Assembly: GCA_902769535.1 (NCBI GenBank)
Contig: CACXPH010000016.1
Coordinates: forward strand, 1-36,331
Source of the DNA: an uncultured Bacteroidales bacterium
Lineage (GTDB): Bacteria > Bacteroidota > Bacteroidia > Bacteroidales > Paludibacteraceae
DNA: 36,331 nt
Direction of reading: 5' to 3'
A model generated the notes under the pieces. That model saw nothing but the letters and a program-made list of their open reading frames with translations. It was not told the DNA's origin and made no database searches. How positions within the stretch are numbered: position 1 is the stretch's first letter; each line of letters starts with the position of its first letter. This document shows positions 1-36,331 of this stretch, piece by piece. Both the position numbers and the translations under genes were made by a program.

Positions 1-120
1 CTTGTTGGTGATCGTCCGGACGACGTTACAACTGGTGAGGCCGATGGCAGCGCCAAGGGCTGTGAGTGCGGCAATAAGCACAGACACGATGATGCGGATA
101 ATTTTGACATTTGCTTTCAT
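1..120 (-). CDS. Smalltalk-like small protein, C-terminus cut by window edge
   Basis: Forty codons are visible from an ATG at 120 running left off the window. The peptide starts with a basic MKANVK, then one hydrophobic stretch rich in Ile, Val, Ala and Leu (about residues 8-28), then a Ser-Cys and a polar tail. This resembles the short one-helix 'smalltalk' proteins of Bacteroidales, which are named for their position and not for a known function. The Thr-Ser-Cys could also suggest a lipobox, but the spacing is loose. The start follows an A-rich leader ending AAAATTATG. A good promoter lies 142 bases upstream (262-293). The identification rests on general features, not on a firm match. Confidence 0.5.
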   Translation of the reverse strand, partial: MKANVKIIRIIVSVLIAALTALGAAIGLTSCNVVRTITNK

Positions 121-261
121 AATTTTATAGTTTTTGTTATGGTTTATTCTCATGTGAGGGATGTATTCAATCGGAGGCGTCTCGAGCGAGTTGGGGGCGC
201 GAGAGTCGTCGAGCATGGGGCGAGTTACTCCGATGAATAGCATCCCGAACGATTCCGACGA

Positions 262-293
262 CAAAAGTACTCCTATTTTGCCACACCACCAAA
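262..293 (-). promoter_or_regulatory. Bacteroidetes-type promoter for the smalltalk-like gene
   Basis: On the minus strand TTTG (293-290) is followed after exactly 20 bases by TACTTTTG (269-262). This fits the TTTG-N20-TAnnTTTG pattern used across the window. It leaves an untranslated leader of about 135 bases before the ATG at 120. Confidence 0.6.
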
Positions 294-312
294 TAGTTTG
301 CCAAATACTACC

Positions 313-342
313 AAAAAGGGGCGATTTTTTGCAATCACCCCT
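313..342 (-). terminator. Rho-independent terminator after the small-gene operon
   Basis: An imperfect hairpin pairs AGGGG-c-GATT (317-326) with AATC-a-CCCCT (333-342). On the minus strand it is followed by a run of five T. It sits seven bases past the stop of the 64-residue gene and closes the minus-strand operon that begins at 1683. Confidence 0.65.
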
Positions 343-348
343 CTTCGT

Positions 349-543
349 TTACCATGCGTAGCGCAGAAAATCACGCGCATCCGCTTCCCTGAGCCAACCT
401 TCTCTACCGCGACTCTTATAGCCTCTCAGCTTGCGCCAACAGGCCAGCAGAATACTTAGATGTTTAGCCGGAATTTTCCGGCCTGCGTAGAAATTCAACT
501 GCTCGTGAATTTGCTGAATGCTGATCTTGTTTTCTTCATTCAT
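349..543 (-). CDS. Small basic protein of unknown function (64 aa)
   Basis: I do not recognise this 64-residue protein. It is basic in the middle and C-terminal half (RKLRGYKSRGREGW) and looks helical, which would suit nucleic-acid binding, but that is inference. It is the last gene of a minus-strand run of small genes (1683 leftwards). It is separated from the gene before it by an 11-bp tandem repeat array and followed directly by a terminator. The position between a dedicated terminator and other small genes supports it as real. The ATG at 543 is preceded by GGAAAA. Confidence 0.5.
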   Translation of the reverse strand: MNEENKISIQQIHEQLNFYAGRKIPAKHLSILLACWRKLRGYKSRGREGWLREADARDFLRYAW

Positions 544-556
544 TTTTCCATACTTT

Positions 557-611
557 GTCCTTAGTAAGTCCTATCTATGTCCTATCTATGTCCTACCTAA
601 GTCCTACTTAT
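557..611. repeat. Five tandem 11-bp repeats
   Basis: Five back-to-back units of 11 bp begin at 557, 568, 579, 590 and 601. Each starts GTCCT and ends in TAT or TAA; the second and third are identical (GTCCTATCTAT). The array fills the gap between two small minus-strand genes and includes the stop codon of the upstream one (604-606). Eleven bases is close to one helical turn, so all units face the same side of the DNA, as protein-binding iterons do. Slippage-generated repeats are the simpler alternative. Confidence 0.85.
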
Positions 612-963
612 ACACATATTTCGCCCGATATTCTCCCATGATTTTGATCTGTAGTTTAGTCGGTGCAGAGATCTCTTTGGAGTACTTGTCGTATAGATAC
701 CGAATCCGGTCGCGCAACTTACTCCGCATCGCGATATCGGCTTGTATGTCCTCCATCTCGTTCTGCAGAATACTCACGCATTGATTGATAATCTTTCGCC
801 GCCTAAACATCGCCTTCTGCTTACGCGTCGCATCTTTCGGCAACTCCGGCTCTTGACGTTCCAACACAAACGTCTTCCCGTTGATCGTTCGAAACTCGAT
901 ATTTCCTATACTTCCCGATAAACTCTGTATCGGCTGATTTTCCTTAAATTCTACTCTTGCCAT
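604..963 (-). CDS. Hypothetical protein, phage/mobile-element-like N-terminus (119 aa)
   Basis: The N-terminal half reads as short beta strands around a Gly-Ser-Ile-Gly-Asn turn and a GKTFVLERQ strand (residues 15-40). This arrangement resembles small proteins found in Bacteroidales prophage-like and conjugative regions. The C-terminal half (about 45-119) is charged and helical, with many Lys, Arg, Glu and Gln. I chose the ATG at 963 because it follows the AAAATTATG leader also seen at 120, 1683 and 2018, and because a longer frame upstream would overlap the neighbouring gene almost entirely. It lies four bases after the 107-residue gene. Function unknown. Confidence 0.55.
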   Translation of the reverse strand: MARVEFKENQPIQSLSGSIGNIEFRTINGKTFVLERQEPELPKDATRKQKAMFRRRKIINQCVSILQNEMEDIQADIAMRSKLRDRIRYLYDKYSKEISAPTKLQIKIMGEYRAKYVYK

Positions 964-967
964 AATT

Positions 968-1291
968 TTACGATTTTTTAATGTAAATAACTTTCTGCCC
1001 CGTCGGATTCGCCATCTTCCAGCCGTCCGTCTCCTCCGTCGTCCCGTAAAGACGGTAGTAATCGGCGTATGAAAGGACTTCCTGTTTGGGCGCCGCACTA
1101 TTCTTTTCAATAGCCCATAAAGGATTATAATCAACAAATTCTTTTCTATTCTTTTTCTTTTCTATTCTGCAGTACACGTACTGCTGCTTTTCAGAAGAAA
1201 ACGAATTCCAAAGAATACGACATCTGCCTTTTAGTTGATCATAGTCTCTTTTCGGATTTAATAGTGCCCATAAATTATCGAATTCATACAT
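968..1291 (-). CDS. Hypothetical protein (107 aa), Trp/Tyr-rich
   Basis: A 107-residue protein unusually rich in Tyr and Trp. Notable local motifs are FVDYNPLWAIEKN (about 52-64) and YADYYRLYGTTEETDGWK (about 75-92). Similar 'NP.WAI' and 'YY..YGTT..DGW' patterns occur in small uncharacterised Bacteroidales proteins linked to mobile DNA, but I cannot name a family. There is no signal peptide. It sits four bases upstream of the 119-residue gene and is probably co-transcribed with it. The start ATG at 1291 is the first in frame. Confidence 0.55.
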   Translation of the reverse strand: MYEFDNLWALLNPKRDYDQLKGRCRILWNSFSSEKQQYVYCRIEKKKNRKEFVDYNPLWAIEKNSAAPKQEVLSYADYYRLYGTTEETDGWKMANPTGQKVIYIKKS

Positions 1292-1342
1292 AGAAGAGAA
1301 AAGAATTCTTTATTATTTTTCTTTTTACTTCTTTTTCTTTTA

Positions 1343-1465
1343 TTACCTTTCTTTTCCGAAGCTTGGTCCCTCGCAGTGGTGCGACATTTCGCGCTCCATC
1401 TTCACCTCCGGATCAACGACCCGGAAGTGAGAACGGAGGAACTCTAACGATACGTACGGAGTCAT
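1343..1465 (-). CDS. Very small protein, overlaps upstream gene by ATGA (40 aa)
   Basis: The stop of the 73-residue gene (TGA, 1464-1462) overlaps an ATG (1465-1463) that opens a 40-codon frame ending TAA at 1343. The four-base ATGA overlap is a typical sign of translational coupling. The peptide starts MTPYVSLEFL and ends EGPSFGKER, with a charged centre. No family is recognised. A gene this short could be chance; the overlap and the otherwise empty 170-bp gap are the arguments for it. Confidence 0.4.
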   Translation of the reverse strand: MTPYVSLEFLRSHFRVVDPEVKMEREMSHHCEGPSFGKER

Positions 1466-1683
1466 GACATGAATTGAATAACGGTTCGGTGTTGCACACG
1501 GATAACGTATCCGTTATACTCCAGTTCACCCGAGTAGTTTTTGGGCAAACCACGATCACGAAGAACTTTACCGATAGCGCGCTCCACCTCTGCGCGACGC
1601 GAATCCAAATCCTTCTTCAATTCATTTGCTGCCATCGTAGTGGCATGCTGTTGGTCTAAGACCGATAAATCAATTTTTGCCAT
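1462..1683 (-). CDS. Small helical protein of unknown function (73 aa)
   Basis: First gene of the small minus-strand operon. The 73 residues start MAKIDLSVLDQQ, continue as a charged amphipathic helix (about 17-45, rich in Glu, Lys, Arg and Asp) and end with a predicted strand pair (GYVIRVQHRTVIQF). The ATG at 1683 follows an AAAATTATG leader. A 14-bp perfect palindrome lies 32 bases upstream in the leader. It is translationally coupled to the 40-residue frame. I do not recognise a family; the fold outline (helix then beta hairpin) is inference from composition. Confidence 0.55.
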   Translation of the reverse strand: MAKIDLSVLDQQHATTMAANELKKDLDSRRAEVERAIGKVLRDRGLPKNYSGELEYNGYVIRVQHRTVIQFMS

Positions 1684-1714
1684 AATTTTGTTATTTTTTT
1701 GAGTTAAAAATTAT

Positions 1715-1728
1715 GGCTGGCGCCAGCC
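1715..1728. promoter_or_regulatory. 14-bp perfect palindrome in the operon leader
   Basis: GGCTGGCGCCAGCC is a perfect GC-rich palindrome in otherwise AT-rich DNA, 32-45 bases upstream of the ATG at 1683. A degenerate -7 box (TACCTTCG on the minus strand, 1756-1749) lies just upstream, so the palindrome would be in the early transcript. It could be an operator or an RNA hairpin. Confidence 0.5.
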
Positions 1729-1796
1729 TATTTTTCGGAAATCCGGTGCGAAGGTACGGGTTTTTCGGAAGGTGAGTGACCCGTTTTTTTGAGCCG

Positions 1797-2018
1797 CTAC
1801 AAGATGACCGTGCTCATGAAGCGGTAGGCTCGCCAAACAGCAATTTTGTTTGTGCGCATCCGGAGTGCCACTTCAAACTGACTCAGGCGCGGATTTTCGA
1901 GATGGAAGGCATAGATTTCCATCCATAAAGTAAATTGTGTGGGGATCATTCCCATTTGTCGTAGAATTAGGATTTCGCCGGTAGATTCCTTGGCGCAAAG
2001 ATAACTGTAATACGTCAT
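1797..2018 (-). CDS. Putative small helix-turn-helix protein, divergent from higA (73 aa)
   Basis: A 73-residue protein starting MTYYSYLCAKESTGEIL. The C-terminal part (LSQFEVALRMRTNKIAVWRAYRFM, given here as residues 45-68) has the spacing of a helix-turn-helix: a first helix, a short turn and a recognition-type helix with Lys, Trp and Arg. I placed the start at 2018 because it follows AAAATTATG and lies just after a TAACTTTG -7 box (2052-2045). The longer upstream frame would run through the divergent promoter region. It is transcribed away from the higA-like gene. DNA binding is inference. Confidence 0.55.
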   Translation of the reverse strand: MTYYSYLCAKESTGEILILRQMGMIPTQFTLWMEIYAFHLENPRLSQFEVALRMRTNKIAVWRAYRFMSTVIL

Positions 2019-2044
2019 AATTTTGCAGATCTTTAATAATTCTG

Positions 2045-2080
2045 CAAAGTTAACGTAAAGTAGTCCAATTATATTGGACT
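2045..2080 (-). promoter_or_regulatory. Promoter with overlapping 19-bp operator-like inverted repeat
   Basis: The minus-strand -7 box TAACTTTG occupies 2052-2045. There is no good TTTG at -33. Instead a perfect inverted repeat, AGTCCAAT-3 bases-ATTGGACT (2062-2080), covers that position. Promoters lacking a proper -33 box but carrying a palindrome there are often controlled by an activator or repressor. Confidence 0.55.
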
Positions 2081-2115
2081 GAAAATGAAAAATGCAAAAA
2101 AAAACACAGAAAATG

Positions 2116-2156
2116 TTCGCAAAATTTGCGAATATCAAAAATAAGTTGTATCTTTG
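2116..2156 (+). promoter_or_regulatory. higA promoter with 17-bp inverted repeat over the -33 box
   Basis: TTTG (2125-2128), 20 bases, TATCTTTG (2149-2156) forms a consensus plus-strand promoter ending 19 bases before the ATG at 2176. A perfect inverted repeat TTCGCAAA-A-TTTGCGAA (2116-2132) includes the -33 TTTG. HigA-type proteins usually repress their own promoter at such sites, so this is a strong autoregulatory operator candidate. Confidence 0.7.
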
Positions 2157-2175
2157 CAGCGCTATCAATAGAATT

Positions 2176-2487
2176 ATGGCTAAGTTTGGAAACGGAGCAT
2201 ATGCCACCCATCCGGGCGAGGTGCTCAAGGATGAATTAGAGGCTCGTAACATACCACAGCGTTCATTTGCAAGGCAAGTGAATATGTCGTACTCCGCATT
2301 AAACGAAATACTCAACGGTCGTCGTCCGTTAACAACGAATACGGCCTTGCTATTTGAGGCCGCATTGGATGTACCGGCTGACGCATTGATGTATATGCAG
2401 ACGAAATATAATCTGCAAACAGCGCGTAAGGATCACAGCGTACTATCCTGGTTGGCTAAAATTCCCCGCGTAGCAGCATTGTGGTAA
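2176..2487 (+). CDS. higA: HigA-family antitoxin / XRE-type regulator, apparently without HigB
   Basis: The 103-residue protein opens with the HigA signature ATHPGEVLKDELEARNI, followed by an XRE helix-turn-helix (SFARQVNMSYSALNEILNG, about residues 29-47) and the RRPLTTNTALLFEAALDVPADALM segment typical of the family. I chose the ATG at 2176 because the promoter's -7 box ends at 2156. Partner HigB toxin genes normally lie directly upstream on the same strand; none is here. Upstream is a divergent 73-residue gene, and downstream are a terminator and unrelated genes. It may be an orphan regulator. The family call is firm, the missing partner is observed, and any toxin link is inference. Confidence 0.85.
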   Translation: MAKFGNGAYATHPGEVLKDELEARNIPQRSFARQVNMSYSALNEILNGRRPLTTNTALLFEAALDVPADALMYMQTKYNLQTARKDHSVLSWLAKIPRVAALW

Positions 2488-2504
2488 GAATCAGGAAACA
2501 AAAT

Positions 2505-2537
2505 AATAGGGCGACTCATTACGAGCCGCCCTATTTT
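2505..2537 (+). terminator. Hairpin terminator after higA
   Basis: AATAGGGCG (2505-2513) pairs perfectly with CGCCCTATT (2527-2535), with an inner CTC/GAG pairing, followed by TTTT. It begins 18 bases after the higA stop codon. Confidence 0.75.
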
Positions 2538-2547
2538 AAGTCTGATA

Positions 2548-2579
2548 CAAAGGTACAATATTTTTTTGACATACGCAAG
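2548..2579 (-). promoter_or_regulatory. Orphan minus-strand promoter facing higA
   Basis: On the minus strand CTTG (2579-2576), 20 bases, TACCTTTG (2555-2548) matches the strong promoters of this window, including the extended box TTGCGTATGTC. No minus-strand gene follows for over 500 bases; a transcript would start near 2541, fold the higA terminator hairpin and run antisense to higA. Confidence 0.55.
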
Positions 2580-2601
2580 CAATGCCCACAAAAAAGCCCA
2601 C

Positions 2602-2635
2602 AAAAAAAGAAGCCCCTCCCGAAGGAAAGGCTTCT
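2602..2635 (-). terminator. Rho-independent terminator after the 47-aa gene
   Basis: AGAAGCC (2608-2614) pairs with GGCTTCT (2629-2635) around a stable TTCG-type loop on the minus strand, followed by seven T. It ends the transcript carrying the 1832-residue protein gene and the 47-residue gene. Confidence 0.8.
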
Positions 2636-2653
2636 GATTAGCAGTGTGAGTGA

Positions 2654-2797
2654 TTAAGGAATGATGTCACCCTTACGTCCAGGTGCATGTGCCGGATCCT
2701 CATTAGGAGGAGTTCCTCCATTAGATACAGTCAACATCACATTCGCTACGCAATAGATTGCGATCTCAGTCTTTGGTTGATTATAATTTCTTTTCAT
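2654..2797 (-). CDS. Small peptide of the 'MKKNYxxP' Bacteroidales type (47 aa)
   Basis: A 47-codon frame begins MKRNYNQPKTEIAIYCVANVM and ends in a Gly/Pro/Asn/Asp-rich tail with RKGDIIP. Many Bacteroidales encode short peptides starting MKKNYxKPxxEVVxxE followed by a hydrophobic stretch and a Gly-rich tail; their role is unknown to me. It has an AAAGGA sequence nine bases before the ATG and sits between the stop of the giant secreted-protein gene and a strong terminator, so the two are probably co-transcribed. The resemblance is by pattern only. Confidence 0.6.
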   Translation of the reverse strand: MKRNYNQPKTEIAIYCVANVMLTVSNGGTPPNEDPAHAPGRKGDIIP

Positions 2798-2816
2798 AAT
2801 TCTAATCCTTTCACTT

Positions 2817-2860
2817 AATCGTTAAACATTCATTTTCTCGTTTACTCTTATTTAACGATT
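2817..2860 (-). promoter_or_regulatory. 10-bp inverted repeat spanning the giant gene's stop codon
   Basis: AATCGTTAAA (2817-2826) and TTTAACGATT (2851-2860) are perfect reverse complements, 24 bases apart, enclosing the stop codon at 2850-2848. In the mRNA this would fold a stem between the giant gene and the 47-residue gene. It has no T run, so RNA processing, protection or attenuation are more likely than simple termination. Confidence 0.5.
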
Positions 2861-5800
2861 TGGCCGTTAGCATTGTACATCTTCTCTCCGCGGAGGATAT
2901 AGAGTTGACCATCAATCATTACCTTAACCGGAGTTTCGGAAGCGTCGAAGTTGTCAACACCTGTCGTGGTATTTGCTCCTTGTACATCGAAGGTAATTCG
3001 ACGAATACCGGGCTTCGGAGCCATTGCCGGATGAGGTTCAGTCAAATCCACATATGCGCGGTTAGCAGGAACTGTCAAATCGGTTTGACGAGCTGTTACA
3101 GCATAGAACTTTTGTCCGGAGAAGTAGTAGATATTCGGCGAATTTTGCGGAATAACAATCTGCTCGAATGTACCCTTCATACCATTGCTTTCGCCAGCAA
3201 CAGTAACCGGAGTCGCCTCGGTAGCGTAGAAATGAATGACATCTGCTGTTGCCTCGAACAAGTACGGAACACCCGGCTCCAACTCAGTCACCTCGTCAAA
3301 GACGAACTTGCCGTTAGCATCCGTTCCGGCCATCTTGTACATGGTTGCACCGGCCAAGAGCAAACCTTGCGGATAGCAAACAGTACCCAGCTCACCCGGA
3401 GCCATCCAAGAGTCATTGCGAGTGTAATCCGGCTCTTTATAGAAGTAAACATTGTCAATTGCAGCAACGCAGTTTGCGGTATTGAACGGATGGAATTTGA
3501 GCCAACGGAGATTTTGTCTATCTGCCAGAGGTACGCTTCCAATTGCTACGTCGAACGAAACCCATTCGCCTGCTACGGTGCGAGTGGTCGAAATATTTAT
3601 AGCTTGATCATTGATATTGACGGTATTTAATTGATCCGCTGCATCACACCATACATCAAAGTGGATGTAGTCCATATCAGATATATCCAAGCCCGGTTTA
3701 TCAGCATAAGTATGACCACTTAGACCATCAATATTGCCATGCCCTGCGTTTCCGTCATTGTTACCCCATACAATTACATTTGCTGACATTGTATAGAGGA
3801 TATAATCTGCTTCCATACCTACCGGAGCGCTGCCCCAGTTCGTTCTATTAAACGATGCTGCTACAGCAGGTTCGTACGCATCACTGAATACGGACAATAC
3901 CGCTATTGCATCATGGGTCGGTTGCGGCGCTGCAGCAGGACCTGACAGAGTTGAGAAGGCAACAGCAACCGGTTCTGCCTCGTGGCTTGCTTCATCATAA
4001 GCAATTAAGCTTAAGGTATATGCCGTGTTATCTGCAAGACCATTTACTACGATTGTAGCCTCTGTTCCTGACAACGCTTCTACATCAGCAACAAGTACAT
4101 CCGAGCCATTCAGTACTTTGAAATGAACGACACCGCTATCATCATTAGCTTGTGCCTTGATGGTTACAGAAGTGTAACTTGCTACGGTCGAATTCACCGT
4201 TACTGCTGTCGGAGCAGTTTCGTCTGCAGGCGGCGGCGTCGTACGGTAGAAGTATACATTATCCACAGCGATATACTCACCCGTCAGACCGCCGGCATTC
4301 CAGCGCTCTATCGCGAATTGGAAGAGTTTTGCCCAATTATGTGCGCCGAACTCAGTCAAGTCGATATCGAAGGAGTTCCATTGTTGTCCAACAAGAGTCA
4401 ATGTCTTACGAACTTCAGGGCCTCCTGTGGTAATCGGGCGGATAGTAAGCGTACCGGAACCGGATGAGAAGATATCAATATGCAACTTCTCCATCAAAGC
4501 AACCGATATTTCTGCGAACTGCCATCCAATCATTCCGTCTGCTGCAAGATTATAGTGCAGATAGGTATTTCCATCCACATTGCCTTCTTCCAGAGCAGGC
4601 CAACTCCACCAAGGTTCGTTGTAACTATTCAAACTTGCGGGAGCAAAAGCATACGTATTGCTATACAGGCTCTTTACCTGATCTGCCGGCAATGTCGGAA
4701 CAGGAGCAGCGGTAGTCGGTACCAACGAGTGTGCTTCAGTTGTGAAGTTAACCTCAGCATAGTTGTCAGAGGTATTGCCTGCGGCATCTCTTGCCTTGAT
4801 AGTAAATGTATATTCTGTTGCTGCCGTCAAACCATCAACGGTTATCTTGCCTTCAGATGGAACAAACTCATTATCCAACTCAACAATGTAATATGCTACA
4901 ACACCCTTGTCGTCTGTTGCAGCCACATTGATAATAGCGCTATGCCAAGTTTTGCTGTCTAATGAAGCAGCGCCCATAACAGGTTTGGTCTCATCACCAA
5001 CCGGAGTTACTAAGATATGTGTACTTGCATTATTTACACCATCGCCAACCGTCACTGTGAAATCATACTCTGTACCGGTGGTCAAACCTGTTACGTCTTG
5101 CGTGAACTCTTCGCCGCTCGCGTGGTTAGATATAATAGGTTCTGCGCCTGCACGTGCAATAGTGTAAGTTAACATGCCTTCCCAGTTATCGGTAGCCTGG
5201 ATCTTCAGACGAACGCTGCTCTCGTTCAGAACCTCAGCCTCAGCTTTCGTGAATGCCGGAGCTTCTGCATCGGAGCAAGTAGCATTCCAATCAATATTGT
5301 GACGTTTCGAGGCATTCATACCAAATAGATGTAGTCTTCCCTCACTATTGTTATCCTCATAAATCAACTCACCCAGAGAAGTATTGAACGCAATATTATT
5401 TCCCCAAACATAGATATCATCAATCGTCTTTCCTTCTGCAAGGCTGAATTCCATCTTTGCCATACCATAGCCTGCATCATTGAAACTCCAACGGCCATTC
5501 TTTTTCGAGAACGGAACATCACCACCGGATTTTTTATCAGGATTTCCTGTATCCGGATCTGTGTAATCAATATCAGTGCTTACATTGTTAACCATATAGT
5601 TGGCATTGTTCAAAGCCAAAAGCGGAGCCTCAGCAGAACCCTCATACTTAATTTGATACATACCGCCTCCGATAGAACCGATGGTCATATACAGTTTCTT
5701 ACCGACTGCAGCGCCACCTGTTGCCAGTACTTCATAGTGACAATAGGTATTGCGGATATAGTCGAAGTTAGCAACCAAATTAGTAATCTCGCTAATATTA

Positions 5801-8346
5801 GTTACGTAGGTTGCATTGGTAGATACCTCAACACCTGCCTTTGTCCAGTTTACAAAATGATAGAGTTCTGCATCTGCAACGGTAGCAATAAAGCTAACCT
5901 CGTCGCCATTCTCAACAGAAGTTACCACATCGTCACCTTTCCTAACAACGGCAGTACCCATCGTGTTATTGTTCGGAGTCGCTGAAACAGCAATACCAGA
6001 GCAAACAGTTCCGTAAGTATATTCAAAATCCAAGGTCGGCCAAGCATCCGATTGATCACTTGTAGCATACTCTACTGTTCCATGATAATATATCTTCTCA
6101 CCTAATGCAGGTGCATTGGAAGGATTTGTAAGAGTTAATGTAAATACTTGTTGACCTTGGATATTTCCCGGATGGGTAAAATAAGTCGATGCTGCTGTAT
6201 GAGAAGAACCTATGGTGAAATTATTAAGTGCCATCGCATTACCACGGAAATATGTGGCACTAGCCGAACCTCCGAGAGCCTCCGCAATAGTAATTACAAT
6301 ATTGCCGCTGTTATCTGTTTCCCACGTAAAGTAAGCCGTTCTTTTCTTTGTCTCAGTGTCATCGCCAAGCACTACATGTGAACAATACTCAGAATTACCT
6401 AAAACAACAGTACGTTCTTCCAGACTCCACACATAATCTGCAGAAGGTTCAGATTCTGTCTTGCCTGTACCCCACGCCACTATATTCACATGGTAATCGC
6501 CATCTACATACGGCCAGAAATGAAGCACATCACCTGATGCAACCTCCTGTCTATATTTCTCTACACCAGCCAAATATACAAAAGCCGTATACTTAGTAGC
6601 CCCAACTACTGCATCAAATGTAATTACACTATCTGTACTAACAGCCACGTTCGTCGGAGCATCTAATTGGTTACAAATAGTACCATAAGTGTAAACGAAA
6701 GTTTTGTTCTCAGTGTATGCGTTATTATTCTCATCGCATAACCACTCAAATGGTTTTCCGTAGAAACGAATCTTAGCAGGCGAAGGTAGCGTTACGCCAC
6801 CCTTCTTTTGCAACGTATACGTTTTGCTACCAGCTCCACCATATACGCGAGTAAAATAGGTAGAAGCTGCCTCATCCGTGGCAAAACCCTCACCACTTAA
6901 TACATGGAAACCATCCAAATTATTTCCAAGTCCATTGCCACGGAAAGCAGTATTATGCTCACCTGGTCCTTCTCCGATGGTAATTACCACATCACCTTCC
7001 TCATTGGTTTCCCACGTCAGGGCCGCATAGTGAGAACCACTCTTCGTCTCATCTCCATAATAGCAGCAATACTCAGAGCCTACAGTCAATATAGTTTCTT
7101 CCGTACACAATTCAGCTTCCGTAATGTTCATCACACCCGTCGACCAACGTCCGGCAGCATCTGCCCAGTTGTGGTTGTGCCACAATACATTCAGAGTGAA
7201 ATCCAAGGAAGCAAGACCTGTATACTCAAATTCCATGTTAGTAAGAGCAGATCCTCCGACAGCGCCCATTTCTTGCGGCACACCGTTCAACTCAACCTTA
7301 GCTACGTCGAAATAGTCATTCCCGTTATTGTTCGGCTCTACTTTTACTTTTACCGATGTATCAGAGAGTTTACGCAACGTCAACAATATACGTCCATTAA
7401 CATCTCCGTGTTCAGGATTACCATTTTGACCTGTAGCTAAACGGCAATATTCAGGAACTACAATCGGTGTTGAAGGCTCATCTTTTTCAATAATAGAGAT
7501 TTCGGAAATAGTAATGTTTGTGTTTGCAGGAGCGTGTCCAAAATCAAATACAAATGTATTGTCACCAGCTACACCAGCGACATCAGATTTTGTAAATACA
7601 AAATCAGCATCAGCGGGTAAATTAACAGATTGATCCTCATAGAATAAAGCATTGTCATTGCTAGTCTTTAAAGTGACACCACCAACTGCTTGGTTTGCAT
7701 GGAATTTAATAGAGAAATCATAATATTTGCTGGCATTGTAAGCAAAACCAAGAGCTAATTTCACTTGTGCTTGCCATTGCAAATTTCTGGCTGGCACAAG
7801 ATTCACAGAAATAATCCCCGTGGTACTATTGTACTCTGCACCACTTTCTGTGTCGGCAGTCCATTCACCACCGGTAGCAAAATACGTGCTTGAAATTGAA
7901 GCATTCGCAGCAACGAATTTCTCGCCCGGAACCGGAGTCGGTTCTGGAGTACTACCGCCACACGAAATAGAGAAATCAATATCAGCCGGCAGATTGTAAT
8001 GCTTTTCTCCATTAATCATAAGGTACACATCGTTTGCACCGCTTGTCTTGGTCGGAGTATTGGAGGACTCAAACTCAGAATATACCTTATTATCTGCATA
8101 CTCAAAAGAGATACCTCCTAAGGCGCCGCTTTTGGTCACCTCCACATTACAACCGCCCTTGCCGGTAATTGTCAATGACGGAGTACTTGCATACTCAATA
8201 CGGTAGGTCGTACCTGATACGTGATAGCAGGACAAATAAACAGGATTCTCTCCGTTTACGTCTGTGACCAGAGTATTACAATACTCAGCTGCCCATCCCA
8301 TTACACTCGCGCATAGAAGCGCAAATAAAAATGTAATTTTTTTCAT
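2848..8346 (-). CDS. Giant secreted multidomain surface protein (1832 aa)
   Basis: Residues 1-20 are a clear signal peptide (MKKITFLFALLCASVMGWAA). Five modules each begin with Glu/Thr-Tyr-Cys (residues 21, 299, 425, 653 and 867) and share strand patterns such as TWETNxxGxVVITI. A jelly-roll or carbohydrate-binding-like stretch follows the first module (about 144-298). Fibronectin type III-like domains lie at about 1029-1120, 1121-1212 and 1378-1470, alternating with two domains ending in VDNVYFY (about 1213-1375 and 1472-1640) that resemble carbohydrate-binding modules. The C-terminus (about 1644-1832) ends in GVDNF...GEKMYNANGQIVK, similar to type IX secretion sorting tails. No catalytic domain is visible. 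Adhesion or glycan binding at the cell surface is inference. It lies 39 bases after the aldo/keto reductase gene and has no promoter match of its own. Confidence 0.75.
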   Translation of the reverse strand: MKKITFLFALLCASVMGWAAEYCNTLVTDVNGENPVYLSCYHVSGTTYRIEYASTPSLTITGKGGCNVEVTKSGALGGISFEYADNKVYSEFESSNTPTKTSGANDVYLMINGEKHYNLPADIDFSISCGGSTPEPTPVPGEKFVAANASISSTYFATGGEWTADTESGAEYNSTTGIISVNLVPARNLQWQAQVKLALGFAYNASKYYDFSIKFHANQAVGGVTLKTSNDNALFYEDQSVNLPADADFVFTKSDVAGVAGDNTFVFDFGHAPANTNITISEISIIEKDEPSTPIVVPEYCRLATGQNGNPEHGDVNGRILLTLRKLSDTSVKVKVEPNNNGNDYFDVAKVELNGVPQEMGAVGGSALTNMEFEYTGLASLDFTLNVLWHNHNWADAAGRWSTGVMNITEAELCTEETILTVGSEYCCYYGDETKSGSHYAALTWETNEEGDVVITIGEGPGEHNTAFRGNGLGNNLDGFHVLSGEGFATDEAASTYFTRVYGGAGSKTYTLQKKGGVTLPSPAKIRFYGKPFEWLCDENNNAYTENKTFVYTYGTICNQLDAPTNVAVSTDSVITFDAVVGATKYTAFVYLAGVEKYRQEVASGDVLHFWPYVDGDYHVNIVAWGTGKTESEPSADYVWSLEERTVVLGNSEYCSHVVLGDDTETKKRTAYFTWETDNSGNIVITIAEALGGSASATYFRGNAMALNNFTIGSSHTAASTYFTHPGNIQGQQVFTLTLTNPSNAPALGEKIYYHGTVEYATSDQSDAWPTLDFEYTYGTVCSGIAVSATPNNNTMGTAVVRKGDDVVTSVENGDEVSFIATVADAELYHFVNWTKAGVEVSTNATYVTNISEITNLVANFDYIRNTYCHYEVLATGGAAVGKKLYMTIGSIGGGMYQIKYEGSAEAPLLALNNANYMVNNVSTDIDYTDPDTGNPDKKSGGDVPFSKKNGRWSFNDAGYGMAKMEFSLAEGKTIDDIYVWGNNIAFNTSLGELIYEDNNSEGRLHLFGMNASKRHNIDWNATCSDAEAPAFTKAEAEVLNESSVRLKIQATDNWEGMLTYTIARAGAEPIISNHASGEEFTQDVTGLTTGTEYDFTVTVGDGVNNASTHILVTPVGDETKPVMGAASLDSKTWHSAIINVAATDDKGVVAYYIVELDNEFVPSEGKITVDGLTAATEYTFTIKARDAAGNTSDNYAEVNFTTEAHSLVPTTAAPVPTLPADQVKSLYSNTYAFAPASLNSYNEPWWSWPALEEGNVDGNTYLHYNLAADGMIGWQFAEISVALMEKLHIDIFSSGSGTLTIRPITTGGPEVRKTLTLVGQQWNSFDIDLTEFGAHNWAKLFQFAIERWNAGGLTGEYIAVDNVYFYRTTPPPADETAPTAVTVNSTVASYTSVTIKAQANDDSGVVHFKVLNGSDVLVADVEALSGTEATIVVNGLADNTAYTLSLIAYDEASHEAEPVAVAFSTLSGPAAAPQPTHDAIAVLSVFSDAYEPAVAASFNRTNWGSAPVGMEADYILYTMSANVIVWGNNDGNAGHGNIDGLSGHTYADKPGLDISDMDYIHFDVWCDAADQLNTVNINDQAINISTTRTVAGEWVSFDVAIGSVPLADRQNLRWLKFHPFNTANCVAAIDNVYFYKEPDYTRNDSWMAPGELGTVCYPQGLLLAGATMYKMAGTDANGKFVFDEVTELEPGVPYLFEATADVIHFYATEATPVTVAGESNGMKGTFEQIVIPQNSPNIYYFSGQKFYAVTARQTDLTVPANRAYVDLTEPHPAMAPKPGIRRITFDVQGANTTTGVDNFDASETPVKVMIDGQLYILRGEKMYNANGQIVK

Positions 8347-8375
8347 GTTATTAATTATTTTTGTTTGTTTGTTTA

Positions 8376-8394
8376 TTATCGGATTTTATCGGAT
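8376..8394. repeat. Direct repeat TTATCGGAT with 10-bp period
   Basis: Two copies of TTATCGGAT (8376-8384 and 8386-8394) with one base between. The stop codon of the aldo/keto reductase (8388-8386) lies in the second copy, so a small duplication may have set the present end of that gene. Confidence 0.5.
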
Positions 8395-9342
8395 AACCGC
8401 TAAGTTGTTCTTCAGCTGCTCCACACTGCTTGCACCCACTAACACGGATGTCACGCCGGGCTGGTCGAGCACCCACTGTAAAGCCTCTTGCGCAATCGTG
8501 CGGCCATTGGCTTTGGCTTTTGCCTCCAGTTCGTGCAGGTAGTTCAGCAGTTCGGGTGTGCGGCGTTCAGACTTCAAGAAATGCTCCTGCGCCATGCGGC
8601 TGTCTGCCGGAATACCGTCCAGATAACGGTCGGTCAGCAGACCCTGCGCCAGCGGCGAATAAGCAATGAAGCCTACTCCCTCTTCGCGACAGAAATCCAG
8701 AATACCTTCCTCTATCGGTTCGCGGTTGAGCATGTTCAGTCGTCCCTGATAAATGAGCAGCGGTACATCGTGCTCCTTCAGGTACTTGGCACCCAGACGG
8801 AGTTGCTCCAACGGCCAGTTGGAGATACCTACATACAGCGCCTTACCCATCTTCACGATATCCACCAGCGCCTGCAGCGTCTCCTCGATCGGCGTGTTCG
8901 GATCATAACGGTGCGAATAGAACAAGTCCACATAGTCCAGATGCATCCGCTTGAGCGACTGATCCAGACTCGACATCAAGTACTTACGACTACCCCAATC
9001 ACCGTAAGGACCGTCCCACATCAGATAACCCGCCTTGCTCGAGATGAAGAGCTCATCGCGATACGGCTTGAAGTCATCGTCCATCAAGCGACCGAAAGTC
9101 GTTTCCGCACTTCCTGCCGGGACACCGTAGTTATTCGCAAAATCAAAATGCGTCACCCCATGGTCAAATGCATACCGGGTGATCGCCCTGCTCCGCTCAA
9201 AGGGAGCATCTTCCCCGAAATTATGCCAGAAGCCCAAACTGACTTTCGGCAACAAGATACCACTCTTTCCGCAACGATTGTATATCGTCGCTTGCTGAGC
9301 GTATCGTTCGGGAGCTGCTATGTAAGGAAAACCGTTCATCAT
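8386..9342 (-). CDS. yghZ: Aldo/keto reductase, YghZ (L-glyceraldehyde 3-phosphate reductase) type
   Basis: NADPH-dependent TIM-barrel reductase of small aldehydes. It resembles E. coli YghZ along most of its length: PERYAQ at the N-terminus, CGKSGILLP, LGFWHNFG, and the catalytic set Asp/Tyr in THFDFANNYG, Lys in ISSKAGY and His in LFYSHRYDP. The GSRKYLMSSLDQSLKRM segment is characteristic. I start it at the MM pair (9342) because the promoter's -7 box (9370-9363) excludes longer versions. At 318 residues it lacks roughly the last 20-25 residues of YghZ; it stops at NNLAVIR inside a 10-bp duplication. Subfamily call good, exact substrate unproven. Confidence 0.85.
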   Translation of the reverse strand: MMNGFPYIAAPERYAQQATIYNRCGKSGILLPKVSLGFWHNFGEDAPFERSRAITRYAFDHGVTHFDFANNYGVPAGSAETTFGRLMDDDFKPYRDELFISSKAGYLMWDGPYGDWGSRKYLMSSLDQSLKRMHLDYVDLFYSHRYDPNTPIEETLQALVDIVKMGKALYVGISNWPLEQLRLGAKYLKEHDVPLLIYQGRLNMLNREPIEEGILDFCREEGVGFIAYSPLAQGLLTDRYLDGIPADSRMAQEHFLKSERRTPELLNYLHELEAKAKANGRTIAQEALQWVLDQPGVTSVLVGASSVEQLKNNLAVIR

Positions 9343-9362
9343 GGCATTAACCAAAAACGTCG

Positions 9363-9394
9363 CAAAATTACTGCTTTTCGCGCACATACACAAA
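9363..9394 (-). promoter_or_regulatory. Promoter of the aldo/keto reductase gene
   Basis: Minus strand TTTG (9394-9391), 20 bases, TAATTTTG (9370-9363). The -33 box continues TGTATGTG, close to the extended motif found elsewhere in this window. Confidence 0.7.
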
Positions 9395-9417
9395 TTCGTA
9401 TATATGTTTTATAACAT

Positions 9418-9496
9418 AAAAGTACGTATTTCTAGAACCTAAACAACTGATTTGCAGCAGTTTACATTTTTTGATATCCAAAAAAAAGTACGTATT
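9418..9496 (+). repeat. 13-bp direct repeats in the divergent intergenic region
   Basis: AAAAGTACGTATT occurs at 9418-9430 and again at 9484-9496, in the same orientation, 66 bp apart start to start. Each contains the palindrome TACGTA. They lie between the two divergent promoters, the second copy directly beside the plus-strand -33 box, so they could be regulator sites. Confidence 0.55.
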
Positions 9497-9497
9497 A

Positions 9498-9529
9498 TTT
9501 GCATATGTCAAAAAAAAGCAGTACCTTTG
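9498..9529 (+). promoter_or_regulatory. Promoter of the DUF6377 regulator gene
   Basis: TTTG (9498-9501), 20 bases, TACCTTTG (9522-9529). The -33 region reads TTTGCATATGTC, matching the extended box of the tRNA-Leu, aroB and rsmF promoters. It decides the start at 9551. Confidence 0.8.
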
Positions 9530-9550
9530 TGCCGCAATTTAAAACACGTT

Positions 9551-11068
9551 ATGTTCAAACGATTATTCATCATCGGACCCCTCTTCGTCGTCAGCGTGGC
9601 GGCATCAGCCATGAGCACCGTCGATTCGCTACTCAATGTGCTGGATGCAGAGGTGGTTCAATCCAAAGACTATATAGCTCGTCATCAGACGTATATCGAT
9701 TCGTTGTGCGCGTTGCGTCCCATGACGCCGGAGCTACGTTTAAGCATCGCGCGCGAGTATCAACATTTTCAGGCGGACTCGTCGCGCGCGTGGTACCTGA
9801 GTTTGGAGAATGCGCAGGAGCCTATTCGTACGCAAGCGTACATAGGGTTTGTGAGTCTGGTCGCCTCGACCGGCCATTACAGCAATGCCATCGCACTCCT
9901 CAACAAACCGACCAATCCTGCCATCAGTTGTGCCGAGGGTTATAAGATGGCATGGTTGCTGTTCAGCGATGCGGCTGCGAACGCGCAGGTGCCGATCTTC
10001 CAAGAAGAAGCGAAAATCAGCGCACAGCTATACTACGACTCGATGATGGTGGCGCTGGAGGCCGAGAAAGAGTATTCCGAAGAGAGTGCCCTTTGGTACG
10101 CCTCGTACCGCGCGCAAGAGAAGAACGACTGGACCGAAGCGATCCGGAATAACACAGCCTTGCTGAACCGCGTGACGCCATCCGACCACCTATACGCTAT
10201 TCTGGCATACGGCCAGGCTATGCTCTATGAGCAGGCGGGTAACAAAGAGAAACGCTTGGAGTGGTTAGTGCGTTCGGCTATCACCGACGTGCGCTGCGGC
10301 ATCACCGATAACGGTTCGTCCTGGATCGTGGCACAGGACTGCTTCGACGCAGGCGACCTGCAACGTGCGTACCGCCTGATTGACTACTCACTAACGAACG
10401 CGACGTTCTTCAATGCCCCGACACGATTTATCCAGACCTTCACACCCGGTCACCTCATTGCCAGCCGGTACGAATACGAGTTGCAACGCTACTCGATCCG
10501 CATGACCATCGCCTTGATCCTGTTGGCTATTGCCCTCATCGCGATGATTATCACGGTCATCTACGGCCTGCGTCAGAACAAGCAACTGAAACTGCTCAAC
10601 AAGCAGTTATCTGCCATGAACACGCAGCTCAAGAACGCCAATAAGGTCAAGGAGCAGTATATATGCCGTTACCTGGAGGTCTATAGCGATTATATCCGGC
10701 GTCTGACGACCACGGCACGCAAAGCGGGAGAGAAAGATCCGGCAGGATTCATGGACCGCGAGATGGAGAATTTCTACCGCTCGTTCGACGATACCTTCCT
10801 CTCGCTCTACGGCACGTTCGTGCAGGATTTCAATGCGCTGCTCAAACCCGAAGCGCGTATCACCCCCAAGCCCGGTGAGCGTATGACGGTGGAGATGCGT
10901 ATCTTCGCGCTTATTCTGCTCGGCATCACCAGTTCCGCCAAGATAGCCGAACTGCTCTGCTACAGTCCGAACACCATCAGTAACTACCGCGTCAAGATGA
11001 AGAACGGTTGTATAGGCGACCGCGACAGTTTCGAGCAACGCGTACAATCAATAGGCACTTTAGCGTAA
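9551..11068 (+). CDS. DUF6377-type membrane regulator with TPR sensor and HTH
   Basis: A 505-residue protein. Residues 1-20 are a signal peptide (MFKRLFIIGPLFVVSVAASA). Residues 21-310 are helical and TPR-like, expected in the periplasm. A single transmembrane segment lies at about 318-340, then a coiled coil (KLLNKQLSAMNTQLKNANK). A cytoplasmic C-terminal region ends in a LuxR-like helix-turn-helix (about 460-485, SSAKIAELLCYSPNTISNYR). This order matches the Bacteroidetes DUF6377 family of one-component regulators. The promoter ending at 9529 sets the start at 9551. Its stop overlaps the acyltransferase start by one base (TAATG), so it may sense envelope state and shares a transcript with envelope genes; that link is inference. 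Confidence 0.8.
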   Translation: MFKRLFIIGPLFVVSVAASAMSTVDSLLNVLDAEVVQSKDYIARHQTYIDSLCALRPMTPELRLSIAREYQHFQADSSRAWYLSLENAQEPIRTQAYIGFVSLVASTGHYSNAIALLNKPTNPAISCAEGYKMAWLLFSDAAANAQVPIFQEEAKISAQLYYDSMMVALEAEKEYSEESALWYASYRAQEKNDWTEAIRNNTALLNRVTPSDHLYAILAYGQAMLYEQAGNKEKRLEWLVRSAITDVRCGITDNGSSWIVAQDCFDAGDLQRAYRLIDYSLTNATFFNAPTRFIQTFTPGHLIASRYEYELQRYSIRMTIALILLAIALIAMIITVIYGLRQNKQLKLLNKQLSAMNTQLKNANKVKEQYICRYLEVYSDYIRRLTTTARKAGEKDPAGFMDREMENFYRSFDDTFLSLYGTFVQDFNALLKPEARITPKPGERMTVEMRIFALILLGITSSAKIAELLCYSPNTISNYRVKMKNGCIGDRDSFEQRVQSIGTLA

Positions 11069-12078
11069 TGGCACAGATTCAGGACAGAGATAGGTTATAC
11101 GATTTTCTTCGGCCTTTCGTCGATTGGATGTTCCGTCGGTCGTACCGGCACTGCCGTTATATAGGCAAAGAGAACATCCCGACAGACGGAGCGGTTATCT
11201 TCGCGCCGAACCATACGAATGCGCTCTGTGACGCCATGGCGATACTCGGCATCGACCACTCCCGTAAAGTCTTTGTCGCGCGCGCTGATATCTTCCGCGA
11301 CCCTAAGAAGGCAAAGATCCTCAACTGGCTCAAGATCATGCCGATTCGCCGTATGCGCGACGGCGTGAACGAGGTCAAGCATAACGACGAGACGATCGAC
11401 AAAGCCGTGGAGACGCTGCATGACGGTGTGCCGTTCTGTATTCTACCGGAAGGTACCCACCGACCGATGCACTCGCTGCTGCCGCTGAGCAAAGGGATCT
11501 TCCGTATCGCGCTGCGCGCCAACGATGAGTTCGGCGCAGAGAAACCCGTTTATATCCTGCCGGTCGGACTGGAGTACGGCGATTATTATCATCTGTGGAA
11601 CGACCTGACGATCAACATCGGCAAACCGATTAACGTCACGCAGTTCGCCAAAGACCATGCGGATCTCGATCGACCTCAACTGATCATGGCGCTGCGCGAA
11701 GAGTTGACGACGCGCATGCGCGAGCAGATCCTCTGGGTAGCCGATGACGAACATTACGAAGAGAATTTCGAGAAACTACGCGAGAACCCACCGGCACCGT
11801 TCAACCGGTTTAAGCACCACCGCTTGCCGAAATGGTTTTTGATAGTGATGCTGGTACTGCTCTCGCCGCTGTTCCTGGTTAGTATGGCCTTGACCATCCC
11901 GCTCTGGGCTATGTGGCTACTCATCCGATGGAAAGTCAAAGATCCGGCGTTCCACAACTCCGTCCAGTATGTATGGCAACTGGTGTTCATCCCGCTGACG
12001 CTGTTCATCACGATGCCGTTCTGGATGTTCCTGCAGGAATACGTCTATCAGGTTAGACAGTTGAAAGGTGAAAAGTAA
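11068..12078 (+). CDS. plsC: 1-acyl-glycerol-3-phosphate acyltransferase family protein
   Basis: Glycerolipid acyltransferase that would transfer an acyl chain in phospholipid synthesis at the inner membrane. The catalytic block is PNHTNALCDAM (His49, Asp55; five residues between them, as in many Bacteroidetes members), and the substrate-binding block is LPEGTH at about 126-131. Two C-terminal membrane segments are visible (about 256-285 and 300-325). At 336 residues it is longer than classic PlsC because of these segments. The ATG shares an A with the preceding stop codon (TAATG), so translation is coupled to the regulator. The family is clear; whether it is the essential PlsC or a paralogue is not. 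Confidence 0.8.
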   Translation: MAQIQDRDRLYDFLRPFVDWMFRRSYRHCRYIGKENIPTDGAVIFAPNHTNALCDAMAILGIDHSRKVFVARADIFRDPKKAKILNWLKIMPIRRMRDGVNEVKHNDETIDKAVETLHDGVPFCILPEGTHRPMHSLLPLSKGIFRIALRANDEFGAEKPVYILPVGLEYGDYYHLWNDLTINIGKPINVTQFAKDHADLDRPQLIMALREELTTRMREQILWVADDEHYEENFEKLRENPPAPFNRFKHHRLPKWFLIVMLVLLSPLFLVSMALTIPLWAMWLLIRWKVKDPAFHNSVQYVWQLVFIPLTLFITMPFWMFLQEYVYQVRQLKGEK

Positions 12079-12099
12079 TAACAAAACAACTAAATAATT

Positions 12100-13272
12100 A
12101 TGATACGCGCTTATATTATTATCGCATTGTATGTGTTGGTGCCGGTGGTGATCATCGAGCTGTTCAAGCGCTACACATGGATGCAGAAGATCGGAACCGT
12201 CGTGGCAGCATATGCCATCGGTATCCTGTTTGCCCTCACGGGCTTGGTGCATTTTGAAGCCGGCACAGCCGCAGCACTGACGTTCTCTAAGTTGCAATCG
12301 ACGATTATGTCGGTGGCGGTACCTATTGCCATCCCATTGATGCTGTTCAACTGCGACTTCAAGCTATGGACCAAAGCCTTGCCGAAAACCATCTGGTCAC
12401 TCGTAGGCGGTATCCTCGCCGTGCTCTTAGCCGTCGTAAGCGGTTATTTCATCTTCCACACGCCTGACATTCCGGACTTCAACAAAGTGGCAGCGATGAT
12501 GACGGGTATCTACACCGGCGGTACGATGAACTTCAACGCACTCGGTGCGTCGCTCGGTGTCGATAAGACGCTGATGGCCATCGTGCTGGCCTTCGAGATG
12601 GTGTTCACCACGCCGTATATCTTCTTCATCATCGGCGGCGGTTACAAGGTCTTCCGTAAGATCCTGCCCTACAAAGACGTCACAAAAAAGGGTCGTACGG
12701 ACGAGGAGGTGGCCACCAAAGATGTGGAGAACTACGCCGGTATGTTCAAGAAGTCGAATGTAGGCGGTATGTTCATCGGTCTGGGTCTCAGCATCCTGTT
12801 CCTCGCTATCGGTGCCGGACTGGCGCTGCTGTTGACTGGTACGCTGAACGAACTCATCGTTATCCTAACCATCACCACGCTCGCTATCATCGCGTCGTTC
12901 TTTAAGAAAGTGCGGGAACTGCCGAAGACCTTTGAGTTGGGTATGTTCTTCATCCTCATCTTCTCGGTCATCGTCGCTTCACTCTTCGATATCCACAGCG
13001 TGAATGGAGGTAGTCTGATGATCGGTCTGTTCGTGCTGTGGGTGATGTTGATTGCAGCCGGTCTGCACCTGCTCTTCTGCCGCATCGCGCATGTGAGTGG
13101 TGACCTGTTCTGCGTGAGCCAAATAGCCCTACTCTGTTCACCGCCTTTCGTACCACCGGTAGTCGGTGCGATGCAGAATAAGAAAGTGCTCATCTCCGGT
13201 ATCGTCATCGGTCTCGTCGGCTACGCCGTAGGAACGTATCTGGGCGTGGCAATAGCGCTACTGTTACCATAA
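12100..13272 (+). CDS. DUF819 family membrane permease
   Basis: A 390-residue integral membrane protein with about ten hydrophobic segments. It carries the DUF819 (YjcL-like) features MMTGIYTGGTMNFNALGASL (about 127-146) in the first half and the matching CVSQIALLCSPPFVPPVVGA near residues 346-365. The half-to-half similarity suggests an inverted-repeat transporter. The substrate is unknown. It lies 21 bases after the acyltransferase gene. The gap to the next gene is only 28 bases and consists entirely of 7-bp repeats. Confidence 0.85.
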   Translation: MIRAYIIIALYVLVPVVIIELFKRYTWMQKIGTVVAAYAIGILFALTGLVHFEAGTAAALTFSKLQSTIMSVAVPIAIPLMLFNCDFKLWTKALPKTIWSLVGGILAVLLAVVSGYFIFHTPDIPDFNKVAAMMTGIYTGGTMNFNALGASLGVDKTLMAIVLAFEMVFTTPYIFFIIGGGYKVFRKILPYKDVTKKGRTDEEVATKDVENYAGMFKKSNVGGMFIGLGLSILFLAIGAGLALLLTGTLNELIVILTITTLAIIASFFKKVRELPKTFELGMFFILIFSVIVASLFDIHSVNGGSLMIGLFVLWVMLIAAGLHLLFCRIAHVSGDLFCVSQIALLCSPPFVPPVVGAMQNKKVLISGIVIGLVGYAVGTYLGVAIALLLP

Positions 13273-13301
13273 ATCATAAATTTGCAATCATCAATCATCA
13301 A
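13267..13301 (+). repeat. Heptad array, AAATCAT family (intergenic)
   Basis: Five 7-bp units such as TCATAAA and TCATCAA run from the permease stop codon to the ATG of the outer-membrane protein gene. The gap holds nothing else. The same unit family recurs at 18954, 28793 and 30110. Confidence 0.8.
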
Positions 13302-14857
13302 TGAAAAAATATTTAATAATATTTTTGACAGCCCTTCTGGCTCTGCCGATAGCAGCGCAGGAACCGGTTGATTCCGTTTCGACGGACACCACTACCGTAA
13401 AGGTCAAGAAACTCAAGCGCAAGAAGAAACCGCAGGAAGTGGATTCGCTCGGTCGTAAGATCAAAACCGGTTGGAACTTTGGTATCCTGCCGTCCGTAGC
13501 GTATGACGCGGACTACGGCTTCCAAGGCGGTGTGCTGACCAATGTCTATTATTACGGCGACGGTAGCCAGTACCCGGAGTATATCCACTCGCTCTATTTC
13601 GAAGCTGCGTACACCACCAAGCACCACGGTATTTTCCGCTTCAACTACGACTCCAAGTACCTCATTCCGGGCTATCGTCTGACATTAGATGCGACGTACC
13701 TGCCGGATGCCATGTGTGACTTCTACGGCTTCAACGGTTATGACACGCGTTATCACCATGAGTGGGTCAACTGGTCGAAGAAACCCGAGAAGATGGATGT
13801 GGCTAACTACCGCAGCCGTGTGTTCTATAAATACAAACGTGACCTCATTCGTGTGGCAGGCGACATCGAAGGAACGATCTACAAAGACCTCAAGTGGAAT
13901 GCCGGACTCGGTGTGCTCGGTTATATCATCGATGACTGCGACATTAACATGCTCAACGGAAAGAATGAGTACGATCCTACGCTGGACCACCAGAAAGCGC
14001 TGAACCCGAACGAACAGCTGCTGTACGACAAGTACAAACAGTGGGGACTCATTGGTGCAGACGAAGCGAAAGGCGGTTGGCATCCGTATGCACGCGTGGG
14101 TATCACCTATGACACGCGCGACAAACGGCAGGGACCGAACAAAGGTATCTACACCGATGCGTTCTTCACCTACTCGGCTGCCTTCAATGCCGCGTACGGC
14201 AATCAGGCTACAGCCGGTTATAACCATCTTCAGTTCAACTTCACGTTCCGTCATTATATCCCCTGTTATTACGACAAGAACGGTATCAACCGTATCACCT
14301 TCGCGTACCGTATCGGAACGCAGAACCTGATTGCAGGTCGGTCACCCTTCTATATGAACAACTACCTCAACTCGCTCTTCATCCAGCGTGTGTACTACGA
14401 AGGATTAGGTGGCGGTAACTCGGTGCGTGGTATGATGGCCAACCGTATCTTAGCGAACGGCTTTGCGTACGCCAATGTGGAGTTCCGCTTCCGCGTGGTG
14501 AACTTCGACATCGGTCGTCAGCATTTCTATATCGGTCTCAACCCCTTCTTTGACTTAGGCGTCATCACCCAACCCTACGACCTCAACGAACTGGTCGAGA
14601 GGCACACCAACGGTCAGTACCAAGACTTGCTCGCGAGTATGACGGCTTGCGGCGATGATTACGACACGTATTTCGATACGAAGGATAAGAATGCCTGGTG
14701 GCCGCATATGTGCGCCGGTATCGGTTTGAAGGTCGGTATGAATGAGAATTTCGTGCTCTCGGCCGACTGGGGTATTCCGGTTAATCAAGCGCCGTATAAC
14801 AAGCAGGACAACGCCAAGTGGGCGAACTTCTACGTGAAGATGGGTTATCTGTTCTAA
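13301..14857 (+). CDS. Outer-membrane beta-barrel protein, BamA/TamA (Omp85-like) family
   Basis: A 518-residue protein with a signal peptide (MKKYLIIFLTALLALPIAAQ). A short, very basic linker follows (about 35-48, KVKKLKRKKKPQ), then alternating beta strands rich in Tyr, Phe and Trp to the end. The C-terminus WANFYVKMGYLF ends in Phe, as outer-membrane barrels do. Motifs GPNKGIYTDAFFTYS and YYEGLGGGNSVRGMMANR (the Arg-Gly region, around 365-383) resemble the conserved barrel block of the bacterial surface antigen family. POTRA domains appear to be absent. Together with the acyltransferase it makes this a cell-envelope run of genes. Confidence 0.8.
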   Translation: MKKYLIIFLTALLALPIAAQEPVDSVSTDTTTVKVKKLKRKKKPQEVDSLGRKIKTGWNFGILPSVAYDADYGFQGGVLTNVYYYGDGSQYPEYIHSLYFEAAYTTKHHGIFRFNYDSKYLIPGYRLTLDATYLPDAMCDFYGFNGYDTRYHHEWVNWSKKPEKMDVANYRSRVFYKYKRDLIRVAGDIEGTIYKDLKWNAGLGVLGYIIDDCDINMLNGKNEYDPTLDHQKALNPNEQLLYDKYKQWGLIGADEAKGGWHPYARVGITYDTRDKRQGPNKGIYTDAFFTYSAAFNAAYGNQATAGYNHLQFNFTFRHYIPCYYDKNGINRITFAYRIGTQNLIAGRSPFYMNNYLNSLFIQRVYYEGLGGGNSVRGMMANRILANGFAYANVEFRFRVVNFDIGRQHFYIGLNPFFDLGVITQPYDLNELVERHTNGQYQDLLASMTACGDDYDTYFDTKDKNAWWPHMCAGIGLKVGMNENFVLSADWGIPVNQAPYNKQDNAKWANFYVKMGYLF

Positions 14858-14875
14858 CAGAAATTTGCATTAAAA

Positions 14876-14907
14876 TTTGCATATATGCAAAAATTGTAGT
14901 ACCTTTG
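14876..14907 (+). promoter_or_regulatory. Promoter of the rsmF-like gene
   Basis: TTTG (14876-14879), 20 bases, TACCTTTG (14900-14907). The -33 region is the palindrome TTTGCATATATGCAAA (14876-14891). A second AAATTTGCAT copy lies just upstream at 14861-14870. Confidence 0.8.
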
Positions 14908-14915
14908 CAGTCGAT

Positions 14916-16259
14916 TTGTTACCGGTAGAATTCATAGAATCCATGCATCAGCAGTTAGGCCCGGAAGCCGGTTTGCTGATTAAGGCCCTGGAAACAGAGC
15001 CGGTTACCTCTATCCGTCTTAACAGCAAGCTCGACGTGCTGACCTTCGAAGGCGACACGGACGAGGTGCCGTGGCATCTGGACGGTTATTACCTGTCGGT
15101 ACGGCCGCAGTTCACGCTCGACCCGCTCTTCCATGCCGGTTGTTACTATGTGCAGGAAGCCTCTTCGATGTTCATCCAGCAGGCATTGGAGCAGTACGTC
15201 GATCCTTCGTCCATTGTGCTGGACCTGTGTGCGGCGCCGGGTGGCAAATCGACGCTGATCAGTGAGTACCTCGGTCGTGACGGTCTGTTGCTCAGTAACG
15301 AGGTGGTGCGTCAGCGCGTGTTCATCCTCAGCGAGAACATCCAGAAATGGGGCAACGGTAACACCATCGTCACCCATAACACGGCCGAAGAGTACGGCGA
15401 GCGCTGCAAGCACTTGTTCGACTGTATTTTGGTGGACGCACCCTGTTCGGGCGAAGGAATGTTCCGCAAGGACGAGCAGGCCCGCAACGAATGGAGTCCG
15501 AAGGCCGTCAAGCAGTGTGCAGAGCGTCAACGCAGCATCCTCATGGATGTGTGGGACGCACTCAAACCGGGTGGTGTGCTGATCTACTCCACCTGCACCT
15601 TCAATCAAGAAGAGAACGAGAAGAATGTCGAATGGGCTGCCGAGACCTTAGGTGCCGACGTGCTTTCTATCGATTACGATCCGAACTGGGGTATCACCGC
15701 AGGAACCGTCGGGTATCATTTCTATCCGCATAAGGCCAAAGGCGAAGGGTTCTATGTATGCGCGTTACGCAAGCATGCCGACGAACCGCTCGACCAGACG
15801 CGTATCAAGACGCCGAAGAAAGAAGCACCGATGCCGCATCCGGAGTTCCTGCCGGTGATGCGTAGTTGGTTGCAACATCCGGACGACTGGGCTATACGCT
15901 ATTCCGATCGTTTTGCGACCGCTTATCCGTTCAAATACAAAGAGATCATCGACTGGCTCTCCACGCAACTGACCTGTATCTCTACCGGTTTCGGTTTAGG
16001 CGAAGAGCGCGGAAAGGGTATCGCACCGCAGCATAGTCTGAGCATGATAAAAGACCTCCGTAAGGAAGCCTTTCCGAATGTGGCGCTGACGCGCGAACAA
16101 GCACTTAGTTATTTGCGGACCGAGGCTTTGAACATGAACGATGTGCCCCTCGGTTTGGTCCTTTTGACCTATGAGGGTGTCCCCCTCGGTTTCGCGAAGA
16201 ATGTCGGGAACCGCCTGAATAACCTTTACCCGAACGAGTGGCGGATTCGCCACCTTTAA
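14916..16259 (+). CDS. rsmF: RsmF/YebU-type 16S rRNA (cytosine-C5) methyltransferase
   Basis: SAM-dependent enzyme that makes 5-methylcytosine in 16S rRNA. Visible blocks: SIRLN near the N-terminus, VLDLCAAPGGKSTL (SAM motif I), ILVDAPCSGEGMFR (motif IV with the PCS cysteine), IYSTCTFNQEENE (motif VI, catalytic TCTF). A C-terminal substrate domain ends PLGFAKNVGNRLNNLYPNEWRIR, as is usual for the family. The start is uncertain: TTG at 14916 gives LPxxF like homologues, but lies about three bases after the expected transcript start; ATG at 14943 gives a shorter, safer start. The 3' end overlaps the convergent helicase gene by 155 bp. Confidence 0.88.
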   Translation: MLPVEFIESMHQQLGPEAGLLIKALETEPVTSIRLNSKLDVLTFEGDTDEVPWHLDGYYLSVRPQFTLDPLFHAGCYYVQEASSMFIQQALEQYVDPSSIVLDLCAAPGGKSTLISEYLGRDGLLLSNEVVRQRVFILSENIQKWGNGNTIVTHNTAEEYGERCKHLFDCILVDAPCSGEGMFRKDEQARNEWSPKAVKQCAERQRSILMDVWDALKPGGVLIYSTCTFNQEENEKNVEWAAETLGADVLSIDYDPNWGITAGTVGYHFYPHKAKGEGFYVCALRKHADEPLDQTRIKTPKKEAPMPHPEFLPVMRSWLQHPDDWAIRYSDRFATAYPFKYKEIIDWLSTQLTCISTGFGLGEERGKGIAPQHSLSMIKDLRKEAFPNVALTREQALSYLRTEALNMNDVPLGLVLLTYEGVPLGFAKNVGNRLNNLYPNEWRIRHL

Positions 16260-17406
16260 TGGTTAAAGGCGAGTGGCTAGAGGCTAGAGGTTTAGCTAAA
16301 AATCTTTCTATTTTTTTCCAATAATGTACATCATCCGGTGAGACGAGCGTCATCGCTTCACCGCTGTTCTCTGCGCGTGCCGTTCTACCTATACGATGCA
16401 CGTAGTCTTCCGGTGCATGAGGCACATCGTAGTTGATGACCAACGGCACATCTGTCACATCTATACCGCGTGACACCACATCCGTCGCCACCAACACGCC
16501 TACCTTACCGTTCTTGAAATCCAACATCACCTGGTCGCGTTCGTTCTGCTCCAGGTCGCTATGCATCGCACGCGCGTCTATATGTAAGGAACGTAACGTA
16601 CGCGCGAGATCCTTCACCTTCTGCTTTTTGCCCGCAAAGACGATTATCTTCGTAAGGGCTAAAGGCGAAAGGTTATTGGCTAATGTATTAAGCGTCGAGA
16701 GGACTGCTTCCACTTTCTTATTCTCATCCACGAAGAGATGCATTTGCTTGATACTCTCCGGCGGACGGGAAACGGCGATCTGTACCTCTTGCGGATCGCG
16801 CATGATGGCCTTCGCCATGCGGCGGATATTCTCCGGCATGGTCGCGGAGAACATAATCGTCTGACGCTCTTTGGGTAGCTTACGCACGATCGTCATAATG
16901 TCGTCGTAGAAGCCCATGTCGAGCATGCGGTCCGCCTCGTCGAGGATGAAATACTTGACACCGGAGAAATCCACATCATAGATATTCATCTGGCTGAGCA
17001 AGCGTCCGGGCGTAGCAATGACGACGTCTGCACCCTTTTGCAATCCCGTCACCTGCGTTCCCCATGCGCCGTTGTCCTTACCGCCGTAGATAGCCACGGA
17101 CGAGAAGGGCACGTAATAACCAAAGCCCTCCACCTGCTGGTCGATCTGCTGCGCGAGTTCCCGCGTAGGCGCCATAATGATGGCGTTCAGCTTGTCCGGG
17201 TCGTGGTCATCGTAGGCGAGGTTGGTCAACAACGGCAAGAGATACGCCGCCGTCTTACCCGTTCCGGTCTGGGCACACGATATCACATCGTGACCCTCCA
17301 AGATCAACGGGATCGTCTTCTCCTGCACCGGGGTACACACGTCGAACCTCATGTCCCACAGTGCATCCAACACCTCGTCCGATAATGCCAGTTCGTCAAA
17401 ATACAT
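16105..17406 (-). CDS. DEAD-box RNA helicase, RhlE-like, with overlapping antisense tail
   Basis: ATP-dependent RNA helicase of 433 residues. Motifs in order: Q-motif region VCTPVQEKTIP, ASCAQTGTGKT-type Walker A (CAQTGTGKTAAY), PTRELAQQ, TPGRL, DEADRML, SAT, then in domain 2 VFAGKKQK, VATDVVSRGIDV and HRIGRTARA. Two 7-bp repeat arrays fall in its frame: one at 16657-16684 adds a NNLSPLAL-type loop before the KIIVFA strand, the other at 16261-16295 encodes AKPLASSHSPLTIK just after the conserved core. The last ~50 residues (Gly/Ser/Arg/His-rich) are encoded antisense to the conserved 3' end of rsmF. Such basic tails are usual in RhlE proteins, but this one probably arose from read-through. 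Last gene of the thioredoxin operon. Confidence 0.9.
   Translation of the reverse strand: MYFDELALSDEVLDALWDMRFDVCTPVQEKTIPLILEGHDVISCAQTGTGKTAAYLLPLLTNLAYDDHDPDKLNAIIMAPTRELAQQIDQQVEGFGYYVPFSSVAIYGGKDNGAWGTQVTGLQKGADVVIATPGRLLSQMNIYDVDFSGVKYFILDEADRMLDMGFYDDIMTIVRKLPKERQTIMFSATMPENIRRMAKAIMRDPQEVQIAVSRPPESIKQMHLFVDENKKVEAVLSTLNTLANNLSPLALTKIIVFAGKKQKVKDLARTLRSLHIDARAMHSDLEQNERDQVMLDFKNGKVGVLVATDVVSRGIDVTDVPLVINYDVPHAPEDYVHRIGRTARAENSGEAMTLVSPDDVHYWKKIERFLAKPLASSHSPLTIKGGESATRSGKGYSGGSRHSSRNRGGHPHRSKGPNRGAHRSCSKPRSANN
16261..16295 (+). repeat. Heptad array, GGTTA/GGCTA family
   Basis: Five 7-bp units starting GG (for example GGTTAAA, GGCGAGT, GGCTAGA) begin right after the rsmF stop. The array lies inside the 3' part of the helicase frame on the other strand. 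Confidence 0.8.
16657..16684 (+). repeat. Heptad array inside the helicase gene
   Basis: Four 7-bp units (GGCTAAA, GGCGAAA, GGTTATT, GGCTAAT) of the same family as the array at 16261. On the coding strand they specify LANNLSPLAL at a position where helicase homologues, as I recall them, have a short loop. Confidence 0.75.
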
Positions 17407-17442
17407 GGTTACGTTCGCTTAGCGATGTTCGTCGGCGGTGAC

Positions 17443-18957
17443 TCACCGCTCCCAGCCGTTAAAAATTTCCGGTCCGTAGATATTATCTTCCGTCGCATCG
17501 TGGAGCGGAGCCCAGAGTTGTGCGAAGAACGGATTCTGTTTCGCTACGCGATCCCAATGCCACGGCACTTGTTTCTCTTTCGGTTCGTGTGCGTACGGGT
17601 ACGGCATCTCAAACGGACTCCAGTGACCACCTAACAAGATCAGACGACGTCCGGCTTTGAACGTATTACCGTTCGCATCCTGCCAGGTGTCATTGCCTAG
17701 GTACTTACCGCCACGGAACGCTGCTGCTTTCTGCAACTCTTTATCCGTCAGTTTGTCCACATCTTTGGACTCATCGTAACCATGGTCCAGCAGAACCGGT
17801 GTCTCGCTGTTGTGGCTGACGTCGAAATGCTTCCAATCAGGAATAGCTTTATACGCCTCAAGACTGCCGTAGTAGGCGTTGATACGCGGTGTGACGTTAT
17901 TCTTGATCCACCATTGGGTTCCGTGCTCCTTGCTATTCGCCATGAACCACATAGCCGCCTTCACGCAATGCGGGAACAGTTTAGCGATGCGGGTCTTGGC
18001 GGCGAACTTAATACCACCGGGCAGGGACTGAGCCTTAGCCATCTGTGCGAAATATTCCTTGACGGGCACGTTCGCACGGAAATGGAGGAAGTTCTCCAGC
18101 TTATCGCCGTCGATATACCACATACCGTGGAAATTACGGGTAGTGAACCAGTTGGCATTGAAGATCTGCTCGGGCTTCGGACAACCGATGCAGTCGAGCA
18201 ACAGGCATTCGAACTCGTAGTTCGACAGGCGGTACTCTGCACCGGAACCGATATTATAGTAGTTCCGCCAGAACTCCGCCGGCACTTCCGGACGGCATAC
18301 GCGCTCCAATAGTCGACCGCTGTCTTCTACCGTTGCCCACTCCAACACGCCACGAATCGGCACGTGGAACATGATCGGGTCGTAGTTCTTGAGGATCGCC
18401 GGATAGAGGATACCGGACTGACGGAGCGACACCCAGGTCTTGATGCCTGAGTCGGTGATGATGCGCTCTGCGAGGGCTTTGGTCAGACCGTAATGGTCGT
18501 ACGCCGAGACACAGATTGGATCACCTGCTCTACCCCAATGAAGCGGTTCACGACGGTCACCCATCTGGGCTACCGAACCAATATAGACTACTTTCGGTTG
18601 CTTATCTTCCGGCTGCGCCAATACCGCTTTGGTGACGTACTCAGCCGCGGTGATATTCGTGCGCAGCGTGGCTTTCGGGCGATAGTCCGCCTGCGGCGAG
18701 ACCATTCCACCCACATGCAGCACGATATCTGCACCGGTCACACCCTTGAGGACATCTTCGTATTTAGTCAGGTCACCCCATATAACGTTTAACGTTGAAT
18801 GTTGAGCGATGAGCGGGGTTAGTAACTCCTTATTCTTCTGACTCGGACGAGCCAAGATACGTAACTCATACTGGTCAGGGTACTTCAGGATTTCCATCAT
18901 TCCTGCGTACCCCATAGTACCGGTCGCACCGGTTAAAAAGACAATAGTCTTTGCCAT
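17443..18957 (-). CDS. Extended SDR: NAD(P)-dependent epimerase/dehydratase-type protein
   Basis: A 504-residue protein with the Rossmann motif TGATGTMGYAG (about 9-19) and the SDR active-site YDHYGLTKA (Tyr and Lys, about 155-163); an upstream Ser occurs in YIGSVAQMGD. Residues 1-320 form the epimerase-like core. The C-terminal 180 residues (with Trp-rich segments such as LLGGHWSPFEMPYPYAHEPKE) are an extension seen in a subset of Bacteroidales and Clostridia proteins of unknown substrate. A 7-bp repeat array (18781-18815) lies in the coding region for the strand before WGDLTKYED. It is third in the thioredoxin-antiporter-SDR-helicase run. Substrate unknown. Confidence 0.8.
   Translation of the reverse strand: MAKTIVFLTGATGTMGYAGMMEILKYPDQYELRILARPSQKNKELLTPLIAQHSTLNVIWGDLTKYEDVLKGVTGADIVLHVGGMVSPQADYRPKATLRTNITAAEYVTKAVLAQPEDKQPKVVYIGSVAQMGDRREPLHWGRAGDPICVSAYDHYGLTKALAERIITDSGIKTWVSLRQSGILYPAILKNYDPIMFHVPIRGVLEWATVEDSGRLLERVCRPEVPAEFWRNYYNIGSGAEYRLSNYEFECLLLDCIGCPKPEQIFNANWFTTRNFHGMWYIDGDKLENFLHFRANVPVKEYFAQMAKAQSLPGGIKFAAKTRIAKLFPHCVKAAMWFMANSKEHGTQWWIKNNVTPRINAYYGSLEAYKAIPDWKHFDVSHNSETPVLLDHGYDESKDVDKLTDKELQKAAAFRGGKYLGNDTWQDANGNTFKAGRRLILLGGHWSPFEMPYPYAHEPKEKQVPWHWDRVAKQNPFFAQLWAPLHDATEDNIYGPEIFNGWER
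18781..18815 (+). repeat. Heptad array inside the SDR gene, GTTnAAn family
   Basis: Five 7-bp units (for example TTTAACG, TTGAATG, TTGAGCG). It shares the 12-mer GTTGAATGTTGA with the array at 27911-27938 (minus strand there). On the coding strand it specifies AQHSTLNVI. Confidence 0.75.
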
Positions 18958-18988
18958 TTATGATTTCAAATTTATGATTTATGATTTT
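18954..18988 (+). repeat. Heptad array between antiporter and SDR genes
   Basis: Five 7-bp units (CCATTTA, TGATTTC, AAATTTA and so on) fill the 29-bp gap and touch both genes. On the minus strand the unit is AAATCAT, the same family and nearly the same order of units as at 13267. Confidence 0.8.
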
Positions 18989-20600
18989 ACTTCTTCTTTC
19001 GCATCCATGCTGTAGCACGTTCGAAGCGCTTGTGCATGTTCGCTTTCACCTCTGCGCGCCATTGTGCCTCTTCCTCCGCATCGTCGATCATGTGCCGATA
19101 GGTAGCGGCGGCGTCTTTGTCGCTGATGACGAGTAACTGGTCGCCTAACTGCAGTTCACTGGCTCCTGTAGGCACGAAGAAATCTTCGCCGCGGCGCACC
19201 ATGATGATCAGGGTCTTGGGCGGGATGTCGATCTCACTGAGCGTATGACCGTTCGCCAGGAGTTTTTCGGTCACTTCCACCTCTCGCGCCGAGGACTGTA
19301 TCTCATCCGGCAGGTCCAGATCGAAATGCTCCAACGAGCGTATCTCGGCTTGCGGCGTATCGAGGTTCAGCTTACGCGCACACTGGGTGAGTGTCGTGCC
19401 TTGCGTTATGAGCGAAATGAGGGTACAGAGGAATACGACGTTGAAGATCAGGTCCGCATACGGTACGCCCTGCGCCTTGCACATGATGGCGAAGATGATG
19501 GGCACGGCTCCTTTGAGTCCGACCCAACTGAGCATCAACTTATCGCGTTGGCGGAACTGACGGAAAGGCAGCATGCAGAGCCATACCGAGATCGGTCGCG
19601 AGATACAGATCATCACCACACTGATGATGAGGCACGGCAACCACACTTTGAGTTTGAGCAGTTCCGTCGGTTCGACCATCAGACCGAGCATAAGGAACAT
19701 CACCAACTGGCTGAGCCATGCCAAGCCGTTGAAGAACGAACGAGTCTGACGCTTGCGGGTGAACTTGTTATTACCGATAATCAGACCGGCCACATACACG
19801 GCAAGATAAGTGTTTCCCTGCAGATAGTACGTGACGGAGAAGATGAAGATGCAAGCCGTCAGGATCATGATCGGGTACAGCGCTTCGTTGCCTAACTTGA
19901 CACGACGCATCAGTTGCACCAATCCTTCGCCGAAAACCAAACCGAGCACCGAGCCCATGACGAGCTGAATGACGATGGTCTGGATGATCGGCAGAGCCGT
20001 TACTTCGGCCGATGTGCCGTCTGCGGAATGAAGGGTGATCACAATGCCGATGAGCGTCGTCGTTAGCACATAAGCCATCGGATCATTCGCACCGGACTCC
20101 AACTCGAGCAACGGGCGGAGATTATGCTTGAGGCCGATGCCGTTCGTACGGAGCACAGAGAAGACACTCGCACTGTCGGTACTACTCATCGTAGCCGCCA
20201 TAAGCAGGGCTAACCAGATAGATACCGTCGAGACGGCGTTCGTCCAACCGAAGATGAAATAGATGATCACGCCGGTGATGACGCATGTGAGCAGCACACC
20301 TAACGTAGCCAGCGTGATACCCGGTGCCAGCACCGACTTGATATCACTCAACTTGGTCTCCAAACCACCCGTGAAGAGGATGATACACATCGCCAGCGTA
20401 CTCAAGGCCTGAGCGGTACCGATCTCGATATTGACACCACTCATACCGATGAGCGAAGTCATGCCGTGCGAACCAAAAAACATACCGACCGCCAGGAAAA
20501 GCAACAAAGCCGGTACGCCGTATTTATACCCGATCTTGTCCGCAAAGATGCTGACGAAGAACAAAAGCGATAATATGAGAAGGACGAACTCTACTTGCAT
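18987..20600 (-). CDS. cvrA: Potassium/proton antiporter, CvrA/NhaP2 (CPA1) type with RCK_C domain
   Basis: A 537-residue inner-membrane cation/proton antiporter. Residues 1-390 hold about twelve membrane segments. The ion-binding region is MAATMSSTDSASVFSVLR followed by ELESGANDPMAYVLT (around 135-175), with the Asp pair typical of CPA antiporters. The C-terminal part (about 420-515) contains a TrkA-C/RCK_C domain (SARE...LPPKTLIIMVRRGEDFFVPTG-like, then LQLGDQLLVIS). It would export K+ or Na+ under hyperosmotic or alkaline stress. The ATG at 20600 is one base after the thioredoxin stop, so the two are co-translated. Confidence 0.88.
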   Translation of the reverse strand: MQVEFVLLILSLLFFVSIFADKIGYKYGVPALLLFLAVGMFFGSHGMTSLIGMSGVNIEIGTAQALSTLAMCIILFTGGLETKLSDIKSVLAPGITLATLGVLLTCVITGVIIYFIFGWTNAVSTVSIWLALLMAATMSSTDSASVFSVLRTNGIGLKHNLRPLLELESGANDPMAYVLTTTLIGIVITLHSADGTSAEVTALPIIQTIVIQLVMGSVLGLVFGEGLVQLMRRVKLGNEALYPIMILTACIFIFSVTYYLQGNTYLAVYVAGLIIGNNKFTRKRQTRSFFNGLAWLSQLVMFLMLGLMVEPTELLKLKVWLPCLIISVVMICISRPISVWLCMLPFRQFRQRDKLMLSWVGLKGAVPIIFAIMCKAQGVPYADLIFNVVFLCTLISLITQGTTLTQCARKLNLDTPQAEIRSLEHFDLDLPDEIQSSAREVEVTEKLLANGHTLSEIDIPPKTLIIMVRRGEDFFVPTGASELQLGDQLLVISDKDAAATYRHMIDDAEEEAQWRAEVKANMHKRFERATAWMRKKK

Positions 20601-20601
20601 C

Positions 20602-21024
20602 TTAGTCCTTTTTCTTTAACAAGAACTCGTCAATGATACGGATGATCTCGTCCTTCGGGTAGAGGCCTTTGAGCAACATCGGCTTGCCTTCCACAGGGAT
20701 ATACAACACCTGCGGAATGGAGTTGATACCGAACACGTAGGCCAACTCACGCTCGCGCTCTGTGTCCGCTTTATAGAACACCACTTGATCGCAATAGGTC
20801 TGACTCAGTTCCTCCATGATCGGCGCGAGACGCTTGCACGGCCCGCACCACGTGGTGTAGAAATCAATGACACACGGCTTGTCGCCCTTATAGCTCCACT
20901 CCATGTTGGCGTTATAATTGAAGACGCGCTCCTTGAACTGCTCGGTCGTGATATACACCACATCCTCCGCCAGCATCGGCAACGCACAAAGCACTAATCC
21001 TATTGCAAAGAATAATTTCCGCAT
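20602..21024 (-). CDS. Exported thioredoxin-family protein
   Basis: A 140-residue protein. Residues 1-19 form a signal peptide (MRKLFFAIGLVLCALPMLA), so it acts in the periplasm. The redox motif is WCGPC (Cys60, Cys63), and the cis-proline loop is INSIPQV (about 103-109). I chose the ATG at 21024 because the promoter's -7 box lies at 21056-21049, which rules out the longer frame. It heads an operon with the antiporter, the SDR and the helicase. It is close in form to small Bacteroidetes thioredoxins that reduce periplasmic proteins; the electron donor is not visible here. Confidence 0.88.
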   Translation of the reverse strand: MRKLFFAIGLVLCALPMLAEDVVYITTEQFKERVFNYNANMEWSYKGDKPCVIDFYTTWCGPCKRLAPIMEELSQTYCDQVVFYKADTERERELAYVFGINSIPQVLYIPVEGKPMLLKGLYPKDEIIRIIDEFLLKKKD

Positions 21025-21048
21025 ACTACTCCAAATTAAAAATCGGTG

Positions 21049-21096
21049 CAAAAGTACAAAAAATTTTGCATATATGCAAAAAAAATCGTAACTTTG
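21049..21096. promoter_or_regulatory. Bidirectional promoter with one shared palindromic -33 box
   Basis: The perfect palindrome TTTTGCATATATGCAAAA (21064-21081) supplies TTTG on both strands. Rightward: TTTG 21065-21068, 20 bases, TAACTTTG 21089-21096 (aroB). Leftward: TTTG 21080-21077, 20 bases, TACTTTTG 21056-21049 (thioredoxin operon). Both spacings are exactly 20. Confidence 0.85.
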
Positions 21097-21106
21097 CAGC
21101 GAATTT

Positions 21107-22135
21107 ATGATGTGTCGGGATATACATAGTGAGTTAGAAGCGATTACCGCAAGGTATGAAAAGGACCAAGTAGTGGTGGTCGCGGATAAAACGGTTACCG
21201 GTTACGGGTTACCGGTTATGGGCAATTATCCGTGTTTGGCTGTGGAAATCAGCGAAGCGCATAAATCGCTTGAGACGGTGCAGCAGATATGGGACTTTTT
21301 CTTTGAGCAAGGACTGACGCGTCGTGGGTTAGTGGTGGCTATCGGAGGAGGCGTATTAACTGATTTGGTAGGTTTTGCAGCCGCTACGTACAAACGCGGT
21401 GTGGACTATGTTAATATACCGACGACCCTGCTTGCCATGATTGACGCTTCTTCTGGCGGTAAGACCGGTATCAACTACCACAGCCTGAAGAACAGCATCG
21501 GTGTATTCGCGCCGCCTGTAGAGACACTCATCTATCCCGCGTGGCTCAAAACCCTTCCGATCAAAGAGTTCCTGAGTGGTTTTGGCGAGATGCTCAAGAC
21601 CGGTCTGTTGAACACGAAGTTATGGCCTCAGCTCTTACAATACGACCTGGATACCATGCCAATAGAGACGCTGACGCCGTTAATCGAACAGTGTGTAAAC
21701 GTCAAGGAGCGCATCGTAGCCGCTGATCCGAAAGAAGAAGGACTACGTAAAGCCCTGAACTTCGGTCACACCTTCGGTCACGCCCTCGAAGAACTATCGA
21801 TTGCGAATGCCCATCCAGGTGTCGATCCGCTCTACCATGGTTACGCAGTAGTGTATGGCATGATAGCGGAGTTATATCTGAGCGTGACCAAACTCGGTTG
21901 CTCCAAAGCGCCGTTACAGCAGTTGACGCAGATCATGCTCCATTACTACGGCAAACCGCAATGTAAGTGCTCCGACCGCGAACGGTTGTTAAGCCTCATG
22001 CGGCAAGATAAGAAAAATGAGCATGCAGGGGAAATCAACTGCACACTCATTCGTTCTATCGGTTCGCCTCAGATCAATCAAGTTATCACGACTGACGAGG
22101 CCTTAGAGGCATTAGACTACCTCTTTTCCCTATAA
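21107..22135 (+). CDS. aroB: 3-dehydroquinate synthase
   Basis: Second step of the shikimate pathway: converts DAHP to 3-dehydroquinate with NAD+ and a divalent metal. Visible blocks are AIGGGVLTDLVGFAAATYKRG, VNIPTTLLAMIDASSGGKTGIN, LSGFGEMLKTGLL and the metal-binding HTFGHALEE. At 342 residues the length is normal. The ATG at 21107 is only ten bases after the -7 box, so the mRNA leader is a few bases at most. A five-unit 7-bp repeat array (21192-21226) encodes TVTGYGLPVMG at the N-terminus. Alignment from memory suggests little change in length there, so the repeat seems to replace sequence, not add it. Monocistronic, convergent with phoH. Confidence 0.93.
   Translation: MMCRDIHSELEAITARYEKDQVVVVADKTVTGYGLPVMGNYPCLAVEISEAHKSLETVQQIWDFFFEQGLTRRGLVVAIGGGVLTDLVGFAAATYKRGVDYVNIPTTLLAMIDASSGGKTGINYHSLKNSIGVFAPPVETLIYPAWLKTLPIKEFLSGFGEMLKTGLLNTKLWPQLLQYDLDTMPIETLTPLIEQCVNVKERIVAADPKEEGLRKALNFGHTFGHALEELSIANAHPGVDPLYHGYAVVYGMIAELYLSVTKLGCSKAPLQQLTQIMLHYYGKPQCKCSDRERLLSLMRQDKKNEHAGEINCTLIRSIGSPQINQVITTDEALEALDYLFSL
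21192..21226 (+). repeat. Heptad array inside aroB, GGTTA family
   Basis: Five 7-bp units (CGGTTAC twice, GGGTTAC, CGGTTAT, GGGCAAT). Nearly the same units appear on the minus strand at 30233-30274. Confidence 0.8.
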
Positions 22136-22164
22136 CCTCTCACCGATAACCTTTAACCGTTATA
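22130..22164 (+). repeat. Heptad array between aroB and phoH
   Basis: Five 7-bp units ending AAC or CAC (for example CGATAAC, CTTTAAC) cover both stop codons of the convergent aroB and phoH genes. On the minus strand the unit is GGTTAnN. Confidence 0.8.
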
Positions 22165-23079
22165 AGCCGCTACGATCTTCTTAACCAGCGGGTGGCGCAC
22201 GATATCTTTCTCGTTAAACTCGATGATCTTGATGTCCGGGATGTTTCGGAAGCGTTCCAAGGCATCGCATAAACCTGACTTCTGCGTAGGCGGCAGGTCA
22301 ACCTGCGTCAAGTCACCCGTGACGATCATCTTTCCACCAAAACCCAGACGCGTCAGGAACATCTTGAGCTGCAGCGCCGTGGTGTTCTGCGCCTCATCGA
22401 GGATGACCACTGCGTCACTCAATGTACGGCCGCGCATGAAAGCGAGCGGTGCAATCTGAATCGTACCTTTCTCTATATACTCCGTCAACTTAGCCTCCGG
22501 AATCATATTCTGCAACGCATCGTATAACGGTTGCAGATACGGATCAATCTTCTCCTTCAGGTCGCCGGGTAAGAATCCCAATTTCTCTCCTGCCTCTACC
22601 GCAGGACGCGAGAGGATGATACGGCGCACTTCTCGATTCTTCAATGCCCGTACAGCCAAGGCTATCGCCGTATAGGTCTTACCGCTACCGGCCGGTCCTA
22701 CGGCGAAGAGCAAGTCGCTCTCTTCGTAGGCTGCCACAAGCGCTTTCTGATTCACCGAACGGGCGTAGATAGACTTGCCGTTCACGCCATGCAGGATGAG
22801 GTTGTCAGTCGCTTGTTCCTGCGGTTTTTCGCCATGCAGGAGCATGAGCACATCTTGCTCGGTGAGGCGGTTATTGCGGATGCAGAAGTTCTCACAGAGC
22901 CGCATGGATTTCTCAAAAGCATCGATGGCTTTCTCCGAACCGGTCACTTTCACCTGATACCCACGTGCCACGACGCGCACGTCCGGATGTTGGTTCTTGA
23001 GACAAAGGATGTTCTGATTATTCACGCCGTAAAAGGTCGGCGTATCGAGGGAGTCCTGAAGTGTAAATATTGTTTCCAT
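22153..23079 (-). CDS. phoH: PhoH-family ATPase
   Basis: Cytoplasmic P-loop NTPase of 308 residues, linked in other bacteria to RNA metabolism and phosphate starvation. Walker A is GPAGSGKT (128-135) and Walker B is VVILDEAQN (about 219-227), followed by MIVTGDLTQVDLP, the family's third block. The N-terminal 100 residues form the usual KH-like region. The ATG at 23079 gives the normal family start (METIFTLQDS) and overlaps the 3' end of the preceding PD-(D/E)XK gene by 62 bases. It ends in a 7-bp repeat array shared with the aroB end. Last gene of the HD-lpx-glnS run. Confidence 0.92.
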   Translation of the reverse strand: METIFTLQDSLDTPTFYGVNNQNILCLKNQHPDVRVVARGYQVKVTGSEKAIDAFEKSMRLCENFCIRNNRLTEQDVLMLLHGEKPQEQATDNLILHGVNGKSIYARSVNQKALVAAYEESDLLFAVGPAGSGKTYTAIALAVRALKNREVRRIILSRPAVEAGEKLGFLPGDLKEKIDPYLQPLYDALQNMIPEAKLTEYIEKGTIQIAPLAFMRGRTLSDAVVILDEAQNTTALQLKMFLTRLGFGGKMIVTGDLTQVDLPPTQKSGLCDALERFRNIPDIKIIEFNEKDIVRHPLVKKIVAAYNG

Positions 23080-23434
23080 GAATACAAATAGTCTGTGGTC
23101 CGTTGTGTAACAACAGATACGGGACATTGAGTTTACGATTATAGGTAACAGCCTGGTCGAGCGTCTTCTGCGTCAAGGGCACGGTCTCTGCCTTACATTC
23201 GATGAGCATGAGTGCCTGCATCGTGTTGTCATAGACAATGGCATCGCATCGTTTCTTCGCTTCGCCTACCGTGATGAATGCCTCCACGGCGATGAGTGAA
23301 GCGGGGTAACCAAATTGCTCCACCAAGCGGTGAAGCAACTGTTGCCGAACCCACTCTTCGGGTGTCAGCCTTACCCAGCGATGACGCCATTCGCAGAAAA
23401 TCTGCTCTTTATCGTTATGAAGACGGGTCTTCAT
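23018..23434 (-). CDS. Stand-alone HsdR N-terminal-type PD-(D/E)XK protein
   Basis: A 138-residue protein matching the type I restriction enzyme R N-terminal domain (HSDR_N_2-like) with no helicase part. The nuclease-like core is RCDAIVYDN...ALMLIECKAE, giving Asp64, Glu79 and Lys81, with Glu51 in front; these are the residues expected for metal-dependent DNA cleavage. No hsdM or hsdS is near, so this is not a restriction system. Such stand-alone domains are common in Bacteroidetes housekeeping loci, with unknown role. It is bounded upstream by a 7-bp repeat array and overlaps phoH by 62 bases. Confidence 0.8.
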   Translation of the reverse strand: MKTRLHNDKEQIFCEWRHRWVRLTPEEWVRQQLLHRLVEQFGYPASLIAVEAFITVGEAKKRCDAIVYDNTMQALMLIECKAETVPLTQKTLDQAVTYNRKLNVPYLLLHNGPQTICIHGNNIYTSGLPRYADLLRRE

Positions 23435-23469
23435 CCGCTAAACGCTAATCGCTAATCGCTAAACGTTAT
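23435..23469 (+). repeat. Heptad array between glnS and the PD-(D/E)XK gene
   Basis: Five 7-bp units (CCGCTAA, ACGCTAA, TCGCTAA twice, ACGTTAT) fill the whole 31-bp gap and run into the glnS stop codon. Confidence 0.85.
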
Positions 23470-25157
23470 TTCAGATAATTATCTTTCAACGAACAGGTTC
23501 TGTTGAAGACAAGGTGTTCCGGTGTCGAGTCATCATCGACCACGAAGTAACCTTGCTTGAGGAACTGGAAGTGATCCTGCATCTTGGCCTTCGCCAACGA
23601 ACCTTCTACCTTCGCCGTTACCACCTTGAGGCTGTCCGGATTCAGCAGATCACGGAAATCACCTTCCTCTGCACTCGGGTTCTCTACGGCAAACAGACGG
23701 TCGTACAGACGTACCTCTGCGTCAAGGGCACTGTTGCACTCTACCCAATTGATGGTTGCTTTTGTCTTACGGTTGCCACCCTCGGTGCCTGACTTGCTGT
23801 TCGGATCGTAGGTCGCATAAACGGTGGTTATATTGCCGTCCGCATCTTTCTCGCAACCCGTTGCCTGGATGATATACGACGCTTTGAGACGTACCTCGCG
23901 ACCGCCAGGGCTGAGACGGTAGAACTTATTGTCCGCCTCCTCGAGGAAGTCACCACGCTCAATCCACAGTTCCTTACCGAACTTCATCTCACGCGTACCC
24001 AACTCCTCGTGTCCGTCGATATTCTCCGCGATGATGGTCTCGCCTTCGCCTTCGTAGTTGGTAATAACGAGTTTCACCGGATCGAAGATCGCACATACAC
24101 GCGGAGCGGTCTCTTTGAGGTCCTCGCGGATCGTGTGCTCCAGCAGACCCTGGTCAATCATACCTTCGACCTTCGTATAACCGATCTTGTCCATGAAGGT
24201 ACGGATAGCTTGCGCTGTATAACCACGGCGACGCAGACCGCAAACAGTCGGCATACGCGGATCATCCCAACCGGCTACCAGACCTTCCTTAACGAGTTGC
24301 AGCATCTTACGCTTCGACATCACGGTGTAGGTGATGTTGAGACGGTTGAACTCACGCTGCTTCGGACGGTAGTTCGGTCCGTACGGACTCAGACCGCAGA
24401 AGTTCTCGCCTGTTATCTGATCGAGGAAATAGTCGTACAACGGACGGTGTACCTCGAACTCGAGCGTACAGATCGAGTGCGTTACCCCTTCGAAATAGTC
24501 GGACTGACCGTGCGCGAAGTCATACATCGGATAGACGTTCCACTTGCGTCCCGTACGGTGGTGCGGATGACTGGTGATAATACGATACATGATCGGATCA
24601 CGGAAATGCATGTTCGGGTTACCCATGTCGATCTTGGCACGCAGCACCATCTTACCTTCCTCTATCTCACCGCGCTGCATCGCTTCGAACAGACGTAAGT
24701 TCTCTTCGATCGGACGGTCGCGATACGGCGAAGCAACACCCGGTTCGGTCGGCGTACCTTTCTGCTCGGCAATCTGCTCGGCCGTCTGCTCGTCCACGTA
24801 AGCCTTACCGGCCTTGATGAACTGTATAGCCAGATCGTAAAGTTGCTGGAAATAATCCGAGGCATAGTAAATCTGTCCCCACTTGAAACCCAGCCACGCG
24901 ATATCGCGCTCGATGGTCTCTACATATTCGGTATCTTCTTTGGCAGGGTTCGTATCGTCGAAACGCAGGTTACAAACGCCGTTGTATTTCTCCGCGATAC
25001 CGAAGTCCATGCAGATAGCCTTGACGTGACCGATGTGCAGGTATCCGTTCGGCTCCGGCGGGAAACGCGTCTGTATACGTCCGTCGTTCACTCCCTCTGC
25101 GAGATCCTTCTCTACGATTTGCTCAATAAAATTGAGACTTTTCTCTTGCTCTTCCAT
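23466..25157 (-). CDS. glnS: Glutaminyl-tRNA synthetase
   Basis: Class I synthetase that charges tRNA-Gln. The HIGH motif is LHIGH (41-44 for HIGH) in the block PPEPNGYLHIGHVKA, and the KMSKS counterpart is VMSKRK (about 279-284). DDTNP and the C-terminal beta-barrel anticodon-binding region (about 340-550) are present. At 563 residues it matches the bacterial GlnRS length. I use the ATG at 25157 (MEEQEKSLN) because four extra upstream codons would fall in the 7-bp repeat array. The presence of GlnRS suggests direct charging in place of the amidotransferase route. Confidence 0.95.
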   Translation of the reverse strand: MEEQEKSLNFIEQIVEKDLAEGVNDGRIQTRFPPEPNGYLHIGHVKAICMDFGIAEKYNGVCNLRFDDTNPAKEDTEYVETIERDIAWLGFKWGQIYYASDYFQQLYDLAIQFIKAGKAYVDEQTAEQIAEQKGTPTEPGVASPYRDRPIEENLRLFEAMQRGEIEEGKMVLRAKIDMGNPNMHFRDPIMYRIITSHPHHRTGRKWNVYPMYDFAHGQSDYFEGVTHSICTLEFEVHRPLYDYFLDQITGENFCGLSPYGPNYRPKQREFNRLNITYTVMSKRKMLQLVKEGLVAGWDDPRMPTVCGLRRRGYTAQAIRTFMDKIGYTKVEGMIDQGLLEHTIREDLKETAPRVCAIFDPVKLVITNYEGEGETIIAENIDGHEELGTREMKFGKELWIERGDFLEEADNKFYRLSPGGREVRLKASYIIQATGCEKDADGNITTVYATYDPNSKSGTEGGNRKTKATINWVECNSALDAEVRLYDRLFAVENPSAEEGDFRDLLNPDSLKVVTAKVEGSLAKAKMQDHFQFLKQGYFVVDDDSTPEHLVFNRTCSLKDNYLK

Positions 25158-25158
25158 G

Positions 25159-25193
25159 TAAATTTTCAATTCTCAATTTTCAATTTTCAATTT
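25159..25193 (+). repeat. Heptad array between lpxA and glnS, AATTTTC family
   Basis: Five 7-bp units (mostly TCAATTT) fill the 38-bp gap between the lpxA stop and the glnS start. This is the least degenerate array in the window. Confidence 0.85.
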
Positions 25194-25195
25194 TC

Positions 25196-25966
25196 TTATG
25201 CTCTTACCACACCTCGTGTCGAGGCTTTTACAAACTCTAATATCGTATCGCGCTCTGTGCAGGCCGGCACTTGTGCCTCGATAGCTGCAATCGCCTGCGT
25301 GGTGTTCATACCTGCCTGATACAACATCCGGTACACCTCCTGGATCGTGTGAATCTGCTCCGGTGTGAAACCGCGGCGATTCAGACCCACCGAGTTAACA
25401 CCGCAATACGCGATCGGTTCACGCGCCGCGATGATATACGGCGGTATATCCTTATTGATCTTCGAACCGCCTTGTATCATCACGTGGCCGCCAATATGAC
25501 TGAACTGGTGAACCAGCGTACCTCCTCCGATGATCGCGAAGTCATCCACAACCACCTCACCTGCCAACTGAGTTGTGTTGGACATAATGATGTTATTACC
25601 CAGGCAGCAGTCGTGTGCCACGTGGCAATAAGCCATGATGAGATTGTTATTACCGATGACGGTCTTCCCTTTGCTGAACGTACCGCGGTGAACGGTCACG
25701 AACTCACGGAGCACGTTATTGTCACCGATGATCGTCCAAGTCTCTTCACCGTGGAACTTCAGATCCTGCGGTATCGCACCGATAACGGCCGAAGGGAACA
25801 CATGGCAGTTCTTGCCAAGTTGGGTGAACTCGCAGATAGTCGCGTTGGAATCAATCACACAACCGTCTCCGATAATGACGTTCTTGTTAATCACCGCGAA
25901 CGGACCTATCTCGACGTTCTCGCCGATCTTGGCTTCCGGGTGAACAAATGCTAATGGACTAATCAT
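25196..25966 (-). CDS. lpxA: UDP-N-acetylglucosamine acyltransferase
   Basis: First committed acyl transfer of lipid A synthesis, from acyl-ACP to UDP-GlcNAc. The N-terminal two-thirds is a left-handed beta helix with hexapeptide repeats (IGENVEIGPFAVI, VIGDGCVIDSNATI and so on). The catalytic His lies in the YCHVAHDCCLGNN block (about 118-130), and the motif HQFSHIGGHVMIQGG follows. The C-terminal helical domain is present; 256 residues is the normal length. The ATG at 25966 lies one base after the lpxC stop. The usual Bacteroidetes FabZ domain that normally precedes lpxA is missing. Confidence 0.95.
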   Translation of the reverse strand: MISPLAFVHPEAKIGENVEIGPFAVINKNVIIGDGCVIDSNATICEFTQLGKNCHVFPSAVIGAIPQDLKFHGEETWTIIGDNNVLREFVTVHRGTFSKGKTVIGNNNLIMAYCHVAHDCCLGNNIIMSNTTQLAGEVVVDDFAIIGGGTLVHQFSHIGGHVMIQGGSKINKDIPPYIIAAREPIAYCGVNSVGLNRRGFTPEQIHTIQEVYRMLYQAGMNTTQAIAAIEAQVPACTERDTILEFVKASTRGVVRA

Positions 25967-25967
25967 A

Positions 25968-26870
25968 TTATTCCGATACAATTTGGTTTCTTAATCGACG
26001 TACACACTGGGTATTAAAGGTGTGTCCTGGTTTGTATGCCACAATACGTCCTTGCAGACGCATGCCAAGTAAGGATAGGTCACCGATAACGTCTAACAGT
26101 TTATGACGCGCCGGTTCGTTCTGGTAGTTCAGCGGCGAGAGATAACCTAATTTCGTAGCATCGAGATGCGGTTGACCCATCTTGTCGCAGAAATAATCCA
26201 TACCTTCCTGACTCATCTCGGTCTCGTAGATAACGAGTGCGTTCTTGAGGTCACCACCTTTGATCAAGCCCACGCGCAGCAGCGGTTCTATCTCCCGCAC
26301 GAAGCAGAACGTACGAGCGGCTGATATCTCCTTGGGATACTGTTTGAGGTCCGTCAGCGTAGCATGTTGCTCACGCAGCAGAACCGAACGGAAAGCGATT
26401 GTCACATCCACCTCATAATGGTCACACGGCTCGATACGCATAATATGGCCGTGCTCGGAGATATACTCAATCGGTTCGGTCACTACATACACATTCTGCT
26501 CTGCATCCTGTTCCTCCAGCCCTACGCGTACGATCTCCTTAACGAACATACGGGCACTACCGTCGAGAATCGGCATCTCCGGTGCATCTACATCGATGAT
26601 GCAGTTATCCACTCCCATGGCATACAGCGCACTCAGCGCGTGCTCCACTGTACTCACTTTCCATTTACCACGCTCTAACACCGTACCACGCTCCGTACCC
26701 GACACATAGTCTGCCAGCGCCTGATAGCACGGCTGTTTAGGCAGGTCTATACGGCGAAGACAAACGCCTGTATTCTCCGGTGCCGGATGAAAGGTTGCGG
26801 TAATATGCAGACCTGTATGCAGACCTACTGAACTGAGCGAAAAGCTCTCTTTTATCGTGTGTTGTTTCAT
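25968..26870 (-). CDS. lpxC: UDP-3-O-acyl-N-acetylglucosamine deacetylase, without the FabZ fusion
   Basis: Zinc enzyme for the committed deacetylation step of lipid A synthesis. Visible are SVGLHTG near the N-terminus, the zinc ligand in STVEHALSAL (His77), LDGSA, GLIKGGDLKNALVI and the second zinc/catalytic block RHKLLDVIGDL (His256, Asp260). The protein ends at residue 300, directly after the LpxC domain (TFNTQCVRRLRNQIVSE). In most Bacteroidetes I know, LpxC is fused to a FabZ dehydratase domain, giving about 460 residues. Here the stop codon is followed one base later by lpxA, so no FabZ remains at this locus. Confidence 0.94.
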   Translation of the reverse strand: MKQHTIKESFSLSSVGLHTGLHITATFHPAPENTGVCLRRIDLPKQPCYQALADYVSGTERGTVLERGKWKVSTVEHALSALYAMGVDNCIIDVDAPEMPILDGSARMFVKEIVRVGLEEQDAEQNVYVVTEPIEYISEHGHIMRIEPCDHYEVDVTIAFRSVLLREQHATLTDLKQYPKEISAARTFCFVREIEPLLRVGLIKGGDLKNALVIYETEMSQEGMDYFCDKMGQPHLDATKLGYLSPLNYQNEPARHKLLDVIGDLSLLGMRLQGRIVAYKPGHTFNTQCVRRLRNQIVSE

Positions 26871-26899
26871 TCGTTAATTCGTTAACTCGTTCATTCGTT
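26868..26899 (+). repeat. Octad array between lpxC and lpxD
   Basis: Four 8-bp units (CATTCGTT, AATTCGTT, AACTCGTT, CATTCGTT) from the lpxC start codon to the lpxD stop codon. The period is 8 here, unlike the 7 of the others, but position and length are alike. Confidence 0.75.
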
Positions 26900-27908
26900 A
26901 TCTTTGCCCCGATTGTTTGAATAGTATTACGGCGCGACGCCAGATTCCTGCGTCTATAGCCGGGCTACCCATATACATGCCCGGTTTACGGATAGAACCG
27001 GCAATGCCTGATTGTGCACCGAAGATGCAGTTATCCGCTATCTCAATATGCCCTGCGGCGCCAACTTGACCGGTTAAGATACAGTGTTTACCCACTTTCG
27101 TACTTCCGGCAATACCCACCTGCGCGCAGAGGAACGTGGACTCACCCACCTCTACGTTATGGGCTATCTGCACGAGGTTGTCTATCTTCGCGTTCTTACG
27201 CACGATGGTCGAACCCATCATCGCACGGTCAATCGTCGTGTTCGCACCGATCTCTACATCGTCCTCGATGATCACATTACCAATCTGCGGGATCTTCTGA
27301 TTAACGCCTTGTGCATCCGGTTCAAAACCAAATCCGTCCGAACCCACCACCACGCCGGCGTGTAAGATACACTGCTTGCCGATCTGGCAGTTGGCATACA
27401 CCTTCACACCTGCATACAATATCGTGCCCTCACCAATCGTCACGTTATCACTTATATACACGTTCGGGTAGATCTGTACACCAGCACCCAGACGCACGTT
27501 CTTGCCTATATATGCAAACGCACCTATGTACGCATCCTCCGGAACAGCCACACCTTCGCTTACGAACGAGGGTTGCTCGATACCGCGTTTGGCAGGAAAC
27601 ATCGCCTTCGATACCATCTGTAGCAACTGTCCCATCGCACCGCGGGCATTCTCCACTAATATCACCGCACCACCGGCCTTGCCTTCGCCTTCCGGAAAAC
27701 CGATCTTTCCTTCCACCAGACTGCGAGTGATAAGAATCACACCCGCCTTGGTCTTCTCTAAATACGGCAGATATTTCTCGTCCGTGATAAAGGTCAAGTG
27801 CTGCGCCTGCGCCTGTTCTATCGGCGCCACGTCACTCACTTTCGCATTCGCATTGCCGTACAACGCACCACCTAACACGGCCGCTATCTGTTGTGCACTA
27901 AATTCCAT
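26898..27908 (-). CDS. lpxD: UDP-3-O-acylglucosamine N-acyltransferase
   Basis: Adds the second acyl chain in lipid A synthesis. The N-terminal uridine-binding domain (about 1-100, with LTFITDEKYLPYLEKT) is followed by a long left-handed beta helix of hexapeptide repeats. The catalytic His region is LVQIAHNVEVGE (about 240-251) and the conserved GFGFEPDAQG appears before it. 336 residues is normal. I chose the ATG at 27908 (MEFSAQQIAA); a longer version would include a 7-bp repeat array. It sits directly before lpxC, the standard order. Confidence 0.94.
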   Translation of the reverse strand: MEFSAQQIAAVLGGALYGNANAKVSDVAPIEQAQAQHLTFITDEKYLPYLEKTKAGVILITRSLVEGKIGFPEGEGKAGGAVILVENARGAMGQLLQMVSKAMFPAKRGIEQPSFVSEGVAVPEDAYIGAFAYIGKNVRLGAGVQIYPNVYISDNVTIGEGTILYAGVKVYANCQIGKQCILHAGVVVGSDGFGFEPDAQGVNQKIPQIGNVIIEDDVEIGANTTIDRAMMGSTIVRKNAKIDNLVQIAHNVEVGESTFLCAQVGIAGSTKVGKHCILTGQVGAAGHIEIADNCIFGAQSGIAGSIRKPGMYMGSPAIDAGIWRRAVILFKQSGQR

Positions 27909-27910
27909 CT

Positions 27911-27938
27911 CTTTAAACTTTAAACTTTCAACATTCAA
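27911..27938 (+). repeat. Heptad array between lpxD and the HD gene
   Basis: Four 7-bp units (CTTTAAA twice, CTTTCAA, CATTCAA). It includes the stop codon of the HD gene, whose last residues VEC are encoded by the repeat. Confidence 0.8.
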
Positions 27939-29214
27939 CTCGATACTTGAATAAGTATCGTTTTTCCGGTTTTCTTGTCAGCGACGCCAGATCCAATATC
28001 TCACTGGCCTCAGCGATATCGCGCACCGTGCCATCCGAGTACAGAATATCGATGGTATCGGCTTTCTCCGAGTACGTATTACTGGTCGATACGTGTTCAC
28101 TCCATAAATAAGCTGCATCGGTCTCACTTACGCCTAAAGCAGCCGCAAATTCCTTATTCAACGCCTGCTTCTGCGCTTCCGTCAGAGGCTCAGCCAGCAG
28201 TTCGCCGCGGAACAGTTGACGGTTTACAAAACTCTTACTCAACACGCTCAGCACCTTATCCTCACTGCTTATCCAAGCCTTGATAGCCGACAGTACATCG
28301 TTATCGTCCAGCAACGCGTATTGCTCGAGCGCCTCACTCATCGGACTGAATTTATCGAACGTCACATTCTGATAGAGGAAGTAATGCAGCGCCGGCGAGC
28401 AGAACAGGAGAGGCTCCTGACCCGGATGGCCATTCGGCACACCGCCACGTGCCAGTTCCTTTGCACGACTCAAAATCTTTATCAGATGCTGCTCAGCCGC
28501 CACAGATGTCTTATGCAGATAGACCTGCCAATACATCAAGCGGCGTGCCACCAGAAATTTCTCTACACTGTAGATACCCTTCACCTGCACCACCAATCGG
28601 TCGTCACGCACGTCCAGCATCTTGAGCAATCGCTCACTGGCCACACGACCTTCCTGCACGCCCGTGAAGAACGAGTCACGGCATAGATAATCCATGCGAT
28701 CGACGTCTAGTTGGCTGGAGATGAGTTGGTGCAGAAAATGCTTCGGGTACTCATTCTTGAAGATCGCGATGGCCATGTCGAGAGGCTTGTTGCCAAATTT
28801 GAAATCATAAATCCCAAATCTTAAATCTTCGTTGATGCGAAGCATCATAAGAAGTGATATATCTTCATGAGACACGCCATCGACTATCGTGTGCTCGAGC
28901 ACGTGCGAGAAAGGACCGTGACCTATATCATGCAGCAAGATAGCTATCATCGCCGCCGTCTCTTCTTCTGCCGTGATCTCTACATCCTTCAGGCGCAAAG
29001 ACTGGATCGCCTCCTGCATCAAGTGCATCGCTCCCAACGAGTGACCAAAGCGGCTGTGCATCGCACCCGGGTACACCAGATACGACAAACCCAACTGCCG
29101 AATTCGACTCAGTCGCTGCACATACGGATGCTGCAGCACATCGAAGATCAGCTCGTTGGGAATAGACAGGAACCCAAATACCGGGTCGTTTATAATCTTA
29201 CGTTTATTAGCCAT
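27928..29214 (-). CDS. HD-domain phosphohydrolase (dNTPase/SAMHD1-like)
   Basis: A 428-residue metal-dependent phosphohydrolase. The N-terminal block YVQRLSRIRQLGLSYLVYPGAMHSRFGHSLGAMHL precedes the HD pair in LLHDIGHGPFSH (His95, Asp96); His58, His99 and His104 complete the site. It resembles dGTPase-like proteins, always next to lpxD in Bacteroidales; the substrate is not established. A 7-bp repeat array at 28793-28827 encodes an inserted-looking LRFGIYDFKFGN between the conserved NED and LDMAIAIFKNEYP. The ATG at 29214 follows the promoter at 29230-29261 closely. First gene of the lpx operon. Confidence 0.88.
   Translation of the reverse strand: MANKRKIINDPVFGFLSIPNELIFDVLQHPYVQRLSRIRQLGLSYLVYPGAMHSRFGHSLGAMHLMQEAIQSLRLKDVEITAEEETAAMIAILLHDIGHGPFSHVLEHTIVDGVSHEDISLLMMLRINEDLRFGIYDFKFGNKPLDMAIAIFKNEYPKHFLHQLISSQLDVDRMDYLCRDSFFTGVQEGRVASERLLKMLDVRDDRLVVQVKGIYSVEKFLVARRLMYWQVYLHKTSVAAEQHLIKILSRAKELARGGVPNGHPGQEPLLFCSPALHYFLYQNVTFDKFSPMSEALEQYALLDDNDVLSAIKAWISSEDKVLSVLSKSFVNRQLFRGELLAEPLTEAQKQALNKEFAAALGVSETDAAYLWSEHVSTSNTYSEKADTIDILYSDGTVRDIAEASEILDLASLTRKPEKRYLFKYRVEC
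28793..28827 (+). repeat. Heptad array inside the HD gene, AAATCAT family
   Basis: Five 7-bp units (CCAAATT, TGAAATC, ATAAATC, CCAAATC, TTAAATC). It specifies the segment EDLRFGIYDFKFG on the coding strand. Confidence 0.8.
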
Positions 29215-29229
29215 ACTATAAAAAGTGCG

Positions 29230-29261
29230 CAAAGATACAAAAATTTATTGATATACGCAAG
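29230..29261 (-). promoter_or_regulatory. Promoter of the HD-lpxD-lpxC-lpxA operon
   Basis: Minus strand CTTG (29261-29258), 20 bases, TATCTTTG (29237-29230), with the extended box TTGCGTATATC. It ends 15 bases before the ATG at 29214. Confidence 0.8.
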
Positions 29262-29297
29262 CGCCCGCGCGATATAAATGATTTTTTTGTCAAAATA

Positions 29298-29329
29298 TTT
29301 GCATATATCATAAAAAAGCAGTACCTTTG
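29298..29329 (+). promoter_or_regulatory. Promoter of tRNA-Leu
   Basis: TTTG (29298-29301), 20 bases, TACCTTTG (29322-29329), with TTTGCATATATC at -33. It lies 14 bases before the mature tRNA, giving a very short 5' leader. Confidence 0.82.
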
Positions 29330-29343
29330 CACCCGATTTTGTC

Positions 29344-29429
29344 GCCGCGATGTTGGAATTGGTAGACAAGAAAGACTTAAAATCTTTTGCCCAGTGATGG
29401 GCGTGCCGGTTCGACCCCGGCTCGCGGTA
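29344..29429 (+). tRNA. tRNA-Leu (anticodon UAA)
   Basis: An 86-base type II tRNA. The acceptor arms GCCGCGA and TCGCGGT pair, with discriminator A at 29429; CCA is not encoded. The anticodon stem AAAGA/TCTTT (29371-29375, 29383-29387) encloses TAA at 29378-29380. A long variable arm (GCCC/GGGC) and a T arm with TTCGACC complete the fold. Confidence 0.95.
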
Positions 29430-29431
29430 CG

Positions 29432-29464
29432 AAATACGACGACTCTCAGAGCCGCCGTATTTTT
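29432..29464 (+). terminator. tRNA-Leu terminator overlapping the NlpC/P60 3' end
   Basis: AAATACG (29432-29438) pairs with CGTATTT (29456-29462), with further inner pairs, followed by TTTTTG. The loop holds the stop codon of the convergent NlpC/P60 gene (29448-29446). Confidence 0.7.
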
Positions 29465-30243
29465 GTTAGATGATGTGTGTATTCACCGGATTCGGCATTG
29501 AAGATGCCTTGCGAATCGAGTTTCTCCACCTTCACTCTTCCGGAGCAGTGGATGATCCGCTCCGGATCGACCACAATGCCCACGTGACTGATCTTACCGT
29601 CCTGATGGTCGAAGAACGCAAGATCGCCGGCTTTTGCCTGCTCTAACGAGACTTCTTCGCCTTGCGTCACTTGTTCGCTCGCATTTCGTTTCAGCGACTT
29701 TCCAAACAGGCTCATGACGGTCTGTGTGAAACCCGAGCAGTCCATACCTAAGGCGTTCTTACCACCCCACAAGTAGGGCACATTCAAGAAGAAACGCACG
29801 GTCTGCAGCAGGTTCTCTTGGTTCAATTCCCGAGGCTCCGTGATGACCATCGAAGGGTCAATCCGAAAACCTACTCCGAGCACCTCAAAACGTCCGTTTT
29901 GGTAGTTCGCCAACTTCGTTCCGGCCGTCAGCGGTATCGTCTGACCGTTGTTCTCACTCACGGCATATGTCATCGGAAAAGCCACCATCGCCGCACTCTT
30001 CAGTGCCTCCGCATAAGTCGTGTATTCCTCGTCGGACATAGGCGTTACCATCTTGGCATCTACCCAGCCTTCCTGCCCGTCGGAATCGAGGCGCACATAG
30101 CGCCATCGATCATTTGTGATTTCAGATTTATGAGTTATGATTTGGCACAACTCCCCAAACAGCATCTGGGTGTTCTGCTCTGCACCTTCGCGTGCCTCAG
30201 CCCGCACAGGAATAATACTATGTAACGCTATTCCGTAACCCAT
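29446..30243 (-). CDS. NlpC/P60 peptidoglycan endopeptidase with N-terminal SH3-like domain
   Basis: Cysteine peptidase that would cleave gamma-D-Glu-diamino acid bonds in muropeptides. Residues 1-80 resemble a bacterial SH3 domain (IIPVRAEARE...MLFGE...GWVDAKMV). The catalytic domain has Cys in GMDCSGFTQTV and His in ISHVGIVVD, followed by IIHCSGRVK. No signal peptide is visible, as in the cytoplasmic recycling type. I chose the ATG at 30243 (MGYGIALHS) because homologues start close to this point; a TTG further out would lie in the 7-bp repeats. One array encodes the N-terminus (30233-30274) and another (30110-30144) encodes CQIITHKSEITN inside the SH3 part. Confidence 0.85.
   Translation of the reverse strand: MGYGIALHSIIPVRAEAREGAEQNTQMLFGELCQIITHKSEITNDRWRYVRLDSDGQEGWVDAKMVTPMSDEEYTTYAEALKSAAMVAFPMTYAVSENNGQTIPLTAGTKLANYQNGRFEVLGVGFRIDPSMVITEPRELNQENLLQTVRFFLNVPYLWGGKNALGMDCSGFTQTVMSLFGKSLKRNASEQVTQGEEVSLEQAKAGDLAFFDHQDGKISHVGIVVDPERIIHCSGRVKVEKLDSQGIFNAESGEYTHHLTKIRRL
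30110..30144 (+). repeat. Heptad array inside the NlpC/P60 gene, AAATCAT family
   Basis: Five 7-bp units (TCATTTG, TGATTTC, AGATTTA, TGAGTTA, TGATTTG). It lies in the SH3-like part of the gene and closely resembles the intergenic array at 18954. Confidence 0.8.
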
Positions 30244-30274
30244 AACCCATAACCTGTAACCCGTAACCCTTACC
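30233..30274 (+). repeat. Heptad array between nadB and the NlpC/P60 gene, GGTTA family
   Basis: Six 7-bp units (CCGTAAC, CCATAAC twice, CTGTAAC, CCGTAAC, CCTTACC) cover the nadB stop and the start of the NlpC/P60 gene. Confidence 0.85.
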
Positions 30275-31871
30275 AAACCTCCTGCGGGTGCTCGTTCGCG
30301 GTACGCGGGTAGTCAATCGAGTAATGCAGTCCGCGGCTCTCCTTGCGTTCCATCGCCTGGCGCGTGATCAGATAGCCCACATTGATCATGTTTCGCAACT
30401 CACAGATCTCCTTATCGGCTTTGACGCGTTTGAAGAGGTCTTCGGTCTCTTCATACAGCAGATCCAGACGTTCCCACGCACGACGCAGACGTAAGTCTGA
30501 ACGCACGATACCTACGTACGTGGACATAATCTGTCCAACCTCTTTGACGTCCTGCGCGATGAGCACACGTTCCTCGTTACTGAGCGTGCCTTCGTCATTC
30601 CAAGCAGGAATCTTATCATTGAAATCGTAGTTCTCAATAGCACTCAAGCTGTGCTTGGCAGCTGCATCGGCATAGACCACCGCCTCGATCAGACTGTTCG
30701 ACGCCAGACGGTTTCCGCCATGCAGACCCGTGCACGAGCACTCACCTACGGCATACAAGCGATGGATAGTTGACTGACCGTCCAAGTCCACTTTGATACC
30801 GCCGCACATATAATGTGCGCAGGGTGCCACAGGGATATACTGCTTGGTGATATCAATGCCGATACTCAGGCACTTGGCGTAGATATTGGGGAAGTGATGT
30901 TTGGTCTCTTCCGGATCTTTATGCGTCACGTCCAGACATACATGGTCGATAGCGTGAATCTTCATCTCGTTGTCGATGGCACGGGCCACGATGTCACGCG
31001 GCGCGAGACTCAGACGCGGGTCGTATTTCTGCATGAACTCCTCGCCGTTCGGCAGTCGCAATATACCTCCGTATCCGCGCATCGCCTCGGTGATCAGGTA
31101 TGCCGGATGGGTCTCACGCGGGTTATACAGACTCGTCGGATGGAACTGCACAAACTCCATATCCTTCACCGCACCCTTCGCACGATAGACCATCGCTATA
31201 CCATCTCCTGTCGCGATCTCCGGGTTGGTGGTCGTAGCATAGACAGCACCCGTTCCACCGGTCGCCATGAGTGTGATTCGACTCAGGTACGTGTCAATCT
31301 TCTGGGTCTTGGGATTGAGGATATACGCACCGTAACACTCTATATCCGGTGTACGTCTTGTCACCCGCACGCCTAAGTGGTGCTGCGTGATGATCTCCAC
31401 TGCAAAATGGTTCTCCAGAACCTCAATAAACGGATTCTCCCGCACCGCTGCCATCAGTCCGCGTTGAATCTCTGCGCCGGTGTCATCCGCGTGGTGCAGA
31501 ATACGGAACTCCGAGTGGCCGCCTTCGCGGTGTAAGTCGAAAGCCCCGTCCTCTTTCTTGTCGAAATTAACACCCCAGTTCACCAACTCCTCGATACCAC
31601 GCGGTGCGTTCTTCACCACCTGCTCGACTGCTGCCGGGTCACTGAGCCAGTCACCGGCCACCATCGTATCGTGTATATGTTTCTCGAAATCGTCCACCAA
31701 GAGGTTCGTCACCGAGGCGATACCTCCTTGTGCCTTCGCGGTGTTCGCTTCCTCGAGCGTCGTCTTACAGCACAACGCGATGCGATACTTACCGGAGCGC
31801 GCTACCTTCAGCGCAAAACTCATTCCGGCCACACCGCCTCCAATAATCAAAAAATCGTATTTTTTCGTCAT
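30270..31871 (-). CDS. nadB: L-aspartate oxidase
   Basis: FAD enzyme that makes iminoaspartate for NAD synthesis. The dinucleotide motif is IIGGGVAGMS (about 9-18). Active-site blocks are HREGGHSEFRILH, FVQFHPTSLY, the ITEAMRGYGG region and GGNRLASNSLIEAVVYA. The C-terminal helical domain ends DYPRTANEHPQEVW. At 533 residues the length is normal. The ATG at 31871 lies one base after the comF stop. nadA and nadC are not in this window. Its place in a hexuronate operon has no obvious metabolic logic. Confidence 0.94.
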   Translation of the reverse strand: MTKKYDFLIIGGGVAGMSFALKVARSGKYRIALCCKTTLEEANTAKAQGGIASVTNLLVDDFEKHIHDTMVAGDWLSDPAAVEQVVKNAPRGIEELVNWGVNFDKKEDGAFDLHREGGHSEFRILHHADDTGAEIQRGLMAAVRENPFIEVLENHFAVEIITQHHLGVRVTRRTPDIECYGAYILNPKTQKIDTYLSRITLMATGGTGAVYATTTNPEIATGDGIAMVYRAKGAVKDMEFVQFHPTSLYNPRETHPAYLITEAMRGYGGILRLPNGEEFMQKYDPRLSLAPRDIVARAIDNEMKIHAIDHVCLDVTHKDPEETKHHFPNIYAKCLSIGIDITKQYIPVAPCAHYMCGGIKVDLDGQSTIHRLYAVGECSCTGLHGGNRLASNSLIEAVVYADAAAKHSLSAIENYDFNDKIPAWNDEGTLSNEERVLIAQDVKEVGQIMSTYVGIVRSDLRLRRAWERLDLLYEETEDLFKRVKADKEICELRNMINVGYLITRQAMERKESRGLHYSIDYPRTANEHPQEVW

Positions 31872-31872
31872 G

Positions 31873-32586
31873 TTATCTTGCTTTGCAAAGTGCAAAAACA
31901 CTAAACTTTGCGCCTCTAATGCGCTTCATCGCCTTCAGGCAGGCTTTCATCGTTTCGCCTGTTGTGATCAGGTCATCCACTACCAGAATATGCTTTTTAT
32001 ACAGCTGTTCGGGATGGTTAACCTCAAACGCATCGGCCACGTTCGTGCGTCGTCCTTCGCCGTCTTGCAGTGCCTGCTTAGGCGTGTTACGTACGCGCAG
32101 CACGTGCATAGTGTCAATAGGTATACCTGTTATCTCGCTCAGCCCGCGTGCGATATATTCGGACTGGTTGTACCCGCGTTCACGCAAGCGTTTCGGATGC
32201 AAGGGCATCGGGATGATCAGGTCTATTCCATCGAAGAACGCCTCGTTACGCCAGTCGAGCACTGCCTGTCGTGCCATCCAATAACCCAGTTCCGGTTGAT
32301 CCGCGTACTTCATCCGATGGATGACGTGCTGTATCGGATGGTCTTTCTCGTAGAACAGATACGCCGCAGCCCGTTCCAGACGCATCGCCTGTTTGCGTTC
32401 GGACTTACCGTCCGTAAACGTCGTCTCCGTGCTGTTCTCCCGCAAGATGTCCTGTTCCGTGCGCGGTAAGCGTTTCCAGCAGTCGGTGCAGAGCCATTCT
32501 ATATGCTCCTCATCTATCTGCTTTTGGCTTATATACCGGCCGCAGAACGGACAGGTGCGCGGGAAGAATAGATCAAAGAGTGACAC
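31873..32586 (-). CDS. comF: ComF-family phosphoribosyltransferase-like protein
   Basis: A 237-residue protein with an N-terminal zinc finger (CPFC at 12-15 and CTDC at about 33-36) and a type I phosphoribosyltransferase fold. The PRPP-binding loop is LVVDDLITTGETM (about 199-211), with RGYNQSEYIARGLSEITGI before it. In competent bacteria ComF acts in DNA uptake and replication restart; in Bacteroidetes its role is unproven. It overlaps the uxaA 3' end by 14 bases and is followed one base later by nadB. Confidence 0.88.
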   Translation of the reverse strand: MSLFDLFFPRTCPFCGRYISQKQIDEEHIEWLCTDCWKRLPRTEQDILRENSTETTFTDGKSERKQAMRLERAAAYLFYEKDHPIQHVIHRMKYADQPELGYWMARQAVLDWRNEAFFDGIDLIIPMPLHPKRLRERGYNQSEYIARGLSEITGIPIDTMHVLRVRNTPKQALQDGEGRRTNVADAFEVNHPEQLYKKHILVVDDLITTGETMKACLKAMKRIRGAKFSVFALCKAR

Positions 32587-34054
32587 CGTTCTTAAAGATC
32601 GCTATCTCGTGGTATCCGTTCTTCTCGTTGTTCGTCTTGGCGCCGTTAGCCACCTCGATCACGAAGTCTGCAAAACGTTTGGCCACTTGCTCCATCGGTT
32701 CGCCTTCGGCGATGACACCCGCGTTGAAATCAATCCAGTTCGGTTTATTGTTCGCCAGGTTCGAGTTCGTGGAGATTTTCATGGTCGGCACGTAGGTACC
32801 AAACGGCGTTCCGCGACCGGTGGTAAAGAGCACCATATGGCATCCGCACGAAGCCAAAGCCGTCGAGGCCACGAGATCATTACCAGGAGCCGACAAGAGG
32901 TTGAGTCCCTTCACTTGCAGACGCTCGCCGTAGGCCATTACACCGCGTACGAGCGACGCACCGCATTTCTGCGTGCAACCAAGTGCTTTATCTTCCAGCG
33001 TCGAGATACCTCCGGCTTTGTTACCCGGACTCGGGTTCTCACCCACCGGTTCGCCGTGACTCAAGAAATAATCCTTGAAATCATTGATGAGGCTCACCGT
33101 CTGGTCGAACAACTCCTTATTCGCGCAGCGGTCCATGAGGATGGTTTCTGCACCGAACATCTCCGGCACTTCCGTCAGCACCGTTGTACCACCTTGCGCT
33201 ACGAGCCAGTCACTCAGCATGCCCAATAACGGATTGGCGGTAATACCACTGAAGCCGTCCGAACCGCCGCATTTGAGACCAACGCGCAACTCACTCAGAG
33301 GCACTGCCACGCGTTTGTCGTGCTGTGTTTTCGTGTACAGTTCACGCAAGATCGGCATACAGTATTCTACTTCATCGCCTTGGATCTTCTGCGTCGTCAC
33401 GAACTTCACGCGATCCTCATCGATCTCTCCGCAGAACTGTTTGAACACATCCGGCTGGTTATTCTCACAACCCAGGCTGACTACCAAAATAGCACCTGCA
33501 TTCGGGTGATGAATCATATTGCGAAGGATCTTCTTCGTGTTCTCATGATCGTCGCCTAACTGCGAACAACCGTAGTTGTGCGGGAAGGCGAAGATATTGT
33601 CCGCACCTGTTTCTTGACGCAGACGCTCGGCGCATTTCTGGATGATGCCGTTCACGCAACCTACGGTCGGGATGATCCACACTTCATTGCGGATACCCAC
33701 CTGGCCGTCTTTGCGGCGGTAGCCCATGAAGGTGCGTTTCTCGTCCGGGATATTAAGCACCACCTCTTTCGGGTGGTACTCGTATTCGAGCAGACCGGCC
33801 AAGTTCGTTTTGATGTTATTCTCGTTCATCCACGAACCCGCTTTCTTCGCTTCACGTGCATGACCGATCGGAAAACCGTACTTGATGACGTTCTCGCCTT
33901 CTGCAAGGTCCTTGATGGCGATCTTATGGCCTGCAGGCACGTTCTCTAAAACGGTGATCTGCTTGCCGTCCACCTCAATAACCGCGCCTGCCGACTGCGG
34001 TTGGATAGCTACCACCACATTGTCGGCAGGGTTGATTTTCAGGATATTCGTCAT
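32573..34054 (-). CDS. uxaA: Altronate dehydratase
   Basis: Converts D-altronate to 2-keto-3-deoxygluconate in galacturonate catabolism. At 493 residues it has both usual parts: an N-terminal SAF-like domain (about 1-95, LENVPAGHKIAIKDLAEGE) and the C-terminal UxaA domain with VGIRNEVWIIPTVGCVN, FPHNYGCSQLGDD, LGCENNQ and GLKCGGSDGFSGITANP, whose cysteines may bind the metal or Fe-S centre. The ATG at 34054 (MTNILKINP) lies one base after the uxaB stop. Paired with uxaB. Confidence 0.93.
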   Translation of the reverse strand: MTNILKINPADNVVVAIQPQSAGAVIEVDGKQITVLENVPAGHKIAIKDLAEGENVIKYGFPIGHAREAKKAGSWMNENNIKTNLAGLLEYEYHPKEVVLNIPDEKRTFMGYRRKDGQVGIRNEVWIIPTVGCVNGIIQKCAERLRQETGADNIFAFPHNYGCSQLGDDHENTKKILRNMIHHPNAGAILVVSLGCENNQPDVFKQFCGEIDEDRVKFVTTQKIQGDEVEYCMPILRELYTKTQHDKRVAVPLSELRVGLKCGGSDGFSGITANPLLGMLSDWLVAQGGTTVLTEVPEMFGAETILMDRCANKELFDQTVSLINDFKDYFLSHGEPVGENPSPGNKAGGISTLEDKALGCTQKCGASLVRGVMAYGERLQVKGLNLLSAPGNDLVASTALASCGCHMVLFTTGRGTPFGTYVPTMKISTNSNLANNKPNWIDFNAGVIAEGEPMEQVAKRFADFVIEVANGAKTNNEKNGYHEIAIFKNGVTL

Positions 34055-34055
34055 T

Positions 34056-35591
34056 TTAGAATAAGCTTTTGATTTTCGAAACAAGGCCTTCTACTTTGTC
34101 CGCAGCGAGTACCAGTTGAACGGTCTCGAGCATACCGATCTTCTCGATGCAGTCGAGGTAGAGCTCTACCATATCGGTCAGACCCGGGATCTTGTTGAGG
34201 TCCTCTTTGGACTCTTTCCAGATGATGTCGGTAGCGCCGAGCACGCCTTCTGCCACCTTGCGGGTGTCGCCGGTAGCCCAGAGTTGCTTGAGCAGGTCCA
34301 TGATCTCCTGTGCATCGTTCGGCTCGATCGGTGCACCGTCGGCACGGGTACCGCCCTTGTAGTACTCAATGATAGCAGCGAGACCGAGCACGAGGCCTTT
34401 CGGCAGTTGACCTTTGCGCTCCAAGTAGATCTTGAGGCCCGGCAGGTCGCGTGTCTCGAATTTCGGGAAGGAGTTGAGCATGATTGATGTAACGGCATGA
34501 TCTACGTACGGGTTGTTGAAACGCTCCAGCACGGATTCGCCGTACGCCTTGAGTTCATCCTTCGGCAGGTTGAGGGTCTCGAGCAACTCATCGAACATCA
34601 CGAGGTGGATGTACTTACCGAGCACGTCGTGGTTGCAAGCGTCGCGAACGATGTTCACACCACTCAGGTACGATACCGGACTGAGGACAGTGTGCGGGCC
34701 GTTGAGCAGCGTCACCTTACGCTCGTGGTACGGTTTCTCGCTCTCTGCAATCAGCACGTTCAGACCAGCTTTGTTGGCAGGGAATTCTGCCTCGAGTTCT
34801 TCGATCGACATGTTCTCCGGTTTCTCGATCACCCAGAGGTGGAAGATCTCGGCTTGCACGACGAGGTTGTCGTTATAACCGATTTTCTCCTGGATAGCAG
34901 CGATGTCCTTGCGCGGGAAGCCCGGTACGATACGATCTACGAGCGTTGCGCAGACGTAGTTGTATTTCTCGAACCACTCCTTGAAACCAGCGTAGTCAGC
35001 TCCGAAATCGTCTTTCCACAACTCGATGTACTTGCGGATGCAGTCTTTGAGATGGTGGCCGTTCAAGAAGATCAGCTCACACGGCATGAAGATCAGACCC
35101 TTCGTCGGATCGCCGTTGAAAGTCTTGTAACGACGGAACAACAGCTGAACCAACTTGCCCGGATACGAACTTGCCGGCGCATCGCTGAACTTACATGCGG
35201 GATCGAAGGTGATACCTGCCTCGGTGGTATTGGAGATGACGAAACGAATCTCCGGCTGCTCTGCCAGCGCCATGTAGGCCCAGTTCTGGGTGTACGGGTT
35301 GAGGGCACGAGAGATAACGTCGATACGCTCGAGCGAGTTAACCGCCTCACCTTTCAGACGACCCTGCAGGTTTACGTGGTACAAGCAGTCCTGACCGTTC
35401 AGCCACTCTACCATACCTTTGTCGATTGGTTGAACAACAGCTACCGAACCGTTGAAGTTCGTCTTGGCGTTCATGTTCCAAACGATCCAGTCTACGAATG
35501 CACGGAGGAAGTTACCCTCACCAAACTGGATGATCTTCTCAGGAGCCACGCTCTTCGGCGCTGTCCATTTGTTCAATGCTTTTTTTGCCAT
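34056..35591 (-). CDS. uxaB: Tagaturonate reductase (mannitol dehydrogenase family)
   Basis: NADH-dependent reduction of D-tagaturonate to D-altronate. The N-terminal nucleotide-binding motif is IQFGEGNFLRAF (about 20-31), followed by TEAGI and the mannitol-dehydrogenase family block VTLLNGPHTVLSPVSYLSG (about 292-310), with Lys and His downstream. 511 residues. I chose the ATG at 35591 (MAKKALNKW); longer versions would reach into the promoter at 35641-35672. It heads the operon uxaB-uxaA-comF-nadB-nlpC. No uxaC, kdgK or transporter is visible here. Confidence 0.9.
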   Translation of the reverse strand: MAKKALNKWTAPKSVAPEKIIQFGEGNFLRAFVDWIVWNMNAKTNFNGSVAVVQPIDKGMVEWLNGQDCLYHVNLQGRLKGEAVNSLERIDVISRALNPYTQNWAYMALAEQPEIRFVISNTTEAGITFDPACKFSDAPASSYPGKLVQLLFRRYKTFNGDPTKGLIFMPCELIFLNGHHLKDCIRKYIELWKDDFGADYAGFKEWFEKYNYVCATLVDRIVPGFPRKDIAAIQEKIGYNDNLVVQAEIFHLWVIEKPENMSIEELEAEFPANKAGLNVLIAESEKPYHERKVTLLNGPHTVLSPVSYLSGVNIVRDACNHDVLGKYIHLVMFDELLETLNLPKDELKAYGESVLERFNNPYVDHAVTSIMLNSFPKFETRDLPGLKIYLERKGQLPKGLVLGLAAIIEYYKGGTRADGAPIEPNDAQEIMDLLKQLWATGDTRKVAEGVLGATDIIWKESKEDLNKIPGLTDMVELYLDCIEKIGMLETVQLVLAADKVEGLVSKIKSLF

Positions 35592-35640
35592 AATGATGTA
35601 TATTTTAGTTATTTGATCGTTCTCGCACAACTTTGCGGTG

Positions 35641-35672
35641 CAAAGTTATAAAAAATTATTGACATACGCAAG
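35641..35672 (-). promoter_or_regulatory. Promoter of the uxaB operon
   Basis: Minus strand CTTG (35672-35669), 20 bases, TAACTTTG (35648-35641), with TTGCGTATGTC at -33. The leader to the ATG at 35591 is about 43 bases. Confidence 0.8.
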
Positions 35673-35702
35673 ATTTTTGTATTTTTTATACAAAAGACGT
35701 CA

Positions 35703-35741
35703 AAAAAAACACCAAAGGCAGCCGGAAAGCTGCCTTTGGTC
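35703..35741 (-). terminator. Strong terminator of the two-gene 52-aa cassette
   Basis: ACCAAAGGCAGC (35712-35723) pairs perfectly with GCTGCCTTTGGT (35730-35741) around a six-base loop, followed on the minus strand by TG and eight T. Twelve base pairs without mismatch. Confidence 0.9.
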
Positions 35742-35768
35742 ATTCAAAGCCGTATGGCGGGATACGGA

Positions 35769-35927
35769 TTAATTCTGATTATGTTCCTTGAAAAATTTAG
35801 TAAACGAACTTAAGACTGTAATCATTTTAGGATGATCTTTTCGCATTAAGATACTTGAATAATACCGAATATTCTCAACCACATAGGGAGCACGCTGGTT
35901 TATGGCATCTACTGAGAGGTTAATCAT
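35769..35927 (-). CDS. Second small protein of a coupled pair, unknown function (52 aa)
   Basis: A 52-codon frame whose ATG (35927-35925) overlaps the stop of the preceding 52-codon gene (ATGA, four bases). The peptide starts MINLSVDAIN and looks mostly helical, with an aromatic, basic C-terminal half (SSFTKFFKEHNQN). It ends 28 bases before a strong terminator. Promoter, coupling and terminator together make a real bicistronic unit likely. I recognise no family. A toxin-antitoxin pair is possible from the layout alone, but nothing in the sequence proves it. Confidence 0.6.
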   Translation of the reverse strand: MINLSVDAINQRAPYVVENIRYYSSILMRKDHPKMITVLSSFTKFFKEHNQN

Positions 35928-36082
35928 TGTGCTATGGTTGCTCCGTATCTTTGTTGATAAATTTCCCTAGCACGAGCTTCAAATATTTTTCTCATGCCTA
36001 CCATCTTACGGAGTGCTTCCATACGTTCCTCTTCAGAATTGTACTTAACAACCAATTCATCATCCATAGTTTTGTCCTCCAT
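35924..36082 (-). CDS. First small protein of a coupled pair, unknown function (52 aa)
   Basis: A 52-residue frame starting MEDKTMDDELVVKYNS, followed by a charged helical segment (EEERMEALRKMVGMRKIFEARAREIY). It is acidic at the N-terminus and basic later, a pattern seen in small antitoxins and in DNA-binding peptides alike. The ATG at 36082 lies 16 bases after a consensus -7 box. The stop overlaps the next gene's start by ATGA. No known family is recognised. Confidence 0.6.
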   Translation of the reverse strand: MEDKTMDDELVVKYNSEEERMEALRKMVGMRKIFEARAREIYQQRYGATIAQ

Positions 36083-36083
36083 T

Positions 36084-36129
36084 TACCTTTGACGCTGCAA
36101 AGGTACAACAAAAAAATCAATTGTACAAA
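36084..36129 (-). promoter_or_regulatory. Promoter of the 52-aa cassette with inverted repeat over -7
   Basis: Minus strand TTTG (36129-36126), 20 bases, TACCTTTG (36105-36098). The -7 box is one arm of a perfect inverted repeat TACCTTTG-6 bases-CAAAGGTA (36084-36105), so the transcript start lies inside a palindrome; a possible operator. Confidence 0.75.
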
Positions 36130-36233
36130 TATTTCGGCAAAAAAACGAAATATGCTTGCATAATTTTGTTGTTTTGACAAAATGGTTGTCCGTTGCAGGA
36201 TACTGCGACTGTACCTTCGAAGGGTTCCCTCTC

Positions 36234-36331
36234 TGAAGTGAACCCCAAAAGTTAGACATAAAACAAAAGTGTCGCTTATGGTACATTCACTAGAGGAGAA
36301 GTTACAAGTAATTAAGATGCACAAACAAGGT
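36234..36331 (+). mobile_element. Left end of an IS3-family element, cut by window edge
   Basis: TGAACCCCAAAAGTTAGACA (36239-36258) resembles the terminal inverted repeats of IS3/IS150-group elements, and an orfA-like frame starts 20 bases later. The outer edge may be 36234 (TGAAGTGAACC) or 36239. The right end is beyond the window. Confidence 0.7.
36278..36331 (+). CDS. IS3-family transposase OrfA, N-terminal fragment
   Basis: Eighteen codons are visible, MVHSLEEKLQVIKMHKQG, running off the right edge. The pattern (SLEEKLQVIKMHKQG) fits the first helix of the helix-turn-helix in IS150-type OrfA proteins. The IS-like inverted repeat just upstream supports this. The rest, including any frameshift to OrfB, cannot be seen. 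Confidence 0.65.
   Translation, partial: MVHSLEEKLQVIKMHKQG

Follow-up and report, generated by a model that had tools for sequence, protein, structure and literature searches.

The DNA considered here raises the question of whether the short, degenerate arrays of 7-bp units scattered along it constitute a real repeat class, and by which process such a class could arise. In this study, the window (the whole stretch analysed, 36,331 nucleotides) was examined together with other parts of its own genome, an 85%-complete MAG of a bacterium that is, to judge from its named relatives, Paludibacteraceae-like and from the rumen, and with stretches from related genomes. The genus displays the heptad process in many gaps and genes, and the repeat DNA is able to fill operon spacers and, in frame, protein loops. 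Species pairs are close enough to reveal single steps; therefore, it is testable whether slippage, template switching or an enzyme is at work, and what sets the 7-nt step.

Arrays in the window and the genome

Arrays were detected using a degenerate period scan, with a threshold of 15/21 matches for the window and a stricter one of 17/21 for the genome counts. The sample from the genome of the window came to 436 kb, namely the window and 20 hand-picked, non-random stretches of 20 kb. The window was compared with 100 first-order Markov block nulls and the 436 kb with 20 composition-matched nulls. Stretches from the genus and the order were picked round gene or pattern matches and are likewise non-random; several order stretches and the G021 stretch contain a GATTTCAAATTT match, the effect of which on counts is upward only.

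At 15/21, 14 period-7 arrays were found in the window (null mean 0.32, maximum 2), of which six survived at 17/21. A sequence-only reading of the window had listed 14 arrays, and 13 were recovered, comprising 12 of its 13 period-7 arrays (15/21) and the period-8 array at 26868 (Table 1). The remaining one, at 16657, was missed by the scan at 15/21 and may therefore be chance; a relative (L061) carries AGTTGAG heptads at the matching site. That reading saw no arrays outside 13–30 kb, which holds for the last 6 kb; weak hits occur at 1305 and 12054 in the first 13 kb.

Table 1. Repeat arrays in the window, with strand and position relative to genes
Array	Coordinates	Strand	Context	Scan matches
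Heptad array, AATCATC/AAATCAT type	13267..13302	+	Fills gap between DUF819 and Omp85-like genes	15/21
GGYKANN-family array	16261..16299	.	3' of rsmB/F-family methyltransferase stop	16/21
Weak GGYKANN array	16656..16690	-	Within DEAD helicase ORF, between two Pfam domains	
Weak array	18781..18815	-	Within NAD-dependent epimerase-like ORF	
AAATCAT/AAATTTG array	18956..18987	-	Ends at start codon of NAD-dependent epimerase-like ORF	
GGTTACN array	21190..21222	+	5' part of DHQ synthase ORF (if start is 21107); encodes VTGYGLPVMG	
NNTAACC array	22132..22162	.	Convergent gap, DHQ synthase gene and PhoH gene	
CGCTAAT array (sense TAGCGNT)	23433..23468	-	Units in phase with upstream stop codon	
AATTTTC array (sense TTGAAAA)	25157..25199	-	Fills operon gap	
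Period-8 array (sense AACGAATG)	26862..26899	-	Ends in start codon	
CTTTAAA array (sense GTTTAAA/GTTGAAA)	27911..27939	-	Overlaps upstream stop, adjoins start codon	
AAATCNN array	28795..28829	-	Within HD-domain protein ORF; encodes EDLRFGIYDF	
AAATCNN-like array	30112..30143	-	Within NlpC/P60-family ORF (29446-30243)	
TAACCCN array (sense GGGTTAN)	30233..30272	-	Fills operon gap, runs into next gene	
11-bp array GTCCTATCTAT	557..610	.	Outside the range of the sequence-only reading	

In the 436 kb scanned at 17/21, 61 period-7 arrays were found against a null mean of 0.20 (at most 1 in any of the 20 nulls). The arrays thus form a real, scattered repeat class, as had been claimed, present genome-wide and far above shuffled sequence, and they have the 7-bp units, the many loci and the excess over chance of bacterial heptameric tandem repeats. 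This is contrary to what the sequence-only reading had named as refuting its claim, namely counts at the level of shuffled sequence or a lack of arrays elsewhere in the genome. Periods 8 and 11 were also high (15 and 16 arrays), period 14 yielded nine, and periods 5, 6, 9, 10, 12 and 13 yielded 0, 2, 4, 0, 3 and 0, respectively. Arrays of this kind are also found in many close relatives of the rumen bacterium; no clear period-7 excess was detected in the non-random stretches of fifteen genomes from other families of the order. The 61 period-7 arrays measured 26–54 bp (median 34 bp). The near-constant length noted previously is in part a product of the detection window; one relative has an array of ~110 bp, marked by overlapping matches (G017:C74:3697-3807). 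Mismatch positions were slightly concentrated (493 vs 430, raw counts, 56 arrays).

Arrays often occupied the whole of an operon gap, from stop codon to start codon, and convergent gaps carried arrays too. The arrays are not purely intergenic: 25 of the 61 lie in predicted coding sequence. The other 36 (two at stretch ends) lie outside it in DNA that is ~91% coding, which is a bias towards non-coding sequence. The convergent ORF of the DEAD helicase reads across the array at 16261..16299, which forms part of the C-terminal end of the helicase. In a test that is biased by detection, the upstream stop was in phase with the array stops in 20 of 35 cases (5.1 expected), and the start codon was in phase with the array in 13 of 20 (4.7 expected).

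Unit families and turnover between relatives

Many unit families were present, with no single favoured heptamer; the arrays at 18956 and 28795 belong to one family. The earlier grouping into several related families was supported: identical consensus units occurred in 38 of 1830 pairs against 3.5 (maximum 15, 200 draws) under a local-seed null that leaves out insertion constraints, and in 11 pairs of in-gene arrays against 0.28 (maximum 3). One-mismatch sharing, with all seeds taken from gaps, gave 154, equal to the null maximum (null mean 79). GATTTCAAATTT occurred 55 times in the window's genome and 0 times in the reversed control, a control that is void for the AGTTGAN pattern, which is identical read backwards. 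Unit order had also been thought to be shared between distant arrays. This part was weak and strict copying of unit order was set aside: compared with arrays of shuffled unit order, shared words of at least 14 bp were barely in excess (45 pairs vs 30.5, maximum 41), and no clear excess was found at 12 bp or more (93 vs 78.8, maximum 97) or at 18 bp or more (16 vs 13.7, maximum 22). The arrays of two genes have 33 bp in identity, and the array at 21190..21222 has 23 bp in common with a formyl transferase gene (L023:11211).

Comparison of the same gaps in relatives, which the sequence-only reading had proposed, revealed turnover. For 13 of the window sites, 93 orthologous copies were compared, from relatives mostly 70–85% identical in the flanks and in some cases near-duplicates of one another. 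None of the copies had the same family, 21 had another array and 72 had none. At 18781, no array was present in seven relatives and segment length was unchanged in five of the six read; this weak array may therefore be chance or overwritten sequence. No array was seen at 22132 in six relatives, and no 7-, 8- or 11-bp array at 23433 in 13 relatives, some of which showed another repeat of ~17–18 bp (by eye). At 25157, five of 11 relatives had other arrays (one 7-bp CTCTTAA, four 11-bp) and six had none; at 27911, six of 13 had different arrays and seven had none.

Closer comparisons were performed over 8–13 kb between L074 and L080 (95.9% identity) and among L063, L064 and L066 (96.3–96.6%). Arrays in these ~96%-identical relatives showed 7-bp differences at two sites. 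For two arrays on either side of one core the difference was 35 bp (five units), with a single unit there in the other species. One further array differed by 1 bp and another by a 14-bp hairpin; three (L080:3139, L064:239 and L064:1117) and their partners were unchanged in length. Two species aligned over 54.5 kb (mean 91%; 9 blocks kept of 10 hits) showed 12 indels in period-7 context, of which three were multiples of 7 (7, 35 and 63 bp) and nine were of 1 bp (four), 3, 4, 5, 68 and 153 bp. We infer the direction of these array changes.

Some units border a longer segment. At position 7039, L080 has a heptad, core and heptad segment that L074 is without at the same gap; it has a 94% copy ~5 kb away in the L080 genome, and L074 may have lost the segment. 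The core is present in 6 and 9 copies in the two genomes and was flanked on both sides by heptad words (some a single unit) in all ten loci read. A 153-bp insert is bounded by heptads at both ends; 6 bp of flank are duplicated, and an 87% copy occurs elsewhere. The predicted RNA fold of the core-bearing insert was not better than that of shuffles (z -0.58).

Arrays in rsmH, rsgA and a pseudouridine synthase gene are in-frame insertions, absent in some or all near relatives; 7, 5 and 7 loci of these genes were read at the DNA level, rsgA locus L264 being left out. The pseudouridine synthase is 21 bp longer than in all four closest relatives (16 of 25 loci aligned, distant ones excluded), rsgA has +21 bp in two species, and rsmH has +21 bp in G003. 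The inserts of +30 bp in rsmH of the window's own genome and of +15 bp in G013 are not multiples of 7. In-gene arrays consist of 7- or 8-bp tandem units over ~26–44 bp.

Origin of the arrays

On balance, the arrays are probably lineage-enriched, short degenerate tandem repeats that arise from DNA copying errors, through slippage and short-homology template switching, and are kept where tolerated. Slippage would gain or lose whole units, mostly of 7 bp and more rarely of 8 or 11 bp. Template switching at short homologies would seed units and carry them, sometimes with a unit-flanked segment, between sites. Arrays would survive where they are least harmful, at operon stop/start junctions and, if the reading frame is kept, in protein loops. 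Whole-unit differences, the multi-copy core segment and family sharing make a replication or repair by-product that copies sequence, one of the origins originally proposed, the best-supported reading, and the arrays look more like such a by-product than a dedicated device. We infer that template switching, rather than a dedicated enzyme, moves the units, that the arrays have no function under selection and that the 7-nt step would be set by polymerase geometry; the explanation leaves the choice of 7 (and 8 and 11) over 6, 9, 10 and 13 unaccounted for. The many indels and the rsmH and G013 inserts that are not multiples of 7, the arrays unchanged in length between close relatives, the one-mismatch result at the null maximum and the surplus of sense-only stops in operon gaps also weigh against it. 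Short-patch double illegitimate recombination is a candidate process, for which a literature search yielded no paper.

It is unlikely, though still arguable, that the arrays are functional mRNA signals, providing three-frame stops and a leader free of structure ahead of the next start codon, or binding sites for RNA- or DNA-binding proteins. Of the 42 period-7 and period-8 arrays in operon gaps, 39 have a sense-strand stop in the consensus unit and 21 an antisense stop. As in TAACTGA-type repeats, the sense-strand stops fall in each of the three frames on the strand that carries the following gene, the frames being given by the period. In operon gaps, sense-only stops outnumber antisense-only stops 20 to 2, whereas the in-gene counts are 8 and 9 (binomial 1e-4, Fisher 0.004); this excess could reflect selection. 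However, the upstream stop is frequently within the array itself, and the stops can then be explained by local seeding. The arrays in coding sequence and convergent gaps, and the orthologous copies without an array or with another family, also argue against a signal.

Quite unlikely is an origin from small mobile elements that a transposase or an enzyme like it moves in trans, the arrays being their ends or remnants. MITE/REP-type elements carry inverted repeats at their ends, duplicate their target and have a cognate transposase. The dispersed heptad-flanked core, the single 6-bp flank duplication, at the 153-bp insert, and families common to many loci, such as GATTTCAAATTT, are consistent with it, but most listed arrays stand alone without a recognised core, and the whole-unit differences resemble slippage. 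As for the mobile class in the initial proposal, the one transposase family searched, Y1 (PF01797), had no match in the 85%-complete own genome, with 9 of 31 genus genomes above the cut-off, and was rejected as driver.

We regard as improbable a dedicated activity of the genus that writes heptads from a shared word pool, such as a polymerase, a reverse transcriptase or an enzyme of repair whose natural step is ~7 nt; if true, such a writer would generate spacer DNA and new loop peptides at stop/start junctions and in protein loops. Slippage that starts separately at every site from seed words present there, with no copying between loci, would fit the stop and start codons in phase with units and the seed-like words of array-free relatives (CTATAA at 22130 in L035, followed by the PhoH end; TTCATTCGTT at 26868 in L071; CTTCAG in rsgA of L263). 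As the sole process it is very doubtful, given the identical units far beyond the local-seed null, the multi-copy core and the 33-bp identity between arrays in two genes, although overall sharing of unit order is weak. Chance or composition could account for single weak arrays (16657, 18781) but is refuted for the class by the 61 arrays observed and the flatness of most other periods.

Comparison with known repeat systems

Heptad repeats are already known elsewhere, including in a few Bacteroidetes. STRR heptanucleotide repeats of heterocystous cyanobacteria, rightly named at the outset as the nearest known kind, comprise several heptamer families that are dispersed, degenerate and mostly intergenic. 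The present arrays share the several dispersed, degenerate families mostly between genes; unlike STRR, they often lie in coding sequence, fill operon junctions, include periods 8 and 11 and occur in a Bacteroidales genus. Rickettsia palindromic elements are repeats at the DNA level that enter the genes of unrelated proteins without breaking the frame. The present arrays likewise form in-frame insertions in conserved proteins, whereas no long palindrome was seen here and the in-gene arrays are tandem units.

According to Rehm 2015 (PMC4692102), heptads in Xanthomonas and Nostoc (GGGAATC / GGGGA(T/C)T) are G-rich, quadruplex-forming and of one family; two Xanthomonas have 186 and 183 heterogeneous arrays, four units being commonest. 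There, sequence and length differ between close species, most arrays occupy corresponding intergenic positions in two species, and no role was found. The same paper relates that heptamers are over-represented among bacterial repeats, with a cause only hypothesised, and quotes the hypothesis that slippage is tied to polymerase geometry. Many heterogeneous arrays per genome, varying between close species, are common to both; the present families are many and mostly A+T-rich (51 of 61 arrays below 50% GC) instead of G-rich and single. GGG on either strand is found in 14 of 61 arrays and four tracts on one strand in two, unlike quadruplex-type repeats. Conservation of family at the same genes differs as well (0 of 93), in relatives that are perhaps more distant.

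The sequence-only reading knew of no such arrays in Bacteroidetes, but MacGregor 2015 (PMC4679880) describes TAACTGA repeats in Beggiatoaceae, cyanobacteria and five Bacteroidetes, with one favoured word, near variants rare as repeats, and a signal or protein-binding role proposed in Beggiatoaceae. Location before start codons, three-frame stops and some occurrence within ORFs are shared with the present arrays, which differ in having many words instead of a single favoured heptamer. Words near TAACTGA do occur here, as CAACTGA at L020:11778 and a QLSVIS peptide at L012:10965.

Abundance and distribution of the arrays

The sequence-only reading had listed 14 degenerate arrays in the window, and 13 of these were recovered by a degenerate period scan (12 of the 13 period-7 arrays at a match threshold of 15/21, and the period-8 array; 16657 was missed); null sequence averaged 0.32 period-7 arrays. 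The excess over the null extended beyond the window. The genome is a MAG of 1.89 Mb (39 contigs, 85% complete), and for one gene the closest named relatives were uncultured Bacteroidales or Paludibacteraceae MAGs, of which several come from rumen or omasum according to their titles. At the stricter threshold of 17/21, 436 kb of this genome (21 stretches) held 61 period-7 arrays vs a null of 0.20, far above expectation, together with 15 period-8 (null 0.25) and 16 period-11 arrays (null 0.05); periods 5, 6, 9, 10, 12 and 13 gave 0, 2, 4, 0, 3 and 0. The 11-bp arrays of one family lie mostly in longer gaps, not at the stop/start junctions of operons, and are possibly a regulatory repeat distinct from the heptads. 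The recurring words GCATATATGCAAA and GTACCTTTGCA are presumably the Bacteroidota -33/-7 promoter.

Twenty genomes of the same genus (383 kb) yielded 32 period-7 arrays, 0–6 per stretch, and other families of the order yielded 4 (20 stretches, 15 genomes, 328 kb; other periods from 5 to 13, 0–2). An additional set of 58 loci (691 kb), whose titles mostly name Flavobacteriaceae, contained 12 period-7 arrays vs 0–3 at other periods, thereby indicating a milder excess outside the genus. Heptad repeats have been described from cyanobacteria, Xanthomonas, Beggiatoaceae and five Bacteroidetes, and TAACTGA repeats within some ORFs (MacGregor 2015, PMC4679880). Among the open-licence papers listed by the searches, none dealt with this genus, and none described heptads inserted in frame into conserved proteins in the way seen here.

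Unit families and placement at gene borders

The arrays fall into several related unit families, as initially proposed: identical consensus units occurred in 38 of 1830 array pairs vs 3.5 (maximum 15) under a local-seed null and 6.1 (maximum 27) under a gaps-only-seed null, and in 11 pairs among the 25 in-gene arrays vs 0.28 (maximum 3). With up to one mismatch, 154 pairs exceeded the local-seed null (49.7, maximum 89), and the gaps-only null (mean 79) also reached a maximum of 154. The word GATTTCAAATTT was present in 55 copies in the own genome (reversed control 0), 0–21 in 24 same-genus genomes (control at most 1) and 0–17 in 16 genomes of other families (controls up to 4). The GGYKANN family gave 208 overlapping matches in the own genome vs 39 for a reversed control that itself catches arrays, and zero in 8 of 31 genus genomes. 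Unit order proved weakly shared between arrays: 33 bp are exactly common to two arrays in different genes, but overall sharing is only slightly above shuffle.

Placement was scored on genes from a crude caller, which returned 353 of them and marked 91% of the sequence as coding. Of 61 period-7 arrays, 31 lie in same-direction gaps, 25 in coding sequence (one without a single host ORF), 2 in divergent and 1 in convergent gaps, and 2 at stretch ends. Gap arrays in many cases begin in or beside the upstream stop codon and finish at the following start codon. The consensus unit of same-direction gap arrays (periods 7 and 8) contains a coding-strand stop in 39/42 and an opposite-strand stop in 21/42, with stops in all frames, since neither period is divisible by 3. 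Among 35 scorable gap arrays, 20 have the true upstream stop in phase with their repeated stop (5.1 expected); for the start codon the count was 13 of 20 (4.7 expected), both figures being biased upward because array calls run through matching bases. We read this pattern chiefly as seeding of arrays at the junction, and less as selection for stops. Such selection may nevertheless act in gaps, and the orientation bias there (20 sense-only, 2 antisense-only; 8 and 9 in genes) is compatible with it.

Arrays within genes and turnover between relatives

Peptides encoded by in-gene arrays recur across unrelated proteins (table). Three host genes were each searched in 25 genomes, a subset being examined at the DNA level. 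The pseudouridine synthase segment spans 96 bp in the own genome, 75 bp in all four closest relatives (92–94% identical) and G008, and 99 bp in G013; that of rsgA spans 135 bp in the own genome and G014 with differing units, 114 bp in G003 and G004, and 129 bp in G005; that of rsmH spans 69 bp in G014 and G010, 99 bp in the own genome, 90 bp in G003, 84 bp in G013, 120 bp in G002 and 129 bp in G004, with the own, G003, G002 and G004 segments each carrying their own repeats by eye. Segment lengths vary among relatives, and the arrays are therefore insertions at variable-length places, which we infer from the alignments to be loops.

Relatives provided 93 readable copies for 13 of the window's 14 sites (13267 gave none), near-duplicate relatives included and only repeat lengths 7, 8 and 11 scored. 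None of the 93 held the same unit family, 21 held another 7-, 8- or 11-bp array, and 72 had no array at that threshold. A further repeat of ~17–18 bp was seen by eye at two sites.

Peptides and repeats, with locations where recorded
Feature	Location	Occurrence
KGERL-type peptide		four arrays, three genes
GYGLPVMG peptide		DHQ synthase, formyl transferase
KSQISNVKSQM peptide		SpoIIE-type phosphatase, YfhO-like protein
PYTIH-type peptide		in three
TRSRDH peptide		in two, 8-bp units
11-bp arrays (ACATAGGACAA / GTCCTATCTAT)	window 557-610; L010:7860; L015:2361; L018:11495; L025:5518	
GCATATATGCAAA and GTACCTTTGCA words	window 14860-14912	repeated; also many loci
~17–18 bp repeat (AGACCGCTNNCGCTGTT-like)	gap of window 23435 in L031, L059, L060, L073; site 16657 in L059	
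14-bp hairpin (GGTCACTTTGTGAC) in period-8 array	L064:6970-7039 vs L063:6036-6092	gained or lost
Dispersed core element (ATCTCGGCAAGGCCTCGAACGATCGGCTGAAGCCGTATGGAT)	L139-L148	6 and 9 copies in two relatives' genomes
144-bp dispersed repeat	G041; L203, L204, L196	present/absent between close species

Single steps and possible mechanism

Between relatives ~96% identical over 8–13 kb, array length differed by 7 bp at two sites. The two arrays on either side of one core each differed by 35 bp, the other species having a single unit there; a 14-bp difference in heptad context and a 1-bp change were also found, and three arrays showed no length change. The hairpin difference separates species ~96.6% identical over 8 kb. 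The genomes bearing loci L074 and L080 (54.5 kb aligned, mean 91%, gain and loss unpolarised) differed by 12 indels in period-7 context, the multiples of 7 being 7, 35 and 63 bp. Eight indels were at least 30 bp long, five of them with heptads (35, 35, 63, 68 and 153 bp; the 68-bp one poorly aligned). A 55-bp indel comprised five 11-bp units, a 144-bp indel was another dispersed repeat, and a 33-bp indel was neither heptad nor dispersed repeat.

Slippage accounts for the whole-unit steps, and short-homology template switching would account for shared unit families, in-phase borders and moved segments. The idea that polymerase geometry sets the step of 7 is quoted in Rehm 2015 (PMC4692102). A dedicated enzyme that writes heptads is a less probable alternative. 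The 63-bp indel consists of array, core and array, and a 94% copy lies ~5 kb off in the same genome. Its core measures 49 bp from AGTT to AGTT, and heptad phase is kept across it because 49 bp is 7 × 7. The core element ATCTCGGCAAGGCCTCGAACGATCGGCTGAAGCCGTATGGAT has AGTTGAN-type heptad words on either side in 10 of 10 loci examined.
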